Shown: piece by piece, positions 1-64,000 of the stretch
Numbering within the stretch: the stretch's first letter is position 1
Layout: each line of letters opens with the position of its first letter
Assembly (NCBI GenBank): GCA_001464585.1
Contig: LNFF01000009.1
Coordinates: 1-64,000, forward strand
Source: Gammaproteobacteria bacterium Ga0077554
Lineage (GTDB): Bacteria > Pseudomonadota > Gammaproteobacteria > Ga0077554 > Ga007554
Length of the DNA stretch: 64,000 nucleotides
Direction: 5' to 3'
Made by a program: the position numbers and the translations under genes
Notes under the pieces: model-generated
Seen by the model: the letters and a program-made list of their open reading frames with translations, nothing else
Databases searched by the model: none
Told to the model about the DNA's origin: nothing

Positions 1-496
1 AAGCGGCCCTGCGAACCTTCGAGGGGAATGCACCCATGGTCAAGTCCATTGTCGCTTGGGAATGGATTGTTAGTGCCTTATTGAATTAGAAATGGAATCA
101 GCCCATAGCTTTCATAGGTTTCCAATCGGATGGTTCATGGCCTCTTTGAATAGCGTCTAGCTCAAAGCCACCCTGCCTCGGCCGGGAAGTCGCGGAGATC
201 ATCTAGGCTGGAGCCTATAAATTTAAGGGTTTTCATAGGATAACAGTATATGTGTACTTGTATAAAATATCAAGATACTTATATATGGCTCAAATGAAGG
301 CTAACAAGTAATAGCCGAACCAAAATGTCGGCTTGTAAGCCGACATTTTGCTCGCGGATTGCAAAAAGTTCAGCTGAAATGGGATGTTGGGTCTTCCCGG
401 CATATTAATTGTCGGGGCAAGTCGAATACTTCCTGGAGACATTACATGCAAGCCCGGCAACAAGGCCCACTACCACTTCGCCCGCTTTTCGCGTGA
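1..496. other. Left-edge region without a recognisable gene
   Basis: I find no convincing reading frame or RNA gene here. The only clear structure is the hairpin at 322-349. A 13-base string, GGCCCACTACCAC, occurs at 464-476 and again at 516-528 inside the end of the next gene. This could be a small duplication of that gene's 3' end or chance. A short leftward frame runs off the window edge near position 50 but is too short to judge. Confidence 0.5.
322..349. terminator. Perfect hairpin, possible bidirectional terminator
   Basis: The arms AAAATGTCGGC and GCCGACATTTT form an 11-bp perfect stem around a 6-base loop. The A-rich 5' end and T-rich 3' end fit a factor-independent terminator usable in both directions. 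It would serve the leftward gene that ends at 497 and anything entering from the left. This is judged by symmetry only. Confidence 0.5.
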
Positions 497-2155
497 CTAC
501 ATATCCACATAATTCGGCCCACTACCACCCTCCGGCGTTACCCAGTTGATGTTTTGTAATGGGTCTTTAATATCGCACGCTTTGCAATGTACACAATTGG
601 CGGCATTAATTTGTAATCGTGATTGTTGCTCGGGCGCACGCACAATTTCGTACACACCGGCAGGGCAATAGCGTTGCTCGGGTGCATCATAGATTTTCAA
701 ATTGTGTTCAATGGCAAGCTGCGGCTGCTCGAGCTTGAGGTGGATCGGTTGATCTTCTTCGTGGCTCAGGTTGGACAGATAAATAGAGTTGAGCCTGTCG
801 AACGTCAGCACGCCGTCGGCTTTGGGGTAAGTGATTGGCGTGCTGGCAGCGGCGGGTTGCAGTGACGCGTGATCAGCGCCGCTATGCCGCAGAGTCCACG
901 GTAGTCGTATGCCAAAATGGCGTAACCACAGATCAACACCGGCATACGCCATGCCGCGCCATAAACCCCAACGGGATAGCGCGGGTTTCACGTTACGTAC
1001 CGTATCGAGATCTTGCTGTATCCATGAATCGGCAAATGACTGTGTATAGCCTGTCAATTCATCATGACCCTCGCGGTCATCAATGCAAATGGCATGGAAC
1101 GCCGCTTCAGCGGCGAGCATGCCGCTTTTCATGGCGTTGTGACTGCCTTTGATGCGCGGCACATTCACGAGTCCGGCGCTGCATCCGATCAGCGCACCGC
1201 CGGGAAATGTTAATTTCGGCAGCGATTGCAATCCACCTTCACTGATGGCGCGCGCGCCGTAACTCAAGCGTTCACCCCCGGTGAATGTGTCACGTATTGC
1301 TGCATGGGTTTTGAAGCGCTGGAATTCATCAAACGGGCTGAGATAAGGATTCGCGTAATCCAGATGCACGACATAACCCACGGCCACCGTGTGCTTGTCG
1401 AGGTGATAGAGGAATCCACCGCCACCCGTGTTTGAGTCGAGCGGCCAGCCCAAGGTGTGCAGCACTAAACCGGGCTGATGGTGTGCAGCATCGGCGCGCC
1501 ACAGTTCCTTGAAGCCGAGGCCGTATTTCGGCACATCACATGTGGCTCGTAGTTCGTAGCGCGCTTCAATTTTTTTGGCGAGTGAACCGCGCACGCCTTC
1601 AGCGATCAAGGTGTATTTCGCATGCAGCTCCATGCCCGGTGTGTAGCTGGATTTGTGCGCGCCTTCCTTGTTGATGCCCATGTCGCCTGTGGCGATGCCT
1701 TTAACGCTGCCATCGTCATGATAAAGCACCTCAGCGGCAGCAAAGCCCGGATAAATTTCCACGCCCAGCGCTTCAGCCTGCTCACCCAGCCAGCGGCAAA
1801 CATTACCGAGGCTCGCAATATAGTTACCGTGATTACGCATCAGCGGCGGCAACAGCGTAGTGGGGATGTTGGTGCTGCCGGTTTCGCTTAACAGCAAAAA
1901 GCGATCTTCAGTCACCGGTGTATGCAGCGGCGCACCGCGTTCGCGCCAGTCGGGAATCAATTCATTAAGCGCGATGGGGTCGATAACCGCACCGGAAAGA
2001 ATATGCGCGCCTACTTGGGCGCCTTTTTCCAGCACGCATACGCTCACTTCTTGGTTCGCCGCTACGGCGAGTTGTTTAAGGCGAATCGCGGCACACAAGC
2101 CCGCGGGCCCGGCACCGACAATCAGTACATCATAGTCCATTACATCACGTTGCAT
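497..2155 (-). CDS. Electron transfer flavoprotein-ubiquinone oxidoreductase
   Basis: ETF-QO accepts electrons from reduced ETF and passes them to ubiquinone at the inner membrane. The FAD-binding motif GAGPAG is at residues 14-19. The C-terminus has the 4Fe-4S ferredoxin-like segment, with one Cys in RYCPAG and three in NCVHCKACDIKDP. At 552 residues it matches the usual length of about 550. ATGs at residues 1 and 6 are both possible starts; no strong ribosome site decides. It begins 15 bases after the LysR gene on the same strand, so the two are probably cotranscribed. The ETF subunits that feed it are encoded divergently at 3200-4944. Together they form one electron-transfer module. Confidence 0.95.
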   Translation of the reverse strand: MQRDVMDYDVLIVGAGPAGLCAAIRLKQLAVAANQEVSVCVLEKGAQVGAHILSGAVIDPIALNELIPDWRERGAPLHTPVTEDRFLLLSETGSTNIPTTLLPPLMRNHGNYIASLGNVCRWLGEQAEALGVEIYPGFAAAEVLYHDDGSVKGIATGDMGINKEGAHKSSYTPGMELHAKYTLIAEGVRGSLAKKIEARYELRATCDVPKYGLGFKELWRADAAHHQPGLVLHTLGWPLDSNTGGGGFLYHLDKHTVAVGYVVHLDYANPYLSPFDEFQRFKTHAAIRDTFTGGERLSYGARAISEGGLQSLPKLTFPGGALIGCSAGLVNVPRIKGSHNAMKSGMLAAEAAFHAICIDDREGHDELTGYTQSFADSWIQQDLDTVRNVKPALSRWGLWRGMAYAGVDLWLRHFGIRLPWTLRHSGADHASLQPAAASTPITYPKADGVLTFDRLNSIYLSNLSHEEDQPIHLKLEQPQLAIEHNLKIYDAPEQRYCPAGVYEIVRAPEQQSRLQINAANCVHCKACDIKDPLQNINWVTPEGGSGPNYVDM

Positions 2156-2170
2156 GCTAACAATACTCTT

Positions 2171-3112
2171 TCAAACAATAAATGGAAGTTGAATTTCATC
2201 ACTGCGGGTAACGCCCGCCGTCAACGTACGGCACAGCGCGAGAAATTCGCGCATACCTGCCGTCTGGTATTTTTGTTTATGCCAGACAAACTGAAACTGG
2301 CGGCGCAGATCCAGATAGGGCGTAGCGATCGGCACCAGGCTGCCGCGCCGGAACGCTTCATGCAGCGCCAGCCGCGAGATGCAGCCTATCCCCAGGCCAA
2401 ATTCAACGGCGCGTTTGATGGCCTCGGTATGTTCCAGTTCCAGGCGGATGTTGAGCGACACAGGGTGGTCACCTTTGTCTTGATGCCGCATCGCATGGTC
2501 GAGCGTTTCACGTGTCGCCGAGCCGTGTTCGCGCATAATCCACGGTTCCGCCGCCAATGCGCCCAAAGTAATGCCGTCGCGTTTGGCGAGGTGATAATGC
2601 GGCGCGCAAAATACCACAAGTTCATCCTCGACCCACCGCTGCGTCTCAAGATCAGGATGATGGCAATCGCCTTCAATCAACCCCAGGTCAAGCTCGTAGT
2701 GCGCTACCTGTTGCACAATAGTAGCAGTATTGTGAACTTGCAGGCGGATGCGGCTTTCCGGGTGTTGTTGCAGAAAAGAAGCGACAATCAGCGTCGCCAG
2801 ATAATTGCCAATCGTCAACGTCGCGCCAATCTCGATGGCGCCCAGCCCTGATTTGCCTTGCAGCAAATCTTCGATCTCGCGGGCGCGATCCAGCAGTTCC
2901 ACGGCTTTGGGTAATAATTGCTGGCCAAGTTCGTTGAGACGCAGTGTTTTTCCAACTCGATCAAGAAGTTGGCTGTTAAATTGACGCTCAAATCCGCCCA
3001 GCGCAGTGCTCGCCGCAGATTGGGATAATGACAGCATTTTGGCCGCCTGTGACACGCTTTCGCAACACCCCACGGCGACGAATACTTCTAATTGGCGTAA
3101 TGTATATCTCAT
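2171..3112 (-). CDS. LysR-family transcriptional regulator, YeiE-like
   Basis: A 313-residue LysR-type regulator. The N-terminal winged helix-turn-helix (about residues 1-65, containing LRQLEVF and LSLSQSAASTALGGFE) resembles the YeiE branch as I remember it. The rest is the two-lobed effector-binding domain. The gene is divergent from etfB across 87 bases that contain a palindrome of the LysR type (3122-3140). LysR regulators commonly repress their own gene and activate the divergent one, so the likely targets are etfB-etfA-fpr and its own operon with ETF-QO. The effector cannot be told from sequence. Confidence 0.9.
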   Translation of the reverse strand: MRYTLRQLEVFVAVGCCESVSQAAKMLSLSQSAASTALGGFERQFNSQLLDRVGKTLRLNELGQQLLPKAVELLDRAREIEDLLQGKSGLGAIEIGATLTIGNYLATLIVASFLQQHPESRIRLQVHNTATIVQQVAHYELDLGLIEGDCHHPDLETQRWVEDELVVFCAPHYHLAKRDGITLGALAAEPWIMREHGSATRETLDHAMRHQDKGDHPVSLNIRLELEHTEAIKRAVEFGLGIGCISRLALHEAFRRGSLVPIATPYLDLRRQFQFVWHKQKYQTAGMREFLALCRTLTAGVTRSDEIQLPFIV

Positions 3113-3121
3113 ATCTGCATT

Positions 3122-3140
3122 TTAGATGACATTCATCTAA
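3122..3140. promoter_or_regulatory. Palindromic operator between the LysR gene and etfB
   Basis: TTAGATGA-CAT-TCATCTAA is a perfect inverted repeat with 8-bp arms and a 3-base centre, and it contains a T-N11-A LysR box. A further half-site, AGATGA, follows at 3155-3160. It lies 9 bases upstream of the predicted etfB -35 and 10 bases from the LysR start codon. That is the expected place for an autoregulating, divergently activating site. Confidence 0.75.
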
Positions 3141-3149
3141 ATAATCAAC

Positions 3150-3178
3150 TTAACAGATGATTGACGGGCGGGTATAAT
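3150..3178 (+). promoter_or_regulatory. Predicted sigma-70 promoter of etfB-etfA-fpr
   Basis: A -35 box TTAACA (3150-3155) lies 17 bases before an ideal -10 box TATAAT (3173-3178). Transcription would start near 3185. The second AGATGA half-site overlaps the start of the spacer, placing the regulator next to the polymerase site. Confidence 0.7.
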
Positions 3179-3199
3179 GATCACAATGAAGGAGGGGTC

Positions 3200-4015
3200 A
3201 TGAAAATATTGGTCGCGGTCAAGCGCGTGGTGGATTATAACGTCAAGGTGCGCCTCAAGCCAGACGGCTCAGACGTTGACATCGCTGGCGCGAAAATGGG
3301 CATCAACCCGTTTGATGAAAATGCCATTGAAGAAGCGCTGCGCTTGAAAGAGCGTGGCCACGCGACCGAGATTGTTGCGGTGACGCTGGGTACGGCTGCG
3401 TGCCAAGACGTGTTGCGCCATGCCTTAGCCATGGGCGTTGACCGCGCCATACTGGTGGAAACCGATGTGCTGCTGCAACCGTTGGGCATCGCCAAATTGC
3501 TCAAGGTCGTGGTGGCGCGCGAGCAGCCGGATTTAATCATTCTCGGCAAGCAAGCGATTGATGACGACGCCGGTCAAACCGGACAAATGCTTGCCGCGCT
3601 GCTGGGCGTGGGGCAGGGCACGTTTATCTCTGCTGTGGCGGTGGTCGCTCCCGGCATCCTGCCTCTAGCGACACTTGTGCATCCCTGCACGGCGCATGAG
3701 GGCGAAATTCACGTTACCCGTGAAGTGGATGGTGGTACCGAAACTCTGGCGTTACGCTTGCCCGCCGTGGTCACTGCTGACTTGCGGCTTAACGAGCCGC
3801 GCTATGTCAAATTGCCCAACCTGATGATGGCGAAAAAGAAGCCGATACAGACGTATCATGCCGCAGAATTTGGCATTGATGCGCCCATAGATTTCGGCGC
3901 ACGCCTGAAGCAGCTCAATGTTGCCAACCCACCGGCGCGCAAGCCCGGCATCAAGCTTGATAGCGTGCAAGATCTGGTGGACAAACTGCGTGGTGAAGCG
4001 AAGGTGATACGATGA
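3200..4015 (+). CDS. etfB: Electron transfer flavoprotein beta subunit, with an inserted segment
   Basis: The small, AMP-binding ETF subunit; with EtfA it carries electrons from acyl-CoA and related dehydrogenases to ETF-QO. Conserved segments include MKILVAVKRVVDYNVKVR at the N-terminus, GKQAIDDDAGQTGQMLAALL, and DLRLNEPRYVKLPNLM with AKKKP near the C-terminus. I chose the ATG at 3200, not the upstream in-frame TTG, because AAGGAGG precedes it at 3189-3195. At 271 residues it is longer than the usual 249 or so. The excess lies largely at residues 150-166, where relatives go from the strand after QGTF almost directly to VTREVDGG. That segment is encoded by a dispersed repeat (3643-3694). The frame is intact and all other motifs are present. 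It overlaps etfA by four bases (ATGA). Confidence 0.95.
   Translation: MKILVAVKRVVDYNVKVRLKPDGSDVDIAGAKMGINPFDENAIEEALRLKERGHATEIVAVTLGTAACQDVLRHALAMGVDRAILVETDVLLQPLGIAKLLKVVVAREQPDLIILGKQAIDDDAGQTGQMLAALLGVGQGTFISAVAVVAPGILPLATLVHPCTAHEGEIHVTREVDGGTETLALRLPAVVTADLRLNEPRYVKLPNLMMAKKKPIQTYHAAEFGIDAPIDFGARLKQLNVANPPARKPGIKLDSVQDLVDKLRGEAKVIR
3643..3694. repeat. Dispersed repeat module inside the etfB reading frame
   Basis: These 52 bases match 16163-16214 with 46 identities; the core 3652-3694 matches 40 of 43. The other copy is intergenic, within a palindromic repeat. The segment is in frame and encodes about 17 residues (APGILPLATLVHPCTAH) at a place where EtfB relatives I know have only a short turn. 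This points to insertion of a mobile palindromic module into the gene without breaking it. Confidence 0.8.
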
Positions 4016-4944
4016 GCGTACTGATTCTCGCCGAACACGACGGACACCATCTCAAGCAAGCGACATATCGTGCGGTCACTGCCGCGCAACACTGGCAGTT
4101 GCCGGTGCATGTGCTGGTGACAGGGCATAACATCACCGCTATCGCGCAACAGGCCGCCGCGATTCAAGGTGTGACGCAGGTGATGCAGGCCGATGCCGTC
4201 GCATTGGCGCATCCGCTTGCCGAAGATGTGGCAGATGTAATCGTGCGTTTAAGCGGCCAGTATCAAGTGATTGTCGCGGCGCATACTGCATTTGGCAAGA
4301 ACGTGCTGCCGCGTGTTGCCGCGTTGCGGGATGTCGCCATGCTGTCCGATGTGGTGGAGATTAAGGGATCGAAAACCTACGTGCGGCCGATTTACGCGGG
4401 CAGTATTTATGCCACCGTGGAAAGTACCGATACGCTGCAAGTGCTCACCGTGCGCGCCAGCAGTTTTGCATTGGCGGTGAACGGCGGCGCAGCGTCACCG
4501 ATTGTAATGGTGGATACAGCGGCAGGTACATCCCGGGTACGGTGGATCAGCGAAGTTCACAACGTATCCGAGCGCCCCGCCCTTGCCAGCGCCCGAGTCG
4601 TGGTATCCGGCGGGCGTTCGCTCGGCAGCGCCGAAAAATTTCAAGCGGTATTGGCGCCGCTCGCAGAAAAGCTCGGCGCCGCGTTAGGTGCAACACGCGC
4701 AGCGGTAGACGCTGGATTTGCGCCCAATGATATTCAGGTGGGACAAACCGGCACGGTAGTGGCGCCCGAATTATATATCGCCGTTGGTATATCCGGTGCG
4801 GTGCAGCATACTGCTGGCATGAAAGACAGCAAAGTGATTGTCGCCATCAACCACGATGCCGATGCTCCCATTTTTCAGGTATCAGATTATTATCTGGTGG
4901 CCGATTTGTTTGAAGCCGTACCGGCGTTGACGAAAGCAATCTAA
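4012..4944 (+). CDS. etfA: Electron transfer flavoprotein alpha subunit
   Basis: The large ETF subunit, which binds the FAD. The C-terminal FAD domain shows the family signature: [20 protein letters not shown] followed by AVQHTAGM and [20 protein letters not shown]. At 310 residues it has normal bacterial length. It starts in the etfB stop (ATGA overlap), so the subunits are translationally coupled. It is followed after 25 bases by fpr. It pairs with etfB and delivers electrons to the ETF-QO encoded divergently. Confidence 0.95.
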
Positions 4945-4969
4945 CATATATCTATGGGTCGATAATAAT

Positions 4970-5746
4970 ATGAGCAATCTGGCAACCGAACGTGTTTTAA
5001 GTGTGCATCACTGGAACGACACGCTGTTCAGTTTTAAAGTCACCCGTGATCCGGGGCTGCGTTTCATCAATGGTCAGTTCGTCATGATTGGTTTGATGGT
5101 CAACGGCAAGCCGCTGATGCGTGCGTACAGCATTGTCAGTGCAAACTACGAAGAATACCTGGAGTTTTTCAGCATCAAGGTTCAGGACGGCCCCTTAACC
5201 TCACGCCTGCAACACCTTAAGGAAGGCGATGAACTGCTGGTGAGCCGCAAACCCACCGGCACCCTGGTGCTCGATGATTTGCTGCCCGGAAAAAATCTTT
5301 ACCTGTTAAGCACCGGCACCGGGCTGGCCCCGTTCATGAGCATCATTCAAGACCCGGACGCCTACGAGCGCTTTGAGAAAGTAATCCTGGTGCATGGTGT
5401 GCGTTACGTTAATGAATTGGCGTATGCGGACTTTATTAAAGCCGAGTTGGCCGAGAATGAATTTTTGGGAGACATGATCCGCGAGAAACTGATTTATTAT
5501 CCGACCGTCACCCGCGAACCGTTTCTCTATGAGGGGCGCCTCACTGATCTGATCAACAACGGTAAAATGTTTGATGATATTGGTTTGCCAACATTCAATC
5601 CAGAACACGACCGCGTCATGATCTGCGGCAGCCCTGGCATGCTCAAAGACACCTGCCATCTACTCGATAGCCGTGGTTTTCAGGTCTCGCCGCGCATCGG
5701 CGTGCCGGGTCAATATGTGATTGAGCGCGCTTTTGTCGAGAAATAG
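4970..5746 (+). CDS. fpr: Ferredoxin/flavodoxin-NADP+ reductase
   Basis: A bacterial FAD-dependent reductase (258 residues, typical) that exchanges electrons between NADPH and ferredoxin or flavodoxin. The flavin domain has the RAYSIVSA motif (Arg-x-Tyr-Ser FAD binding). The nucleotide domain has STGTGLAPFMS and ICGSPGM, and the C-terminus ends VIERAFVEK as in subclass I bacterial Fpr. It lies 25 bases after etfA on the same strand and is probably in the same operon, which links the NADPH/ferredoxin pool to the ETF module. The gene ends in a strong hairpin shared with the convergent gene. Confidence 0.93.
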   Translation: MSNLATERVLSVHHWNDTLFSFKVTRDPGLRFINGQFVMIGLMVNGKPLMRAYSIVSANYEEYLEFFSIKVQDGPLTSRLQHLKEGDELLVSRKPTGTLVLDDLLPGKNLYLLSTGTGLAPFMSIIQDPDAYERFEKVILVHGVRYVNELAYADFIKAELAENEFLGDMIREKLIYYPTVTREPFLYEGRLTDLINNGKMFDDIGLPTFNPEHDRVMICGSPGMLKDTCHLLDSRGFQVSPRIGVPGQYVIERAFVEK

Positions 5747-5775
5747 TTTGTGCGGCTAATCGAGCCGCACAAACT
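5745..5775. terminator. 13-bp hairpin shared by two converging genes
   Basis: AGTTTGTGCGGCT and AGCCGCACAAACT form a perfect 13-bp stem with a 5-base loop (AATCG). The stem overlaps the fpr stop codon (5744-5746) and the last codons and stop of the opposite-strand gene ending at 5756. There is no T-tract, but the position fits a bidirectional terminator or 3'-end stabiliser. Confidence 0.65.
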
Positions 5776-6367
5776 CACCGGAGCCGCGTTTTATAAACGC
5801 TACATTGGCTTCATGGTCGAGCAGTCCAACAAAGCTGTCATCTTCGCGCAGCACCGCACCTATCGAAACATAAGATAGATTTTTAGCGTCACTCAGGTAG
5901 TCTTCCGATTCGTCGCCCACCATAAGACGCCAGCCGCTGTCATTTTCCTGGTCGGGGGACTCGCGGTGCAAATAACCCACTTTTTCTCCGCCGTAGAGCA
6001 CGCGATTACTCACATAACAGCGCTTGATATATTTTTCGGTGATGGAAGGAACCGGATCTTCGATGTCCGTATCAGTAATATGCCGTGCAGAAAATGCTAT
6101 GCGGTCGCGGTGTTTCAGGTCGTGGACATAATAGGGTTCGTTATCGAGAAAGCCAGTAAATTGATCACCCTTAATCGAATCAATTTCAACCCACATACGC
6201 TCCGCAGCGGGAGCCGCCGGGTCGTCACTTGGGAACGTAAAGATCAACTTCACTTTGTTGCCCTGGGTGAGCATGGCAATCACTGCGGGTGAGGGCTTGT
6301 AAAAAGTATAAGGGTAGTCATCGGCCAGTTGTTGCGCATCTTCGAGCCGCCACGATTTTTCTGTCAT
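5756..6367 (-). CDS. DUF2314 plus DUF2185 (Imm33-like) domain protein
   Basis: A 203-residue cytosolic protein without signal peptide. Residues about 30-95 look like DUF2314 (MWVEIDSIKGDQFTGFLDNE, then DLKHRDRIAF). Residues about 110-200 look like DUF2185/immunity protein 33 (CYVSNRVLYGGEKVGYLHRE, then SGWRLMVGDESEDYL). Both families are of unknown mechanism; Imm33 domains occur as predicted toxin immunity proteins, but no toxin gene is adjacent. Its start codon overlaps the stop of the pterin dehydratase gene by one base (TGATG), so the two are coupled. Confidence 0.75.
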   Translation of the reverse strand: MTEKSWRLEDAQQLADDYPYTFYKPSPAVIAMLTQGNKVKLIFTFPSDDPAAPAAERMWVEIDSIKGDQFTGFLDNEPYYVHDLKHRDRIAFSARHITDTDIEDPVPSITEKYIKRCYVSNRVLYGGEKVGYLHRESPDQENDSGWRLMVGDESEDYLSDAKNLSYVSIGAVLREDDSFVGLLDHEANVAFIKRGSGEFVRLD

Positions 6368-6720
6368 CAGTTTTTAGCCGTTACTAGCGCATCTATTTTG
6401 GCCGCGCAGATAAAATCATTTTCTGAGAGGCCCTTAATGGAGTCCGTGGTATAGCGCACATCGCAGCGATTGTAATGCACCGTGAGTGTGGGGTGATGGT
6501 CTTGCTGGTGGGCGATCCATGCCACCGCGTTTACGAACGCGAGTGTCTGGTAGTAATTTTTGAAATCATAGGTGCGGTTGATGTCGGTGCCCGCTTTGTT
6601 GATCTTCCATTCGGGCACGTGTTTGAGCAGTGCGCGTGCCTGTGGTTTGGGCAGTGCAGGATCCCCTGGCTTACAGGGGCGGCAGTGCTTGTTGGTCAAC
6701 TCCGTTATCAGCTTCGTCAT
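6367..6720 (-). CDS. phhB: Pterin-4a-carbinolamine dehydratase
   Basis: Dehydrates 4a-hydroxytetrahydrobiopterin during pterin recycling after aromatic amino-acid hydroxylation, and is often kept without a phenylalanine hydroxylase nearby. The 117-residue sequence has the family core: the HHP motif within IAHQQDHHPTLTVHYNRCDV, and YTTDSIKGLSENDFICAAKI at the C-terminus. No hydroxylase gene is in this window. It sits two bases after the cytochrome c gene and overlaps the following gene, inside a tight four-gene leftward operon. Confidence 0.93.
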   Translation of the reverse strand: MTKLITELTNKHCRPCKPGDPALPKPQARALLKHVPEWKINKAGTDINRTYDFKNYYQTLAFVNAVAWIAHQQDHHPTLTVHYNRCDVRYTTDSIKGLSENDFICAAKIDALVTAKN

Positions 6721-6722
6721 GG

Positions 6723-7034
6723 TTATTTGACCTTGAACTTATAGAAAGTGTCGTTGAGATGCGCCACTACGTTGTCGATTTGTGCGGCTGACCAGTTGAG
6801 CTGATTGTTGTTCTGGCAAAATTGCACGCGTTTTTTCAGCGCGGAAAATGAGTGGATGATGGTCTCAGGGCGCGTGTGAATTTTGGAATCGTGGCATGAG
6901 AAGCAATGCGTTTCGTACAGTTTTTTGCCTTGGGCTATATTGGCGACGGGATCCGCCGCTTTAGCCTGGCTGGTGTAGCATACCAAGGCCAGCAGGAGCA
7001 GGCCGGTGTTGAGTAAAAAGCGTTGTTGATCCAT
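6723..7034 (-). CDS. Small periplasmic monohaem cytochrome c-like protein
   Basis: A 103-residue exported protein with an N-terminal signal peptide (hydrophobic residues 8-19, cleavage near QAKA at 23-26). It has a single haem-binding motif C44-F-S-C47-H48. No clear axial Met is obvious in the C-terminal half (the mature part has almost no Met), so the second haem ligand is uncertain. It is probably a small electron carrier. It lies between the M48 protease and pterin dehydratase genes; I cannot assign a partner oxidase or reductase. Confidence 0.8.
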   Translation of the reverse strand: MDQQRFLLNTGLLLLALVCYTSQAKAADPVANIAQGKKLYETHCFSCHDSKIHTRPETIIHSFSALKKRVQFCQNNNQLNWSAAQIDNVVAHLNDTFYKFKVK

Positions 7035-7061
7035 AGCGATATCCTTTTAGCGCGACTCTGG

Positions 7062-8327
7062 TTAGAGTGACTTTGGCACGCCGCCTAATTTAGCAGATAA
7101 ATTGGCAATGCGCACCGGGGCGGGCGGGTGTGAGTCATGATACGCCGAATAGAGCGGATCCGGGGTGAGGGTGGCGGCGTTTTCTTTATACAGTTTTACC
7201 AGTGCCTGCACCAGATCGGCCGGGTTGGTCTGGGTCGCGGCAAAGTCATCGGCCTCAAACTCGTGTTTACGCATTAAATACGCGCTCAGCGGTTGCGCAA
7301 AAAACGTGAACACGGGCAATACCAGCAGAAACAGCACCAGTGCGATATAAGAAGACGCTTGCGTCACCCCCAGGCTGGTATAAAACCACGGCTGGGTCAT
7401 CAGCCAACCCAGCACGGCGAGGCTGATCAAGGTCATCACGGCGGTCGCCGCAATGCGTTTGTGAATGTGGCGACGTTTGAAATGTCCCAGTTCATGCGCC
7501 AGCACCGCCTCAATCTCATCCGGCGTGAGCGAGTTGAGCAGAGTGTCATAAAACACGATACGCTTGTTGGCGCCCAAGCCCGTAAAGTAAGCGTTACCGT
7601 GCCCGGAGCGGCGTGAGCCGTCCATCACAAAAATACCCTGGCCCGCAGTAAATCCATTTTTTTGCAAGAGCGCCATCACGCGCTGCCGCAACTCACCGTC
7701 TTGCAGCGGCGTAAAGCGGTTGAAGAGCGGAGCAATCAGCGCGGGATACGCCCACATCATCAACAGCATAAAACCCATCCACGCCGCCCAGGTCGTCAGC
7801 CACCACCACCCGCCACTGCTGTCCAGCAGCCACAATATCAGCGCGGCCAGCGGCGCGCCCAGCACAATCAGCAACACCGCCTGCTTGAAAATATCGCCCA
7901 GAAACAGGGTGGGGGTCGTGCGATTGAAGCCAAAGCGCTGTTCCAATTTAAAGGTATGATAAGCCGACAACGGTAATTCGAGGAGTTGCCCGATCAACAG
8001 CACGCTCAGTAACACGCCCACCCCGGTAACGAGCGGCGCAAGTTGCAGGCCACGCCAGCTTTCATCGAGCCATGCCAGCCCACCACCCAACGTCCAGATC
8101 AGCAGCAAGGCGGCGCTGATAAAAATATCAATCATCTCCAGGCGCGTTTTGGCAACCGTATAATCGGCGGCGCGCTGGTGATTTTCAGCGGTAATTTTAT
8201 CGCGGAACGCAACCGGCACTTGCTGGCGATGGCTTTGCACATGCACTTGATGGCGCCGCGCCAGCCACAGGCGTGTGCCCATGCTCATCGCCAAAGCGCC
8301 CAGGAAGATTATAGTAAACGTCGGCAT
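7062..8327 (-). CDS. M48 family integral-membrane metallopeptidase (Ste24-like)
   Basis: A 421-residue polytopic zinc protease related to CAAX prenyl protease 1/Ste24. The catalytic HELGH motif is at residues 278-282, and the third zinc ligand lies in EFEAD at 356-360. Several hydrophobic spans precede and surround the motif, placing the active site at the membrane. The opening MPTFTIIFLGALAM and the later YTVAKTRLEM are typical of the family. In bacteria the substrate is usually unknown, with membrane-protein quality control proposed. It is the first gene of the leftward operon continuing to 5756. Confidence 0.92.
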   Translation of the reverse strand: MPTFTIIFLGALAMSMGTRLWLARRHQVHVQSHRQQVPVAFRDKITAENHQRAADYTVAKTRLEMIDIFISAALLLIWTLGGGLAWLDESWRGLQLAPLVTGVGVLLSVLLIGQLLELPLSAYHTFKLEQRFGFNRTTPTLFLGDIFKQAVLLIVLGAPLAALILWLLDSSGGWWWLTTWAAWMGFMLLMMWAYPALIAPLFNRFTPLQDGELRQRVMALLQKNGFTAGQGIFVMDGSRRSGHGNAYFTGLGANKRIVFYDTLLNSLTPDEIEAVLAHELGHFKRRHIHKRIAATAVMTLISLAVLGWLMTQPWFYTSLGVTQASSYIALVLFLLVLPVFTFFAQPLSAYLMRKHEFEADDFAATQTNPADLVQALVKLYKENAATLTPDPLYSAYHDSHPPAPVRIANLSAKLGGVPKSL

Positions 8328-8425
8328 CAGGGGGTATCCATAAATAAAAAGTCAGATTTTCCTTCCAGCCTTGCTGCCCTTTAGCTAGAATGGGCGGATA
8401 TAAAACCCTAAGGAGTAATGACTGA

Positions 8426-8974
8426 ATGGCGCAAGATCCGAGCAACCTGATCTGGATCGACCTGGAAATGACCGGCCTGGATACAGAGCAGGATTATATC
8501 ATTGAGATCGCCACTGTCGTTACTGATAGTCACCTCAACGTGATTGCCGAAGGCCCGGTGCTGATCGTCCATCAAACCGCCGAGGTGTTAAATGGCATGG
8601 ATGCCTGGAACAAAGCCCAGCACGGCAAAACCGGCCTGATTGACAAGGTATTGTCCAGCCGTACCAATGAGATTGATGCCGAGCGCATGACGCTGGATTT
8701 CCTGAAAAAATACGTGCTGCCCAATAAATCCCCGATGTGTGGCAACAGCATTTGCCAGGATCGGCGCTTTTTACACCGGGGCATGCCGGAACTGGAGCGT
8801 TTTTTCCATTACCGCCACATTGACGTCAGCACCGTAAAAGAGCTGGCGCACCGCTGGGTGCCTAATATCGCAACAGCGTATACCAAAGAATCCAGCCACC
8901 GCGCGCTGGATGATATCCACGAGTCGATCCGCGAACTTAAATATTACCGCGAGCATTTGTTCAAGCTGTCGTAA
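8426..8974 (+). CDS. orn: Oligoribonuclease
   Basis: A 3'-5' exoribonuclease that degrades 2-5-nt RNAs and pGpG, completing mRNA turnover and c-di-GMP breakdown. It has the DEDDh exonuclease signature: D12 and E14 in [11 protein letters not shown], the middle Asp in [12 protein letters not shown], and His/Asp in [13 protein letters not shown]. The length of 182 residues is standard. AAGGAG lies about 10 bases upstream of the chosen ATG. It is divergent from the M48 protease gene. Confidence 0.97.
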
Positions 8975-9035
8975 TATTTATCCATTTATTTCAAAATTTT
9001 ATGGGTTATTTTTAAGGGGCGGGCACATCCGCCGT

Positions 9036-9135
9036 GTCATTCCGAACGCAGTGAGGAACCCTGGAAGATCTCTCAAAGATCTCTCACCTTCGTTCGAGAC
9101 TCGAGACAAGGATTTCTCTCTTCGGTCGAAATGAC
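9036..9135. repeat. Dispersed palindromic repeat, type A
   Basis: It begins GTCATTCCGAACGCAGTGAG and ends CGGTCGAAATGAC, so the outer ends are inverted copies (GTCATT/AATGAC). Inside it has repeated AAGATCTCTCA strings and ACAAGGATTTCTC. It sits between orn and tpiA. Relatives are annotated at the other type A positions in this window. Confidence 0.85.
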
Positions 9136-9188
9136 AGTAGGCTTGCACAGCCGTAGGGTTGCGGCCAGGTTTCAGCTACGTGTTAAAA

Positions 9189-9218
9189 TTGACCTGCCAT
9201 GCCGGTCTCTGTTAAGAT
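9189..9218 (+). promoter_or_regulatory. Predicted promoter of tpiA
   Basis: TTGACC (9189-9194) is separated by 18 bases from TAAGAT (9213-9218), giving a start near 9225, about 27 bases before the tpiA ATG. The match is moderate. Confidence 0.45.
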
Positions 9219-9251
9219 TCCGCGCTTATTTTGCAAACTTATTGGGGTAGA

Positions 9252-10037
9252 ATGATGCGGCAGTCACTGGTCGCCGGAAATTGGAAAATGCACGGCTCAC
9301 GGGCCAGCGCCAGAGATCTCGTAGAAGGCGTCAAGGCAGGCATTAGCGATGGTATTTCGGGTGCCCCAGGTGATCAGCGCGGCGTTCAGGTAGTAATTTG
9401 TCCTCCTTTTGTCTATCTTGCTGACTGCACTGCGCTGCTGAAGGGGAGCGCCATCGCATTGGGGGCGCAAAACCTGTATCATGCTCCCGCAGGGGCGTAT
9501 ACTGGCGAGATATCTGCGGCCATGCTGGTGGATTTTCAGTGCCGCTATGTGATTGTCGGCCACTCTGAGCGCCGCGCCCTGTTTGGCGAAAGCGACGACG
9601 AGGTGGCGCACAAGGTTATCGCTGCTGCCAAAGCCGGTCTGACACCGATATTATGTGTCGGCGAACAGTTGGGTGAGCGTGAAGCTGGCCGCACCGAAGA
9701 AGTGGTGGCGCGTCAACTGGACGCCGTATTGCACAGTTTGGGCGGGATGGCAGCACTCGGTCACGCCGTAATTGCCTACGAGCCCGTGTGGGCAATAGGC
9801 ACCGGCATGACCGCCAGCCCGCAACAGGCGCAAGACGTACACGCTTTTATCCGGCAGCGCCTTGCGCAGCATAACGCGGGCCTGGCGGATAAGATCCAGT
9901 TGCTGTATGGCGGCAGCGTCAAGGCGGCTAATGCAGTAGAACTGTTCAGCATGCCGGATATTGACGGCGGCTTGATCGGGGGGGCATCCCTGCAGGTTTC
10001 GGAATTTCTGGCAATTTGCCGGGCGGCGGCGGGTTAA
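9252..10037 (+). CDS. tpiA: Triosephosphate isomerase
   Basis: Interconverts dihydroxyacetone phosphate and glyceraldehyde-3-phosphate in the cytoplasm (glycolysis and gluconeogenesis). Family motifs are all present: GNWKMHG near the N-terminus, GHSERR with the electrophilic His, AYEPVWAIGTG with the catalytic Glu, and YGGSVKAAN in the phosphate-binding loop. I start at the ATG at 9252 (ATGATG; either codon possible) rather than the in-frame TTG at 9231, giving 261 residues. It is followed by secG after 59 bases, a common gene order in Proteobacteria. Confidence 0.96.
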   Translation: MMRQSLVAGNWKMHGSRASARDLVEGVKAGISDGISGAPGDQRGVQVVICPPFVYLADCTALLKGSAIALGAQNLYHAPAGAYTGEISAAMLVDFQCRYVIVGHSERRALFGESDDEVAHKVIAAAKAGLTPILCVGEQLGEREAGRTEEVVARQLDAVLHSLGGMAALGHAVIAYEPVWAIGTGMTASPQQAQDVHAFIRQRLAQHNAGLADKIQLLYGGSVKAANAVELFSMPDIDGGLIGGASLQVSEFLAICRAAAG

Positions 10038-10096
10038 TATAGCGGTTATTATAGTAAGGCCTGTCATGGTTTATGGATTTTTTGGCGTAATATGAA

Positions 10097-10471
10097 ATGG
10101 TAACGATTATCCTGGTTGTACATATAGTAATAGCAATTGCCCTGGTGGTGCTGGTGCTGATCCAGCAAGGCAAAGGCGCTGATATCGGCGCCGCGTTTGG
10201 CAGCGGCGCCTCGCAAACCGTCTTCGGCAGTCGCGGTTCCGCATCGTTTTTGACGCGCACCACGGCAGGGCTGGCAGCAGGATTTTTTATTACCAGCCTG
10301 TCACTGGCCTATATTTCGGGAAATAGAACTGATGCAAAAAGCGTGACCGATATTACGGCGCCTGCCAAGGTTTCGGATTTGCCCACCCTGCCTTCGGGCA
10401 TGGCGCCGCCAGCGAGCGCCCCAGCGCAGCCTGCCGCGCCGTCCGATGTTCCGGTAGTGCCGGGCAAGTAA
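10097..10471 (+). CDS. secG: Preprotein translocase subunit SecG
   Basis: A small membrane subunit of the SecYEG channel. It has two transmembrane helices (about residues 2-22 and 55-75) separated by the conserved loop IQQGKGADIGAAFGSGASQT and VFGSRGSA. A low-complexity Pro/Ala tail of about 45 residues follows, variable in this family. Total length is 124 residues. It lies in the classical tpiA-secG-tRNA-Leu order. Confidence 0.95.
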   Translation: MVTIILVVHIVIAIALVVLVLIQQGKGADIGAAFGSGASQTVFGSRGSASFLTRTTAGLAAGFFITSLSLAYISGNRTDAKSVTDITAPAKVSDLPTLPSGMAPPASAPAQPAAPSDVPVVPGK

Positions 10472-10554
10472 TGTTACAACTTGTCCTTTTCCGCAGTGTG
10501 AAAGGGTAACTGCGAGATATCCGTATGTCACGGCTATGCCTAAATATTTAAAGG

Positions 10555-10581
10555 AACCTCTATATATTTCAGAGGTCTTTT
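10555..10581 (+). terminator. Probable terminator after secG
   Basis: ACCTCT and AGAGGT form a 6-bp stem around a 9-base loop, followed by CTTTT. It lies between secG and the tRNA and would separate them. The stem is short, so confidence is moderate. Confidence 0.5.
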
Positions 10582-10597
10582 AAATTCAAAATTTAAA

Positions 10598-10682
10598 GCC
10601 GATGTGGTGGAATTGGTAGACACGCCACCTTGAGGTGGTGGTGGCGCAAGCTGTGCCGGTTCGAGTCCGGCCATCGGTACCA
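10598..10682 (+). tRNA. tRNA-Leu, anticodon GAG
   Basis: An 85-nt class II tRNA including an encoded CCA. The acceptor arms GCCGATG (10598-10604) and CATCGGT (10672-10678) pair, with one G-U at the end. The anticodon stem CCACC/GGTGG encloses the loop TTGAGGT, giving anticodon GAG (reads CUU/CUC). A variable arm and the T-arm GCCGG-TTCGAGT-CCGGC are visible. Confidence 0.96.
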
Positions 10683-10708
10683 TTTAAAGACTCCAACGGA
10701 GTCCAAAT

Positions 10709-10752
10709 AAGGCCGCTAAGTCAAGTAAATACAAGACTTTCGGCCTTTTTTT
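10709..10752 (+). terminator. Terminator after tRNA-Leu
   Basis: AAGGCCG (10709-10715) pairs with CGGCCTT (10741-10747), and an inner AAGTC/GACTT extends the stem. A run of T follows (10746-10752). This is a good intrinsic terminator for the tRNA transcript. Confidence 0.8.
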
Positions 10753-11396
10753 CGTCCGGAGTAATCCAAGCAAGGCTATTGCAATCCGGGGTAATTGGGC
10801 GATGTAAGGGGCACCCCCAATGGCTTCACTGGCACGATGATTCGTAACGCCAAGCCGCGACTGCAGGCATGAATGACGCGCGAGATCCCCAGATCAACGC
10901 CGAGGGTGATGAAAGACGGATCATCGGCCTTACGCGCTTGTTCAATTTCTTCGGGTTTGGATCCCTCGTTACGCTCTCCCCGCAGCTTGCTGCGTTTACT
11001 GTCATCCCGAACGAAGTGAGGGATCTTGCTTAAGATTCCTCGCTGTGCCCGGAATGACAAGAAATACCCCGCAGCTTGCTGCGGGGATTTTTATTGAACA
11101 CTACCCACTCCTTGCGGATTAACACCCAGGACTTCGGCGATCCACCCACTCACCGCCATCACAAAAGCCTCAAACAGGAATGTACATCCGCTTCCCCCCA
11201 CGCGCAACCAACCTGTGAATGAGGTACAAGCTAACCCCGGCTAAAGGTGCCGCCGGTTTATAGAGGCGCATCAACCCCAGGATCAGCCGCTGGGCAGGGT
11301 CAGATTTTATCAAGATTCATATAACTTTAATATTTATCAGTTACATTCACAGGTTGTAGAAGACGAATGTGTATATTGAAGTTATAGGGATGATTG
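10753..11396. other. Gene-free stretch with repeat and possible gene remnants
   Basis: Apart from the composite repeat at 10943-11095, this holds no intact gene. On the minus strand, 10940-10776 reads as an open stretch (KADDPSFITLGVDLGISRVI and onward) joined to the repeat, and 11284-11160 reads as RLYKPAAPLAGVSLYLIHRL and onward before a stop. Both look like decayed coding pieces, but I cannot name a family. The region marks the border between the housekeeping block and the exopolysaccharide/PEP-CTERM block. Confidence 0.4.
10943..11095 (+). repeat. Composite repeat, long form with built-in terminator hairpin
   Basis: Three modules in order: a left part starting TTTCTTCGGGTTTGG with TACGCTCTCCCCGCAGCTTG; a type A core GTCATCCCGAACG...CGGAATGAC; and a right part in which CCCCGCAGC-TT-GCTGCGGGG (11067-11086) is followed by ATTTTTATT. 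The right part is itself a good intrinsic terminator on this strand. Close copies are at 45162-45328 and, inverted, at 32741-32932; a copy without the right part is at 59384-59483. Confidence 0.85.
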
Positions 11397-12863
11397 ATGA
11401 ACAAGCCTATCATCGCGCAACAGAGTAACCACCCTTATGGATCGTTCAGAGACATGCCTGACCGGCTGCGGATAAGTGCGAATGTACCGACCCCTTCCCT
11501 GGTAGCGCTTCTTGAATATCTTCTTGATCCTTTTATAACAATTTTATCATTGTTTGTAATTGTCCATGCCTATCAGATTCCTTTTGAAGGGTCTTATGTT
11601 GTATTGACGATCATTGTTTTCCTTATTTCATGCGTCATATTTGAGCAATCGGATATTTGCCGGTCGTGGCTTTATACGGGTTTATGGAGTAGAGGCCGCA
11701 GCATATTTATCTCATGGATTTTTCTCGCGGGAATTTTGTTGTTCCTGGGTTATGCAACAAAATCTTCTGATGAATTTTCCAGGCGAGTGGTATTTACATG
11801 GTTGCTTGTCACGCCGCCATTAATTTTGCTTGGCAATGCCGTGGCGAGAGTGCTGGTTTCCAAGTTTTTTCAACTGGGAAAAAATACCCGGTCGGTGGTG
11901 ATTGTGGCAGTGAATGGCGCCAGCCGGAGACTTGCCGAGGTCATCAACGGCAATCCTCGATTGGGCATGTCGCTGAAAGGATATTTTGATGATCGTGAGG
12001 TGGGCCGTCTTGATACCACGGGTGAGGGTCAACTGCTGGGATCTTTAAATGATTTGGTGAGTTACATTGCCTCCCACAAGATAGACGTTATTTATATCGC
12101 GCTGCCCATGGTGCAACAGAAGCGTATCATGACTCTTCTGCATAATTTACGTGATACCACCGCCTCGGTTTATTTTGTGCCGGATATATCTTTCTTTGAT
12201 TTGATTCAGGCGCGCATGGGCGAGATCAGTGGTATCCCCGTCGTGTCAGTGTGTGAAACACCATTTCATGGCATGAATTCGGTTCTTAAACGATTATTCG
12301 ACCTGGTTTTTTCCAGCATCGTTTTGATATTGCTTTTGCCTGTAATGTTGCTGCTCGCAGTGGGCGTAAAGCTGAGTTCCCCTGGCCCCGTGTTGTTTCG
12401 CCAGCGTCGCTACGGACTGGATGGGGAAGAAATTGTGGTCTATAAGTTTCGCACCATGACGGTATGTGAAGATGGCGCCAGGATTCATCAAGCAACACGT
12501 TATGACAAGCGCACCACCCCCTTGGGTGCCTTTTTGCGACGTACCTCGCTTGATGAATTGCCGCAGTTTATCAATGTGCTGCAAGGCCGCATGAGCGTGG
12601 TGGGTCCCCGGCCGCATGCTGTCGCGCATAATGAAATGTACAGAAAGCTGATCAGTGGCTATATGCTCCGTCATAAAGTCAAGCCTGGCATTACTGGGTG
12701 GGCGCAGGTAAACGGATTGCGTGGCGAGACGGAGAATCTCGAAAAAATGCAGTCCCGCATTGATTATGATCTCGATTACCTCAGGCATTGGTCGATTGAT
12801 ATGGATATAAAAATCATATTCAAAACAGTACTGCTGGTTTTAAGGGATCGCAATGCTTATTAG
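11397..12863 (+). CDS. Undecaprenyl-phosphate sugar phosphotransferase (WcaJ-type)
   Basis: Initiates exopolysaccharide repeat-unit assembly by moving a sugar-1-phosphate, probably glucose, from a UDP-sugar to undecaprenyl phosphate at the inner membrane. The N-terminal half has about four hydrophobic spans (residues 35-150) and a Rossmann-like linker (VVIVAVNGASRRLAEV). The C-terminal catalytic domain has one membrane span, then YKFRTM, RRTSLDELPQ, MSVVGPRPH and VKPGITGWAQVNGLRGET. Length is about 488 residues, normal for the two-domain type. I use the ATG at 11397 behind AGGGA rather than the TTG at 11394. The next gene overlaps its 3' end by 11 bases. No glycosyltransferase, flippase or chain-length genes are in this window. 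Confidence 0.92.
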   Translation: MNKPIIAQQSNHPYGSFRDMPDRLRISANVPTPSLVALLEYLLDPFITILSLFVIVHAYQIPFEGSYVVLTIIVFLISCVIFEQSDICRSWLYTGLWSRGRSIFISWIFLAGILLFLGYATKSSDEFSRRVVFTWLLVTPPLILLGNAVARVLVSKFFQLGKNTRSVVIVAVNGASRRLAEVINGNPRLGMSLKGYFDDREVGRLDTTGEGQLLGSLNDLVSYIASHKIDVIYIALPMVQQKRIMTLLHNLRDTTASVYFVPDISFFDLIQARMGEISGIPVVSVCETPFHGMNSVLKRLFDLVFSSIVLILLLPVMLLLAVGVKLSSPGPVLFRQRRYGLDGEEIVVYKFRTMTVCEDGARIHQATRYDKRTTPLGAFLRRTSLDELPQFINVLQGRMSVVGPRPHAVAHNEMYRKLISGYMLRHKVKPGITGWAQVNGLRGETENLEKMQSRIDYDLDYLRHWSIDMDIKIIFKTVLLVLRDRNAY

Positions 12864-13644
12864 TTCTTTTGAAAACGTAACGCTTCCCATGCATCAAAAA
12901 CACGGGATGGATGATAATGAAATCAAGATACTCATGGCGGTGGTTGAATCATTGCTGCATATAAAAAATATACAGCAATTTATGGCGTGGGCGCAGGGAG
13001 AACTTCAAAGTATATTCCCCCATGAAATAATGCTTTCTTTCATGAAGGATTTTTTGAACGGCAAGACCTATAAAAATAAATTTTGCAGTATGTATGTGAG
13101 TGATGATTTATTTGAAAGCGTTTTATGCGGTAATGATGGCGTAATGGACAGGGTGATGGCGCTATGGCGAAGGTCGCTGGTACCCTGTTTGATAGATTCC
13201 AGCCAAGCCCCCACCTGTGGCGAAGAAAATATAGTGTCTGTCATACATAAATATGAATTGAGTAATATTGCCGGGCATGGCATGCACGATGTCAATGGCG
13301 AGATCCTGTCTTTTTTCAGTTTTCTGCGTATTCCGGGAGAAGTGAATGCCCGCCATGCCTATTTGTTGGAGATGTTAATTCCCTATGTGCATAAGGCGTT
13401 AATTCATGCCCTGGCATCAGGCCATGCCAATGAAAAAGACGCGCAATGCGGTAACCTCATAAGCCACAGAGAAAAGGAAATATTGCAATGGGTAAAAGTG
13501 GGGAAAAGCAACTGGGAGATAGCTATCATTCTTGAGATTAGCCCCTGTACCGTTAAAAATCATCTATACAACATCATCAAAAAAATGAGCGCGCAAAACC
13601 GCAGTCATGCAGTGGCAAAAGCGCTTAGATTAAATCTTATCTAA
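12853..13644 (+). CDS. epsA: EpsA-like LuxR-type transcriptional regulator
   Basis: A 263-residue regulator. The N-terminal about 190 residues resemble the sensing part of EpsA-type regulators found beside exopolysaccharide/PEP-CTERM loci. The C-terminal 60 residues form a LuxR/GerE helix-turn-helix (SHREKEILQWVKVGKSNWEI, then LEISPCTVKNHLYNIIKK). The gene overlaps the sugar transferase by 11 bases, implying coupled translation and a role in controlling polysaccharide or PEP-CTERM genes. No ligand can be inferred. The family assignment is from memory of EpsA in methylotrophic Betaproteobacteria. Confidence 0.8.
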   Translation: MLISSFENVTLPMHQKHGMDDNEIKILMAVVESLLHIKNIQQFMAWAQGELQSIFPHEIMLSFMKDFLNGKTYKNKFCSMYVSDDLFESVLCGNDGVMDRVMALWRRSLVPCLIDSSQAPTCGEENIVSVIHKYELSNIAGHGMHDVNGEILSFFSFLRIPGEVNARHAYLLEMLIPYVHKALIHALASGHANEKDAQCGNLISHREKEILQWVKVGKSNWEIAIILEISPCTVKNHLYNIIKKMSAQNRSHAVAKALRLNLI

Positions 13645-13795
13645 TGGATAGTTGCACATTCTGTACCCAAAAATAAAAGAGTTTCATGCTTCACTCCCAT
13701 CCTCATCCCGCTTAAAATAAAAAACTGTCGTTTTCCTGTAACACTTGCCAATTATAGTATTTCCATAAATCACTATTCTTTGAAGGAGAACGATT

Positions 13796-13969
13796 ATGGA
13801 AAATATACCTCTATTGTATGCGGGGATGGCCGACGAGTACGTTGATGACAGACCTTATGATCACATGGACGACGATGACGCTGAAAATGAAATGGAGATG
13901 TGGCTGGACGAGGATCTGTGTGTCTATTTGAACGGAAACGGAACTATCGTGCAGTATTTCATACATTAA
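13796..13969 (+). CDS. Small acidic protein, 57 residues
   Basis: A short frame starting ATG at 13796, six bases after a strong ribosome site (GAAGGAGA), and ending TAA at 13967-13969. The product is very acidic, with a central DHMDDDDAENEMEMWLDED segment, and has no signal peptide. It lies between the EpsA-like regulator and the PEP-CTERM protease on the same strand. I do not recognise a family. The strong ribosome site and strongly biased composition support it as real, but no homology can be checked here. Confidence 0.6.
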   Translation: MENIPLLYAGMADEYVDDRPYDHMDDDDAENEMEMWLDEDLCVYLNGNGTIVQYFIH

Positions 13970-14022
13970 GGGTGTTTGGCTGGTGGCTGGTTCCGCATTG
14001 CTCTGAATCTGGAGGATTCATC

Positions 14023-14973
14023 ATGAGAAATAGCCTTTTCGCCAATCTTATCCTGTTTTTCACCTTGCCAGTGCATGCTCTGGTCGGCGGCGCAGTGGAT
14101 CCTAACACTTCTGGCTCGCCATGGGCCGGGGTGGGTGCGGTCAACGTCAATGGCGGCACGTTTTCTGGCGCGCTGATCGATCGCCAGTATGTGCTGACTG
14201 CGGCGCATGTGGTGGGTGGGCATGTAAGTGCGCCCGGCAATGTCAGTTTTACGCTTAATGCTGACGACGCGGCAAGCCGTGTGATCACTGCCGAATCAAT
14301 TGTCGTGTTCCCCGGCTTCACCGGCACCACGCCGGGGTCTGACGGCGTGTGGCATGACGATCTCGCGTTGATCAAGCTTGCCGCCCCTGTTGACTCCAGC
14401 GTACCCGTCTATGGCTTGTACAACGGCGCGTTGGACGGGAAAACCGTGACGCTGGTTGGCTATGGTGGCAGCGGAAGCGGTGTGAACGGCACCACCCGCC
14501 CCGCCAGCGCCAACGTTAAGCGTGTCGGGCAGAACCGCGTCGATAAAATTCTGGCCGATGACGACGGCGGTGACCAGGCTGAAATATTCCTGTTTGATTT
14601 CGATGGGCCGGACGCTTCCAGCAATGTATTTGGACTGCCCCGCCGGGCCAATTTCACGCTGGGAGCCACCGTTGAAGCCCAGTTTGCCAGCGGTGATTCC
14701 GGCAGCCCGGTATTCGTCAACGACGATGGCGTGTGGAAGATCGCGGGTATCGCGGCGTTCAACGGCAGTGTCACTGGCTTGCCAGGTAGCAATGTACGGT
14801 TCGGTTCACTCGGCGGCGGCACTATCGTGGCGCCTTATCTTCCCTGGATTACATCGACACTGGTTCCCCCGCTGGTAACTCCGGTGCCCGAGCCTCATGC
14901 CTGGTTATTGCTGCTGGTTGGGATGGGGTTGGTGGGAGCAACCAAGCTCTCGTTTCCGGCTCCTATCAAATAA
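14023..14973 (+). CDS. Trypsin-like (S1) serine protease with PEP-CTERM sorting signal
   Basis: An exported serine protease. I start at the ATG at 14023, behind GGAGGA, giving 316 residues with a signal peptide ending near PVHA. The catalytic triad is visible: H62 in LTAAHVV, D113 in DDLALIKL, S226 in GDSGSP. The C-terminus has a PEP-CTERM signal: VPEPHAW, a hydrophobic helix (LLLLVGMGLVGAT) and a short tail. The tail lacks a clear Arg cluster (ends FPAPIK), so sorting may be atypical. An exosortase would be expected elsewhere in the genome; none is in this window. Confidence 0.9.
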   Translation: MRNSLFANLILFFTLPVHALVGGAVDPNTSGSPWAGVGAVNVNGGTFSGALIDRQYVLTAAHVVGGHVSAPGNVSFTLNADDAASRVITAESIVVFPGFTGTTPGSDGVWHDDLALIKLAAPVDSSVPVYGLYNGALDGKTVTLVGYGGSGSGVNGTTRPASANVKRVGQNRVDKILADDDGGDQAEIFLFDFDGPDASSNVFGLPRRANFTLGATVEAQFASGDSGSPVFVNDDGVWKIAGIAAFNGSVTGLPGSNVRFGSLGGGTIVAPYLPWITSTLVPPLVTPVPEPHAWLLLLVGMGLVGATKLSFPAPIK

Positions 14974-15177
14974 GAATATATAAATCAATAGGCCGAATAG
15001 CCTATATAAATTGACGGAACTAACACACAAACGTAACACAACTTTGAGACGATGCACTGGTGGAACAAATTCAGGCGTGCAAGGGCAAGCTCCAAGGGGA
15101 GTTGGGATTTATAACGGGTAAATTATTTTTCTGTGATGGATGTTTTTTTGTTAAGCAATTAATAGGGAGATCTTTAA

Positions 15178-16017
15178 ATGAATAAAATTAAATCTTTAGC
15201 AGTTGCAGTAGCCTTGGCTATTACAGCGGGTTCGGCTCACGCCGATATTGCTGACGCCACCACCGGTAACGGCGAGTTGTTCTTGGCAGTATATGATCCT
15301 GTTGCCAAAGTGTCGTATATACGTGACTTAAGTATTTTCATGGATGATTTCCTGCCTACCAGTACAGCGTCTGCCCCCGGCACAACATTGACTTTTTCGG
15401 CCGATAGCCTGTTGACCAGTACCTTTGGTAGCCAGCTTTCCAGCAATCCTTCCAGCCTGAGTTGGATGGTAGGGGCGATGGATAGTACTGGTTCCGGCGC
15501 CAATGGTCAGCGTTATCTCAGCACCACCAATGCCAGTTTGACCACGGTGAAGACCCAGTCCAATGCTCAGCTTACTCAATTTGGTGTTTCCAATGATTTT
15601 CTCACTGCTAGCAATGGGAATTTACCTGGCGCGTTTGGTGATGTTGCCGCTGCGGGCTCCGCAACTGCGGTAGTGGGTGATGGTTTCGCCTATTTCGAAA
15701 ATGGCATGGGGCCTAGATGGGTGAATAAGTCGGTGTTCGATGCCACAGCTCCAGTGGGACAAAGCATGGACTTTTTCTTTTTGACGCCCAGCAGCACTTC
15801 TGGTTTGGCCAAGGCCAATGTGACCCAATACGGTTTTGCTGATCCCAACGATTTACTAGTACCTAATGGCAAGACCTTTGAAGCTTCCACCTGGACACTG
15901 GGTACTGATGGCACGATGACCTATGTTGCGGCTGTGCCCGAAGCTGAAACCTGGGCCTTGTTTGCCGCAGGGCTGCTGATGGTGGGCGCTGTAGCGCGTC
16001 GTAAAATGTCTGCCTAA
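15178..16017 (+). CDS. PEP-CTERM protein of unknown function
   Basis: A 279-residue exported protein. A signal peptide (residues 1-22, cleavage at SAHA) is followed by a Ser/Thr/Gly-rich low-complexity domain with no recognised fold. The C-terminus is a PEP-CTERM tripartite signal: VPEAETW (a VPEA variant of the usual VPEP), the helix ALFAAGLLMVGAVA and the basic tail RRKMSA. An AGGGAGA ribosome site lies upstream. It is probably a surface or extracellular-matrix protein processed by an exosortase. A weak hairpin lies downstream at about 16028-16058 (GCGTC/GACGC). Confidence 0.85.
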   Translation: MNKIKSLAVAVALAITAGSAHADIADATTGNGELFLAVYDPVAKVSYIRDLSIFMDDFLPTSTASAPGTTLTFSADSLLTSTFGSQLSSNPSSLSWMVGAMDSTGSGANGQRYLSTTNASLTTVKTQSNAQLTQFGVSNDFLTASNGNLPGAFGDVAAAGSATAVVGDGFAYFENGMGPRWVNKSVFDATAPVGQSMDFFFLTPSSTSGLAKANVTQYGFADPNDLLVPNGKTFEASTWTLGTDGTMTYVAAVPEAETWALFAAGLLMVGAVARRKMSA

Positions 16018-16128
16018 AAGCGAAAATGCGTCTTCTGCGTAGCGGGGGACGCGTATTTGTGGATGGGTTTGGGTTGAAATGATTCTATCTGTATATAAGC
16101 TTAAGGAAGCTCTGATTAATTTCTTTGT

Positions 16129-16316
16129 GTCATTTCGACCGTAGGCGACCGCCATGGATGGCGGCCGCTTTCGGCATCCTGCCTCTGGCGGCACTTGTGC
16201 ATCCATGCACGGCGGAAGGTAGAGCAACGCAGGAGCAGTTGCCGGGAGAAATCTTATATCCTGCTGATTTTATTTATTACCGCAGTAACAGATTTCTCGC
16301 TAACGCTCGAAATGAC
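16129..16316. repeat. Dispersed repeat with nested module shared with etfB
   Basis: The outer ends GTCATTTCGACC (16129-16140) and GCTCGAAATGAC (ending 16316) belong to the type A family. Between them lies an extra module starting with the palindrome CCGCCATGGATGGCGG and continuing through CGGCATCCTGCCTCTGG to ATCCATGCACGGCGG. The second half of that module (16163-16214) is the segment also found inside etfB. This explains most of the 357-base gap before the next gene. Confidence 0.8.
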
Positions 16317-16374
16317 AAGTTATTCCAGAGATTCCTTAGTATATCTTTTCCTTCAATATATCTTAGGAGTATTT

Positions 16375-17739
16375 ATGAAACTGAATATGAAACTGAATAA
16401 GTTATCTGTTGCCTGTGCATTGGCCTGCGCTACATTTGCCGGTCAGTCATTGGCATTAACCCCGGCGCAGTTACCGGGTTCCACAGAGGTGTTTATTTCC
16501 GGAGCCTCTGCCCAGCAGCTTACGTTGGGACACATCTCCAATAACCTGTTTCCAGTGGCTTCGGAGCACGTTTATTTCAATGATGTTGGCGTTCTTGGTA
16601 CTTACGAGAAGGGTACGGATGGCAGAAATTACCGCGCCTATACCGGCACACTGGGCGCCGCAGTGGGTAGCGTGCCTGCTGGCACCAAGGTGGTGATTTT
16701 GAACCGCGCCAAGGGTGGTTCGGTATGGGGCGTCAATCCAGTTGCCAATGCGGAAAAGATTGAAAGCATGGTCTTGGATACCTCTTGTGTATTGAGCACC
16801 AGCGCTGATGCCTTGGCGGTACACCCGAATGGCGTTTACCTGTGCCCAAACGTGATTGGCTCTGATACCACGACGGCGGATCCCGCCGGTTCACGTATCC
16901 CCGATGCCGGCGTGTCTGATGTCGAACCTGCGTTATTTGTAGGTTTCAATCTTGCCCCTGGTCAAACTCCGTTGACCGCCACTCAATTGGCCAACCTCAC
17001 GGTAAGCAGCCAGAATGCCGTGATTTTTGGCATCGCAGCCACCAATAACGTGACTCTGCCCAGCTTGAGCCGCGCCCAGGTGACCAGCATGCTGACGGGT
17101 AGCTATCTGAACTGGAACCAGGTGGATCCTGCGCTTCCCGCCCAGGGGGTTACGGTGTGCCGTCGTGTGCAAGGTTCCGGTTCACAGGCGGCCGCCAATG
17201 CCTATTTTACGCAGTATCCTTGCTCTAGCGGTAGATTGCGTCCTGCGGACAACACAAACAACGACCCCGTCTCTGGCTATACGGTGGTCATGAACTCCAC
17301 CTCGGGTGATGTGGCAGCCTGTTTGAATACGGCTCAGGCCGCAGGCAAGCGGGCGATTGGTATTCTTGCTACGGAACGTCTGCCGTCCGGTACGGATGGC
17401 TGGCATTACGTCAGCATTGATGGCGTAAACCCAGTAGGTGCCAATCCTAACCTTGAGGTGACGGCTACAAAAGGTCAATACGACTGGTCTGTAGAGCAAT
17501 CCATGCAATGGTTGAATAGCGTTAGTGGCGCCAAGCTTGATCTGTTGACTAAAATCCGTGATCTGTCAGGTGACCCAGTGTTTCTGGCGACCTTGCCCGG
17601 TGTAGCTTCATTGCCCACCATTGCTGATCCGAATGCTGATTATACGGCTAATCCAGGCGTGGGATATCAGGAAGGCGCAGTAATGGCCGGTAGCCGGTTT
17701 AGCAATACTTGCCAGCCGACCCAGTTGTTCAATCAGTAA
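16375..17739 (+). CDS. PstS-like exported substrate-binding-fold protein
   Basis: A 454-residue exported protein. I start at the ATG at 16375 behind TAGGAGT; a signal peptide ends near SLA (residues 25-30). The mature part opens STEVFISGASAQQ and contains RAQVTSMLTGSYLNWNQV and CRRVQGSGSQAAANAYF. This resembles the phosphate-binding PstS fold (SGAS entrance, later GSGT-like loop). It lacks transporter partners and a PEP-CTERM tail, so a role in phosphate uptake is not implied. Such proteins are usually annotated only as substrate-binding domain proteins. It precedes the two-partner secretion locus; whether it belongs to that system is unknown. Confidence 0.65.
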   Translation: MKLNMKLNKLSVACALACATFAGQSLALTPAQLPGSTEVFISGASAQQLTLGHISNNLFPVASEHVYFNDVGVLGTYEKGTDGRNYRAYTGTLGAAVGSVPAGTKVVILNRAKGGSVWGVNPVANAEKIESMVLDTSCVLSTSADALAVHPNGVYLCPNVIGSDTTTADPAGSRIPDAGVSDVEPALFVGFNLAPGQTPLTATQLANLTVSSQNAVIFGIAATNNVTLPSLSRAQVTSMLTGSYLNWNQVDPALPAQGVTVCRRVQGSGSQAAANAYFTQYPCSSGRLRPADNTNNDPVSGYTVVMNSTSGDVAACLNTAQAAGKRAIGILATERLPSGTDGWHYVSIDGVNPVGANPNLEVTATKGQYDWSVEQSMQWLNSVSGAKLDLLTKIRDLSGDPVFLATLPGVASLPTIADPNADYTANPGVGYQEGAVMAGSRFSNTCQPTQLFNQ

Positions 17740-17756
17740 GTTTGCCTTGATGCTTT

Positions 17757-17789
17757 AAAGGGGCGCATCATTTATTAGGATGTGCCCCG
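17757..17789 (+). terminator. Hairpin after the PstS-like gene
   Basis: GGGGCGCATC and GATGTGCCCC pair over 10 bp with one G-U around a 9-base loop. No T-run follows, so it may be an mRNA 3'-end stabiliser placed before the stronger terminator at 17834. Confidence 0.5.
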
Positions 17790-17833
17790 TTAGCGGCAGG
17801 GTGATGCAATGTCATCCTCGCCGTTTACTCTGC

Positions 17834-17875
17834 AACCAGCCCTTTTTGAGTGACAAAGAGGGTTGGTTTTTTTTT
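17834..17875 (+). terminator. Strong intrinsic terminator
   Basis: AACCAGCCCTTTT and AAGAGGGTTGGTT form a 13-bp stem with two G-U wobbles, followed by a run of at least nine T (17867-17875). It isolates the PEP-CTERM/PstS-like block from the secretion locus. Confidence 0.8.
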
Positions 17876-17957
17876 GGGTTGATGATGGGTTTAACCTGTT
17901 TGTAACACTGTCATGTGAAAATCCTTTCCTTAATTCCAAATAAGTGCAGAAACGAAA

Positions 17958-18092
17958 AGATCTCTCCCTACAGTCGAGACAAGGATTTCTCCCTTCGGTC
18001 GAAATGACAGGGAGTTGTCATCCCGAACGAAGAGAGGGATCTTGATTTTGAGCGACAATTCATGATAAAGCGCCTATTGGATTTTCCGGGTT
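17958..18092 (-). repeat. Left inverted repeat framing tpsB-tpsA
   Basis: A type A-like repeat followed by a private end segment (18034-18092, ending CCTATTGGATTTTCCGGGTT). The reverse complement of those 59 bases matches 30127-30185 with 54 identities. It ends 23 bases before the tpsB start codon. A weak promoter-like pair, TTGGAT (18077-18082) and TATATA (18100-18105), spans its edge. Confidence 0.85.
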
Positions 18093-18115
18093 CATAACAT
18101 ATATAGAATGGTTAA

Positions 18116-19789
18116 ATGAAGCAGATTTTTTGTGCGGTGTTGTACTCCGGGTTTTTTGCCAAATTGATGGTAATGGGTGTGGTAATGGCACAGGAACCCG
18201 TGACGACACAAAAACAAGACGCTCAGGAACAAGGTGTCGCGCAACAAGATGAAGATGTTACTGCGACCGATACCGCGCCCACATCGGCAGTGGTATTCGA
18301 TGTGATGGAATACCGGGTAGAGGGCAATAGCGTGTTGCCAGTCATTACCATCGAACGCGTGTTATATCCACATCTAGGCCATGGCAAGAACATCGAAGAT
18401 GTGGAAAAGGCGCGTGCCGACCTGGAGCGTAGCTACCGCGATGCGGGATATCCCACCGTGCTGGTGGATATTCCCGAGCAGGACGTGAGCGCCAGTATGG
18501 TGCGCTTGCGTGTCACGGAAGGCCGGGTAGACAAGGTTCGCGTGACAGGCGCGCGCTATTATTCACAAGGCAGGATACTGGAAAAATTTCCTTCACTGAC
18601 GCAGGGCGGTGTGTTGTATTTGCCGGATGTGCAAAAGGGGCTGGCGGAAGTTAATCGCAGTGCGGGCCGCCGCGTCACGCCCATCCTGCGGCCTGGCAAA
18701 ACCCCCGGCACAGTGGAAATTGATTTCCGGGTAGACGACACCTTGCCGCTGCATGCGGCGCTGGAACTGAATAACCGTTACAGCGCCAATACCAGCCAGT
18801 TACGTTTGAGTGGCATGGTACGTTACGACAACTTGTGGCAGAAAGAACATGGCTTAACCTTGCAGTATCAGGCCTCACCGGAAAATACCGATGAAGTGAG
18901 CGTGTTTTCGGTATCTTATTTGCTGCCAGTGCCGAATTCTACCAACATGCTGGCGCTGTATGCGGTGCGTTCGCGCAGTGATGTGGCGGCGGTGGGTGAT
19001 ATTCAAGTGTTGGGTGACGGCGATATCTATGGCGCGCGTGCCATTGTTCCCCTGCCGCAGCAGGGCCCCTATTTTCATTCGCTGTCATTGGGGGTGGATT
19101 ACAAAGATTTTAAAGAGACGGTGGTGTTGCGCGGTGCGGACACCACGATTAACACGCCCATCAGTTATTTGCCGTTTTCCGTGCAGTATAACGCCACCTT
19201 GCAAGGTGCGCGCGGCGTGACACAAGCGGATGTGGGTGTGAATTTTTCGTTACGCGGCGTGGCGGATGAGACAGTAGATTGTTTCGGTCAGCGAGTCAAT
19301 GAATTTGAGTGCAAACGCTTTAAGGCGCGCGCCAGCTATGTGTATCTCAAAAGCAGTTTGCAGCGCGTGCAACGCTTGCCCTGGGATTTGAGTGTGGTGG
19401 GTCGCGTCGGTGGGCAATTAACGGATCAACCGCTGATCAGTAACGAGCAGATGGGCGCAGGCGGCGTTGATAGTGTGCGTGGTTATCTGGAGTTCGAACG
19501 CACGGGAGACTATGGTCTGTATGGCAGTCTGGAATTGCGCCGCGCTTTTACTGTTCAGAATTTTGAGGATGTGAATTTATTCGGGTTTGTTGAGGGCGCA
19601 AAGCTGCGTGTCATGGAAGCTTTGCCGGGGCAGACGTCACGCTTTGATTTATCCAGCACCGGTGTCGGCGCACGCATAAAGTGGCGTGATGTGAGTGCAA
19701 CATTGAATGTGGCGATGCCGTTTGAAGAAACGTCATACACCCCGGCGAGTGAAGTACGTACGCATTTCAAGTTGGCGTATGAGTTTTAG
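18116..19789 (+). CDS. Two-partner secretion outer-membrane transporter (TpsB, ShlB/FhaC family)
   Basis: An outer-membrane beta-barrel of the Omp85/TpsB family that exports the adjacent TpsA. The 557-residue product has an N-terminal export signal, a Gln/Asp-rich linker, and POTRA domains (about residues 60-210: YRVEGNSVLPVITIERVLYP, VRLRVTEGRVDKVRVTGARY). A 16-strand-type barrel follows, with the conserved VRGY motif in GGVDSVRGYLEFE. The barrel ends in a terminal Phe (LAYEF), as usual for outer-membrane insertion. tpsA follows after 280 bases of repeats on the same strand. Confidence 0.93.
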   Translation: MKQIFCAVLYSGFFAKLMVMGVVMAQEPVTTQKQDAQEQGVAQQDEDVTATDTAPTSAVVFDVMEYRVEGNSVLPVITIERVLYPHLGHGKNIEDVEKARADLERSYRDAGYPTVLVDIPEQDVSASMVRLRVTEGRVDKVRVTGARYYSQGRILEKFPSLTQGGVLYLPDVQKGLAEVNRSAGRRVTPILRPGKTPGTVEIDFRVDDTLPLHAALELNNRYSANTSQLRLSGMVRYDNLWQKEHGLTLQYQASPENTDEVSVFSVSYLLPVPNSTNMLALYAVRSRSDVAAVGDIQVLGDGDIYGARAIVPLPQQGPYFHSLSLGVDYKDFKETVVLRGADTTINTPISYLPFSVQYNATLQGARGVTQADVGVNFSLRGVADETVDCFGQRVNEFECKRFKARASYVYLKSSLQRVQRLPWDLSVVGRVGGQLTDQPLISNEQMGAGGVDSVRGYLEFERTGDYGLYGSLELRRAFTVQNFEDVNLFGFVEGAKLRVMEALPGQTSRFDLSSTGVGARIKWRDVSATLNVAMPFEETSYTPASEVRTHFKLAYEF

Positions 19790-19807
19790 GGAGTTTCTGG
19801 CTAAGTT

Positions 19808-19883
19808 GTCATTTCGGGCGTAGAGAGAAACAAGGATTTCTCCCGTTGGTCGAAATGACATGGCTGATTGGTCGAAATGACAT
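19808..19883. repeat. Short type A repeat with partial tandem copy
   Basis: GTCATTTCG at 19808 to CGAAATGAC at 19859 forms a 52-base short version of the family. The last about 22 bases (TTGGTCGAAATGACATG) are then repeated almost immediately to 19883. Confidence 0.75.
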
Positions 19884-19900
19884 GCCTGAATTTTTTATCA

Positions 19901-20005
19901 ATGTAGGGTGGGTTGCAAACCCACCAAGTGTTGCGTAACAACACAACGCCTTATCTAATGAGTGCCTGATGGCACATCGGATGGGTTACAACCTGCCCCC
20001 TACAT
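19901..20005. repeat. Second repeat type between tpsB and tpsA
   Basis: The ends ATGTAGGG (19901-19908) and CCCTACAT (19998-20005) are inverted. Inside are GGGTGGGTTGCAAACCCACC and a distant GGGTTACAACCTGCCC. This is unlike the GTCATT family. With the preceding repeat it fills the tpsB-tpsA gap. Confidence 0.65.
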
Positions 20006-20069
20006 TTATTTGTTCCCCCTCCCGCGCGCGGGCGAAGGGAGTCAATAATGTATTTTCGGAGTATCACAC

Positions 20070-23000
20070 ATGAATGCAAATTTATTCCGGTTGGTTTTTA
20101 GCGTCTCACGCGGAATGTGGGTTCCCGTATGGGAAGGCGCACGTGCATGTAGTGCAGGTGGTCGTGGCGAGGCGCGTCGAAAAACCAAACATGCTGTATT
20201 GCAGGTGGGCGCCGGAACATTGTTATTAATGGTATCTGCGGCTCACGCCGAGTTGCCCGTGGCGTGTGGCGGGGCGTGTGGCGTGAATGGCAATCTGTCA
20301 TGGCTCAGCAATGGCAGCGCACAGATTTTGCCGACGGAAGTCACGGCTACCGGCAGCCGGTTGCCAATTTTTCAAGAAAGCCAGCGCGCCATACTTAACT
20401 GGCAAAGTTTTAATATTGGTGCGGGGAACGAAGTCGAGTTTCGGCAGCAATTTGGCGCTGATGCGGCAGTGCTTAATCGCATCCATCAGGGCAGCGCAAG
20501 TGAAATTTTAGGGAGCTTGAAGGCCAATGGCCAGGTTTATCTGATCAATCAGAATGGCATTATTTTTGGTAATGGCGCGCAGGTTAATGTCGGGTCATTG
20601 ACCGCGTCTACACTAACGATTCCTGGTCTTGATAATGCCGATGCGTCGGATAACTGGTTTATCAACGGTATATTTTCACGTCCAGACAACACGGTTTCGC
20701 ATTTTGAAGGTAGCGCCAGCGGTGATGTGATTATTGCGGCGGGGGCAACGCTAGAGTCTGCCAAAGGTGGCAGAATCATGATTCTGGCGCCGAACATTGA
20801 TAACCAGGGCCGCATTATCACGCCGGATGGCCAGGCGCTGCTGGCGGCGGGTGACAAAATTTACTTGCAGAGCAAGAGCGATCCTGCTTTGCGTGGTTTG
20901 CTGGTGGAAATAATGGGTACGGGCGGCACGGTTACCAATGGCGGCGAGATCAGCGCGCCGCGCGGCAATGTTACATTGATGGGATTTGCCGTCAATCAGC
21001 AAGGCCGGGTCTCGGCTACGACCTCGGTGAACGCCAATGGCTCGATCAGATTACTGGCTCGGGATAATGCCAGCGTGTCTAGCCCGGGAGGATCAGATAT
21101 TTCAGATATTAGAGTATTTCCCACGCGTGCTGGTAGTGTGACCTTAGGGGAGGGCAGTATCACCGAAGTACGGCCAGACGTGGCTGACGCCACGACGAGC
21201 GTGGATCAACAAAAGTTCAATCGCTCGCGGATTGAAGTGATGGGTGAGACCATTACACTGGCCGCCAACAGCCGTATCGTTGCGCCCAGTGGTGAAGTGA
21301 CATTAAGCGCGGGTTTAGGTACAGCGGCACCGGGAGTAAAAGGCACGGGTACGATTGTGCTGGACGCTGGCAGTGTTATTGATGTTGCTGGCCTTACTGA
21401 TGTGGCGCTGTCGATGGAGCACAATTTGCTGGAAGTGGAGTTGCGCGGTGAGCAGCTCAGGGATTCACCCTTGCAGCGTGACGGTATCCTGCGCGGTGAA
21501 AAAGTCATTATTGATATTCGCAAGGGAACGCCGCTGGCAGATGTGTCGGGTTATATCGATGGCGTCGGCAAGACGGTGAGCGAAAGAAGTGTTATGGGGG
21601 GCGATGTAACGCTGGTTTCAACTGGGGATATCATCATGCGCGAGAACGCTGTAGCGGATGTGTCCGGTGGGCAGATTACTTACGCGGATGGTTATCTGAA
21701 TACCACCCAGTTAATTTCCGAGGGGCGCGTGTATGACATCAGCGAGGCCTCACCAGACCGTATTTATGAAAGCTTCACTGACTTTACCAAAGAGCACCGC
21801 AAGTGGGGCGTCACGGAAAGCTGGGGTTTATTGGGTGGCAGTAATCCGCGCGGCCAGTTCGCGGCGGGTTATGTCGAAGGTATGTCCGCCGGTACCCTGA
21901 AATTTATTGCCCCCGGCCTGGTGCTGGACGGCACATTGCGTGGTGGCGTGACACCTGGCGTGCATCAGCGTGAAGCAACAACGCTGCCCAGTGCGGGTAC
22001 TTTGATTATAGGAGATGCGGCGCAGGCATCGCAACAAACCCCTGATTTCCGTACGTCGGATGTGATATTACAGGCATCACGGACAGCCATCGGAGGTGAT
22101 TCGGTGGGTGATCATCAGCCGTTGGTGATGTCTACCGAATTTTTACAACAGGGCGGATTCGGCCAGGCGCGCATCTATAGCAACGGGCGCATTTCCGTGC
22201 CGTCTGGAGTGGTGCTTACTGCTCCGGCGGGGGGTGAGATCACCCTGGTGGGTCGTGAGGTGGATGTGCAAGGTGGCATGAATGCACCTGCTGGCACTCT
22301 GAAGTTGCAAGCAACGAGCACCATTGGCAATCCTGAGCCAGGGAATGTTACTCTGGGTGAGGGTGCATCACTTTTGACGCGTGGTCTATGGGTGAATGAC
22401 CGGCCTGAGATTGCGGGGGATCGAGTTCCCAGCGTGGCATTGATTGATGGCGGTTCAATTTCTCTCGCGGCGCAGGGTGATGTGATATTGGGTGCAGGCA
22501 GCATGATTGATGTGTCTGGTGGCGCCTGGTTGTCAGCCAGTGGTAATTTTAAATCCGGCAAGGGTGGGGATATTGCACTGAGTGCGGTGGAGAATGTTCA
22601 TTTGGGTGGCGAACTGCAAGCCTATGCTTTGACGAATGGCGCGTTGGTTGGAAGGGGTGGCACACTTACGCTGCGTACCCAGGAAATCAATATCCAGCCC
22701 GAACCAAATGTCGAATTTAATCTTACATCTGATCCCACATTTAATCAGGACACACTGAATACCCTAACACTCACCCCGGACTTTTTTCAGAGCGGGGGCT
22801 TCAGCAAATACAACCTTACCGGCACCACCGGTGTGACGATTACCGCCGACACCCAACTCTGGCCACAGGCAAAAAATCGGTTGTTGCAGCGTGATTACGC
22901 CTTGCAACCCAGCGGTTCGAATATAGACGATTTCAGCCCTGTCATAGTGTTGCCCCAGGATCAGCGTACCCCGGTGAACCTGACTCTACAATCCTCGCAA

Positions 23001-26000
23001 AGGCCAGTCATAGGCCAAACGCCCGGCAAAACGGGCGATTTGTTGCTGGATACGGGTGCCGCGATTCATGCTGATCCGGGTGGGCAGGTGACATTATCAT
23101 CCATGGGTAATCTCACCGTGCTGGGGATGATTGATGCGCCCGGGGGTAGTATTGATTTGAAGATTCAACAGTCCAACCCCCAAAACAATGGATTCATATC
23201 CAGCCAGGCCATCTGGCTGGGGCCACACAGTCAGTTGCTCAGCAGAGGGTTTGTGCAATTGCAGGAAAATGACCGGGGCCAGCAACATGGGCAGGTGTTG
23301 CGCGGTGGAACGGTGCAGATCGACGCTCAGCGAGGTTATGTGGTGAGCGCCGCAGGATCCCTGATTGATGTGTCGGGTGTGGCGGCAGATCTGGATTTGC
23401 CGACTGACAGCACTAACACAGTTTCCCATGCCACACGCGTCGCGGGCGATGCGGGGCGTGTGGTGCTCAAGGCGCGTGAAGGCATGTTACTGGACGGTGA
23501 TTGGTTGGCGCATGCGGGTGATGGGGAGGGAGCAGCAGGAGGTACGCTGGAAGTAGCGTTAAATCGTCCCTTCCCTTTCGAAATTATTGACAGCATTGAT
23601 CAACCCCCCGTTCCTGCTGCGCCCCTGCAAATCGTGATCAGCAGTGATGACGGTGCTGGACGTTCCCCGGAAGTGGGGCTGGGTGCGTCCCTTCCTGACG
23701 AGACGAATGGCAAGGCGCTGCTCAGCAGCGCCAAAATACAGTACGCCGGTTTTGATAAAGCTATCTTCAAAAGCCGCGATGAAATTCAGTTTCAAGGCGA
23801 TGTCTCACTCAACTTTAAGCGATCCCTCACGTTGGATGCCCCCGCCATCACTGCGGCAGAGGGCGCGCATGCCACACTGAATACAGCGTATTTCGCACTG
23901 GGCACAAGCACGCCGTCGATGGTAACCCCGCCACTGAGTGGCGATGGCATATTGGATGTGCAGGCCAAGTGGATAGACGTGATGGGTAATAGTGTTTTGC
24001 AGGGCTTCAAGACAGTTAATCTTTCCAGCAGTGGTGACATGCGTCTGCGTGGCACGGAGGGGGCGCCCGGATCTTTGTCTACTGCCGCTGATCTTACGCT
24101 CAAAGCCAACCAGATCTACCCGACTACCTTGAGTCAATTTATCCTGGAGGTTGGCAATAACGACCAGGGCACCCTAACTGTAGACGCGGGCAATGGCGCC
24201 ACCCCGGTGCTTTCCGCTGGCGGCAAGCTTACCCTGCGCGCGCCCAATATTGTGCAACGTGGCGTGCTTAAAGCACCCTTTGGTGAAATTGAGCTGGATG
24301 CTGCTGATACGCTGATACTTGATGCAGGCAGCATCACCTCCACTTCTGCAGAGGGTCAAATTATTCCATTTGGCGTCACGCTCCTGGGGGGAAGGGACTG
24401 GGTTTACAATGTGAACGGAAGTACCACACAGGTGATTGACACGCCGCCGGAGCGGCGCATTCGCCTCACGGGCACGCACATAAATGTGCGTGAGGACGCT
24501 ACCCTGGATCTTTCCGGAGGCGGTGATTTATATGCCACGGAATTTGTGCCTGGCCCCGGCGGGTCGAAAGACGTGCTGGACGCCAGCAATGCCACTAATA
24601 CCTATGCCATTGTGCCGGGTTTGAGTGCAGAGTTTGCGCCGTATGACAACGCCCTCTATCAAGGCTCAAACTTCCAGCCGGGTGACAGCGTGTACCTGTC
24701 GGGTAGCGAAGGCCTGCCCGCAGGAGTATACGCCTTGTTGCCAGCACGGTATGCCCTGTTACCGGGTGCATTTCTGGTGACGCCACGCGCAGGTTCGCAA
24801 GATATGCTACCGGGGCAATCCAAGGCATTGCTCAATGGCGCACCCGTAGTGGCGGGGTATCGTACTGTGGCGGGCACGGATATCCGTGATGCGCGCTGGT
24901 CTGGTTTCGTGGTGCGGCCAGGTGGCAGCGCCCGGCAGGAGTCTGAATTCAAGGAAAGTTACGCCAGCACCTTTTTCGCTGAACAGGCGAATGCCCAGTT
25001 GACCGGCGATGCCGGACGGTTGTCGATTAATGCCAGCCAATCGTTACTGCTGGAGGGGACGCTGCTGGCGAATCATGCGGCCAGTGCGCGCGGCGCAGAG
25101 GTGGATATCACCGCATCGAAAATGGCGATAGTTTCGCGCCGCAGTGGCACCACTGGGGACGAAGCCAATGGCGTTGTGCAACTGGACGTAGCCGCTTTGA
25201 ATAATCTGGGTGCGGCCAGCTTGCTGCTGGGTGGCACCCGCCAAAATACTAAAGAAGGTGTCGAAATCCGGGTTGGTGCTGATGAAGTGATGGTGCAGAA
25301 TGATCAGGATAATTCCCTGACCGCACCCGAAATTATCCTGGTGGCAAAGGATACGCTAACCGTGGAGTCAGGCAGTGTGATTGAAGGCAAAGGCACCTTC
25401 ACTGGTAAAAGCAAGGATCTCATCATTGGCCGAACTGATGATGCAGCCACCCTTGACGTGGATGAAAAAATTGTCGGGGACGGCGCCCTGTTACGCGTCT
25501 CTGCTGGCGCGCAATCTGATATCACACGCTTTAACGTAGAGCGTACCCGTGGCGTTCTGGATGTGGAAGCAGGCGCAGTGTTGCGTGCGGATGCGTCAGT
25601 GGCGCTGGATGCCACACTGGACACCCGTTCCCCGGGTAACATTGAAATGGTGAACGGCGCGCTCAGCCTCGGTGCAAGCCGCATCAGCCTCGGTGAAACT
25701 GCCACGGTGGTGGATGGGTTGGTGTTGTCCAATACGGCGCTTGCCGCACTCACCGGCTTGGCGCGTCTGGATTTGAGAAGTTACAGTTCGGTGGATTTAT
25801 ACGGTGATGTGGTACTCGGCAGCGTGGATACCCAGACTGGCCAGCCGCAACTTACCACGTTGTCTATTGAAGCTGCTGAATTGACAGGTTACCAGAATAC
25901 CGGCAAAACGGCAGTGATCACAGCAGGCAATTTCACTTTTTCGAATCCCGGTAAAGTAGTATCCAGTAATGTTGCGGATGGTAGCGGCAACCTGGTGATT

Positions 26001-29000
26001 GCCGCTAAAGATGTGGTGCTGGGAGATCAGCGCGAAGACCAAACGAACAAGGCAATCAATGGATTCAATGCTGTCAAGGTTATCGCCGACAAAGAAATCA
26101 CCTTTCAAGGCCAGGGTCAGATGAAAGTGGCAGGTGATCTTGATTTGGTGTCTTCGCGTTTAACGGGCGGTATCGGCGCAGATCAGTCCATAGATGCCAC
26201 GGGGCAGGTGAACATTACCCCATCAGCACACGCCGTGACTTTGCCAGCGGTTGCCACGCTCGGCGCACACCTGAACATCACAGGCAAGCGCATTCTACAT
26301 GCAGGTAATATCGAGCTACCCTCTGGCATACTCACATTGGCCGCTAATGGTGTTGATGCGGGCGATGCTGTGACGCTGGTCAGTGGTTCGCAAACTAATA
26401 TGCAAGGCACTGCTAAAACCTTTGGGGATGTGGTGGCGTATGCACCGGGAGGACGTGTAACGCTGGCCTCGGCGAGCGGCAATGTGGATGTACAATCCGG
26501 TGCTTTAATCAATGTCTCCGGCGCAGCAGCGGGGGGCGATGCCGGGACGCTTGCTGTGCATGCCGCGCAAGGCACCGCCTTGATTGCCGGAAATGTGATG
26601 GGTAGCGCAGCAGCGCAGTCGCGCAGTGGTTCTGTAACGCTGGATACCGGTACGTTGGCTGATTTCAGTGCGCTGAATAATGTCCTGAATGCCGGTGGGT
26701 TTGGTGAGTCGCGCAGTGTGCGTGTGCGCCACGGTGACATTAACGTGGCGGGCACGGACACGCTTACCGCGCAGCATCTCAAGCTCGTCGCAGATGGCGG
26801 CAAGATTGACATTCAAGGTACGCTGGATGCATCAGCTAACAAGGACGGAACCATTGGGCTATATGCCAAACAGAATGTCACTTTAAACCCAGGCGCCAAG
26901 CTGGATGCCCATACCACGGGCAATGGCGAACAGGGCGGCAAGGTTACGCTGGCTACCACGGACGGGGAAATTACCCTTGATACCTTGTCTGAAATCAATG
27001 TTTCGGGCGGTGAAAATGGCAAAGGTGGCAGTGTGTTGTTGCGTGCGCCGCGCATTGATACCGACAATGATGGTGTAGATGATGATGTAGCGATTGCTGC
27101 GGTAGCGGGCGCCATCACCGGCGCCAGTTCGGTGGTGGTGGAAGGTGTCAAAGCCTATAACGCCAGCAGGATAAGCGCGTTGGGCGCTACGGTGGCAGGC
27201 GCTAATTTTAATGCGTCTACCACTGGCGTAGACGCCACGGTATTTAATGATACGCAGAATTTTATTACCAACAACAAAGCAAACATCGTTGCGCGCCTCG
27301 GCAACGCTGCATTGCGCGTACGGCCGGGAATAGATATTTACAATAACGGTGATCTTGAATTGGCCGATGAGTGGGATATGTCCATGTGGCGTTTCGATGG
27401 CGAACCCGGCACGCTTACTTTGCGCGCCCAAGGTGATTTGAAGCTTACGAAATCCCTGAGTGATGGATTCGATGGCGCAACGGCTACCGCCAACCTGCAA
27501 GGCGGCGAATCGTGGTCATACCAACTGGTAGCGGGTGCCGACACCGCAAGCGCCGACACCCTGGCATTGTTGCCGCAGGCGCAGCTTGCTGGTAACAAGG
27601 GTAATGTGAAACTGGCCAATAATGCCCTGGTGCGCACGGGCACGGGTGATATTGATATTGCGGCGGGTGCGAACATTGAACTGGGTAATGCACAGTCGGT
27701 GATTTACACCGCAGGTACGCCTGTGGCAGCGCTGGCGGGCTTTACTGCGCCGCCCGCCTCTGCAGGGCAAGCAGCAGGGTATGCAAGCGACGGCGGCAAT
27801 ATCACCCTCACCGCCCAAGGTGATGTAAAAGGCGCGATAACCAAACAATTTATTAATGAATGGTTATTCCGTCAAGCGGGCACCAACTCCAGTTGGTGGC
27901 TGCGCTTCGATCAGTTTCAGCAGAATATCGGCGCGTTAGGCGGTGGCAATATTACAGTGACGGCAGGCCGCGACGTGATCAATCTTTCCGCCGTCATCCC
28001 TACCACCGGCAGGGTGGCGGGTGCCGTGCAAGAGGCGCGCGTGCTTGATATTCAAGGCGGGGGTGATTTATCGGTTACAGCAGGCCGCAATATCCAGAGT
28101 GGCGTGTATTACGTTGGTAGAGGCCACGGCGATCTGCATGCCGACGGGGCTATTACGGGGCGCGCCGTATCTAGTCAAGCGATTCTGCATCCGGTGCTGG
28201 CGTTGGGAGACGGTGACTTCCGTGTGACGGCAAATGGGGATGTCAACCTTGAGACAGCGGTTAATCCCACTATTTTACCGCGTAGTAAATTGCAGGGTGG
28301 ACTCAAGTCGTTTTTCTTTACCTATGACCCCGCCAGTGCCATCAACCTGGTTTCCTTAAGTGGTGATACCGTGATTCATAACAATAATAATAAAGCGGTT
28401 ACCCTTAATATCGATTTAAGACCATCAGGGGCTGAAGAAGCGGTATTAAACATCTATCCTGGCACGTTCACGGCTCAAGCGCTGCAAGGAAACATTCTAC
28501 TCAAGGAGAGCATGGTGCTTGCACCTGCACCGCAGGGTAATTTCGAGTTATTGGCGGCGGGAGACGTAGTGTTGGAGAAAGACGCGAGAGTTATTGTTTC
28601 CGATGCGGATACTGCTGTGCTGCCTGGCCCGATACAACCACAGACAAATTTTATAATTATAAATAACAACCTGGGGGCAGGCGCGACTACTGCGCATGCA
28701 GCCGTGCCGATCCATAAGCTGGATGATGTACCTATCCGCATTATTGCCGAAACCGGTAGCATTATCGGCAATAACGCTCAATTAGTTTTCCCCAAACAGG
28801 CGCGTTTCCAGGCTGGTCAGGATATTCAGGATCTGCGTTTGGAAGGTCAAAATGTGCGTGCTGCCGATGTTACCCGGCTGCAAGCGGGGCGCGACATTGT
28901 GTATACCACCGATAGTAATAGCAGCCGGATTATCCTGGCGGGTTCCGGTCGGCTTGAAATGCAGGCGGGGCGTAATGTCGAGTTGGGTGCTGCTTACGGC

Positions 29001-30122
29001 GTTGAAACGATTGGCAATGCCGCTAACCCCGCCTTGGCAGAGCGTGGTGCGGATGTTGCGGTGATGGCAGGTGTAGGCGCCGCACTGGATTATGCATCAG
29101 TGCTCAATAAATATCTGGCGAGTTATGACTACCGGAACGAGCTGGCGATGTTTATCAGGGATCGTGAACATGACGCGAATCTGACCCGCGATCAGGCGTT
29201 GGCGATCTTTGCCAGTGAAACAGCGGCGGATCAGGCAGATATCCTGGCATCTGTTAAACAGGATTTTACACAGCTTGATGCGTATTCTCAGGCGAGTTTG
29301 CTGTTCTTCAATGAGCTGCGTGAGACCGGGCGTAAAGTCACGGCCTCTGGCGGTGATTACCAACGTGGTTTTGACGCCATTGCCACACTGTTTCCCGCCA
29401 GTAATTATCAGGGAGACATCAGCCTTTACCTCAGCCAGATAAAAACCACCAAGGGCGGCAATATTGATCTGTGGGCGCCGGGTGGTCAGGTAAATGCGGG
29501 GCTGGCGATACCGGACAAAGACCCTAACCAGTTGGGCATTGTGGCGGTGAACGAGGGTAGTGTACGCGCGTTCACCCGTGATGATTTCATTGTCAACGCA
29601 TCGCGGGTGTTTGCCATGCGCGGCGGGGATATTCTGATGTGGTCATCACAGGGAGATATTGATGCAGGCAAAGGAAAAAAGACGGCTTTGGTGATACCGC
29701 CACCCACCATTTCGGTGGATAGCCAGGGTAATGTGAAAACCGATTTTGGCAATGTTGCAGTGGGCAGTGGTATTCGCGCGCTGACGATTGACGGCATCGC
29801 GGCAGGTGATGTGGATCTGATTGCTCCCACTGGTGAAGTCAATGCCGGAGATGCCGGCATCGGAGCGGCGGGTAATCTCAACATCGCCGCATTGCGGGTC
29901 GTGGGCGCCGATAATATCCAGGTGGGTGGCATATCAACGGGCGTGCCAGTGGCGGATACTGGGGGCTTGGGTGGTAGCCTTAGTGGTGTCAGTAATTTGG
30001 GTGGCGAGAGTAAAGTGGCCGACCAGGTAACGCAGGACATGACTAACCAGGCAACTAGTTCCCTCAAGGATACTTTCAAGCCCTCTTTCCTGACGGTGGA
30101 GGTGATTGGTCATGGTGATTAG
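20070..30122 (+). CDS. Giant filamentous-haemagglutinin-type exoprotein (TpsA, DUF3739 type)
   Basis: A 3350-residue secreted beta-helical protein. Residues 1-60 form an extended signal peptide (MNANLFRLVFSVSRG..., cleavage after AAHA). A TPS recognition domain follows, with INQNGIIFGNGAQVNVGSL near residue 160. Thousands of residues of beta-helix-forming G/N/D/V/T repeats come next (GDVT, AGGxITL, LDASG-like turns). A DTDNDGVDDD stretch at residues 2330-2339 resembles a calcium-binding type 3 repeat. Near the C-terminus, YQRGFDAIATLFPASNYQGD, LSQIKTTKGGNIDLWAPGGQ and VNAGLAIP resemble the DUF3739 family of haemagglutinin-like proteins. There is no recognisable CDI toxin tip. GGAG precedes the start by 8 bases. 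Its exporter is the preceding TpsB; the exb/tonB genes downstream suggest linked energised steps. Confidence 0.93.
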   Translation: MNANLFRLVFSVSRGMWVPVWEGARACSAGGRGEARRKTKHAVLQVGAGTLLLMVSAAHAELPVACGGACGVNGNLSWLSNGSAQILPTEVTATGSRLPIFQESQRAILNWQSFNIGAGNEVEFRQQFGADAAVLNRIHQGSASEILGSLKANGQVYLINQNGIIFGNGAQVNVGSLTASTLTIPGLDNADASDNWFINGIFSRPDNTVSHFEGSASGDVIIAAGATLESAKGGRIMILAPNIDNQGRIITPDGQALLAAGDKIYLQSKSDPALRGLLVEIMGTGGTVTNGGEISAPRGNVTLMGFAVNQQGRVSATTSVNANGSIRLLARDNASVSSPGGSDISDIRVFPTRAGSVTLGEGSITEVRPDVADATTSVDQQKFNRSRIEVMGETITLAANSRIVAPSGEVTLSAGLGTAAPGVKGTGTIVLDAGSVIDVAGLTDVALSMEHNLLEVELRGEQLRDSPLQRDGILRGEKVIIDIRKGTPLADVSGYIDGVGKTVSERSVMGGDVTLVSTGDIIMRENAVADVSGGQITYADGYLNTTQLISEGRVYDISEASPDRIYESFTDFTKEHRKWGVTESWGLLGGSNPRGQFAAGYVEGMSAGTLKFIAPGLVLDGTLRGGVTPGVHQREATTLPSAGTLIIGDAAQASQQTPDFRTSDVILQASRTAIGGDSVGDHQPLVMSTEFLQQGGFGQARIYSNGRISVPSGVVLTAPAGGEITLVGREVDVQGGMNAPAGTLKLQATSTIGNPEPGNVTLGEGASLLTRGLWVNDRPEIAGDRVPSVALIDGGSISLAAQGDVILGAGSMIDVSGGAWLSASGNFKSGKGGDIALSAVENVHLGGELQAYALTNGALVGRGGTLTLRTQEINIQPEPNVEFNLTSDPTFNQDTLNTLTLTPDFFQSGGFSKYNLTGTTGVTITADTQLWPQAKNRLLQRDYALQPSGSNIDDFSPVIVLPQDQRTPVNLTLQSSQRPVIGQTPGKTGDLLLDTGAAIHADPGGQVTLSSMGNLTVLGMIDAPGGSIDLKIQQSNPQNNGFISSQAIWLGPHSQLLSRGFVQLQENDRGQQHGQVLRGGTVQIDAQRGYVVSAAGSLIDVSGVAADLDLPTDSTNTVSHATRVAGDAGRVVLKAREGMLLDGDWLAHAGDGEGAAGGTLEVALNRPFPFEIIDSIDQPPVPAAPLQIVISSDDGAGRSPEVGLGASLPDETNGKALLSSAKIQYAGFDKAIFKSRDEIQFQGDVSLNFKRSLTLDAPAITAAEGAHATLNTAYFALGTSTPSMVTPPLSGDGILDVQAKWIDVMGNSVLQGFKTVNLSSSGDMRLRGTEGAPGSLSTAADLTLKANQIYPTTLSQFILEVGNNDQGTLTVDAGNGATPVLSAGGKLTLRAPNIVQRGVLKAPFGEIELDAADTLILDAGSITSTSAEGQIIPFGVTLLGGRDWVYNVNGSTTQVIDTPPERRIRLTGTHINVREDATLDLSGGGDLYATEFVPGPGGSKDVLDASNATNTYAIVPGLSAEFAPYDNALYQGSNFQPGDSVYLSGSEGLPAGVYALLPARYALLPGAFLVTPRAGSQDMLPGQSKALLNGAPVVAGYRTVAGTDIRDARWSGFVVRPGGSARQESEFKESYASTFFAEQANAQLTGDAGRLSINASQSLLLEGTLLANHAASARGAEVDITASKMAIVSRRSGTTGDEANGVVQLDVAALNNLGAASLLLGGTRQNTKEGVEIRVGADEVMVQNDQDNSLTAPEIILVAKDTLTVESGSVIEGKGTFTGKSKDLIIGRTDDAATLDVDEKIVGDGALLRVSAGAQSDITRFNVERTRGVLDVEAGAVLRADASVALDATLDTRSPGNIEMVNGALSLGASRISLGETATVVDGLVLSNTALAALTGLARLDLRSYSSVDLYGDVVLGSVDTQTGQPQLTTLSIEAAELTGYQNTGKTAVITAGNFTFSNPGKVVSSNVADGSGNLVIAAKDVVLGDQREDQTNKAINGFNAVKVIADKEITFQGQGQMKVAGDLDLVSSRLTGGIGADQSIDATGQVNITPSAHAVTLPAVATLGAHLNITGKRILHAGNIELPSGILTLAANGVDAGDAVTLVSGSQTNMQGTAKTFGDVVAYAPGGRVTLASASGNVDVQSGALINVSGAAAGGDAGTLAVHAAQGTALIAGNVMGSAAAQSRSGSVTLDTGTLADFSALNNVLNAGGFGESRSVRVRHGDINVAGTDTLTAQHLKLVADGGKIDIQGTLDASANKDGTIGLYAKQNVTLNPGAKLDAHTTGNGEQGGKVTLATTDGEITLDTLSEINVSGGENGKGGSVLLRAPRIDTDNDGVDDDVAIAAVAGAITGASSVVVEGVKAYNASRISALGATVAGANFNASTTGVDATVFNDTQNFITNNKANIVARLGNAALRVRPGIDIYNNGDLELADEWDMSMWRFDGEPGTLTLRAQGDLKLTKSLSDGFDGATATANLQGGESWSYQLVAGADTASADTLALLPQAQLAGNKGNVKLANNALVRTGTGDIDIAAGANIELGNAQSVIYTAGTPVAALAGFTAPPASAGQAAGYASDGGNITLTAQGDVKGAITKQFINEWLFRQAGTNSSWWLRFDQFQQNIGALGGGNITVTAGRDVINLSAVIPTTGRVAGAVQEARVLDIQGGGDLSVTAGRNIQSGVYYVGRGHGDLHADGAITGRAVSSQAILHPVLALGDGDFRVTANGDVNLETAVNPTILPRSKLQGGLKSFFFTYDPASAINLVSLSGDTVIHNNNNKAVTLNIDLRPSGAEEAVLNIYPGTFTAQALQGNILLKESMVLAPAPQGNFELLAAGDVVLEKDARVIVSDADTAVLPGPIQPQTNFIIINNNLGAGATTAHAAVPIHKLDDVPIRIIAETGSIIGNNAQLVFPKQARFQAGQDIQDLRLEGQNVRAADVTRLQAGRDIVYTTDSNSSRIILAGSGRLEMQAGRNVELGAAYGVETIGNAANPALAERGADVAVMAGVGAALDYASVLNKYLASYDYRNELAMFIRDREHDANLTRDQALAIFASETAADQADILASVKQDFTQLDAYSQASLLFFNELRETGRKVTASGGDYQRGFDAIATLFPASNYQGDISLYLSQIKTTKGGNIDLWAPGGQVNAGLAIPDKDPNQLGIVAVNEGSVRAFTRDDFIVNASRVFAMRGGDILMWSSQGDIDAGKGKKTALVIPPPTISVDSQGNVKTDFGNVAVGSGIRALTIDGIAAGDVDLIAPTGEVNAGDAGIGAAGNLNIAALRVVGADNIQVGGISTGVPVADTGGLGGSLSGVSNLGGESKVADQVTQDMTNQATSSLKDTFKPSFLTVEVIGHGD

Positions 30123-30126
30123 TTTC

Positions 30127-30303
30127 AACCCGGAAAATCCAATAGGCATTTTATCGTGAATTGTCGATCAAAACCAAGATCCCTCCCCACGCTTTCGCGA
30201 GGGTCGGGATGACAGCTCCCTGTCATTTCGAACGTAGCGAGAAATCCTTGTCTTGATGAATATGGGGGATCTTCCAAGATTCCTCACATGCGTTCGGAAT
30301 GAC
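30127..30303 (+). repeat. Right inverted repeat framing tpsB-tpsA
   Basis: It begins AACCCGGAAAATCCAATAGG only 4 bases after the tpsA stop. Its first 59 bases are an inverted copy of 18034-18092 (54 of 59 identical). It continues with type A repeat sequence (GTCATTTCGAACG..., AGAAATCCTTGTC) and ends GGAATGAC at 30303. It fills much of the 385-base gap to the ExbB-fusion gene. Confidence 0.85.
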
Positions 30304-30507
30304 AGGTGTTTTGTTTTCAGGATAATGCGGAAGCGCGCATACCCTCCGACTGATCCACTGATGCGTTCTTTCTGGCTTATCAAGAACCCCACCATAACAA
30401 TTCTGTAACATTTGACAGGCAAAATACACCATCACCTAAAATCATGTGTGCATGCCGTGGCGAGCCGCATATGTTTTTTTAAAGTTAACAGGCAAATTAA
30501 ACAAGTC

Positions 30508-32307
30508 ATGAAATTGCAATCCAATAAAAAAATAGCACATATTTTTCTCCTGTTTGCCAGTTTAATCTCCCTGTTTCCCAATATGGCGCATGCCTGGTGG
30601 AGTGATGACTGGGCATACCGTAAAAAGATTATCCTCAATACCACCGCAAGTGGCTCAGACATCAAAACCGACCTGGCATCCGTGCCAGTGCTGGTGCGCC
30701 TGCACACCGGTAACTTTGATTTTTTAAGTGCGAAAGATGATGGCGCGGATCTGCGTTTTGTCAGTGGTGACGACACCACCCCACTGAAATACCATATTGA
30801 AAAATACGATGCATTGAATGAGCTCGCAGTTATCTGGGTGCAGGTGCCGAAGCTGACCGCAGCATCTGATGCCAACATTGTCTGGCTGTATTATGGCAAT
30901 GATTCCGCAAGTGCCGGTGATGACCCCAAGGGCAGCTACGATGTGAATCAGGTGGCTGTATATCATTTTGGCGAGCCAGGCGCTCCCAAAGATTACACAG
31001 CCTATGCCAATAATGCGACACCGTCTGATGCTGTAAGCCAAGCTGCGGCGTCATTGATTGGCCCGGGAGCAACCTTTGCCGAGACAAATGCTATTACTAT
31101 TCCCGCCACTCCTTCCCTCTCCTTTAATACAGAAGGAGGATTCACTTTTTCTGCATGGATAAAGATCACCGCCCCGCAGAAAAATGCCCTGCTTTTCTCA
31201 CAGAATGATGGTACCTCCCCTCTGGTGATTGGCATCGATCAAACCAGGGTTTATGCCGGTACTCCAGGTAAAGAGGCGCGCCCCAGTGCCGAATTGACGC
31301 TCAATACATGGCATCATTTAGCAGTCACTGCTGGCAAGCGACTGGTGATTTATATTGATGGTGTTGAAGCGGCGGCGGCAGATGTTGCCTTGCCGATGCT
31401 GATCAGTAATATCACGCTAGGCGCGTCATACAACGGCGAAATGGATGAGGCGCAGATTTCAAATATTGCGCGTTCGGCTGACTGGATAAAAACCGCAGCA
31501 CGTGGTGAAGGTGTAGATGCGAAACTGATTACGTACGATGTCGATGAACAGAATGAAGGCGGCGGCACTTCTTATTTTACCACCACTATGCAGTCTGTCA
31601 CCTTTGATGGTTGGGTGGTGATCGTTATCTGTATGGCCATGGCCGCTGTGAGCTGGGTTGTGATGGTGAACAAGGCGGTTGTCATCGGCAGGGCGGCAAA
31701 AGATAACGAAAAATTTCTCGCTTCGTTTCAGAAGCTGGCCACTGATCCAGGGATGTTGGATCACGATGATGATCAGGATGATCTGGCGAATAAAAAAAGC
31801 CCGTTCGCTGCAGCATTGTTTGGCGCCCATGACCATTATCAAAGCTCGCCGATTTATCGCATTTATCATGTCGGTATCCAGGAGGTCAAGAACCGTTTTG
31901 GTAAAACCGATCCCAAACAGATCGGCAAGATGCTCACCCCGCAGAGCATCGGCGCGATCCGCGCCAGTCTTGATGCTGCGATGGTGAGAGAAAATCAGAA
32001 ACTCACCAGCCAGATGGTATTGCTTACCATCGCCATCAGTGGTGGCCCTTTCCTTGGTTTGCTCGGTACCGTGGTAGGGGTGATGATAACTTTTGCGGCG
32101 ATTGCCGCCAGTGGTGATGTTAATGTCAACGCCATTGCTCCTGGTATTGCGGCGGCGCTGGTCGCCACGGTGGCGGGGCTGGTGGTGGCGATACCGGCGC
32201 TGTTTGGCTACAACTATCTGCTTAGCAAGATCAAGAACATCACGGCAGATATGCAGGTATTTGTAGACGAATTTGTACATAAAGTTGCTGAGAATTACGG
32301 AACATAA
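30508..32307 (+). CDS. DUF2341-LamG-ExbB/TolQ fusion protein
   Basis: A 599-residue membrane protein starting at the ATG at 30508. A signal peptide (residues 1-29, ends NMAHA) is followed by a DUF2341 domain (WWSDDWAYRKKIILN, then VPVLVRLHTGNFDF). A LamG/concanavalin-like domain (about residues 150-350, with GGFTFSAWIKI and NTWHHLAVTAGKRLVIYIDG) comes next. The C-terminal third is a MotA/TolQ/ExbB proton channel with three membrane spans near 369-392, 504-535 and 541-573 (SGGPFLGLLGTVVGVMITF, AALVATVAGLVVAIPAL). Ordinary ExbB lacks the long exported N-terminus, so this places a carbohydrate- or protein-binding module in the periplasm on the channel. ExbD follows after 12 bases. Confidence 0.9.
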   Translation: MKLQSNKKIAHIFLLFASLISLFPNMAHAWWSDDWAYRKKIILNTTASGSDIKTDLASVPVLVRLHTGNFDFLSAKDDGADLRFVSGDDTTPLKYHIEKYDALNELAVIWVQVPKLTAASDANIVWLYYGNDSASAGDDPKGSYDVNQVAVYHFGEPGAPKDYTAYANNATPSDAVSQAAASLIGPGATFAETNAITIPATPSLSFNTEGGFTFSAWIKITAPQKNALLFSQNDGTSPLVIGIDQTRVYAGTPGKEARPSAELTLNTWHHLAVTAGKRLVIYIDGVEAAAADVALPMLISNITLGASYNGEMDEAQISNIARSADWIKTAARGEGVDAKLITYDVDEQNEGGGTSYFTTTMQSVTFDGWVVIVICMAMAAVSWVVMVNKAVVIGRAAKDNEKFLASFQKLATDPGMLDHDDDQDDLANKKSPFAAALFGAHDHYQSSPIYRIYHVGIQEVKNRFGKTDPKQIGKMLTPQSIGAIRASLDAAMVRENQKLTSQMVLLTIAISGGPFLGLLGTVVGVMITFAAIAASGDVNVNAIAPGIAAALVATVAGLVVAIPALFGYNYLLSKIKNITADMQVFVDEFVHKVAENYGT

Positions 32308-32319
32308 AAGGTAACCCCA

Positions 32320-32721
32320 ATGCAGGTACAGGATGACAAGCTTTACGATGATATCAATGTCACGCCAATGCTGGATCTGGCGTATGTGTTGCTGGTGATC
32401 TTTATTATCATGACTACCGCTTCAGTACAGGGTATTAAAGTTAATCTACCCAAGGCCAGCGCTGCGCCGAGTCTGGCAAAGCCAACTACCAAAGCGATCA
32501 CCATTACGGATGCTGGGCAAATATTTCTCGATACTTATCCAGTAACAATGTCTGAACTGGAATCGCAATTGCGCAGCCATAAGGCAGTGAATCCCAATTT
32601 CCCGGTAGTGATCAAGGGTGACGCCAAGGTTCAGTATGAAAAAGTGATTGAGGTATTGGATCTGATGGGCAAGCTGGATATTACCCAACTGGGTTTGGTT
32701 ACGCAGAAAATAGTCAAGTAG
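32320..32721 (+). CDS. exbD: ExbD/TolR-type proton channel partner
   Basis: A 133-residue inner-membrane protein with a short cytoplasmic N-terminus, one membrane span with the conserved Asp (VTPMLDLAYVLLVIFIIMTT), and a periplasmic C-terminal domain (KAITITDAGQIFLD, VVIKGDAKVQYEKVIEVLDL). It works with the adjacent ExbB fusion to convert proton flow into movement of a TonB-like protein. It lies 12 bases after the ExbB-fusion gene. A 222-base gap, mostly composite repeat, separates it from the TonB-like gene. Confidence 0.93.
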   Translation: MQVQDDKLYDDINVTPMLDLAYVLLVIFIIMTTASVQGIKVNLPKASAAPSLAKPTTKAITITDAGQIFLDTYPVTMSELESQLRSHKAVNPNFPVVIKGDAKVQYEKVIEVLDLMGKLDITQLGLVTQKIVK

Positions 32722-32740
32722 TAACGTGATGTCACGCCAG

Positions 32741-32932
32741 AATAAAAATCCCCGCAGCAAGCGGCGGGGTATTTCTCTGTCATTCCGAGCACCGCGAGGA
32801 ATCCTTGTCTCGAACGAATGTGAGAGATCTTGCAAGATCCCTCACTGCGCCGGAAATGATAGGGGTGATGACAATAAACGCACCAAGCTGCGGGGAGAGC
32901 GTAGCGAGGGGTCTAAACCCAAAGAGATTGAA
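32741..32932 (-). repeat. Composite repeat, long form, between exbD and tonB
   Basis: Read on the minus strand it has the same three modules as 10943-11095: TTCAATCTCTTTGGGTTT..., a type A core (TTGTCATC... to GGAATGAC), and the CCCCGCCGCTTGCTGCGGGG hairpin followed by ATTTTTATT. Its terminator module faces leftwards, so it should not stop rightward transcription strongly. Its right end lies 11 bases before the TonB-like gene. Confidence 0.85.
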
Positions 32933-32943
32933 TTTGGAATGCA

Positions 32944-33627
32944 ATGGTGAACGTCGACAAACAGTTCCTGTTTCGCTGGGGGCCGAGGTTTATGGTCGCG
33001 GCATTCCTGCTTATCTTCATGGGTGTGGCGATCTTTCTTTTGAAAGATATTATCTTCGGTGATAAATCTTCAAAGAAACGCGTGATTCATGAAATCGCCT
33101 TGATAAAACCCCCGCCACCACCCAAGCCGGAAGAGAAACCGCCGGAGCCGGAGATCAAGAAGGAAGAAGTGAAACTGCCGGAACCGGAAGCTCCTCCACC
33201 GGAACAACCTGAAAATGCCTCTGAAGATGAGCCTGCTTCTGAAAATTTGGGCCTGGATGCAGACGGTCAGGCTGGATCAGATAGTTTCGGGTTAGGCGCG
33301 AACAAGGGAGGCAGGGCGATCATCGCCGGAAAGAGCAGTGGCGGTGGCAATCGTTTCGCCTGGTATGACGGGTTGGTGCAAAAGACCATTCAGGACGTTT
33401 TGGACAGAAGCAAGGATCTGGATAAACAAAACTACAAAGTGATTGTAAAAATATGGTTGAACCCGGACGGAAGCGTAGAGCGTTTTGATCTTGCCAATTC
33501 CAGTGGCAATCCTGATGTGGACAAATCCATAAAAATTGCTTTGAGTGAAGTAAGGCGGGTGGGAGAGCCCCTTCCTGACGGATTAGCGCAACCGATTAAA
33601 TTACGCATCACCTCGCGTCAGTTGTAA
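32944..33627 (+). CDS. TonB-like energy transducer
   Basis: A 227-residue protein with the TonB plan: one N-terminal membrane span (about residues 16-38, FMVAAFLLIFMGVAIFLL), a Pro/Glu/Lys-rich periplasmic spacer (IKPPPPPKPEEKPPEPE and onward, to about residue 90), and a Gly-rich stretch. The C-terminal TonB-fold domain contains YKVIVKIWLNPDGSVERFDL, SGNPDVDKSIKIAL and LAQPIKLRITSRQL. It probably carries energy from the ExbB fusion/ExbD across the periplasm. The outer-membrane partner is not certain; no TonB-dependent receptor with a plug is adjacent. Confidence 0.9.
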   Translation: MVNVDKQFLFRWGPRFMVAAFLLIFMGVAIFLLKDIIFGDKSSKKRVIHEIALIKPPPPPKPEEKPPEPEIKKEEVKLPEPEAPPPEQPENASEDEPASENLGLDADGQAGSDSFGLGANKGGRAIIAGKSSGGGNRFAWYDGLVQKTIQDVLDRSKDLDKQNYKVIVKIWLNPDGSVERFDLANSSGNPDVDKSIKIALSEVRRVGEPLPDGLAQPIKLRITSRQL

Positions 33628-33660
33628 TTGAGTGTTATATACATTAAAAGAGTCTTGAAA

Positions 33661-35241
33661 ATGACAAATAAAAAACTGCGCACCCTCGGTTTGGGTTTAT
33701 CTCTCATGTTGGCTAATTCAGCCACCTTCGCTGATGATAAAGAAGACCTTGAAAAATTGCGTACCACCACCCAGAGTTTAATTCAGATTTTGGTGGAGCA
33801 GGGCGCCATTACTCCAGAAAAAGCCCAGGCGTTGATGGATGAGATCGGAAGTGGTGCGAGAGATACGCAAACTTTGCAACAAGAGCCTGCCCTGACACAG
33901 CCAGAGCAGGAACCGGATAAAAAGAGTGTGCGCGTGCCGTATGTTCCGGAAATAATCAAGCAGGAAATGACTGAGGAAATCAGGCAGGATGTGCTGGCGC
34001 AGGCAAAGCGGGAAAGCTGGGGAAAACCGGGTTCAGTACCCGAATGGGCGCATAAAATCAGATGGGAAGGCGACTTCCGGTTTCGTTATCAAAGCGATCA
34101 ATTTCAGGACGACAATACACCTTTTACACCCAATTTCCTGGAAATCAATCGGGCGGGTGACGTTACCCAGACTGCCAATCCTTTTATAAATGCTACTGAA
34201 GACCGCCAGCGTTTACGGTTGCGCGCAAGATTAAGCATGCTTGCCGAAGTAACCCAGGGTATCAGCGCCGCTTTTCGTCTGACGACCGGCGGCTCCAATG
34301 ATCCCGTGTCTACCAATCAAACCTTGGGTAACTCAGGAAATCGTTTTAATTTTTCCCTGGATCAGGCCTATTTGAAGTTTGACCCCTATTCGTGGTTGAC
34401 AGTGGTAGCAGGAAAGACGCCCAATCCCTGGTTTGCTACTGACCTGGTATGGGATGAAGACCTGAATTTTGATGGTGTTGCCGTGCAATTAAAGCCCCGC
34501 CTGGCTAATGATCTGATATGGTTTTCGACACTGGGCGCGTTTCCATTACAAGAGATTGAGCTATCAAAAGATGATAAATGGTTGTATGGCGCGCAAACCG
34601 GAGTGGACTGGCATCGCAGTGAGTTCCGGGCGCGTTTTGGTGTCGCCTATTATGATTATCAAAATATCACCGGGCGAAGAAATACACTGAACAGTCATTT
34701 GCTGGATTTTACTGCGCCGCAGTTCATGCAGAAGGGCAACACTGTATTTAATATTTCGCAGGACGCCGCAAAGCCGGATTTGTATGCACTGGCTGCGGAA
34801 TATAAAGAGCTGGCGGTTACCGCCCATATGGATGTTTATGTTTTTGCGCCCGTGTATGTGATGTTGACTGCCGATTACGTCAAAAATCTTGGTTTTGATA
34901 AAGACGAAATCCAGCGGCGTACCGGGCTGAACATTGAAGAAAAAAACCAGGATCAAGCCTGGTTGGGCAGAATAGCGGTAGGTATGCCCAAGATCAAGCA
35001 TCGCCATGACTGGCAAGTGTTCGCAGGTTATAAACATCTGGAAAGCAATGCTGTAGTGGATGCGTTTGCCGATTCCGATTTCCATCTGGGCGGCACCAAT
35101 GCCAAGGGCTGGATAGGGGGTGGTAGCTATGGCGTGGCTACCGATACATGGCTGACCCTGCGCTGGTTGAGCGCCGATGAGATTACCGGCCCGCCACTGG
35201 CGATTGATGTGTTACAGCTTGATTTGAATGTGAGATTTTAA
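33661..35241 (+). CDS. Putative outer-membrane porin
   Basis: A 526-residue exported protein from the ATG at 33661 (the in-frame start at 33628 would place extra residues before a clear signal peptide). The signal ends near SATFA. A short helical segment (EDLEKLRTTTQSLIQILVEQ, then GAITPEKAQALMDEI) precedes a long beta-barrel region rich in alternating aromatic strands, ending LDLNVRF with terminal Phe. This fits the 'putative porin' family with an N-terminal periplasmic helix. It lies 33 bases after the TonB-like gene, so it is a candidate outer-membrane partner of the system. Confidence 0.82.
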   Translation: MTNKKLRTLGLGLSLMLANSATFADDKEDLEKLRTTTQSLIQILVEQGAITPEKAQALMDEIGSGARDTQTLQQEPALTQPEQEPDKKSVRVPYVPEIIKQEMTEEIRQDVLAQAKRESWGKPGSVPEWAHKIRWEGDFRFRYQSDQFQDDNTPFTPNFLEINRAGDVTQTANPFINATEDRQRLRLRARLSMLAEVTQGISAAFRLTTGGSNDPVSTNQTLGNSGNRFNFSLDQAYLKFDPYSWLTVVAGKTPNPWFATDLVWDEDLNFDGVAVQLKPRLANDLIWFSTLGAFPLQEIELSKDDKWLYGAQTGVDWHRSEFRARFGVAYYDYQNITGRRNTLNSHLLDFTAPQFMQKGNTVFNISQDAAKPDLYALAAEYKELAVTAHMDVYVFAPVYVMLTADYVKNLGFDKDEIQRRTGLNIEEKNQDQAWLGRIAVGMPKIKHRHDWQVFAGYKHLESNAVVDAFADSDFHLGGTNAKGWIGGGSYGVATDTWLTLRWLSADEITGPPLAIDVLQLDLNVRF

Positions 35242-35259
35242 GCGTTGCTGACTGAAACG

Positions 35260-35967
35260 ATGAAACCATATTCCATGTTGCGTAATATAGGGTTGGTTAT
35301 GCTGATGTTATGCACCTTGGGCATGACAGGAAATGCCAGCGCCGCCGCAGATGATAAAAAAGAGCGTGATGCGCAGAGAAAGTTGCGTCTGATGATGCAA
35401 AATATGACACAGGAGAAAGCGGCGCTTGAAAGTGAAAAAAACAGCTTAAGCGAACAGGTAAAATCCCTAAATAAACAGATCACCGACCTCAAAAATAGTT
35501 CAGCAAGCGTATCCAGGAAAAAAGATGCGCGCGTGGGAGAGGTTGAAAAGGAGTTACTGGCGGTTAAAGAAGAGAACCTGAGTTTGGCCAGCAAGCTGCA
35601 AGCTGCGCAGAGCAGCCTGGAAGATTTGGCGGTCAAGTCCCGGGAATCTTTGCAGGGTTTGCAAAAGGATTTGCAAACCAGTGTTGATCAGGGTGATGCG
35701 TGTAAAAGCCAGCTTCAGGAGTCCGCGTCCAACGTATCCCGGCAATCGCAATTGATCGAAATGTGCGAAAAAAAGAACATGGTGTTGTATGAACTGAATG
35801 TTGAGATTCTTGACAGATATAAAAAGAAAGGAGCTTGGGACGCATTGTTACAAGCTGAACCTTTTACCCAGATAAGAAAGGTTGAAATCGAAAATATAAT
35901 ACAGGAATATAAGGAAAAACTTGAAAACCAAACAATGGAGAAAACCAGCTTGGATAATAAAAAATAA
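35260..35967 (+). CDS. Periplasmic coiled-coil protein
   Basis: A 235-residue exported protein. I start at the ATG at 35260 (MKPYSML) rather than the TTG at 35245. The signal peptide ends near NASA. The mature part is largely heptad-patterned coiled coil (QEKAALESEKNSLSEQVKSL, LAVKEENLSLASKLQAAQSS), then two Cys (DACKSQL, EMCEKKN) that could form a disulfide. No family recognised. It is the last gene of the TPS/Exb/TonB unit, 18 bases after the porin; by position it may be a periplasmic spacer or adaptor. Confidence 0.75.
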   Translation: MKPYSMLRNIGLVMLMLCTLGMTGNASAAADDKKERDAQRKLRLMMQNMTQEKAALESEKNSLSEQVKSLNKQITDLKNSSASVSRKKDARVGEVEKELLAVKEENLSLASKLQAAQSSLEDLAVKSRESLQGLQKDLQTSVDQGDACKSQLQESASNVSRQSQLIEMCEKKNMVLYELNVEILDRYKKKGAWDALLQAEPFTQIRKVEIENIIQEYKEKLENQTMEKTSLDNKK

Positions 35968-36291
35968 TTAACGAAGCTGGCGATGAAATTGACCCCGCCT
36001 CTTTGCAGTATGTAAGTTCGCAAGATACCTTTTATGTCGGCACCCGCAAAGGGAGCCATAACCGGCACCGTATAAATCCATTATTCTTTGATATGTATTT
36101 AAGGATAATTTGACAGGACGAAAAATATCCTTCAAAGTACGCTGGCGTTTTGTTGCGCATTAATTTTCTTTGCCTGAATTTATCCTGAATTTATAAAGGG
36201 GCTTACCCCGAATTTATACCCCAATTTATAAAAGGGACGCCGTCCCCATTTGGGTTAATCAGGCTGCCTAACCAGAGGATGTGTCACGCCT
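35968..36291. other. Gene-free region before tssA
   Basis: I see no gene. At 36174-36247 it has three or four spaced copies of GAATTTAT or AATTTATA interleaved with short C/G hairpins (GGGGCTTACCCC and GGGACG-C-CGTCCC). This could be a degenerate local repeat or terminator cluster at the end of the secretion unit. Confidence 0.5.
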
Positions 36292-37347
36292 ATGTTCACA
36301 GTCGAGCAATTACTCAATCCCATCAGGGGTGCTAAAGCCTGTGGAGAGGATTTGTCGTTTTCAAGAGATCTGGATGCGATTGCCGAAGCCCGCCGTTTTG
36401 ATGATGCAACCCTGGATCAGGGGGCGTGGGAAACCGAGTTAAAAGAGGCGGACTGGGGCTTTGTCGTTGAGCATTGTGCAAGGCTGATTGAATCACAGAG
36501 TAAAGATTTACGTTTGGCGGTCTGGCTGACGGAGGCCAATGCAAAAGTGAATTATTTTGCCGGGCTGGGGGATGGCTATTTGTTGCTGGCCGGATTGTGC
36601 GACCGCTATTGGGATGAGCTTTATCCCTTGCCCGATGCAGGTGATCAGGAGCAGCGGATTGGTAATTTAAACTGGCTGCTGGCGCGTTCCGCGCGGTTAG
36701 TGCGGGAAGTCCCGATTACAGAAGGCAAAGGCACGGCATTTTCTACGCTTGATTTTGATGCGGCGCGGTTGCGCTCAGGAAATACGGAAAGAACGGCGGC
36801 TGAAGCAGGTAAAACGGAAGGCGGGCTAAAGCTGGCAGAGCTTGAGGCCGCACGCCGCAAAAGTTCACGCGCATTTTTTGAAAAACTGTTGATTGATGTG
36901 CGGCACTGTATGGCGGCATTGGCGCAATTGGAAGCGTCAGTTGATGCGCGGTTGGGAATCGAGGGTCCGGGTTTTTCAGCGGCTAAGGAATCACTGGAAG
37001 GCGTGGTGCGTACGGTGTCCCGTTTTGCGCAGGAGGCGGGTGTGCGCACGCATGCTTCCACAAAAGATGAATTGGAACATGTCATGGATAAGAGTAACTC
37101 TGCCATACCAGCAGCGACGCTTGGGGTGATTCAAACACGTGCGCAAGCGCTGGCCCAGTTGCGTCTCGTTGCTGATTTTTTCCGGCGCACGGAACCTCAT
37201 AGCCCAGTGGCCTATTTGGCCGATAAAGCCGCCACTTGGGGAGACATGCCCTTGCATGCCTGGCTGGGCACAGTGATCAAAGACCCTGCGTCGCTGGCGC
37301 ATGTGGAAGAGCTGCTGGGACTGAAGGCGCCACCGTCCGAGAAATAA
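36292..37347 (+). CDS. tssA: Type VI secretion protein TssA (ImpA N-terminal family)
   Basis: A baseplate/sheath-priming component of the type VI secretion system. The 351-residue protein has the ImpA N-terminal domain (LLNPIRGAKACGEDLSFSRD, DWGFVVEHCARLIESQSKDL, RLAVWLTEA, CDRYWDELYPLPD). The C-terminal part is helical. It is short-form TssA. It converges on the leftward T6SS genes and ends 20 bases from the OmpA-like gene. Sheath, Hcp, VgrG and ClpV genes are not in this window. Confidence 0.9.
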   Translation: MFTVEQLLNPIRGAKACGEDLSFSRDLDAIAEARRFDDATLDQGAWETELKEADWGFVVEHCARLIESQSKDLRLAVWLTEANAKVNYFAGLGDGYLLLAGLCDRYWDELYPLPDAGDQEQRIGNLNWLLARSARLVREVPITEGKGTAFSTLDFDAARLRSGNTERTAAEAGKTEGGLKLAELEAARRKSSRAFFEKLLIDVRHCMAALAQLEASVDARLGIEGPGFSAAKESLEGVVRTVSRFAQEAGVRTHASTKDELEHVMDKSNSAIPAATLGVIQTRAQALAQLRLVADFFRRTEPHSPVAYLADKAATWGDMPLHAWLGTVIKDPASLAHVEELLGLKAPPSEK

Positions 37348-37367
37348 ATGCTGTGAAAATATAAGAA

Positions 37368-38150
37368 TTACTGCGCAATTCTGAACTCAATACGGCGGTT
37401 GCGCGCGCGTCCTTCCACCGAGTTATTATTGGCAATCGGCCTGTCAGAACCTTGTCCTGAGGCTGCCAGCCTTTCTGCGTTAAGGCCTTTTGCGGCAAGA
37501 TAGCTTTTTACTGTGTCGGCACGGGCCCGGCTCAGGGATAAGTTGCTGGCGCGCAGCCCCTGATTGTCAGTGTGGCCGATGATATCCACCTGCTTGTCTT
37601 TAAGCTTGAGTAACGGCTCCACCATCTCATCAAGAACAGCTTGTCCTGCTGGCGTCAGTGTTGTTTTGCCGGTTTCAAACTCAACAATCCGGTTACCTAA
37701 TGTCGCATCCAGGATATTTTGTTCTGCAGCAGGAACATGTAAGCCGTTTTTGACGGTATAGGTGGGGTTGAGTTGGGTGGCCATGGCGCTGGCGATGTGT
37801 TGACGTTGCGCTTCATTAGCGACTTCGCCGCGCACACTGATGGTGTTGCCATCAATTTTTAATTGTCCCCGGCTAATTAATTTCAGGTCAGGATTAATCA
37901 GCTTCCGCACATAGCTGCTCCAGTTCGCCGGCATGACAACCGGCCCTATGGCGATCTGGTCGACCACTTTTTCAGTGCCATATACTTCGCGCAGGCGCGC
38001 TAATATTGCCGCTTTGCTGCTTTCATCGGGGACAGTGCCGGTAACCAGAACCTGGCCAGGCTTGGGGCTGATCACCGCAGGCGCAAGATTTTGCGCCCAG
38101 CCCTGGCTGGAGATCATTAACAGGGGAATCCACAGGTAATGCCAACGCAT
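37368..38150 (-). CDS. BON/OmpA-domain periplasmic or outer-membrane protein
   Basis: A 260-residue exported protein from the ATG at 38150 behind GGAG (not the upstream TTG). The signal ends near GWAQ. An N-terminal BON-like region (LVTGTVPDESSKAAILARLR, KIDGNTISVRGEVANEAQRQ) is followed by an OmpA peptidoglycan-binding domain (IVEFETGKTTLT, VDIIGHTDNQG, LSLSRARADTVKSYLA, GRARNRRIEFRI). It starts 4 bases after tagF ends, so it is cotranscribed with T6SS genes and probably anchors the apparatus to peptidoglycan in the manner of TagL-type proteins. Confidence 0.85.
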   Translation of the reverse strand: MRWHYLWIPLLMISSQGWAQNLAPAVISPKPGQVLVTGTVPDESSKAAILARLREVYGTEKVVDQIAIGPVVMPANWSSYVRKLINPDLKLISRGQLKIDGNTISVRGEVANEAQRQHIASAMATQLNPTYTVKNGLHVPAAEQNILDATLGNRIVEFETGKTTLTPAGQAVLDEMVEPLLKLKDKQVDIIGHTDNQGLRASNLSLSRARADTVKSYLAAKGLNAERLAASGQGSDRPIANNNSVEGRARNRRIEFRIAQ

Positions 38151-38154
38151 GTCG

Positions 38155-39141
38155 TTAAGCTCCAATAAATGCTGCGCGAAATAAATCGAGAGCCGATTTC
38201 AGGGAAAGTTGCGGTTGCACCAGATAGCTCGACAGCTTTTTGATTCCGTAATCACTGTCCATCTGTTCTTCTACCCATTGCGCATCTTCAAACGCAATAT
38301 GATGTTCCATGCCGACGCGCGGATCCATGATGGCGTGCAGTGTCTGTGCGGACGCGCCACTGAAACCTAATACCATGACCGGGTGCGGTTCGATCCGGGT
38401 AAAAAAAAGTGCCAGTTCAAAGTCTGCGCGGAGCAGGAAAGGTGTGATTATATGCATCCAGAAGGCTGCCACCAGGTAGCGATACATCGGATCCGTCGGC
38501 AAGGGCAGAATAAGGCTCTTTTCCAGGCGTGATGAGTTGCTTGCCATGACGGGCTGCAATAAAAATCCAAGCGCAAGCAATAATTGGCGCACCGTTCCTG
38601 CAAAGCCTGCCTGCGCAAGCATGGCATCGAGGGAGCCGATAGTTTGCATATCCAGAAAATCAGTGAATACGGCGTCGTAAGCCAACGTTCCCACTTCCAG
38701 ATCAATCATCAGGGATGACAGGTTATGGAGCGCAACGGTTGGGTCGGGTGATGCTGCTGCATCCGTGGTCGGCGCTTCCAGTCGACTCCATAAGCGTGAC
38801 AACACCATTGGGCTGCGGTTAACAAACCCAGACGGTTCGTCAATGTCCATCGTGCTCATGGCGAGAAAGGGAAAGCGCCGATGCGCCTGGTCACTGCTGG
38901 CAATGATATGCCCCGCAATGGCGCGTTTTTTGTGTGGCCCAATGAAGGCGAAGTGCAGGGGCGGTATCGCATCATAGGTGATTTTCCAGCGCGGATCAGC
39001 GGAAAGAAGTGTCATCGCCTGCGCCAGCCAGTCATCAAGAATCGTAATCAACGGCATATTATCCGTGGCTTTAATGAAATCATCACGTGCCGGTATTTTA
39101 CCAAAATAGCCAACCCTGGTTTGTGTCGCCGTGTTTCTCAT
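38155..39141 (-). CDS. tagF: Type VI secretion-associated protein TagF (ImpM family)
   Basis: A 328-residue cytosolic protein from the ATG at 39141, overlapping the tssM 3' fragment by four bases (ATGA). The N-terminal TagF/ImpM domain has VGYFGKIPARDDFIKATDN, LLSADPRWKITYDAIPPLHF and RRFPFLAMS. TagF is known elsewhere as a negative post-translational regulator that sequesters Fha or blocks assembly. The C-terminal about 170 residues are a less conserved extension. Confidence 0.88.
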   Translation of the reverse strand: MRNTATQTRVGYFGKIPARDDFIKATDNMPLITILDDWLAQAMTLLSADPRWKITYDAIPPLHFAFIGPHKKRAIAGHIIASSDQAHRRFPFLAMSTMDIDEPSGFVNRSPMVLSRLWSRLEAPTTDAAASPDPTVALHNLSSLMIDLEVGTLAYDAVFTDFLDMQTIGSLDAMLAQAGFAGTVRQLLLALGFLLQPVMASNSSRLEKSLILPLPTDPMYRYLVAAFWMHIITPFLLRADFELALFFTRIEPHPVMVLGFSGASAQTLHAIMDPRVGMEHHIAFEDAQWVEEQMDSDYGIKKLSSYLVQPQLSLKSALDLFRAAFIGA

Positions 39142-39704
39142 CGCGCGGCCCCTGTTGCTTGGGACGCAATCGGCGGCAGGGCCAGACCACCAACAATATT
39201 TGCGGGAAGCTTTATGCCACGGAAGCTGGTGCCTTGCGGCGTAGTGGACGTGGTGGCTGCGCCAGTCACCTGGGGGCTGCTGATAATTTTTAAATCCAGG
39301 GATATGGCAACATTTCCATTGACCCACGTTAACTCAAACACGCCACTTTCTTTGCGCTTGCGCGTGGCGGCGTTAATCATGCGCTCTAACCCAAAACGGC
39401 CAGGGTGATTAACCACTTCTATGGCGCGGCCATCAAAGGTGATGGCGCTAATGCGGGCGCCGGGTGTGCCTTGCGGGTTGGGCCACACCAGGTTTGCCCA
39501 TTGCGACTGCGCGTTGCGGTAACGTAATGGCTGTCCATCAATTTCGACGGTATATTCCAGCGTGCCCGGCGCAGGGAGGAGTCGAATCTGGAACACGGTT
39601 TGCGCTTCAGCCGCATTCGCCGGTGCTGCAGCGCCACCCACACTTAAGGGAGCGACCCAACTGGCGAAGTTTGAGATCACCTGGGGTGACAGGGTGATGC
39701 CCAT
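39138..39704 (-). pseudogene. tssM: Detached C-terminal domain of tssM
   Basis: A 188-residue frame with the TssM/IcmF C-terminal domain (LEYTVEIDGQPLRYRNAQSQ, then VWPNPQGTPGARIS). It is in the same frame as 39711-42923 and separated only by TGA plus the codons for Ala-Asn, so it is the end of one original gene. The ATG at 39704 could allow reinitiation after the TGA, but no good ribosome site precedes it. The product would lack a signal peptide or membrane span, so on its own it would stay in the cytoplasm, not the periplasm. Confidence 0.8.
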
Positions 39705-39710
39705 GTTGGC

Positions 39711-42700
39711 TCAGGTCTTCGGTTCAAGCGCATCGCCACGCCGTATCAGCAGCGGCCCCATGGATGTATTAACGAACTTGGCAATCGCGCCTTCAGCGCC
39801 AAATACATGGCCAATTTCCGCAGTATTTGCTTCGATTCTGGAATCTGGCGCGAAGGGATATTTGTTTGCCAATGTTCTCTGGAAAGGCTCATACACCTGC
39901 GCACGCCAGGTTTTGTTGATCTCAGCTTCAGTAGGCAGAATAATCACTGCAAACGACTGTATTAATGGCCGGACCAGAATGGGCCGGATCGCTTGTTTTT
40001 GTGTGTCCGTCATACCTGAGAGCATCTGTTCATCGACATATTTCAGCGCATCGGCCAGCTCGGAACTGCTACCTTCCAGTGTCTGCTGCATGAGCTGTTT
40101 GGCGCCTGGGCCCGTGTCACCCTGATTTTTAAGTTGATTGAAGCGGCTGCGCAATTTGGATAATGACACCATGTAACCCTGCATCAATGTCGCGCCTTTG
40201 TCGCGTGCTACCACTAGCTTGGCAACACCTGCGAATTCCTTGCCGATCGGACCCATGGGGATTTCTGCCTTTGCCGCCGTCACGTTTACGTTGACATTAA
40301 CCTGTGAGGGCGCCTGGCGCAGGATGGTTTCCTTGAACCAGCCAATGATGCCGCGTTGCGCGCGCTGCAAACCTTCATTGACCAGCGATGGATTGTCCCA
40401 CGAGGTTTCCTGGTAGACGGTATTTACCAGTTTGGTGATGGGTGAGGTCTGCGGGTCACCCAACCGATTCATGGCAGTAACCGCGTTATCAAAGCCATTC
40501 AGATCTGTAATAGCCACGCCCTGGATGAATTTCCGCCACTCCCTGGCGTATTCAATTTTGTATTGTGTGGCCAGCGCTTTTTGAATCTGTTCAGGGCTGC
40601 CTTCCAGTGTCAAATCATCTTTAGCAGTGGTTTTCAGTACCCAGTCAGTACTTTGTAATTCTTTATTTGCGGCGTTCCTGAAGGCATCCTCAATGAATGT
40701 TTCCCAGGCGTCGCGTGTAAACGTGCCAGGAATAGCATAGCTTCCGGCAATCAACCCTTGATCCTGTTCGCCAACAATCCTGGCTACGGTCATGGCGGGA
40801 AAGCGGGTTGATGCACGGGCTTTGATATCGGCATAGACGCGGTCGCGCGCCGCCATGCCGCGCACCACGCGCCGCAAGTTGTCACGTGACTGATCCACCA
40901 GTGATAAATTGTTGTCTATCAGCGGCCATGAGGGATCATTCACCTGTGCCAGATAAAATGTAATTAACCGTTCAGCGCTACGGATCATCTGCTCGCGCGG
41001 CATGGCGCCCCGGTTGCTCTCCAGCCAGCCACGCCAGAAGCGTGTCAACTGATCATTGAGGTGACCCGATTCCACACGTGATTTATCGCCCAGCATCAGG
41101 TAGGTTTTTAACGAGTTGTAGCCATCTTCCACGTTGGTAGGCGAGGCTTCTTCGTAGGGCTGTGCCGTGCCCGTTGCATGCATCGATGCCGAGGTGGCAG
41201 GGTTTTCAGGTTGTAATGGACGTGATGCAGGTTGCAGCTTGTTAGCTGACAGATTCACCTCAGATAAAAAAGCTTCAATATTAGCTGATACGGGTTTGAG
41301 CATCACTTCCTTGATGCCAGAAAAATATTCTTCACGTAATTTACGTTCCAGCAGATCTCCTTGATAGAGTCCCAATCCAAGGGTTAGTGGTGGGCCATCA
41401 CGGTATTTTTCAAGCTGCTCAATACGATCCTGCAAAATTTCCAGCGCTTCAAAACGTGACTGCAAATCAACGCGGTTATCCTGTAATTTAACGGCCATCT
41501 CCAGATCAGCCTGGATATTGGCGGTTAATTGTTGATTGCCCATGTATGACCAAAGCCAGCCACCCAAAGACAAACCCACCAGCGCCGTTGCAGCGAAAAA
41601 CAGCGCATAGCGCAGCCGAATTTTGCTGTGGCTCGCATACTGGGATACCAGATCTTTGTCAGCAAAAATCACCTTTCTAAATAGATTCGATAAAAAGAAG
41701 CCATGCTTGAAAGAAATGTCAGAGGGTTCCTGCGCGGGCAGCGTCAGATTGAAGCGCTCTGCAACGCGTTCAGAGGTGCTGCTTGCAGAGGAACCTTCTT
41801 GCAGGGCGCTGGTGAAATAGAAGCCACGAAACACCGGTTTGAACTGAAAAGGGTTTTCTTCGAAGAGCGTGGCGATGAAGGCACGCAAGGGGCTTTTTAT
41901 GGAATAAAATTCCAGAGGGAACGTAAAAACGCCCGCAGGCATGCGATCTCCACGATTCAAGGCCATGCTGGCCAGGCTCATTTCTTTCAGGCCATCATAA
42001 AGTTCATCGAAGCGGTCATCGAAAAATGCCAGGACATCCTGATTTGAATTATTCAGATTGTAGGGTAGCGTGGCGCCCCATACGCGATTTTGTTCATCCT
42101 GTTCGGTATCAATAAAAAATTCACTGAAACCATTAATTAAATCAGCTTTTGTAAACATGATATAGACTGGCGCAAACACCTCCAGTTTCTCGGTGAGTTC
42201 CTGTACGCGCTGGCGAAGGTTTTTGGCGAGATTAATGCCGAATTCTGGACGGTTTCCCATTAGCTCAGCAATGCTTACGGCAATAATAATGCCGTTGATT
42301 GGTGCGCGCTTGCGATGTTTTTTCAGGAGCGCCAGAAACCCAAACCATTCCTTACGGTCTTCTTCACGCACTGAATAACGTCCTGCCGTATCCAGCAGAA
42401 TGCCCTCGGTAGTGAAGAACCAGTCACAGTTGCGTGTGCCACCCACCCCTTGAATGACTTTGCCGTGCTTGTCTGCAAAAGGAAACTTCAGCCCTGAATT
42501 GGCGATTGCGGTACTCTTGCCAGCCGCCGGGTTACCAATGACCATGTACCATGGCAATTCGTATAAGGCAGCCGATCCTGAGACCAGCCCTAACTTGGAA
42601 GTCTTGAGCGTGGAAATGGCGTCCAGCAGGCGCGTGCGAATTGCCGCTATTTCATCACGTTGCAGCGCATCGGCTTTAGTGGAGGGTTTATTGGTTTGCT

Positions 42701-42923
42701 GCTCCAGCATCACATCAAGTTGGCGCGACTCTTTTTTCGCGCGCCACCTTTTTACCCACCATACTGTTAGCCAGGTGAGCAGGGCAATGCCGAGTATCAC
42801 ACCCGCCCAGATGGCGGCGATTTGCAAGCTGCTGGCGCCCAGAAATAAAAATGCCGCAAGCGCTAAAAAGCCCAGCACGACCAGGGTGCGGGTATCCGTG
42901 AGAAATTGCCAAATTCGTTGCAT
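39711..42923 (-). CDS. tssM: Type VI secretion inner-membrane protein TssM (IcmF), truncated by TGA
   Basis: The large inner-membrane component of the TssJLM complex. It has two N-terminal membrane spans (about residues 14-58), a Walker A motif GNPAAGKST at 130-138 in the cytoplasmic NTPase-like domain, a third span near residue 450 and a long periplasmic part. The 1070-residue frame ends RRGDALEPKT then TGA, where the family normally continues with Trp (as in EP-x-T-W). The next codons in the same frame continue the domain (39138-39704). A single TGG to TGA change explains the break. Without the C-terminal domain, contact with TssJ may be lost. TssL and TssJ genes are not adjacent. Confidence 0.9.
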   Translation of the reverse strand: MQRIWQFLTDTRTLVVLGFLALAAFLFLGASSLQIAAIWAGVILGIALLTWLTVWWVKRWRAKKESRQLDVMLEQQTNKPSTKADALQRDEIAAIRTRLLDAISTLKTSKLGLVSGSAALYELPWYMVIGNPAAGKSTAIANSGLKFPFADKHGKVIQGVGGTRNCDWFFTTEGILLDTAGRYSVREEDRKEWFGFLALLKKHRKRAPINGIIIAVSIAELMGNRPEFGINLAKNLRQRVQELTEKLEVFAPVYIMFTKADLINGFSEFFIDTEQDEQNRVWGATLPYNLNNSNQDVLAFFDDRFDELYDGLKEMSLASMALNRGDRMPAGVFTFPLEFYSIKSPLRAFIATLFEENPFQFKPVFRGFYFTSALQEGSSASSTSERVAERFNLTLPAQEPSDISFKHGFFLSNLFRKVIFADKDLVSQYASHSKIRLRYALFFAATALVGLSLGGWLWSYMGNQQLTANIQADLEMAVKLQDNRVDLQSRFEALEILQDRIEQLEKYRDGPPLTLGLGLYQGDLLERKLREEYFSGIKEVMLKPVSANIEAFLSEVNLSANKLQPASRPLQPENPATSASMHATGTAQPYEEASPTNVEDGYNSLKTYLMLGDKSRVESGHLNDQLTRFWRGWLESNRGAMPREQMIRSAERLITFYLAQVNDPSWPLIDNNLSLVDQSRDNLRRVVRGMAARDRVYADIKARASTRFPAMTVARIVGEQDQGLIAGSYAIPGTFTRDAWETFIEDAFRNAANKELQSTDWVLKTTAKDDLTLEGSPEQIQKALATQYKIEYAREWRKFIQGVAITDLNGFDNAVTAMNRLGDPQTSPITKLVNTVYQETSWDNPSLVNEGLQRAQRGIIGWFKETILRQAPSQVNVNVNVTAAKAEIPMGPIGKEFAGVAKLVVARDKGATLMQGYMVSLSKLRSRFNQLKNQGDTGPGAKQLMQQTLEGSSSELADALKYVDEQMLSGMTDTQKQAIRPILVRPLIQSFAVIILPTEAEINKTWRAQVYEPFQRTLANKYPFAPDSRIEANTAEIGHVFGAEGAIAKFVNTSMGPLLIRRGDALEPKT

Positions 42924-43080
42924 GGTGTCGGGAGTCGTCTAGGTTAATGTTCTATGTCGGTGTGTGTGGCGATGCGGGCAAAGCTTCTGCCATCTTCGCT
43001 GCGGTCATGGAGGCTTCGATGACGCTGGCCGCCGTGTGAGGTTGAGTCAGCTATTCTAATGAGGGCGCGAGCCTGCTGTT

Positions 43081-44043
43081 TCATTTGTTTAATAAACCCG
43101 GCACACGCAATTCCGTATGACCGAAATCCATCAATTTCCAGCGTCCGCCCCACTGCATTCCGACGGATTCGGCGACTTTGCCATAAAGCTGGTAGCCGCG
43201 CATTGCCCAATCATCTTTTTCTGAAATCACCAGCTTTCCGTCACGCAAAAAGGCGCAGTCGGCGGCCAGGCCGTACTGGTGATAACTTTCAAAAGCGGCC
43301 GCATCCGTTACGTGTGTTTTCTGGTGGGCTAGCCTGTCCTGACGCTCAGGACTACGGTAGCCTTCAAGCAGTACCATGTCATAGCCATGCTTTTCTTTCA
43401 TTATTTTGAAGATCAATAATAAACGTTGCGTAAAATCGTGATTGAGCAGTTGCCAATCGCGGCTGGCGCTGCTCAGCAAGGGACGCGTTTGCAGGATTTC
43501 TTGCGTGGTGAACACAGTGGGCGGTAATGCCACGGGCGGCACCAGTTGCTCGCCTTTCAGAAGGTCGGCCACGTGTACATTGACATCGCGCGTTGACACG
43601 TCAAAGCCATTCAGCATGGTTTTGCCGCTGATCAGCCACGCAAGTAGAGGAGGAAGGCAGAGTAGGGTTGCGCCAGCCAGAAACAGCCAGTAATGTTGTT
43701 TTATCAGATGCTGCCCGGCGTGCAGGGTGGGTGTGACGATGACGTGTTGCAGTGGCTCTAATGTATTTATTTTTTGATTTTTAATTATATTAAAGCGATT
43801 TCTGGTTTGTGCTCCTGCTTTGGCGAACGCATGGGCTGCAAATTCCCGGCTGGAGGGAAAGAAAGCCAGCCCGGCAAGCAGGCAAGCCAGCAAAAAATAG
43901 AGTGTCACGGTTAAAAAAAGCACGGAAAACCTTGTGTGAGGCTGTTGTGTTAAACGGCTCCCATCACCGTCTTCAGAATAGCTTACCGATTGTTTACTTT
44001 TTCGCGGATCTGTATAATAATTGACAAGCTCCTGCTTTAGCAA
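43081..44043 (-). CDS. Membrane-anchored M15 peptidase, TagX-like
   Basis: A 320-residue protein with two hydrophobic spans (about residues 38-62 and 118-138) and a C-terminal M15 D,D-/L,D-peptidase domain. Zinc-site motifs are ESYHQYGLAADCAF (His...Asp) and MDFGHTEL (His), and YDMVLLEGYRSPERQ is typical of the family. TagX of Acinetobacter, a peptidoglycan hydrolase needed to build T6SS, has the same plan. Position next to tssM suggests a similar cell-wall-opening role. The frame starts with TTG at 44043 and no good ribosome site is seen; the true start is uncertain. Confidence 0.82.
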   Translation of the reverse strand: MLKQELVNYYTDPRKSKQSVSYSEDGDGSRLTQQPHTRFSVLFLTVTLYFLLACLLAGLAFFPSSREFAAHAFAKAGAQTRNRFNIIKNQKINTLEPLQHVIVTPTLHAGQHLIKQHYWLFLAGATLLCLPPLLAWLISGKTMLNGFDVSTRDVNVHVADLLKGEQLVPPVALPPTVFTTQEILQTRPLLSSASRDWQLLNHDFTQRLLLIFKIMKEKHGYDMVLLEGYRSPERQDRLAHQKTHVTDAAAFESYHQYGLAADCAFLRDGKLVISEKDDWAMRGYQLYGKVAESVGMQWGGRWKLMDFGHTELRVPGLLNK

Positions 44044-44104
44044 TAGAAACTTTAAGGGGGCGCTATTTTGAATAGTCCTTTAGCCAGTTAACGAGGGTCG
44101 GATT

Positions 44105-45112
44105 TTGTCAAGGTTCGAAGACAAGCCACAACGCGCTAAAAAACCGAGCCTTTTGCCCAGTTCGACCCCTGCTGCGGGAGCGAGCGGTAAAATTTTTGCG
44201 AGCCTGGAGCAGGGGGACAAAATTAAACCGATATTTAAACATCGGTCGGGTTGGATTCGGTCTAAGTGGATGATGGGTTTGTTGGGTATGGTGGGTGTGG
44301 TGGGTGTGGGCGCGGCAATCGTAGCCTATCAGAATGCCACACCCCCGCAACAAGTTATAGATACTGCGGATCAGGGTGTGAGCGCCAGGAAGGGCGCTAT
44401 TGCAACCCCTGTGCTTGTGGCATCCGCGCCTGAACCTGAGCCACAAGGATTGGCGGCGCTAATTGTCAACGATCCAGTGGTGAAGAGCAGCCCCGTTATT
44501 GGTTTGACAGCTAATCCGCTTGTTGCGGGTGTGCCAGCCCCGACACTGGCTATGGCGCCAGACCCTCAGGGTGATACCCGTAAGCCATTGCGCACGGAGT
44601 CGGTTGCCACCCGGAAAAATACTCCGGTGCTGCCTGCGTCAGTAGCCCGCCGCGCGGAGTCGAGCGTTAATAATCGCCCTGCCACTGACTCAACCCGGCA
44701 AGCAACGAAGCCGATGCCGAAAGCAGTACCCGCCCGGCCGCAAACCGCAAATGACGATAAAGATGTGGCTCTGCTGGCAGCATTGGTGGCGCATGGCGCG
44801 GCGTTGCCTGTACAGCGCAATGTGCCGCAAGCGACCCGGCGTGATACGCAGCAGCAATCTGCCCGAGCGACGGAAAACACGTCGAAAAGTGCTAAAAACA
44901 ATATACAGTCTGCATCGGCAGCAACCGCCATGAAAACCCGGGAGCGGAACCGCGATATTGTGGAGCGTAGCCCCACGGATACGACAGACACGTTATTGCA
45001 ACGCTGCAAACAGCTGGGATTGATTGAAGGGGAGTTCTGCCGCTGGCGGATCTGCTCTGGCCGCTGGGATTCTGATGCCGCGTGTAAAATACCGCAAGCA
45101 ACCAGCTTTTAG
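44105..45112 (+). CDS. Unknown single-span membrane protein
   Basis: A 335-residue protein with a basic cytoplasmic N-terminus, one membrane span (about residues 55-75), a long Ala/Pro/Thr/Arg-rich disordered region, and a compact conserved-looking C-terminus with four Cys (LLQRCKQLGLIEGEFCRWRI, then CSGRW and AACK). It starts at TTG behind GAGGG. The gene is divergent from the TagX-like peptidase with a 61-base intergenic region and may belong to the same T6SS island. No family recognised. Confidence 0.65.
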   Translation: MSRFEDKPQRAKKPSLLPSSTPAAGASGKIFASLEQGDKIKPIFKHRSGWIRSKWMMGLLGMVGVVGVGAAIVAYQNATPPQQVIDTADQGVSARKGAIATPVLVASAPEPEPQGLAALIVNDPVVKSSPVIGLTANPLVAGVPAPTLAMAPDPQGDTRKPLRTESVATRKNTPVLPASVARRAESSVNNRPATDSTRQATKPMPKAVPARPQTANDDKDVALLAALVAHGAALPVQRNVPQATRRDTQQQSARATENTSKSAKNNIQSASAATAMKTRERNRDIVERSPTDTTDTLLQRCKQLGLIEGEFCRWRICSGRWDSDAACKIPQATSF

Positions 45113-45161
45113 TTTTTCTTCCGAAATCATCTGGCCGTGGGTTGGTCGTTTCTCGCTACGG

Positions 45162-45328
45162 TTCAATCTCTTCGGGTTTGGCTCCCTCGTTACGCTCTCC
45201 CCGCAGCTTGCTGCGTTTATTGTCATCTCGACCCCGGCGAAAGCGGGGGGAGGGATCTTGCTTAAGATTCCTCGCTGTGCTCGGAATGACATAGAAATAC
45301 CCCGCAACTTGCCGCGGGGATTTTTATT
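45162..45328 (+). repeat. Composite repeat, long form
   Basis: The same three modules as 10943-11095: TTCAATCTCTTCGGGTTTGG..., a type A core whose left half is altered (GTCATCTCGACCCCGGCGAA), and the CCCCGC...GCGGGG hairpin with ATTTTTATT (45300-45328). It sits between the unknown membrane gene and the flagellar operon and its terminator module faces the flagellar genes. Confidence 0.85.
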
Positions 45329-45496
45329 CGTCGTTTTTAGGTTAAATCCAATCCTCCTTAAGGCCGCGCCCCAGCCGCGCCGTGCCGCATCATCTGGTTA
45401 ATACTTGCCGCCTTCCGGTAACTGTTTGCCGCTCTGCTTGTGCTCATCTTTCCAGTAATTATCATAACAATCTGTTTTTAATATATTTTATGTTTA

Positions 45497-45512
45497 TGGC
45501 ATGAATGATGCA
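45497..45512 (+). promoter_or_regulatory. Sigma-54-like promoter of the flgB operon
   Basis: TGGCATGAATGATGCA fits the -24/-12 pattern (GG and GC separated by exactly 10 bases; consensus TGGCAC-N5-TTGCA with A for the first T of TTGC). It lies 38 bases before the flgB ATG. RpoN control of rod/hook genes is common in polarly flagellated Proteobacteria. Confidence 0.6.
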
Positions 45513-45550
45513 TTTTTCCTGGGCACGATGCTCACAAGAAGGATGTACCC

Positions 45551-45973
45551 ATGCCATTCAACATTGACTCAGCCCTCGGAATCTTTCCCCAGGCGCTGTC
45601 CTTGCACGCTCGCCGCGCAGAAATGCTGGCCGCGAATCTGGCCAATGCAGACACACCCAATTACAAAGCCCGTGACATTGATTTCAAGGCAGCACTTCAG
45701 TCGGCGCTTCAGTCGAAGCAGGGCATGGCGTCTCAGGCGGGGGCAGGTGGCTTGAAGCTTACCCAGGTGGGGCATATTGGCATCGACTCTGACATGGAGG
45801 CGATGGGGTTGGTGAGATATCGCGTGCCGAACCAATCCTCGCTGGACGGCAATACCGTCAATACCGAAGTGGAGCAGGCTGAATTCACCCGTAACGCGAT
45901 CCAGTATCAAGCCGCGCTCACATTTCTTAACGGCCGCATTAAAGGCCTGATGAGCGCTATCAGAGGAGATTAA
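45551..45973 (+). CDS. flgB: Flagellar proximal rod protein FlgB
   Basis: A 140-residue rod subunit that links the MS ring/FliE to the rod. The N-terminal flagellar motif RRAEMLAANLANADTPNYKA and the C-terminal helix (AEFTRNAIQYQAALTFLNGR) polymerise like other axial proteins. It is the first gene of an 11-gene rod/hook operon (flgBCDEFGHIJKL), with AGAAGGA before the start. flgA and flgM are not upstream, unlike in many relatives. Confidence 0.96.
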   Translation: MPFNIDSALGIFPQALSLHARRAEMLAANLANADTPNYKARDIDFKAALQSALQSKQGMASQAGAGGLKLTQVGHIGIDSDMEAMGLVRYRVPNQSSLDGNTVNTEVEQAEFTRNAIQYQAALTFLNGRIKGLMSAIRGD

Positions 45974-45976
45974 TTC

Positions 45977-46390
45977 ATGTCGTCATTCAACATATTTGAT
46001 ATAGCGGGTTCAGGGATGAGCGCGCAATCATTGCGCCTCAATCTTACCGCCAGCAATCTGGCCAACGCCGAGAGTGTGAGCGGAAACGCGAAGGGCGTGT
46101 ATCGGCCGCGTGAGCCAGTGTTTGCGGCGTTGCTGGATAATGAAACCGGCAGCGGCACTGCCGCGCGCGTGCAAGTGCTGGGTGTCACTGAAAGTAATGC
46201 AGAGCCGCAGATGCGTTATGAACCCGGCCATCCCCTCGCGGATGAAAAAGGCTATATCTATTTGCCGAATGTGAATGTGGTGGAGCAGATGGCCAACATG
46301 ATTTCGGCTTCACGTTCTTATCAGAATAATGTTGAAATTTTGAATACGGCAAAACAATTATTGTTGGCAACTTTGAGAATCGGGCAGTAA
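45977..46390 (+). CDS. flgC: Flagellar proximal rod protein FlgC
   Basis: A 137-residue rod subunit, three bases after flgB. It shows the rod signature RLNLTASNLANAESVSGNAK near the N-terminus and a C-terminal helix with NVVEQMANMISASRSYQNNV. Exported by the flagellar type III system and assembled after FlgB. Confidence 0.96.
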   Translation: MSSFNIFDIAGSGMSAQSLRLNLTASNLANAESVSGNAKGVYRPREPVFAALLDNETGSGTAARVQVLGVTESNAEPQMRYEPGHPLADEKGYIYLPNVNVVEQMANMISASRSYQNNVEILNTAKQLLLATLRIGQ

Positions 46391-46413
46391 CGGATTGGTA
46401 ATGGAGAAAGAAC

Positions 46414-47100
46414 ATGGCGAATAATATTGATGCAAGCATCCTGGCTAAATTGGGCATCTCGAATGCAGGCACTACTCAGACGACAGAGTCTTCAAAAGAT
46501 AAATTAGGTCAGAAAGATTTTTTGAAGTTGATGGTGGCGCAGCTTAAAAACCAGGATCCGCTGAAGCCGATGGAGAATGGGGATTTCCTCGGTCAGATGG
46601 CGCAATTTAGCTCGGTGACCGGGCTTCAGGATTTGCAGGCATCGTTCAATCAATTGGCGGGGGTTATGCAATCCAATCAGGCATTGCAAGCCTCGGCATT
46701 GGTCGGGCGATCTGCGCTGGTGCCGGGCAACGCTGCGGTGTTGGCGTCTAGTGGTCAAACGGTGTCGGGTGCCGTTGACTTACCTGCCAGCACATCCGAT
46801 GTGGCTCTGGCCGTTACGGATCAATCCGGGACAGTAATCAGGTTAATGAGCATGGGGCCACAGGCCAGTGGATTGGCAAGTTTTCAATGGGATGGCAAGA
46901 CAGATGCAGGTGAGTTGGCGCCGCCAGGCAGATACAAAATAGTGGCTAACGCGATGCTTGATGGAAAAGTACAGGCGGTTGATACCCTGGTGGCTGCGCG
47001 TGTTGAAAGCGTTACGTTAGGGCGGGGCGGCCAGGAGTCCACGCTTAATCTTGCTGGCCTGGGTTCTTTGGAAATGTCAAAAGTTCGTCAAATAATGTGA
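46414..47100 (+). CDS. flgD: Flagellar hook-assembly scaffold FlgD
   Basis: The hook cap that directs addition of FlgE subunits and is discarded from the finished hook. The 228-residue protein has the conserved N-terminal segment KLGQKDFLKLMVAQLKNQDP and LKPMENGDFLGQMAQFS. The central Ig-like domain is followed by FlgD-type FQWDGKTDAGELAPPGRY. Starts 23 bases after flgC. Confidence 0.96.
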   Translation: MANNIDASILAKLGISNAGTTQTTESSKDKLGQKDFLKLMVAQLKNQDPLKPMENGDFLGQMAQFSSVTGLQDLQASFNQLAGVMQSNQALQASALVGRSALVPGNAAVLASSGQTVSGAVDLPASTSDVALAVTDQSGTVIRLMSMGPQASGLASFQWDGKTDAGELAPPGRYKIVANAMLDGKVQAVDTLVAARVESVTLGRGGQESTLNLAGLGSLEMSKVRQIM

Positions 47101-47127
47101 TTTTAATTTTTCAAGAGGAGCATAACC

Positions 47128-48405
47128 ATGCCGTTCCGTATAGCTTTAAGTGGCATTAACGCAGCCGCAGCAGAATTGAAGACGATTTCGAATAATATTG
47201 CGAATGCCGCCACCACCGGATTTAAAAAATCACGCGTCGAATTTGGCGATGTATATGCGACCAGTAATCTGGGTATCTCGCAGAATGCAATTGGTAGCGG
47301 TGTGCGCGTGACGTCGGTAGCACAACAGTTCAGCCAGGGTAACATTGGTTTTACCAATAACAATCTTGATCTGGCGGTGAATGGTCAGGGCTTCTTTATA
47401 TTAAATGATGGTGGCATTCCCGCGTATACCCGTGCCGGGGCTTTTCAGGTAGACAGGGATGGCTTTATTGTTAATAGCGAGAACCAGCGGCTCACCGCTT
47501 ACCTCGCCGATCTGGCGGGTAACATCACCGGTTCACGCGGTGATTTACAGCTCAGCACGGCAGATATTGCACCGCAGGCGACGACGGCTGTTAATATTTC
47601 AGCTAATTTGAATGCCAACGCCACGCCTTCTGCGCCTTATCCAGCGCTGCCGATATTCGATAGAACCGACCCTACCAGTTATAACAATTCAACCGCATTA
47701 ACAGTCTTTGATTCCTTAGGAAATCCGGTGTTGGGCACCATGTATTACCGCAAGAACACGAATTCCAATGAATGGGAAACTCATCTGTGGCTTACCAATA
47801 ATGCCGGTGCGCCGGTTGAAGTTATACCCACGGGTAATGTGGCAGGGCAACCGGCACGGTTGAATTTTTCCAATGCTGGCGTTATCACCTCTGTAACACC
47901 TTCGGTAGGCGGCACGTTGAATGTTGATTACGGCACGGTTAATCCGTTGACCGGCGCGGCGAATTTATCATTTGATGTTGATTATGCCACGGTCTCGCAA
48001 TTCGGTAGCCCGTTCAGTGTGAATGCATTGACGCAGGATGGTTATGCCACAGGTCGCCTCAGCGGTATAGACATCAGTGATACTGGTATTGTGCAGTCAC
48101 GCTACACCAATGGTCAGTCACGTGCGTTGGGTCAGGTGGCGCTGGCAAACTTCAGTAATACACAAGGCTTGCGGCAATTGGGCGCGACAGCATGGGCAGA
48201 AACTTTTGACTCAGGTGCGGCGTTGGTAGGGCAGCCAGGCACGGGAAGTTTAGGGTTGGTGCAGTCGGGCGCATTGGAAGGATCGAATGTTGATTTGACC
48301 GAACAGTTAGTACAGATGATTACGGCGCAACGTAACTTTCAGGCGAATGCGCAGGTAATTACCACTGCCGATGCCGTGACACAAACTATCATTAATATTC
48401 GTTAA
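47128..48405 (+). CDS. flgE: Flagellar hook protein FlgE
   Basis: The hook subunit, 425 residues. N-terminal axial motif (LSGINAAAAELKTISNNIAN, then ATTGFKKSRVEFGDVY), the segment VNGQGFFIL typical of FlgE/F/G, and C-terminal helices (GSNVDLTEQLVQMITAQRNF). Preceded by AAGAGGAG. A MITE-like element separates it from flgF. Confidence 0.96.
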   Translation: MPFRIALSGINAAAAELKTISNNIANAATTGFKKSRVEFGDVYATSNLGISQNAIGSGVRVTSVAQQFSQGNIGFTNNNLDLAVNGQGFFILNDGGIPAYTRAGAFQVDRDGFIVNSENQRLTAYLADLAGNITGSRGDLQLSTADIAPQATTAVNISANLNANATPSAPYPALPIFDRTDPTSYNNSTALTVFDSLGNPVLGTMYYRKNTNSNEWETHLWLTNNAGAPVEVIPTGNVAGQPARLNFSNAGVITSVTPSVGGTLNVDYGTVNPLTGAANLSFDVDYATVSQFGSPFSVNALTQDGYATGRLSGIDISDTGIVQSRYTNGQSRALGQVALANFSNTQGLRQLGATAWAETFDSGAALVGQPGTGSLGLVQSGALEGSNVDLTEQLVQMITAQRNFQANAQVITTADAVTQTIINIR

Positions 48406-48410
48406 GCATT

Positions 48411-48590
48411 ATCCTAAAAACGGCGATTGGAACCTACTGCGAATGGCTAATATACCGAATCTGCACGAGAAACTCACGAAATCTGTCCTCACCGTAGCGG
48501 TGCTACGGCTGCGGAATATTTTCGTGACTTTATCGCACATCTTCAGCATCTTAGCCCTTCTCGCTACGGTTCAACCGCCGTTTTTAGGAT
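48411..48590. mobile_element. MITE-like element between flgE and flgF
   Basis: 180 bases bounded by perfect 15-bp inverted ends ATCCTAAAAACGGCG (48411-48425) and CGCCGTTTTTAGGAT (48576-48590). Similarity extends a little inward (ATTGGAACC versus GTTGAACC). Inside are nested palindromes: ACTCACGAAA...TTTTCGTGACT and CCGTAGC-GGT-GCTACGG. There is no reading frame for a transposase. It occupies almost the whole 207-base gap in the operon and would fold into a long cruciform hairpin in the mRNA. Confidence 0.8.
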
Positions 48591-48612
48591 CATTGATGTA
48601 ATGGAGTGACGT

Positions 48613-49350
48613 ATGGATCGCATGTTGTATGTGGCAATGTCGGGTGCGAAGCAGATCATGCTGGCGCAGGCCGTCAACAATAATAATCTGGCGAATGTCA
48701 GCACGGCCGGATTCCGCGCTGATCTCGACGCATTTCGTAGTATGCCCGTGTTTGGCCCAGGATATCCCAGCCGTGTTTATACCATGACGGAACGCCCTGG
48801 CACCGATATGTCAGCCGGGGCGCTCACGACCACGGGACGTGAACTCGATGTAGCAGTGAACGGTCAGGGATGGATTGCCGTGCAAGCACCGGATGGCAGT
48901 GAAGCCTATACGCGTGCGGGTGATTTACGCGTTTCGGTAAATGGTCAACTGGAAACGGGTGCAGGGCATCCGGTCATGGGCAATGGTGGTCCGATTGCCG
49001 TGCCACCTTTTGATAAAATTGAAATTGGTTCAGACGGTACGATTTCAATTTTACCGATCGGTCAGGCACCCAGTGCCTTGGCAGTGGTGGATAGAATCAA
49101 GCTGGTTAATCCCTTGCAGCGTGATATGGAAAAAGGCGTGGACGGCTTAATGCGTGTTAAGGGTTCAGATGCGGCGCCAGACGCTACGGTGAGTCTGGCA
49201 GGCGGCGTGCTGGAATCCAGTAATGTTAATGCGGTTGAGGCGATGGTAAAAATGATTGAACTGAGCCGACATTATGAAACGCAGATCAAGATGATGCGGG
49301 TTGCGCAGGAAAATGATGTGGCGGCCACGCAAATGATGAGAATGAGTTAG
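48613..49350 (+). CDS. flgF: Flagellar proximal rod protein FlgF
   Basis: A 245-residue rod protein of the FlgE/F/G family. N-terminal MDRMLYVAMSGAKQIMLAQA and NNNLANVSTAGFRADLDAF; VAVNGQGWIAV in the middle; C-terminal SSNVNAVEAMVKMIELSRHY. Starts 22 bases after the end of the MITE-like element. Confidence 0.95.
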   Translation: MDRMLYVAMSGAKQIMLAQAVNNNNLANVSTAGFRADLDAFRSMPVFGPGYPSRVYTMTERPGTDMSAGALTTTGRELDVAVNGQGWIAVQAPDGSEAYTRAGDLRVSVNGQLETGAGHPVMGNGGPIAVPPFDKIEIGSDGTISILPIGQAPSALAVVDRIKLVNPLQRDMEKGVDGLMRVKGSDAAPDATVSLAGGVLESSNVNAVEAMVKMIELSRHYETQIKMMRVAQENDVAATQMMRMS

Positions 49351-49385
49351 TTAATTAATTAGTTTTAAGGCAGAGGAATACTAAT

Positions 49386-50171
49386 ATGAACCCCGCATTA
49401 TGGATTGCTAAAACTGGACTGGATGCACAGCAGACACGCATGGCCGTGATTTCAAACAATCTGGCCAACGTGAATACCACAGGATTCAAGCAGGGCAGGG
49501 CGGTGTTTGAAGATTTATTTTATCAAAACATTCGCCAGGTGGGTTCGCAAACATCGCAGGATACCGTTCATCCTTCCGGCTTAATGCTCGGCACCGGTGT
49601 GCGCACGGTAGCGACGGAAAAATTATTTACCCAGGGGAATGTGGTGCAAACCGGTAACACGCTGGATGTCGCCATTCAGGGGCGCGGATTTTTTCAGGTG
49701 CTGCTGCCCGACGGTAGTTTGGCTTATAGCCGTGATGGCTCATTCCAAGTCAACTCCCAGGGGCAAGTGGTGACGGCCAATGGCTATGTGGTACAGCCCG
49801 CCATCAGCATCCCTGACAGCGCGCAAAGCATCAGTATCGGCAGCGATGGCACGGTGGGCGTGCGCCTGCCCGGCTCTTCTGCGCCAACGCAGGTAGGCGC
49901 ATTGCAATTGGCAGATTTTGTCAATCCGGTGGGTTTGCAGGCCATGGGGCAGAATCTCTATCTGGAATCGGCGGCAAGCGGTTCTCCGCAGGCGGGTAAT
50001 CCCGGCACATCGGGTTTGGGAACCCTGGCGCAGGGTTCCGTGGAAAGTTCCAACGTCAATATTGTCGCCGAGCTGGTGGGCATGATTGAAGCGCAGCGTG
50101 CATATGAAATGAATTCAAAGGCGATTGCGGCGGCTGACCAAATGCTGCAATACGTGACCAATAATCTGTAG
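49386..50171 (+). CDS. flgG: Flagellar distal rod protein FlgG
   Basis: The distal rod (drive shaft) subunit, 261 residues, the usual length. Motifs: [52 protein letters not shown], and C-terminal [20 protein letters not shown]. Preceded by GAGGAA. The most conserved gene of the set. Confidence 0.97.
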
Positions 50172-50240
50172 CAGGATTTTGGCATATATCTTGCATTTTT
50201 TATGCAGACAACGGTTTCTGGTGCGTCGAGGAACAAATGA

Positions 50241-50966
50241 ATGGTAGTCATCAATACACATCGGGCCATTAAAAAAATAGTGGTAGTGAGTGGGCTGATA
50301 ATATTATCCGGCTGCGCAGCCACGCCAATGAAAAGCGATCCGGCCTTTGCGCCCGCTCGCCCCGTGGCACCTGCGCCTTCCATGAAAAGCCACGGTGCAA
50401 TTTATCAAGCAGGGTATGGCATATCCCTGTTTGAAGACCTTAAAGCACGCCGGGTCGGCGACATTCTGACGGTGGTGCTGGTGGAAAAGACTGATGCCAG
50501 CAAAAAGGCTGGCACTACATCCAAGAAAAAAACTGACGTAGATATTGCCGCCCCGGTGATTCTTGGTTCCCCCTTGCAGTTTAATGCATCAGGTTTACTT
50601 CCACTCGCAAGTAATGTTGGCAATAACTTAAGTGTGGGCTTGAATTCAAACCAGAATTTTTCCGGCGAGGGCGACAGTAATCAAAGCAACAGCCTGAATG
50701 GCCGTATTACCGTCACAGTTGCTGAAGTATTGCCGAATGGCAATATGCTGATACGCGGTGAAAAAATGCTGGCGATTAATCAAGGCAATGAATATGTGCG
50801 ATTCTCGGGAATTGTTCGTCCCCTGGATATTCAGCGCGACAATACCGTGTTATCTACGTTGGTTGCAGACACGAAAATAAGTTATGCCGGAGAAGGCGCA
50901 GTTGCCGATGCAAACACCTCGGGCTGGCTGGCGCGCTTCTTTAATAGCTCATGGTGGCCTTTCTAA
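50241..50966 (+). CDS. flgH: Flagellar L-ring lipoprotein FlgH
   Basis: Forms the outer-membrane L ring. The 241-residue precursor has a lipoprotein signal with lipobox LSGC and lipidated Cys25. The core is typical: LFEDLKARRVGDILTVVLVE, NGRITVTVAEVLPNGNMLIR, GEKMLAINQGNEYVRFSGIV and RPLDIQRDNTV. A type A repeat separates it from flgI. Confidence 0.95.
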   Translation: MVVINTHRAIKKIVVVSGLIILSGCAATPMKSDPAFAPARPVAPAPSMKSHGAIYQAGYGISLFEDLKARRVGDILTVVLVEKTDASKKAGTTSKKKTDVDIAAPVILGSPLQFNASGLLPLASNVGNNLSVGLNSNQNFSGEGDSNQSNSLNGRITVTVAEVLPNGNMLIRGEKMLAINQGNEYVRFSGIVRPLDIQRDNTVLSTLVADTKISYAGEGAVADANTSGWLARFFNSSWWPF

Positions 50967-50974
50967 CAGGATAT

Positions 50975-51061
50975 GTCATTTCGACCAACGGGAGAAATCC
51001 GGAAAGATCACTCACCTTCATTCGAGACGAGACAAGGATTTCTCGCTACGCTCGAAATGAC
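50975..51061. repeat. Dispersed palindromic repeat, type A, between flgH and flgI
   Basis: The ends GTCATTTCGACCAACGGGAG and CTACGCTCGAAATGAC are inverted copies. The interior has AGATCACTCACC and ACAAGGATTTCTCGC. It fills most of the flgH-flgI gap inside the operon. Confidence 0.85.
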
Positions 51062-51111
51062 AATTAAACCAGTGATGATAAGCGGTATGTTTAGTATAAC
51101 GAGATCATGAA

Positions 51112-52224
51112 ATGCCAATGCGATCCATAAAATTTTTTATACCAATTTTTAGTCTGGTGCTATTAACGACGCCAGTACATGCTGAGCGCATCAAAGATGT
51201 CGCCTCGGTCGATGGCGTGAGAATAAATCAACTGGTGGGTTACGGTCTGGTAGTGGGGCTGGATGGCAGTGGCGACCAGACTACCCAGGCACCGTTCACG
51301 GTACAAAGCATGAAGAGCATGCTTGCCCAATTCGGCATAGTCTTGCCGCCCAACGTAAATCCCCAGTTGAAAAATGTCGCCGCCGTGGCTATTCATGCTG
51401 AATTGCCCGCGTTTGCCAAACCGGGTCAGACCATAGACATCACCGTTTCATCGCTCGGCAATGCCAAGAGCCTGCGTGGTGGCAGTTTGCTCATGACGCC
51501 GCTCAAGGGCGCGGATGGTGAAGTGTATGCCATTGCCCAGGGTAATCTCGCCGTAGGTGGTTTGGGTGTGTCGGGCAGTGACGGCTCAAAAATAACCGTA
51601 AATATTCCCAGTGTAGGACGCATTCCCAATGGCGCAACCATCGAACGTGCGTCGCCCACCTCATTTGGTGAGATGGATGCGTTAGTCTTCAATCTGCATA
51701 CCTCGGATTTCACTACCGCCAAACGTTTGGCGGATACCATTAATGCCACGATAGGTGCAGGCACAGCGCAAGCGCTGGATGCGGCGTCCATCAGAGTCAG
51801 CGCACCGCAGGATCAATCGCAACGCGTCGCATTTATTTCAGTGCTGGAAAATCTTACCTTGGAACCGGGCGAAGCCGCCGCAAAAGTAATTATTAATTCC
51901 CGCACTGGCACGGTAGTGATTGGTCGGCATGTACGTGTCATGCCTGCGGCAGTATCTCATGGCAGTCTGGTAGTCACCATTTCTGAAAAAGCCCGTGTCA
52001 GCCAGCCACCAGCCTTGTCTGGAGGGAATACTGTCATCATACCGACCACGGACATTCAAGTCACAGAAGAAAATAACCGCATGTTTTTATTTGATTCGGG
52101 TGTGTCACTGGACGAAATTGTGCGCGCCGTAAATCAAGTAGGCGCCGCGCCCGGTGATCTGGTCGCGATTCTTCAGGCGTTGAAAGAATCTGGCGCGTTA
52201 CGCGCCGAACTTATCGTGATTTAA
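51112..52224 (+). CDS. flgI: Flagellar P-ring protein FlgI
   Basis: The periplasmic P-ring subunit, 370 residues with an N-terminal signal peptide ending near PVHA. Family motifs: [53 protein letters not shown] and the C-terminal [20 protein letters not shown]. Start may be either ATG at 51112 or 51118; ribosome sites are weak. Confidence 0.96.
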
Positions 52225-52242
52225 GAGGGTATCTAATCATTC

Positions 52243-52328
52243 GTCATTCCCGCGCAGGCGGGAATCCAGTGGTTAAGATAGCGCATTAAATCGGTAACAT
52301 CGGGATTCCCGTCGGAGCGGGAGTGACG
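52243..52328. repeat. Palindromic repeat between flgI and flgJ
   Basis: It begins GTCATTCCCGCGCAGGCGGG and ends CCCGTCGGAGCGGGAGTGAC. This is a different flavour (CCCGC-rich arms) from the GAACG type, with the same outer GTCATT-like end. Confidence 0.75.
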
Positions 52329-52358
52329 GTTGTTGAATTTTTATAGGTACACTTTAAG

Positions 52359-53297
52359 ATGATATCTAACCCCAGTATTTATACTGACCTGCAGAGCCTG
52401 ACGCAGTTGCGCGCCCAGGCACAGCAAAATTCGCCCGAGGCGTTACGGGCAGTAGCCAAACAGTTCGAGGGCTTGCTCATGCAAATGATGCTGAAGAGCA
52501 TGCGCGATGCGAGCATGGGTGATGGTTTAATGGATAGCGAACAGACGGACTTTTATCAAGGCATGTTTGACCAGCAATTATCCTTAACCCTTTCCCAAGG
52601 ACGTGGGCTGGGCCTGGCAAATATGCTCATCAAGCAACTGGGTGGCGACCTTGCCGACACTAATAAAGATCGCCAGCCAGGCGTGACAAATTCCCCATTC
52701 CCTTTTCCGGCGACGCTGCCACTTTCAAATCCACCGATGGTCTCGCCACAGGTTTCTAACAATAGTAACGCTCAGCTGTTGTTTACATCGCCCGCAGAGT
52801 TTGTAAAGTCACTGTGGCCGCTTGCCCAACACACCGGAAAAGCATTGGGCGTGGCGCCGCAGGCTATTCTGGCCCAGGCAGCGCTTGAAACAGGTTGGGG
52901 GCAAGCGATCATGCAACGCCCTGATGGCCGCAGCACCCATAATCTTTTTGGTATCAAGGCAGATAGGCTTTGGCAGGGCGAGCGGGTTGTTATGCCCACA
53001 CTGGAATATACTTATGGCAAAGCAGGAAAACGCAACGAGTTATTTCGCACTTATGATTCTTATGCCGCGAGCTTTGCTGATTATGCAAATTTTCTGCGTT
53101 CCAATCCGCGTTATAGCCAGGCACTTTTGTCGGGTGAGAATCCTGAGTTGTTTACGCAAGCCTTACATGATGCAGGCTATGCAACGGATCCTGATTATAA
53201 TGTCAAAATAAATAATATCATTAATAGCCCGGCAATGATTGCAAGACTGAAACAATTGCCACTACAGGGTCAAGTTGAGGTAGCGTATGGCGGGTGA
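52359..53297 (+). CDS. flgJ: Peptidoglycan hydrolase / rod scaffold FlgJ
   Basis: A 312-residue bifunctional protein. The N-terminal rod-cap domain (QFEGLLMQMMLKSMRDASMG, DSEQTDFYQGMFDQQLS) guides rod assembly. The C-terminal glucosaminidase-type muramidase domain (ILAQAALETGWGQAIMQRPD with catalytic Glu; NLFGIKADRLWQGERV; YASFADYANFLRSN-like) opens the cell wall. It overlaps flgK by 11 bases. Confidence 0.94.
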   Translation: MISNPSIYTDLQSLTQLRAQAQQNSPEALRAVAKQFEGLLMQMMLKSMRDASMGDGLMDSEQTDFYQGMFDQQLSLTLSQGRGLGLANMLIKQLGGDLADTNKDRQPGVTNSPFPFPATLPLSNPPMVSPQVSNNSNAQLLFTSPAEFVKSLWPLAQHTGKALGVAPQAILAQAALETGWGQAIMQRPDGRSTHNLFGIKADRLWQGERVVMPTLEYTYGKAGKRNELFRTYDSYAASFADYANFLRSNPRYSQALLSGENPELFTQALHDAGYATDPDYNVKINNIINSPAMIARLKQLPLQGQVEVAYGG

Positions 53298-55455
53298 CAT
53301 ATTAGGCATAGGTATTTCAGGTTTGCTGGCGTATCAACGCTCGCTGGCCACGGCGGGTCATAACATTACCAATGCGAACACTGAAGGCTATAGCCGTCAG
53401 CGTGTAGAGCTGGGTACGCGCCCACCTGATTTTTCCGGGGGTGGATACAGTGGCACCGGTGTCAACGTAGAAAGTGTACGGCGCGTGTATGATAGTTTTC
53501 TGACATCGCAAGTACGCAACAGCACAGCCTCTTTTAGCCAGAGTGATTACTTCCATACCCTGTCCAGCCGTATTGATAATCTTCTGGCAGACCCGCAAGC
53601 CGGATTAACCCCGGCGTTGCAGAGTTTTTTTAACAGCGTGCAGGGCGTTTCAAATGATCCTGGCTCGATCGCCGCTCGCCAGGTATTATTGAGTGAAGCA
53701 TCCTCCCTGGTCGAGCGATTTAAATCACTCGACACGCGATTTTCTGAACTGAACAGTTCGATAAATATAGACATTTCAAATACCGTCACAGAAATTAATA
53801 GCCTGGCGCAAGGTATTGCCAGTGCCAACCAGGACATTGCCCTTGCGACAGGTTCTGGCGCGGGAAATCTCCCAAATGATCTGCTGGATAAACGTGATGC
53901 GTTGATTGTAGAGTTGTCCAAGCGCATCTCTGTAACAACCGTGCCCCAGGACGATGGATCTGTAAATATTTTTATAGGTAACGGACAATCGATCGTCTCA
54001 GGTTTTCGTACCCAATCCTTGAGTGCAATACAAAATCAATTTGACCCAACACGTCTCGACGTGGGATATAAAATCGGAAATACTTCTGTCAATATTACCG
54101 ACCAGTTAAGTGGTGGTAAATTAGGTGGAGTTCTGGATTTCAGGAAAAATAATCTGGATGAGGCCAAAAAATTTCTGGGTCGTGTGGCGATAGGGCTGGC
54201 TGATACTTTTAATGATCAACATAATCTTGGTCAGGATCTTAACGGTCAATTAGGTGGAGATTTTTTCAAGGTGCCTACCATCCAGGTGCAACCCAGAGTA
54301 TTGAATAGCGGAACGGGACTGGTCGCTGCATCATTGGTAAATCCCGGTGCCATCACCACCAGCGATTACCGGTTAACTTACAACGGTGCAAATGCCTATA
54401 CTCTGCAAAGGCTTTCAGATAATCAGACATTCGCCATTAATACGGGTGGTACATCGCCTTATACCACGGAAGAGTTTGATGGATTTTCAATAAGCATCAC
54501 AGCAGGCGCCGCCGTTAATGACAGCTTTCTCATCCAGCCCACCTATACAGCAGCAAAAAACATCGGCCTGACGATTACTGATGCAAAAGCGATTGCTGCG
54601 GCGGCGCCGATTCGCACCTCGGCAGCACTCGCAAACGCGGGGACAGGAATTATTAATTCAGGCGTGGTTAATTCGCCTGATAACCGTGTCAGCCTGCAGT
54701 TTACATCTGCGACAACCTATAATGTTGTAGATGAAACTACCGGGGCATCATTAGCGCAAAATTTGAATTATGTGTCTGGCAGCAATATTTCATTTAATGG
54801 ATGGACAATACAGATCAGCGGTGCTGCTGCGCTCGGGGATAAATTTTACGTTGATAAAACCGTTACCACTGCGGATGCAGCCAACAGCGGTGTGGGCACC
54901 GTCACGGCGGCTATAGTGAGCCCCCCTGATCCTGACGTAACTGACCCCGTCACCATTACGTTTAACAATCCACCCACAACATTTAATGTTGCAGGGGCTA
55001 CCACTGGTAGTCCGATTGTCACAGTGCCCTATGTAAGCGGCCAGCCGATCAGTTTCAATGGCTGGACAGTGAAAGTGACCGGCACACCTGCCGCAGGTGA
55101 TGTGTTCAGGGTGGGGGCAAATACCAATGGCGTTAGTGATAATCGCAACGCGCTGTTATTGACACAACTCCAAACCCAGCGCACATTGGATAATGGCACG
55201 GCTACATACCAGGACGCGTATGGCCAGTTGGTGGCAAATGTCGGCACGCAAACCCATCAGGCAGAAATTACCCGCAACGCGCAAGAAGTGTTAAAAAACC
55301 AGGCGATTGAATCCCGTGATTCGTTATCAGGCGTAAACCTTGATGAAGAAGCGGCCGATCTGGTGCGTTTGCAGCAGGCTTATCAGGCTGCCGCGCAAGT
55401 GATTGCCGTAAGCGATACTTTATTTCAGGCACTGCTTGGCGCAGTAAGAAGGTAA
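53287..55455 (+). CDS. flgK: Flagellar hook-associated protein 1, FlgK
   Basis: A 722-residue hook-filament junction protein. N-terminal axial motif (GISGLLAYQRSLATAGHNIT, NANTEGYSRQRVELGTRPPD) and C-terminal helices (SGVNLDEEAADLVRLQQAYQ) are standard. It is longer than the 550 or so residues of the Salmonella type because the central region (about residues 340-610) has three related modules ending in patterns like ISFNGWTVKVTGTPAAGD. One further copy is in FlgL. Confidence 0.94.
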   Translation: MAGDILGIGISGLLAYQRSLATAGHNITNANTEGYSRQRVELGTRPPDFSGGGYSGTGVNVESVRRVYDSFLTSQVRNSTASFSQSDYFHTLSSRIDNLLADPQAGLTPALQSFFNSVQGVSNDPGSIAARQVLLSEASSLVERFKSLDTRFSELNSSINIDISNTVTEINSLAQGIASANQDIALATGSGAGNLPNDLLDKRDALIVELSKRISVTTVPQDDGSVNIFIGNGQSIVSGFRTQSLSAIQNQFDPTRLDVGYKIGNTSVNITDQLSGGKLGGVLDFRKNNLDEAKKFLGRVAIGLADTFNDQHNLGQDLNGQLGGDFFKVPTIQVQPRVLNSGTGLVAASLVNPGAITTSDYRLTYNGANAYTLQRLSDNQTFAINTGGTSPYTTEEFDGFSISITAGAAVNDSFLIQPTYTAAKNIGLTITDAKAIAAAAPIRTSAALANAGTGIINSGVVNSPDNRVSLQFTSATTYNVVDETTGASLAQNLNYVSGSNISFNGWTIQISGAAALGDKFYVDKTVTTADAANSGVGTVTAAIVSPPDPDVTDPVTITFNNPPTTFNVAGATTGSPIVTVPYVSGQPISFNGWTVKVTGTPAAGDVFRVGANTNGVSDNRNALLLTQLQTQRTLDNGTATYQDAYGQLVANVGTQTHQAEITRNAQEVLKNQAIESRDSLSGVNLDEEAADLVRLQQAYQAAAQVIAVSDTLFQALLGAVRR

Positions 55456-55470
55456 TTGAGGAGCGCCCAT

Positions 55471-56679
55471 ATGCGTATTTCTACAAATCAGTTGCAACAG
55501 CAGGGTATCAACTCAATGCTCGAGCAGCAAGGCAAGCTCAGCAAAACCCAGTTACAGGTTTCGACAGGGCGGCGTATTTTAACGCCAGCCGATGATCCGG
55601 CGGCAGCTTCACAGGTATTGGGGTTGACCCAACAAAAAGAAGTGACAGCGCAATATCAAGCCAATGCCGATGCGGCACGCGCACGGCTTTCTCTGGAAGA
55701 GAGCGCGTTGGTAGGTGTGGGTGATCTTCTGCAGCGGGTCAGGGAGCTGGCAGTGCAGGCTAACAATGCACCATTGAGCAATAGTGACCGTGCATCCATT
55801 GCTCAAGAGGTTCGGCAACGCCTTGATGAGCTGCTGAGTTTATCAAACACAAAAGATGCCAATAACGAATATTTATTTGCTGGCTATCAAGGTCTGACCC
55901 AAGCGTTTGCTCCTAATACAGCGGGAAGCTTTGATTATAATGGTGATGAAGGCCAGCGTTATCTGCAAATAGGTCCCCATCGGCAAGTTGCAGTTGGTGA
56001 TTCTGGCACTTCAGTATTTCTCACCATTCGTAATGGCAATGGAATTTTTACAACCCAGGAAAATGCTGCCAATATTGGCACGGGAATTATTAATCCCGGA
56101 ACAGTAAACGGCACATTTGTGCCCGATACCTACACATTGGCTTTCATACAGATTTTACCTACGGATCCGGTTACCTACACTGTTACCGGTGTGGCGAGTG
56201 GCCTGGTTGCGTCTGGCGCCTATACCAGTGGCAGCAGCATTAGCTTCAACGGTGTGCAGACCAGTGTGACTGGAACCCCGGCGAATGGGGATAATTTTAG
56301 TATTACGCCCAGCGCCAATCAGGATATATTTACCACTGTGCAGAATTTTGCACGGGGATTAGAGACAGCTATCAGCACACCGGCGGGGCAGGCACATTTC
56401 AATAATACCATGAACCGTACCTTGATAGACCTGGATCGTTCGCTGGATAATGTAGTTGATATCAGAACCCGAGTAGGCTCACGGCTGAATGCTATTGACT
56501 CACAAAAAGATTTTAATGATTCTTTCAAATTGCAATTGCAGGAAACACTTTCAAATCTTCAGGATCTTGACTATGCAGAGGCGGTGAGTCGCCTTAATTT
56601 ACAAATCACCGGATTGCAGGCAGCACAGCAATCATTTGTAAAAATTCAAGGCTTGTCGCTGTTTAATTTTTTGCGTTAG
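55471..56679 (+). CDS. flgL: Flagellar hook-associated protein 3, FlgL
   Basis: The second junction protein, 402 residues from the ATG at 55471 behind GAGGAG. The N-terminus is flagellin-like (MRISTNQLQQQGINSMLEQQ, LQVSTGRRILTPADDPAAAS) and the C-terminus has the matching helix. Residues about 204-278 hold one copy of the module repeated in FlgK (SISFNGVQTSVTGTPANGDN). Last gene of the operon; convergent with cheB. Confidence 0.93.
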   Translation: MRISTNQLQQQGINSMLEQQGKLSKTQLQVSTGRRILTPADDPAAASQVLGLTQQKEVTAQYQANADAARARLSLEESALVGVGDLLQRVRELAVQANNAPLSNSDRASIAQEVRQRLDELLSLSNTKDANNEYLFAGYQGLTQAFAPNTAGSFDYNGDEGQRYLQIGPHRQVAVGDSGTSVFLTIRNGNGIFTTQENAANIGTGIINPGTVNGTFVPDTYTLAFIQILPTDPVTYTVTGVASGLVASGAYTSGSSISFNGVQTSVTGTPANGDNFSITPSANQDIFTTVQNFARGLETAISTPAGQAHFNNTMNRTLIDLDRSLDNVVDIRTRVGSRLNAIDSQKDFNDSFKLQLQETLSNLQDLDYAEAVSRLNLQITGLQAAQQSFVKIQGLSLFNFLR

Positions 56680-56687
56680 CCGTAATG

Positions 56688-56735
56688 AAAATCCCCCCTG
56701 CCCCCCTTTTTCAAAGGGGGGGATTGAGGGGGATT
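56688..56735. terminator. Palindromic repeat/terminator between flgL and cheB
   Basis: CCCCCCTTT and AAAGGGGGG pair tightly at 56701-56722, within a longer palindrome AAATCCCCCC...GAGGGGGATT. It lies between converging genes, and its runs of C/G with A/T flanks fit a bidirectional terminator. Similar elements are widespread intergenic repeats. Confidence 0.75.
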
Positions 56736-56741
56736 CAAAAA

Positions 56742-57821
56742 TCACACGCGAAATGCCCGTTTACCCAATGTAGAAAGGTGTGCAAAAACGCGTTTAGCCA
56801 TATCTGATAATGCTACGATTTCATCTGCCGCCCCCACCGCAATGGCTTCTTTTGGCATACCGAATACCACACAGCTTTCTTCATTCTGGGCAAAGTTGTA
56901 AGCGCCTTTCTGTTTCATTTCCAGCATACCCGCTGCGCCATCTTTGCCCATGCCGGTGAGAATAACCCCAATGGCATTCGCTCCTGCACAGTTCGCGGCG
57001 GAACGGAACAATACATCTACCGAAGGGCGGTGCCGATTAACGGGTGGCCCCTGATTTAATTCGGTAACATAATTTGCTCCGCTGCGCTTAAGCAATAAAT
57101 GTGAATGTCCCGGCGCAATATAAGCATGGCCGGGCAGGATGCGTTCGCCATCGACAGCTTCTTTTACTGAAATTTTGCATAAACCATCAAGGCGTTTCGC
57201 AAAAGCATTGGTGAATGCTTCCGGCATGTGCTGGGTAATCAGTATGCCAGGACAATCTGGAGGTAATCCAATGAGAAAGTCTTTAATGGCTTCCGTGCCC
57301 CCCGTAGATGCGCCGACTATAATGAGCTTTTCAGTAGTGGCAATTTTGTTGGATAATGCAGGTAAAATCGCGTCGGCGTTTTTGCTCTTTTGAATGAGGG
57401 TGCTTTTTGGGTTTAATTTAGCTTTTGATGCTGCCCGGATTTTGTCAGTAATGACATCTGCATACTCCTGAATACCGCGGCTAATATCCAGCTTGGGTTT
57501 CGTTACGAAGTCTATAGCTCCCAATTCAAGTGCGCGAAAAGTTATTTCCGAGCCACTTTCGGTGAGTGAGGAGACCATGACAACTGGCATGGGGTGCAGG
57601 CGCATTAATTTTTCGAGGAAATCCAGGCCATCCATTTTTGGCATTTCCACATCCAGTGTCAGAACGTCGGGATTCAGGCTTTTGATCATGTCGCGCGCCA
57701 CCAATGGATCAGGTGCCGCGCCAACACATATCATATCTGACTCGCCATTGATGATCTCTTTCAAAACGCTTCTGATCAGGGCAGAGTCGTCGATAACAAG
57801 CACTTTTATTTTAGTAGTCAT
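56742..57821 (-). CDS. cheB: Chemotaxis protein-glutamate methylesterase CheB
   Basis: Response-regulator methylesterase for chemoreceptor adaptation, 359 residues. Receiver domain with D57 in [12 protein letters not shown]; catalytic domain with Ser in [10 protein letters not shown], His in [10 protein letters not shown] and Asp in [12 protein letters not shown]. It is phosphorylated by CheA. Last gene of the leftward chemotaxis operon, 45 bases after cheD. Confidence 0.96.
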
Positions 57822-57866
57822 TAGCGTTGCAGTATGTTGTTTAACATTACAAATAACATGGCCTGT

Positions 57867-58481
57867 TTATGTAAACAGCTCCACATCCCCTGAATTTTTT
57901 TGCGACTTTATTGCAGCCTTGTATGCTTTTTCACGTTCAAAAATGGTGTCATTATGCAGGGCGAGTAGTTTCTTGACCAAGACCTTTCCTGTGCGTGGAA
58001 AGAAATACACTTTACGTGGGTAAATATCCAGTAAATCTTTTGCCGAGATATGGATTTTTTCGGTGCGCAGGTAATCAAGAACAAAGGCTGCATTACGTTC
58101 GCCGACGGTTTCAGTAGTAAAGCCGCGCAGCACCCGCCCGCCGCCAAACACTTTAGCCTCGAGATTTTCCCGCCGCGCACCTAATTTCAGTAAGTCATTA
58201 ATTAATGTTTCCATGGCATAACCGCCATAACGCGCAGGAGCGCCTAATGGATTCCCGTCATTGCTGTTATCCTCAGGAAGCATAAAATGATTCATGCCGC
58301 CAATCCCATTAGTTTTATCACGTATACATGCGGAAACACAAGAGCCTAATACCGTTACAATCACCATGTCATGAGTAGTTGAAAAATATTCTCCAGGAGA
58401 TATTTTTGCGGCATCAAGGCTGAAATTTTTATCAAAATACAACTTTGGGTCGCTAGTGTCCTGACGTAAAAGTTGCATCAT
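57867..58481 (-). CDS. cheD: Chemoreceptor glutamine deamidase CheD
   Basis: Deamidates Gln residues of chemoreceptors, 204 residues. The catalytic Cys is in VTVLGSCVSACIRD and the His in GGMNHFMLPED; KVFGGGRVLRGFTTETVGERN is typical. Starts in the cheR stop (ATGA overlap), so the two are translationally coupled. Confidence 0.95.
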   Translation of the reverse strand: MMQLLRQDTSDPKLYFDKNFSLDAAKISPGEYFSTTHDMVIVTVLGSCVSACIRDKTNGIGGMNHFMLPEDNSNDGNPLGAPARYGGYAMETLINDLLKLGARRENLEAKVFGGGRVLRGFTTETVGERNAAFVLDYLRTEKIHISAKDLLDIYPRKVYFFPRTGKVLVKKLLALHNDTIFEREKAYKAAIKSQKNSGDVELFT

Positions 58482-59344
58482 TTATGATAAGCCTTCCGCT
58501 GCTGGTCAGATAGCTCGTATACTGTTTTTCGGCGTAACTTAAATAAATCCGCCGCATGAAGAAAGCTTTCAGAGTGGCCGGCAAACATTAACCCATCTTC
58601 CTTAAGTAGGGGTACGAATTTCTTCAAAATGCTGTATTGGGTTGGTTTGTCGAAATAGATCATTACGTTGCGGCAGAATATCGCGTCAAATTTCCCGTTG
58701 AGTGGCCAGGATTCATCAAGAAGATTAACATGCACAAATTCGATCATGTCACGTAGCTCCTTACGAACACGCACTTTTCCTTGGTTTTCGCCCATACCTT
58801 TTTTAAAGAAGCGCCGTACCTTGTGTTGGGGCATTTTTTCCAGGCGATCCGTGGTATAGATGCCTTCCCGTGCTTTCGCGAGAACATTAGTGTCTACATC
58901 GCTGGCATATATTTTTACAGGCGGCTGAAAACTTCCATATAGCTCAACCATGGTCATGGCTATGGAATAAGGCTCCTCACCGGTTGAAGACGCTGAGCAC
59001 CAGATGTTGATGGGCGTCCGGGTGCGGCGTTCATTAATGTGTTCTGAAAGGATCGGAAAATGATGTTCTTCACGAAAAAAAGAAGTCAGGTTGGTAGTAA
59101 GGGAATTTACAAACAATTCCCATTCTGCTGCATCGCCTTTTTCGAGTAGCCCTAAATAGACTTGAAATGAGTCTAGCCCAAGTTCACGGATTCTTCGTAC
59201 CAGACGGCTATAAACCATGTCTTTCTTTGCGGGATTTAACGATATTCCTGCATGATCATAAATAAGCTTCCTGATACGTTCAAAGTCTTTTTCTGTGAAA
59301 TTAAACTGGCGCTCTGTAAGGTTACGGTTCAGTATCTGTGTCAT
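58478..59344 (-). CDS. cheR: Chemotaxis protein methyltransferase CheR
   Basis: SAM-dependent methyltransferase of receptor glutamates, 288 residues from the ATG at 59344 (the frame extends 14 codons further up, through a repeat border). Motifs: NSLTTNLTSFFREEHHFPIL, WCSASSTGEEPYSIAMT (SAM site) and FDAIFCRNVMIYFDKPTQ. No TPR tail. It can dock on the receptor tail DWSEF of the next gene. Confidence 0.95.
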   Translation of the reverse strand: MTQILNRNLTERQFNFTEKDFERIRKLIYDHAGISLNPAKKDMVYSRLVRRIRELGLDSFQVYLGLLEKGDAAEWELFVNSLTTNLTSFFREEHHFPILSEHINERRTRTPINIWCSASSTGEEPYSIAMTMVELYGSFQPPVKIYASDVDTNVLAKAREGIYTTDRLEKMPQHKVRRFFKKGMGENQGKVRVRKELRDMIEFVHVNLLDESWPLNGKFDAIFCRNVMIYFDKPTQYSILKKFVPLLKEDGLMFAGHSESFLHAADLFKLRRKTVYELSDQQRKAYHK

Positions 59345-59383
59345 TATGTTATTCAACCCACGCTTGAGCGTAATGAAAAATGT

Positions 59384-59483
59384 CAATCTCTTCGGGTTTG
59401 GGCCCCCTCGCTACGCTCTCCCCGCAGCGTGCTGCGTTTACTGTCATCCCTCCCCCCGCGAAAGCGGGGGGGCTCGGAATGAC
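59384..59483 (+). repeat. Composite repeat lacking the terminator module
   Basis: It begins CAATCTCTTCGGGTTTGGGC, carries TACGCTCTCCCCGCAGCGTG and TGTCATCCCTCCCCCCGCGA, and ends CTCGGAATGAC. It lies between cheR and the receptor gene inside the operon. Confidence 0.8.
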
Positions 59484-59510
59484 GTCCCTTAACATTACCG
59501 CTGCGGTGAG

Positions 59511-61238
59511 TTAAAATTCCGACCAGTCCGCGTCATCTGTGCCTGTTTTTGCAGACGATGCCGCCACTCCCGGCTTGGATTTTACTGGCATCCGCGTAAC
59601 ATTTTTTGGCCGATCAGGATGGCGGCGTTCTTCCATAGGCTTGTTTCCTGTGGGGCGTGTGCTTTCACGGGGTGAAGACATACCTTGTCTGGTGTTCTCC
59701 AGCTTGAATATGCTAACAGCAGTGAACAGATGCTGTGCCTGTTCTTCAAGGGATTCTGCGGCGGCGGCGGCTTCTTCCACCAGAGCCGCATTTTGCTGGG
59801 TGACTTCGTCCATTTGTGTAATGGCGCGATTCACCTGTTCGATGCCGGTGCTTTGCTCTGAAGAAGCAGCGGATATTTCAGACATGATATCTGTCACCCG
59901 TTTCACTGCATTGACAATTTCTTCCATGGTTTTGCCTGCCTGATCAACCAGTTTACTGCCATTGCCAACTTTTTCAACGGAATCACCGATGAGTGTCTTG
60001 ATTTCTTTGGCGGCGGCAGCCGAACGCTGGGCCAGGTTACGCACTTCTCCTGCCACCACCGCAAACCCGCGGCCTTGCTCCCCGGCGCGCGCTGCCTCTA
60101 CCGCCGCATTCAGCGCGAGAATATTGGTCTGGAAAGCGATGCCTTCGATGACGCTAATAATGTCGACAATTTTCTTGGAGCTGGCGCTGATTGAATCCAT
60201 GGTAGTGACAACCTCGCTCACTACCGCGCCCCCTCTTTCTGCTACGCCAGACGCCGTGACCGCCAATTGGTTCGCTTGTTTGGCATTTTCAGCGTTCTGT
60301 TTTACTGTGGAGGTCAATTCCTCCATGCTTGATGCGGTTTCTTCCAGGCTGGAGGCCTGCTCTTCAGTACGCTGCGATAGATCAGTATTGCCCGCAGCGA
60401 TCTGCTTGGATGCCGTCGTGATAGAGTCGGTGCTGGCGCGCACATCACTGACGATGCCGGAGAGATTTTCGTTCATATCTTTCAGGGATTGCAGCAATAG
60501 TCCGGTTTCATCTTTTGATTTAACCTCGATGCGCTCAGTCAGATCGCCTTTGGCAACGGCACTGGCCACTTTCATTGCCTGCTGTAAGGGGACAGTGATG
60601 GACCGCGTAATAAACCAGGCCAGTATCGCGCCTAGCACAATTGCAATTCCACCCAGTGAGAACATCAGGGTGCGCGCCTGGGCATAGGCTAGGGTAGCGG
60701 CTTCCATATCTTTTTTGGTGTTTTCATCCTGGCGTATGATGTTCTGATCCAGGGTCTCTTGCCATGCTTGGGTCGCGGGCCCGGCTTGCTTCAAGAGCAG
60801 GTTGACAGCTTCAGCGTCTTTATTGGCAGTAACCAGGTCGAGCACTTGATTGTTAAGTGCGCGCGCGGTGTCACTGGCTGCCAGGATTGCCGCGCGGTTG
60901 GTTTTTCCTGCCTCGCTTGCGGGGGTTTTATTGAGCGCCTCCCACGCCTCATTGTAAGCACTGCGTGCAGCTTCAAGTTTCTTTTGCTCTGTTGCAATCT
61001 GCGTCGGGTCATTTAACAGCATTATGGTGCGCATGACGCGGGAGACGATATGCACCGATTCCGCCATATTATTACCGAGTTTCATTTTATAATTATTGTC
61101 GTTTACTATCTCATCCAATCGCCCCTCGATGGCTGACATGTTGGCGATACCCACCACAATCAATGCGACCATTAACGCCAGCACAATGCCGAAGCTTAAT
61201 CCCAGGCGCACGCCTACCTTCAAATTTGATAAAGTCAT
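59511..61238 (-). CDS. Methyl-accepting chemotaxis protein
   Basis: A 575-residue transmembrane chemoreceptor. Span 1 at about residues 10-32; periplasmic four-helix-bundle ligand domain; span 2 at about 190-212; HAMP domain; signalling domain with the hairpin tip [20 protein letters not shown] and [20 protein letters not shown]. The C-terminus ends in a pentapeptide DWSEF, resembling the NWETF tether for CheR/CheB, so it is probably a high-abundance, adapting receptor. Ligand unknown. Confidence 0.95.
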
Positions 61239-61292
61239 GTTCTATTCCTCACTGTTTGTTAACGCTGTAATTTCACTATTTTTAGCCACCTT

Positions 61293-61796
61293 TCAGGCGG
61301 CGGCATTTTCGATTAATTCCATATCACCGCTGGTCATCAGTTTTTCAATATCTACGAGAATCAGCATTCTTTCATCTATAGTTCCCAGGCCTGTCAAATA
61401 CTCCGTGTCAAAGGCCGAGCCAAACTCGGGTGCAGGTTTGATTTGGGTGGCGGTTAATGTGATAACGTCAGATACGCCATCAACTACCATCCCTACCACC
61501 CGCTTTGCAATATTAAGGATGATCACCACGGTAAATTCATTGTATTCAATATTTCCAAGATTGAATTTTATGCGCATATCCACAATAGGCACGATAATGC
61601 CGCGCAGATTAATCACACCTTTTATGAATTTTGGGCTGTTAGCAATGGTGGTTACCGAGTCATAGCCGCGTATTTCCTGGACTTTAAGAATATCAATTCC
61701 ATATTCTTCTTTACCAAGCGTAAACGTCAGAAACTCATCAATTCCGCTTGAATTATCGGTGTGATGGCTATCCTGTATCATTTGTGCTACTGTCAT
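61293..61796 (-). CDS. cheW: Chemotaxis coupling protein CheW
   Basis: A 167-residue adaptor joining receptors and CheA. Typical CheW core: [57 protein letters not shown] and [13 protein letters not shown]. Between cheA and the receptor gene in the same operon. Confidence 0.95.
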
Positions 61797-61841
61797 TTAA
61801 GTTCTCCTGAAATCTCTGTTCCCGCCTATGCGGGGTTTGTC

Positions 61842-61920
61842 GTCATCCCGAATGTAAAAATAACTGTCATCCCGAACGTAGTGAGGGATCTTCAGGATTT
61901 CTCGCTACGCTCGAAATGAC
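61842..61920. repeat. Type A repeat with a partial leading copy
   Basis: An incomplete start (GTCATCCCGAATG at 61842) is followed by a full short unit from GTCATCCCGAACGTAGTGAG (61866) to CTCGAAATGAC (61920). Lies between cheA and cheW. Confidence 0.8.
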
Positions 61921-61936
61921 AATAATGCCTATTGAT

Positions 61937-63793
61937 TTACGCTGCTTGTTGGTGGCTCATACTCACCAGGGAGACAACATCTATAATCATGGCCACTTTT
62001 CCATCCCCCATAATGGTAGCGCCAGCCGTCCCTGGTACTTTTCTGTAATTTGATTCGAGGCTCTTTATGACGACCTGGTGTTGCCCAACCAGTTCATCTA
62101 CAAACAGTGCAATTTTTTTTCTGTCAGACTCCAGGATCACCAGTATTCCATGATGATGTTCCATTACATCAGGTTTAAGGTTAAATACCTCATGCAGGGC
62201 AATCAGTGGCAAATATTCTCCCCGGACGTGTACAACTTTCCCTTGTCCACTGATGGTATTTATATTTTCTTTACGTGGTTGCATGGATTCAATGATGTAT
62301 GTCAACGGTATAATGAATATTTCTTTGCCAACGGATATGGACATGCCATCAAGGATAGCCAGGGTCAGCGGCAGGCGGATAGTCATGGTGGTGCCCTGGC
62401 CTTGCACAGAGGATATTTCGACACGCCCACCCATTCCTTCGATATTTCTTTTAACAACATCCATGCCGACGCCTCTGCCGGAAACATCGGTCACGATGTC
62501 TGCGGTTGAAAAGCCGGGCGCAAATATCAGTTTCCAGACATCCTGATCGGGCATATCATCATTTACGGCAAGGCCTTTCTCGCGGGCTTTTGTCAATATC
62601 CTGTCACGGCTCAGGCCTGCGCCATCATCGGCAATGGTTATTACTATATTCCCACCTTGATGCGCGGCAGAAAGGGTAATGGTTCCTTTGGTGTCCTTAC
62701 CCGAAGCAGTGCGTTTCTCTGGGCTTTCAATGCCGTGGTCGAGGCTATTCCTGACCAGATGCGTGAGGGGGTCAGATATTTTTTCAATGAGGCCTTTATC
62801 AAGTTCAGTGCCTTCCCCAATAGTTTTTAATTCCACTTGTTTACCCAGTTTTGAGGCCAGGTCACGCACCAGGCGTGGAAAGCGGCTAAACACAAAGCTG
62901 ATGGGCATCATACGGATCGACATCACGGAATCTTGCAAGTCGCGGGTATTACGTTCCAGTTGCGTCATGCCATTGAGAAGTTTTTCATAGACTACCGGGT
63001 CAACCTGAGAGGCAGTTTGTGACAGCATGGCCTGGGTTATTACCAATTCACCTACCAGGTTGATCAGCTGGTCAACCTTCTCAGTGCTGACGCGTATCGA
63101 GGCAGCATCTGGGTTCGGTGCGGCGGCAGCGCTGCGATTTCCGGACTTTATATCTTTGACATTGCTTGGCGATGCCTGGCTGTTATTGGTGTTTTCTGAC
63201 CCGTGTGCTTGCGAGATATTTTTAGCTGTATATTCAGTTGAATCGGTATTGAAAAATCCATAACCAGGGTCAGGTTCATTCTGCTTTTTAATGTCTTCTA
63301 TATCCATGAAAAATCCGTAACCATCATCACTTTCGGGGCTTTTAACAGGGGGTTCCTGGTGTGTAACGGGCGCTGCATCAGTGGTTAATTGCGGTGCTAT
63401 CTCTTTATTTTCCGCTAATGATTTCAGTTTTTCGCAAACAGTAGTGACTTTTTCCTGATCTACGGCCGCCCCGTTTTGATGGCCATCTAACTGGGATTTT
63501 AATGCGTCACCCGCTTGCAGAAACACATCAATCATTTCTGCCGTGGGTTTTAGTTCTTCTTTTCGTAAGCGGTCAAGCAGGGTTTCCAGTATATGGGTTG
63601 ATTCGATCATGTCATTAAAGCCAAACGTGCCACTGCCACCTTTGATTGAGTGTGCTGCCCTGAAAATGGCGTTAAGATCATCCAGGTTCGGCGCATCAAC
63701 ATCCAAGCCCAGCAACAGGCTTTCCATGGACGCCAGGTGTTCGGCAGTTTCTTCGAAAAACACCTGGTAAAACTGGCTCATGTCGATGGTCAT
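61937..63793 (-). CDS. cheA: Chemotaxis histidine kinase CheA
   Basis: Receptor-controlled histidine kinase, 618 residues. P1/HPt domain with phospho-His48 in FRAAHSIKGGSGTFGF. A long linker (about residues 130-235) follows, without an obvious P2 fold but with the motif GYGFF twice. Dimerisation domain, then the ATP-binding domain (LVRNSLDHGIESPEKR, DDGAGLSRDRI, GRGVGMDVVKRNIEGMGG). C-terminal CheW-like domain. The ATG at 63793 has AAGG 8 bases upstream. Confidence 0.96.
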   Translation of the reverse strand: MTIDMSQFYQVFFEETAEHLASMESLLLGLDVDAPNLDDLNAIFRAAHSIKGGSGTFGFNDMIESTHILETLLDRLRKEELKPTAEMIDVFLQAGDALKSQLDGHQNGAAVDQEKVTTVCEKLKSLAENKEIAPQLTTDAAPVTHQEPPVKSPESDDGYGFFMDIEDIKKQNEPDPGYGFFNTDSTEYTAKNISQAHGSENTNNSQASPSNVKDIKSGNRSAAAAPNPDAASIRVSTEKVDQLINLVGELVITQAMLSQTASQVDPVVYEKLLNGMTQLERNTRDLQDSVMSIRMMPISFVFSRFPRLVRDLASKLGKQVELKTIGEGTELDKGLIEKISDPLTHLVRNSLDHGIESPEKRTASGKDTKGTITLSAAHQGGNIVITIADDGAGLSRDRILTKAREKGLAVNDDMPDQDVWKLIFAPGFSTADIVTDVSGRGVGMDVVKRNIEGMGGRVEISSVQGQGTTMTIRLPLTLAILDGMSISVGKEIFIIPLTYIIESMQPRKENINTISGQGKVVHVRGEYLPLIALHEVFNLKPDVMEHHHGILVILESDRKKIALFVDELVGQHQVVIKSLESNYRKVPGTAGATIMGDGKVAMIIDVVSLVSMSHQQAA

Positions 63794-63828
63794 AGGGAAC
63801 CTTGCTTATTTTAATTATTAAAAAAATA

Positions 63829-64000
63829 TTAACTGATAATTTTTGCGACGACTTCGAGCAATTTGTTGGGGTCAAAGGGCTTGACTAACCAGCCAGTCGC
63901 CCCCGCTGCCTTTCCTTGCGCTTTCATTGCATCGCTTGATTCTGTGGTTAACATTAACATGGGAACGGTTTTATATTGGGGCAGGCCACGCAGTGTCTTA
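63829..64000 (-). CDS. cheY: CheY-like response regulator, 3' part only
   Basis: The last 57 codons of a receiver-domain protein; the rest lies beyond the window edge. It shows the switch Thr (MLMLTTESSDAMKAQ) and the conserved Lys-Pro (WLVKPFDPNKLLEVVAKI). Its place just before cheA and its receiver-only C-terminus indicate a CheY. Confidence 0.88.
   Translation of the reverse strand, partial: KTLRGLPQYKTVPMLMLTTESSDAMKAQGKAAGATGWLVKPFDPNKLLEVVAKIIS

What the first reader, a model, noticed from the sequence alone, without database searches (positions are those of the whole stretch)
18116..35967. A two-partner secretion pair joined to its own ExbB/ExbD/TonB energy unit
The sequence shows one same-strand series: TpsB exporter, 3350-residue TpsA, exported DUF2341-LamG domain fused to an ExbB channel, ExbD, TonB-like protein, porin and a periplasmic coiled-coil protein. 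Classical two-partner secretion needs no energy source at the outer membrane. The gene order suggests that proton-motive force, transmitted through this dedicated unit, acts on the giant surface protein or on the porin: for example to retain, release, fold or pull it, or to import what it captures. I infer this from context; I know of such gene groupings but not of a worked-out function.
Basis: partly seen in the sequence, partly recalled or inferred. Interest (0 to 1): 0.85.

Follow-up and report, generated by a model that had tools for sequence, protein, structure and literature searches.

The report
Giant surface protein with private motor
A block of eight or nine genes makes a giant bacterial surface protein, its exporter, a private proton-driven motor of the Ton/Tol type and a companion pore; the block recurs in many bacteria, resembles a phosphate-starvation locus of Pseudomonas whose mechanism is unknown, and the giant protein ends in a conserved tail that the motor might hold.

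Summary
Window 18116-35967 holds TpsB, a 3350-residue TpsA (ESPR, TPS, DUF3739), an exported DUF2341-LamG domain fused to an ExbB/TolQ-type channel, ExbD, a TonB-like protein, a 16-stranded porin (Porin_5) and a coiled-coil protein.

The grouping is not chance. In 369 genomes of the class, DUF3739 occurs in 23 (over cut-off), near-full-length Porin_5 in the same 23 plus one, DUF2341 in 22 of the 23. Of 59 loci with enough sequence after TpsA, 54 carry ExbB fusion, ExbD and TonB; 50 carry all five genes. Eight of ten loci without the fusion nearby were checked; all 8 genomes have DUF2341 elsewhere.

The kind is known: the P. aeruginosa VreI/PhoB locus (pdtA, pdtB, exbB2, exbD2, tonB4, PA0696, PA0697), induced by phosphate starvation, mechanism unknown.

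New here: the near-strict coupling across families, and a conserved short C-terminal TpsA motif ([FV][LI][ST]V[ED]V[LI]G[FHY]G[DE]; 92 of 99 tails by pattern, 0 of 10 other TPS proteins) on a predicted-disordered tail. I infer a docking handle. That the motor acts on TpsA is plausible, not shown.

The parts
15178..16017 (+). PEP-CTERM exported protein, recurrent first gene of the block (optional member)
   Evidence: PEP-CTERM motif just under the Pfam cut-off (20.6 of 20.7 bits) and weak NCBIfam PEP-CTERM matches; blastp cluster over 6 genomes upstream of the block; a PEP-CTERM gene at the same place on the Aquabacterium plasmid (annotation)
16375..17739 (+). PstS-like periplasmic-binding-protein homologue with signal peptide (ORF from 16195; ATG after AGGAG at 16375); likened to DING/LapA-type secreted proteins by position
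   Evidence: PBP_like_2 weak in the window protein (0.0045, below cut-off), over cut-off in L058; family profile finds phosphate-binding proteins in PDB only weakly (best 8.5e-4); cluster over 18 genomes
17889..17906 (+). pho-box-like direct repeat (GTTTAAC-N4-TTGTAAC) about 210 bp before tpsB
   Evidence: block conserved in L063 and L074 of the same family (alignment); site model rests on a recalled consensus
18116..19789 (+). TpsB outer-membrane exporter (FhaC type)
   Evidence: POTRA_2, ShlB
20070..30122 (+). TpsA, 3350 aa: ESPR signal peptide, TPS domain, DUF3739, disordered tail
   Evidence: tail pLDDT below 50 from residue 277 of the 331 modelled
30081..30119 (+). C-terminal TpsA motif PSFLTVEVIGHGD, the last 13 residues
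   Evidence: pattern in 92 of 99 tails, about 3 of 99 shuffled, 0 of 10 non-DUF3739 TPS proteins
30508..32307 (+). signal peptide, DUF2341 + LamG (periplasmic, inferred), ExbB/TolQ-type channel
32320..32721 (+). ExbD/TolR-type protein with the conserved membrane Asp
32944..33627 (+). TonB/TolA-type protein: one hydrophobic N-terminal stretch, proline-rich stretch, TonB_2 C-terminal domain
33661..35241 (+). Porin_5: 16-stranded barrel with an N-terminal helical extension and conserved V-R-V-x-Y-x-P segment (ORF from 33628)
   Evidence: Pfam 5e-176; AlphaFold2 model pLDDT 78.8; conservation; nearest fold OmpM1
35260..35967 (+). exported coiled-coil protein, PA0697-like by place in the locus (ORF from 35245)
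   Evidence: in 50 of 59 loci; conserved C-terminal segment EPft..k.Ve.En

Best explanation
This is one secretion-and-surface unit in two halves: [PstS-like, TpsB, TpsA] and [ExbB fusion, ExbD, TonB-like, stalked porin, coiled coil]. TpsB exports TpsA in the ordinary way, without the motor (established for TPS in general). The last ~55 residues of TpsA are predicted disordered and end in a conserved strand-like motif. I infer that export stalls there, so that the motif stays in the periplasm and is gripped by the second half: either by the TonB-like C-terminal domain itself, as TonB grips a TonB box, or by the porin and coiled-coil assembly that TonB drives. Proton-motive force through the LamG-crowned channel and ExbD would then hold, tension or release the giant protein, under phosphate starvation. 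Shown: the gene unit, its coupling across genomes, the motif. Predicted: the folds. Inferred: every contact, the periplasmic place of the tail, the use of force. Split: the unit is functional 0.9; it acts on TpsA or its anchoring 0.4.
For: Near-strict joint presence of DUF3739, near-full-length Porin_5 and DUF2341. Conserved order. The second half stays together when it lies 14-20 kb from TpsA (G136, G249, G314; in G010 the ExbB-ExbD-TonB part is 23 kb off and the porin stands by TpsA), and TonB sits directly before the porin in 53 of 55 loci. C-terminal motif by pattern in 92 of 99 tails, 49 of the 92 within 3 residues of the end, in 3 of 5 further loci and, by eye, in the Methylosinus, Methylomagnum and Aquabacterium plasmid TpsA; absent from 10 other TPS proteins. 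The modelled tail is disordered. 85 of 100 TpsA sequences have no Cys in the last 250 residues, so a Cys hook (recalled for HMW1/CdrA) is not the rule. The ExbD Asp and the channel Thr are kept. P. aeruginosa PdtA and PA0696 are among the proteins most enriched under phosphate limitation (PMC9769906 passages).
Against: No contact was tested. TonB's nearest gene is the porin, not TpsA, which favours the porin as its target. TpsA keeps the motif also where the Exb half is not nearby (L098, L101, L104, L165). The channel's 'APGIAEAL' Glu is Ala in at least 90% of 83 family members, so motor function may be altered. The distance-correlation test of motif against TonB C-terminus (partial r 0.28, 45 loci) is not decisive: LamG (0.24) and, with one control fewer, the channel (0.37) do as well. 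PMC2729926 reports insertion mutants of tpsA, tpsB, tonB and PA0696 as virulent as wild type in zebrafish; PdtA is credited with a role in C. elegans virulence (Faure 2014 as cited), but no phenotype bears on the motor. Two of the five loci lack the pattern, both from outside the class. The pattern was written after seeing the tails.
Confidence: 0.4

Rival explanations
1. Energised uptake: the motor opens or drives the stalked porin, which imports a phosphorus compound that TpsA and the PstS-like protein capture or release outside; TpsA is a collector, not the load.
For: TonB-porin adjacency 53 of 55; conserved V-R-V-x-Y-x-P segment between stalk and barrel, a possible TonB contact; PstS-like gene in the block; pho-box-like sites enriched before block genes, 15 of 43 against 29 of 277; phoU near the porin on a Methylomagnum plasmid; PhoB control in P. 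aeruginosa (PMC4971064 passages).
Against: Modelled as a 16-strand barrel nearest to known porins, best OmpM1, and no TonB-receptor plug domain in Pfam; porins normally need no energy; the PstS-like protein matches phosphate-binding proteins only weakly; no substrate known.
Confidence: 0.3
2. Tol-like tether: the five-gene half is an envelope-bracing complex (channel and ExbD near TolQ/TolR, TolA-like C-terminus, stalked porin like the OmpM attachment porin) that steadies the outer membrane where a giant protein is exported; no force acts on TpsA.
For: tolQ and tolR profiles score above exbB and exbD; TolQ above ExbB among solved structures; OmpM1 is the best fold match; coiled-coil partner.
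Against: All these profile scores are below curated cut-offs; among solved structures ExbD scores above TolR; does not explain the TpsA tail motif; giant TPS proteins without the DUF3739 domain occur in the same genomes (frames up to 6172 codons), their neighbours not examined.
Confidence: 0.15
3. Co-regulation only: the genes sit together as one phosphate-starvation regulon but work separately.
For: P. aeruginosa keeps Hxc secretion, lapA, pdt and exb-tonB genes in one VreI regulon (PMC2729926, PMC7035377 passages).
Against: Near-full-length Porin_5 and DUF3739 occur in the same genomes of 369, with one contig-broken exception; order and pairing recur across families and on plasmids; the Hxc and Vre genes, also co-regulated, were not found among 47 window ORFs scanned with Pfam.
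Confidence: 0.15

Closest known systems
P. aeruginosa pdt / VreI (PUMA3) locus: pdtA, phdA, pdtB, exbB2, exbD2, tonB4, PA0696, PA0697 (PMC2729926, PMC4971064, PMC7035377)
   Same: TpsA and TpsB, ExbB, ExbD, TonB, porin and a further exported protein in one regulon; phosphate-starvation setting; the K. pneumoniae plasmid kin in the PA0693-PA0701 order carries DUF2341-LamG on ExbB.
   Different: No vreA-vreI-vreR, Hxc, YbjN or PpiC genes among 47 window ORFs scanned; a LysR gene exists at 2171-3112 but beside electron-transfer genes, 12 kb before the block; PstS-like gene and tpsB directly upstream of tpsA; PEP-CTERM neighbours. PAO1 proteins themselves were not obtained.
psp (DING) - pflu2428 pair of P. 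fluorescens SBW25 (PMC2225411)
   Same: PstS-related gene directly before a 4083-residue haemagglutinin gene; phosphate-limited expression (passages).
   Different: Flanked by Hxc secretion genes; 'exbB' does not occur in that paper.
Ton system (ExbB-ExbD-TonB with TonB-dependent receptor)
   Same: Channel, ExbD with membrane Asp, proline-rich TonB with C-terminal domain.
   Different: Fused exported DUF2341-LamG domain, Ala for the channel Glu, a porin instead of a plugged receptor.
Tol-Pal system
   Same: Channel and ExbD score nearest TolQ and TolR in NCBIfam.
   Different: No TolB or Pal in the block; below curated cut-offs.
OmpM1 attachment porin of Veillonella
   Same: Nearest solved fold: E 2e-16, TM 0.76 by target, 0.47 by query; both with an N-terminal helical part (OmpM stalk recalled).
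   Different: 15% identity; no SLH domain in the Pfam scan of the window porin.
HxuC-HxuB-HxuA (TPS with TonB-dependent transporter; PMC5422565 passages)
   Same: A TPS protein that works with a Ton-driven outer-membrane step.
   Different: HxuC is a TonB-dependent transporter; the operon is described as three genes, without ExbB, ExbD, TonB or porin.

Membership tests
Two-partner secretion (type Vb) | TpsB with POTRA and ShlB barrel; TpsA with TPS domain | tested here: met
Two-partner secretion (type Vb) | TpsA crosses the outer membrane through TpsB | not testable with these tools
   needs a secretion assay
pdt/VreI-type TPS-Ton-porin locus | TpsA, TpsB, ExbB, ExbD, TonB, porin and a PA0697-like gene together | tested here: met
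   P. aeruginosa gene list from papers; PA0697 likeness by place only
pdt/VreI-type TPS-Ton-porin locus | VreA-VreI-VreR regulators at the locus | tested here: not met
   no STN, FecR or ECF sigma gene among 47 window ORFs; the set is on the Methylosinus plasmid, an STN gene in L243
pdt/VreI-type TPS-Ton-porin locus | PhoB control | tested here: inconclusive
   pho-box-like sites enriched at each of four thresholds tried (p 5e-5 to 0.01) and one footprint; recalled consensus; the best-scoring site before tpsB in the window overlaps a dispersed repeat
Ton system | ExbB, ExbD, TonB domains | tested here: met
Ton system | channel Glu of APGIAEAL (E176 in E. coli ExbB, number recalled) | tested here: not met
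   Ala in at least 90% of 83 members, aligned with the TolQ Glu
Ton system | ExbD membrane Asp | tested here: met
Ton system | curated ExbB/ExbD equivalog cut-offs | tested here: not met
   70.3 of 206.2 and 67.3 of 123.45 bits
Ton system | plugged TonB-dependent receptor as target | tested here: not met
   no such gene in the block; porin has only Porin_5 in Pfam
Tol-Pal system | TolQ, TolR over cut-off; TolB and Pal present | tested here: not met
   132.6 of 221 and 94.4 of 127.3 bits; no TolB or Pal in the block
PstS/DING phosphate-binding proteins | PBP fold with phosphate site | tested here: inconclusive
   weak PBP_like_2 and PDB matches, GSG[ST]QA-like motif in the alignment

The most novel reading that the evidence does not exclude
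The conserved C-terminal strand of DUF3739 TpsA proteins is a TonB-box-like handle: a dedicated proton-driven motor grips an exoprotein still threaded through its exporter and holds, pulls or releases it. Force from the inner membrane would thus act on a two-partner secretion protein, a class held to work without energy at the outer membrane.
Probability: 0.25. Interest if true: 0.88.

Novelty: new member of a known kind. Interest (0 to 1): 0.6.

Why it matters
Type V secretion is described as needing no energy source or gradient at the outer membrane (PMC5422565 passages); a later review says a direct link between proton-motive force and passenger translocation still needs to be established (PMC8151025 passages). 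A TPS family that travels with its own motor, porin and coiled coil across many proteobacterial families is a natural place to ask whether proton-motive force can act on a secreted protein. In P. aeruginosa PdtA and PA0696 are among the most phosphate-starvation-enriched proteins (PMC9769906), yet the energy unit of that locus has no known function. The tail motif gives one short, testable contact.

Tried and rejected

Cys hook as the general anchor: rejected as a rule, 85 of 100 tails have no Cys; L230 and L231, not of this family, do end with Cys.

Exosortase link: 21 of 23 DUF3739 genomes have exosortase against 127 of 369 in all, and EPS genes lie near some blocks, but exosortase itself is within about 25 kb of the block in only five of the 23 by my reading of the places (G010, G107, G119, G239, G318); kept as a lifestyle correlate, not as part of the machine.

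Genes inserted between TpsA and ExbB (gap of 500 bp or more in 23 of 67 loci): no single family in the blastp clusters, not pursued. Coevolution of the motif with TonB, porin or others by distance correlation: inconclusive. Fold search of the TpsA C-terminus: no match at E 0.001. DUF2341-ExbB-ExbD-TonB sets without TpsA (L083-L085): context only partly read.
Full report
What is there. TpsA has an extended signal peptide, a TPS domain and, near its end, DUF3739. The third gene is a three-part fusion: signal peptide, DUF2341 with LamG, then an ExbB/TolQ-type channel. Its likely start is ATG 30508, since the A-W-W and the next W right after the signal peptide are kept in at least 90% of 83 relatives. 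The porin gives Porin_5 over nearly its whole length at 5e-176.

The unit is larger than reported. A PstS-like gene directly upstream (16375-17739) belongs to one cluster over 18 genomes, and a PEP-CTERM gene before it to one over 6. On an Aquabacterium plasmid the same nine kinds of gene stand in the same order, with ExbD doubled (PstS-like and coiled coil by profile). Downstream the unit ends at the coiled coil; type VI secretion genes follow.

Is the grouping real? In 369 genomes drawn over the class, DUF3739 matches in 24, 23 of them over the cut-off, in 16 families by my count. DUF2341 matches in 30, 22 of them among the 23. Near-full-length Porin_5 (E below 1e-100) occurs in 24 genomes: all 23 plus G104, whose contig starts about 670 bases before its DUF2341 match. 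Weaker, partial Porin_5 matches (E above 1e-35) occur in other genomes too. Fisher p is 1e-35 for the porin and 9e-28 for DUF2341; relatedness makes these too small. On the DNA, the DUF3739 and DUF2341 matches lie within about 5.5 kb in 16 of the 23 and 14-23 kb apart in 4; in 2 they are on different contigs (in G101 the DUF2341 match is in a 1632-codon frame, so the fusion is not shown there); in 1 (G200, 64% complete) DUF2341 is missing. In G070, G101 and G200 the porin is on another contig than TpsA, so its place is not shown there. In a second sample, the 80 best of 405 DUF3739 relatives (L088 and L089 repeat loci of the first sample), 59 have at least 6.5 kb after TpsA: 54 have the ExbB fusion, ExbD and TonB, 51 the porin, 50 all five. 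Ten loci with at least 700 bases after TpsA lack the fusion; of these I checked eight, including the five misses among the 59, and all 8 genomes have DUF2341 elsewhere, in frames of 443-641 codons; whether these are ExbB fusions was not checked. In 398 genomes of the phylum DUF3739 occurs in 14, three of them outside the class.

What it resembles. Papers describe the same set in P. aeruginosa: a TPS pair, exbB2, exbD2, tonB4, PA0696 'putative outer membrane porin' and PA0697, under the sigma factor VreI and PhoB (PMC2729926 passages and part of the Discussion; PMC4971064 and PMC7035377 passages). PMC2729926 already notes that related clusters in six other genomes go with TPS, ExbBD and PA0696 homologues. 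PdtA and PA0696 are among the most enriched proteins under phosphate limitation (PMC9769906 passages). A K. pneumoniae plasmid has ExbB (DUF2341-LamG-channel), ExbD, TonB, porin, hypothetical, YbjN, peptidylprolyl isomerase, hypothetical and LysR, which fits PA0693-PA0701 as listed. A Methylosinus plasmid adds STN, sigma and FecR genes, the likely Vre set. P. fluorescens psp, a PstS relative, is followed by a gene for a 4083-residue haemagglutinin-type protein (PMC2225411 passages). So the kind is known, its mechanism is not: the 2020 paper calls the exb-tonB genes uncharacterized.

The motor. ExbD keeps the membrane Asp. The channel aligns without gaps to TolQ over the last helices, but the Glu of APGIAEAL is Ala. 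NCBIfam puts channel and ExbD nearer TolQ and TolR than ExbB and ExbD, all below cut-off; among solved structures the channel is nearer TolQ and ExbD nearer ExbD. It is a Ton/Tol-type unit of its own, not a plain Ton system. PMC12505986 (passages) lists DUF2341 among extra domains of unknown function on such channels.

The porin. An AlphaFold2 model (pLDDT 78.8) shows 16 strands after an N-terminal helical part; the best solved fold is the OmpM1 attachment porin. The segment VRVPYVPE before the third helix keeps V-R-V-x-Y-x-P in at least 90%. As near-full-length Porin_5 was not seen in the 369 genomes without DUF3739 (G104 apart), this segment could not be compared with independent members.

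The TpsA tail. In 99 tails, 92 fit a pattern around FLTVEVIGHGD, 49 of them within 3 residues of the end; shuffled tails give about 3 of 99. Of the seven misses five keep a variant such as WLEVFVIGLGE, one (L108) is degenerate and one (L077) has its variant further in. Ten TPS proteins without DUF3739 from the same genomes, of twelve matched, give 0 (one runs off its contig). Of five further loci three fit; the two that do not, L246 and L248, are from outside the class, where L245 fits. The model leaves residues 277-331 of the segment below pLDDT 50: a short conserved motif on a disordered tail, long enough to span the exporter if it stayed there (inference). The pattern was written after seeing the tails.

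How it may work. The motor's nearest gene partner is the porin (53 of 55); the tail motif offers TpsA a contact in the periplasm. I favour a motor that acts on TpsA or its anchoring (0.4) over energised uptake through the porin (0.3), a Tol-like brace (0.15) and mere co-regulation (0.15). The phosphate setting is supported by pho-box-like sites before block genes: 15 of 43 against 29 of 277 other open frames at score 13 (the control frames are mechanical ORFs, and the 43 hold related loci). The window's own highest-scoring site before tpsB overlaps a dispersed repeat; a second site at 17889-17906 is conserved in two relatives.

In print. No paper in the held library holds DUF3739, PF12545 or PF16930; six hold DUF2341, none about TPS by title. 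Listings for TPS with ExbB/TonB (20 of 735 seen), tonB4/exbB2/PdtA (10 of 10), haemagglutinin with ExbB and putative porin (4 of 4) and TPS with proton-motive force and retention (5 of 5) gave the Pseudomonas papers, reviews and unrelated work; I saw no mechanism for this unit there. Subscription papers, among them Faure 2013 and 2014, were not seen.

Noticed in passing
window 9111, 17984, 19835, 30221, 50974, 51037, 61896: A 26-base element (GATTTCTC..TCGAAATGACA) occurs 7 times in the window against none in 100 shuffles, three times in the gaps between block genes: a dispersed repeat, REP- or MITE-like.
   Followed up: partly
window 11394-14973: Sugar transferase, LuxR-type regulator and a trypsin-like PEP-CTERM protein before the block; exosortase and EPS genes lie near the block in several relatives.
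   Followed up: partly
L083, L084, L085: DUF2341-ExbB, ExbD and TonB sets without TpsA or porin next to them; in L085 a secretin gene lies about 4 kb before.
   Followed up: partly
L218 (NZ_CP065459.1), L220 (NZ_AP022333.1), L222 (NZ_CP029211.1): Whole or near-whole blocks on plasmids of Klebsiella, Methylosinus and Aquabacterium, so the unit may move.
   Followed up: partly
L219 (NZ_AP019784.1): On the Methylomagnum plasmid the porin stands by cax and phoU; no ExbB or TonB is annotated in the stretch shown.
   Followed up: no
window 36292-42923: Type VI secretion genes (ImpA_N, OmpA/BON, TagF, IcmF; IcmF_C in a separate frame at 39138-39704) directly after the block, then a D-alanyl-D-alanine carboxypeptidase and flagellar and chemotaxis genes.
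   Followed up: no

What the first reader, a model, noticed from the sequence alone, without database searches (positions are those of the whole stretch)
39708..39716. tssM interrupted by a single in-frame TGA at a conserved Trp site
The 1070-codon frame ends EPKT-TGA, and the same frame continues after the stop with the TssM C-terminal domain. Family members usually have Trp at this point, so TGG to TGA is the simplest cause. Possibilities are a sequencing error, a recent null mutation silencing the T6SS, readthrough, or reinitiation at the ATG six bases downstream.
Basis: partly seen in the sequence, partly recalled or inferred. Interest (0 to 1): 0.6.

Follow-up and report, generated by a model that had tools for sequence, protein, structure and literature searches.

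The report
Broken tssM in decaying secretion locus
A gene for the membrane anchor of a bacterial "spear-gun" (type VI secretion) carries a premature stop, and this is ordinary decay: nearly all other parts of the machine are already missing from this genome.

Summary
On the minus strand, tssM (42923..39138) has an in-frame TGA at 39711-39713, codon 1071. The frame then continues for 190 more codons with a clear IcmF_C domain. All 80 named relatives, and an intact orthologue in a genome of the same family (G006), have tryptophan there. It is the only gene split this way that a scan of its 101.8-kb contig found.

The context explains it. The assembled genome (2.91 Mb, 97.1% complete) has no TssC, TssF, TssJ, TssK, TssL, Hcp or VgrG. 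G006 carries all of these, most in a main cluster elsewhere on its chromosome. Inside this locus, the PAAR tip-protein gene next to tssM is reduced to a 64-bp scar, and the adjacent ~490-aa gene is gone. A congener keeps a fused, frameshifted tssJ/tssL scar.

So the stop most likely sits in a remnant of a lost type VI system; it does not silence a working one. Nothing supports rescue: no long homopolymer, no ribosome site at the downstream ATG, and a re-initiated domain would lack an export signal. Sequencing error cannot be excluded without reads, but would not change the reading of the locus. Ordinary; interest low.

The parts
39711..42923 (-). tssM, 5' part: 1070 codons (IcmF-related_N, IcmF-related, IcmF_helical)
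39711..39713 (-). premature in-frame TGA at codon 1071, a column that is Trp in all close relatives
39138..39710 (-). continuation of the tssM frame: TssJ-binding C-terminal (IcmF_C) domain; ORF from ATG 39704 is 188 aa
38155..39141 (-). tagF (TagF_N), intact; ATG overlaps the tssM terminal stop (ATGA), so translation was probably coupled
37368..38165 (-). OmpA/BON-domain protein of the T6SS locus, intact
36292..37347 (+). tssA (ImpA_N), intact
43010..43073 (-). 64-bp remnant of the PAAR gene: 81% to the 5' end of the G006 PAAR gene, start codon gone, one-base insertion, truncated
42924..43009 (-). deletion junction: the rest of PAAR, a 259-aa ORF and a 485-aa gene lie here in G006 and are absent
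43081..44043 (-). M15 (VanY-like) peptidase, TagX-like by family and position only; frame intact but faster evolving than in G006

Best explanation
This is a true, recent nonsense mutation in tssM within the remnant of a type VI secretion system that this lineage is losing. A related genome carries the system in two loci. The main cluster (sheath, baseplate, Hcp, TssJ/K/L) is missing from this genome, and the accessory locus (M15-PAAR-490 aa-tssM-tagF-ompA-tssA) is being eroded. With no machine to serve, the stop is neutral or nearly so. Shown: the stop, the conserved Trp column, absence of seven component families from the assembly, the PAAR scar, and the scar in a congener. Inferred: that the stop is in the living organism and not an assembly error, that the main cluster was present in an ancestor, and the order of losses.
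For: TssC, TssK, Hcp, TssF, TssL (DotU), VgrG/GPD and TssJ give no match in the own genome; every one of them rings in the same-family genome G006, and the E. coli control rings each time. G006 has the same accessory locus with intact tssM (81%) and a separate main cluster. The PAAR gene is a 64-bp scar, E=5e-12. G006 and the named relatives L030-L032 have M15-PAAR-~485 aa upstream of tssM. Congener G001 keeps only a TssJ-like stretch running into a TssL stretch in another frame. dnaX, the main-cluster neighbour in G006, has no T6SS genes beside it here. The amino-acid rate of TssM before and after the stop is not significantly raised against G006, which fits a recent event. Precedent: in classical Vibrio cholerae one T6SS-disabling deletion was followed by further hits, including a premature stop in vasK/tssM (PMC8578542).
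Against: The assembly is a 44-contig draft at 97.1% completeness; an island can be missed, so absence of the main cluster is strong but not absolute. The tssM 5' part, tagF, the OmpA gene and tssA keep intact frames and are not accelerated, as expected for recent decay but also for retained function. No reads were available.
Confidence: 0.8

Rival explanations
1. The stop is a sequencing or assembly error and tssM is intact in the organism; the locus would still be a T6SS remnant.
For: A single changed codon with an otherwise clean frame and an unaccelerated C-terminal domain. No read data.
Against: No other split gene was found in the 101.8-kb contig. The neighbouring PAAR scar and the missing core genes make a true loss of function likely. 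No homopolymer lies near the site.
Confidence: 0.12
2. The gene is expressed as a split or recoded protein: stop-codon readthrough, re-initiation at ATG 39704, or slippage as in Citrobacter rodentium tssM1.
For: tssM genes rescued by recoding exist (PMC4256274). The ATG is six bases after the stop.
Against: Longest homopolymer in tssM is 6 nt, none near the stop; the stop is in the same frame as the rest, so a frameshift would not bypass it. No ribosome site at the ATG. A re-initiated domain has no export signal, while the domain acts in the periplasm on TssJ, whose gene is not found.
Confidence: 0.04
3. The truncated 1070-aa TssM with TagF, TssA and the OmpA-domain protein is kept for a role outside type VI secretion.
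For: Intact frames and low pairwise dN/dS against G006 for the TssM N part (0.06) and TagF (0.14); no rate increase.
Against: Pairwise divergence mostly predates the loss, so low dN/dS does not show present selection. PAAR decay and a faster M15 gene show erosion in the same locus. Neither congener held has a match to this tssM.
Confidence: 0.04

Closest known systems
Classical-biotype Vibrio cholerae vasK (tssM) premature stop (PMC8578542)
   Same: A structural tssM homologue truncated after another T6SS gene was already disabled; stepwise decay.
   Different: There an 8-nt deletion and frameshift in a genome that keeps the large cluster; here a single in-frame TGA in a genome without the main cluster.
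Citrobacter rodentium tssM1 / Yersinia pseudotuberculosis tssM3 (PMC4256274)
   Same: tssM interrupted before the TssJ-binding C-terminal domain.
   Different: There a poly-A tract and out-of-frame remainder allow transcriptional slippage, and in C. rodentium both forms are needed; here no tract, an in-frame stop, and no TssJ gene found.
Intact tssM of the same accessory locus in G006, Glaciimonas and other Oxalobacteraceae relatives
   Same: Orthologous gene with neighbours tagF, OmpA-type gene and tssA; Trp at the column.
   Different: Full length; G006 has a main T6SS cluster and, like L030-L032, PAAR and a ~485-aa gene upstream.

Membership tests
TssM/IcmF family (T6SS) | IcmF N-terminal, central and helical domains | tested here: met
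   PF14331 E=2.9e-85, PF06761 E=1.9e-73, PF21070 E=1e-8
TssM/IcmF family (T6SS) | C-terminal TssJ-binding domain in the same continuous reading frame | tested here: not met
   domain is encoded (PF06744 E=6.7e-24) but follows an in-frame TGA; filed as a broken copy, not a functional member
Functional type VI secretion system | sheath, baseplate, tube, tip and membrane-complex genes | tested here: not met
   no TssC, TssK, TssF, Hcp, TssL, VgrG/GPD or TssJ in the assembled genome; TssB, TssE, TssG and ClpV not searched genome-wide
Recoded tssM (transcriptional slippage type) | long homopolymer close to the stop and remainder in another frame | tested here: not met
   no run above 6 nt, none near the stop; remainder in the same frame
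Separate re-initiated C-terminal gene | own ribosome site and conservation of the split in relatives | tested here: not met
   anti-SD energy -1.9 at ATG 39704, 59% of in-gene ATGs as good or better; relatives carry Trp and no stop at this column
Pseudogene in a decaying locus | independent disabling lesions in neighbouring genes of the same system | tested here: met
   PAAR 64-bp scar and loss of the ~490-aa gene; main-cluster families not found
Pseudogene in a decaying locus | lesion present in reads or other isolates | not testable with these tools
   no reads and no second genome of the species held

The most novel reading that the evidence does not exclude
The locus has been repurposed: a TssM shortened to 1070 aa, with TagF, TssA and the OmpA-domain protein, is kept as a membrane assembly with a role outside type VI secretion.
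Probability: 0.03. Interest if true: 0.6.

Novelty: new member of a known kind. Interest (0 to 1): 0.12.

Why it matters
It is one more case of stepwise loss of a type VI system, caught at an intermediate stage: main cluster gone, accessory locus half eroded. It also warns that an isolated tssM/tagF/tssA hit should not be annotated as a working T6SS. There is no new mechanism.

Tried and rejected
(1) Slippage or recoding as in Citrobacter: no homopolymer tract and wrong frame relation. (2) Re-initiation: no ribosome site, no export signal. (3) Generally poor assembly with many false stops: no other split gene found in the contig. (4) TGA as a sense codon: 18 of the long ORFs in the contig end in TGA, tssM itself does, and its other Trp positions use the ordinary codon. 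(5) Looking for an empty site of the main cluster beside dnaX: this genome has unrelated genes there, so the cluster is absent at that place, but the ancestral place is unknown since the G006 cluster is surrounded by repeated, transposase-like ORFs. (6) The dN/dS rows for OmpA and TssA used wrong frames and are disregarded. (7) A search for the neighbourhood of the G001 scar in this genome found only a 34% match, probably a paralogue.

Full report
Check of the observation. The tssM frame on the minus strand runs from ATG 42923 for 1070 codons and ends EPKT-TGA at 39711-39713. The same frame continues to a second stop at 39138-39140. Before the stop lie IcmF-related_N, IcmF-related and IcmF_helical; after it lies IcmF_C at E=6.7e-24. 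The stretch across the stop matches solved TssM structures (6hs7, 6ixh, and the C-terminal domain entries 4y7m and 4y7l). In 80 named relatives (57-74% identity; Glaciimonas, Collimonas, Janthinobacterium, Duganella, Massilia, Ralstonia, Paraburkholderia and others) and the orthologue in the same-family genome G006, the column is tryptophan in all 81. A search over 114 related genomes gave an in-frame stop only in this genome. A codon-usage scan of the 101.8-kb contig for coding frames cut by one stop gave ten pairs. Apart from tssM these are adjacent genes: the five other pairs scanned with Pfam fall in different families, and the rest lie in the TolQ-TolR-TonB-porin run and flgB/flgC. tssM is the only split gene found.

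What surrounds it. The locus holds tssA (+), an OmpA/BON protein, tagF, tssM and an M15 peptidase. The tagF start overlaps the terminal tssM stop, so translation was probably coupled (sequence reading). G006 has the same order with intact tssM at C7:710.8-714.6 kb, but between the M15 gene and tssM it carries a PAAR gene, a 259-aa ORF and a 485-aa gene. The named relatives L030, L031 and L032 also have PAAR and a ~480-490-aa gene there. Further relatives often differ in this stretch: PAAR was found in 25 of 80 loci. Here only 157 bases separate M15 from tssM. Of these, 64 bases (43010-43073) match the 5' end of the G006 PAAR gene at 81% (E=5e-12), without its start codon and with a one-base insertion. 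This is a second, independent lesion.

Is there a T6SS at all? In G006 the main cluster (ClpV, TssG, TssF, TssE, Hcp, TssC, TssJ, TssK, TssL) lies 260 kb from tssM. In the own genome, TssC, TssK, Hcp, TssF, TssL, GPD/VgrG and TssJ give no match, while each rings in G006 and in the E. coli control. The genome is a 44-contig draft, 97.1% complete. The neighbour of the G006 main cluster, dnaX, sits in this genome beside unrelated genes. Congener G001 has no match to this tssM, but keeps a short stretch where a TssJ-like start runs into a TssL-like middle in another frame. Its flagellar region has no T6SS locus at the place where this window has one. Loss of the system is thus seen in more than one species of the genus.

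When. Tajima counts of unique changes for G000 and G006 against up to eight outgroups each show no significant excess in TssM before the stop, TssM after the stop, tagF, the OmpA gene or tssA; the M15 gene is faster in this lineage (chi-square up to 5.1). The nonsense mutation therefore looks recent, or is an error; the rate test cannot separate the two.

Rescue. The described rescue of an interrupted tssM uses an 11-A tract 28 nt before the stop and a remainder in another frame (PMC4256274). Here the longest homopolymers are 6 nt, at codons 63, 201, 269 and 551, and the remainder is in frame. The ATG six bases after the stop has an anti-SD energy of -1.9, typical of in-gene ATGs (mean -2.2), against -3.3 to -9.1 for nine neighbouring gene starts. 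The tssM start itself is also weak by this measure (0.4), so the measure is a hint and not proof. A product started at 39704 would have no export signal, whereas this domain binds TssJ in the periplasm (PMC4256274). TssJ itself is not found in the genome. Low-level TGA readthrough cannot be excluded.

Verdict. This matches stepwise T6SS decay described in classical Vibrio cholerae (PMC8578542), and in the Ralstonia solanacearum complex about 23.5% of auxiliary T6SS clusters carried loss-of-function mutations (PMC11481896). A sequencing error would remove the stop but not the decay of the locus.

Noticed in passing
43081..44043 (minus) and L114:6704-7543: M15 (VanY-like) peptidase beside the T6SS locus, TagX-like by family and position; evolves faster in this genome than in G006.
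   Followed up: partly
L162:4336-4853 (G001 contig 78): Scar of a T6SS main cluster in a congener: TssJ-like 5' part running into a TssL middle part in another frame, with nothing of tssK between.
   Followed up: partly
30412..32307 (plus): DUF2341 and LamG-like domains fused to a MotA/TolQ/ExbB proton-channel domain, followed by TolR-like, TonB-like and Porin_5 genes.
   Followed up: no
20070..30122 (plus): A 3350-aa ORF whose translation looks like a filamentous-haemagglutinin-type exoprotein (by eye, not searched).
   Followed up: no
L111-L112 (G006:C7 425-458 kb): The G006 main T6SS cluster lies among repeated ORFs that look like transposases, and VgrG-type matches there are in several pieces.
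   Followed up: no
G002:C137:48907-49893 and G002:C145:33-839: Congener G002 has VgrG/GPD-type genes without any other T6SS family tested.
   Followed up: no
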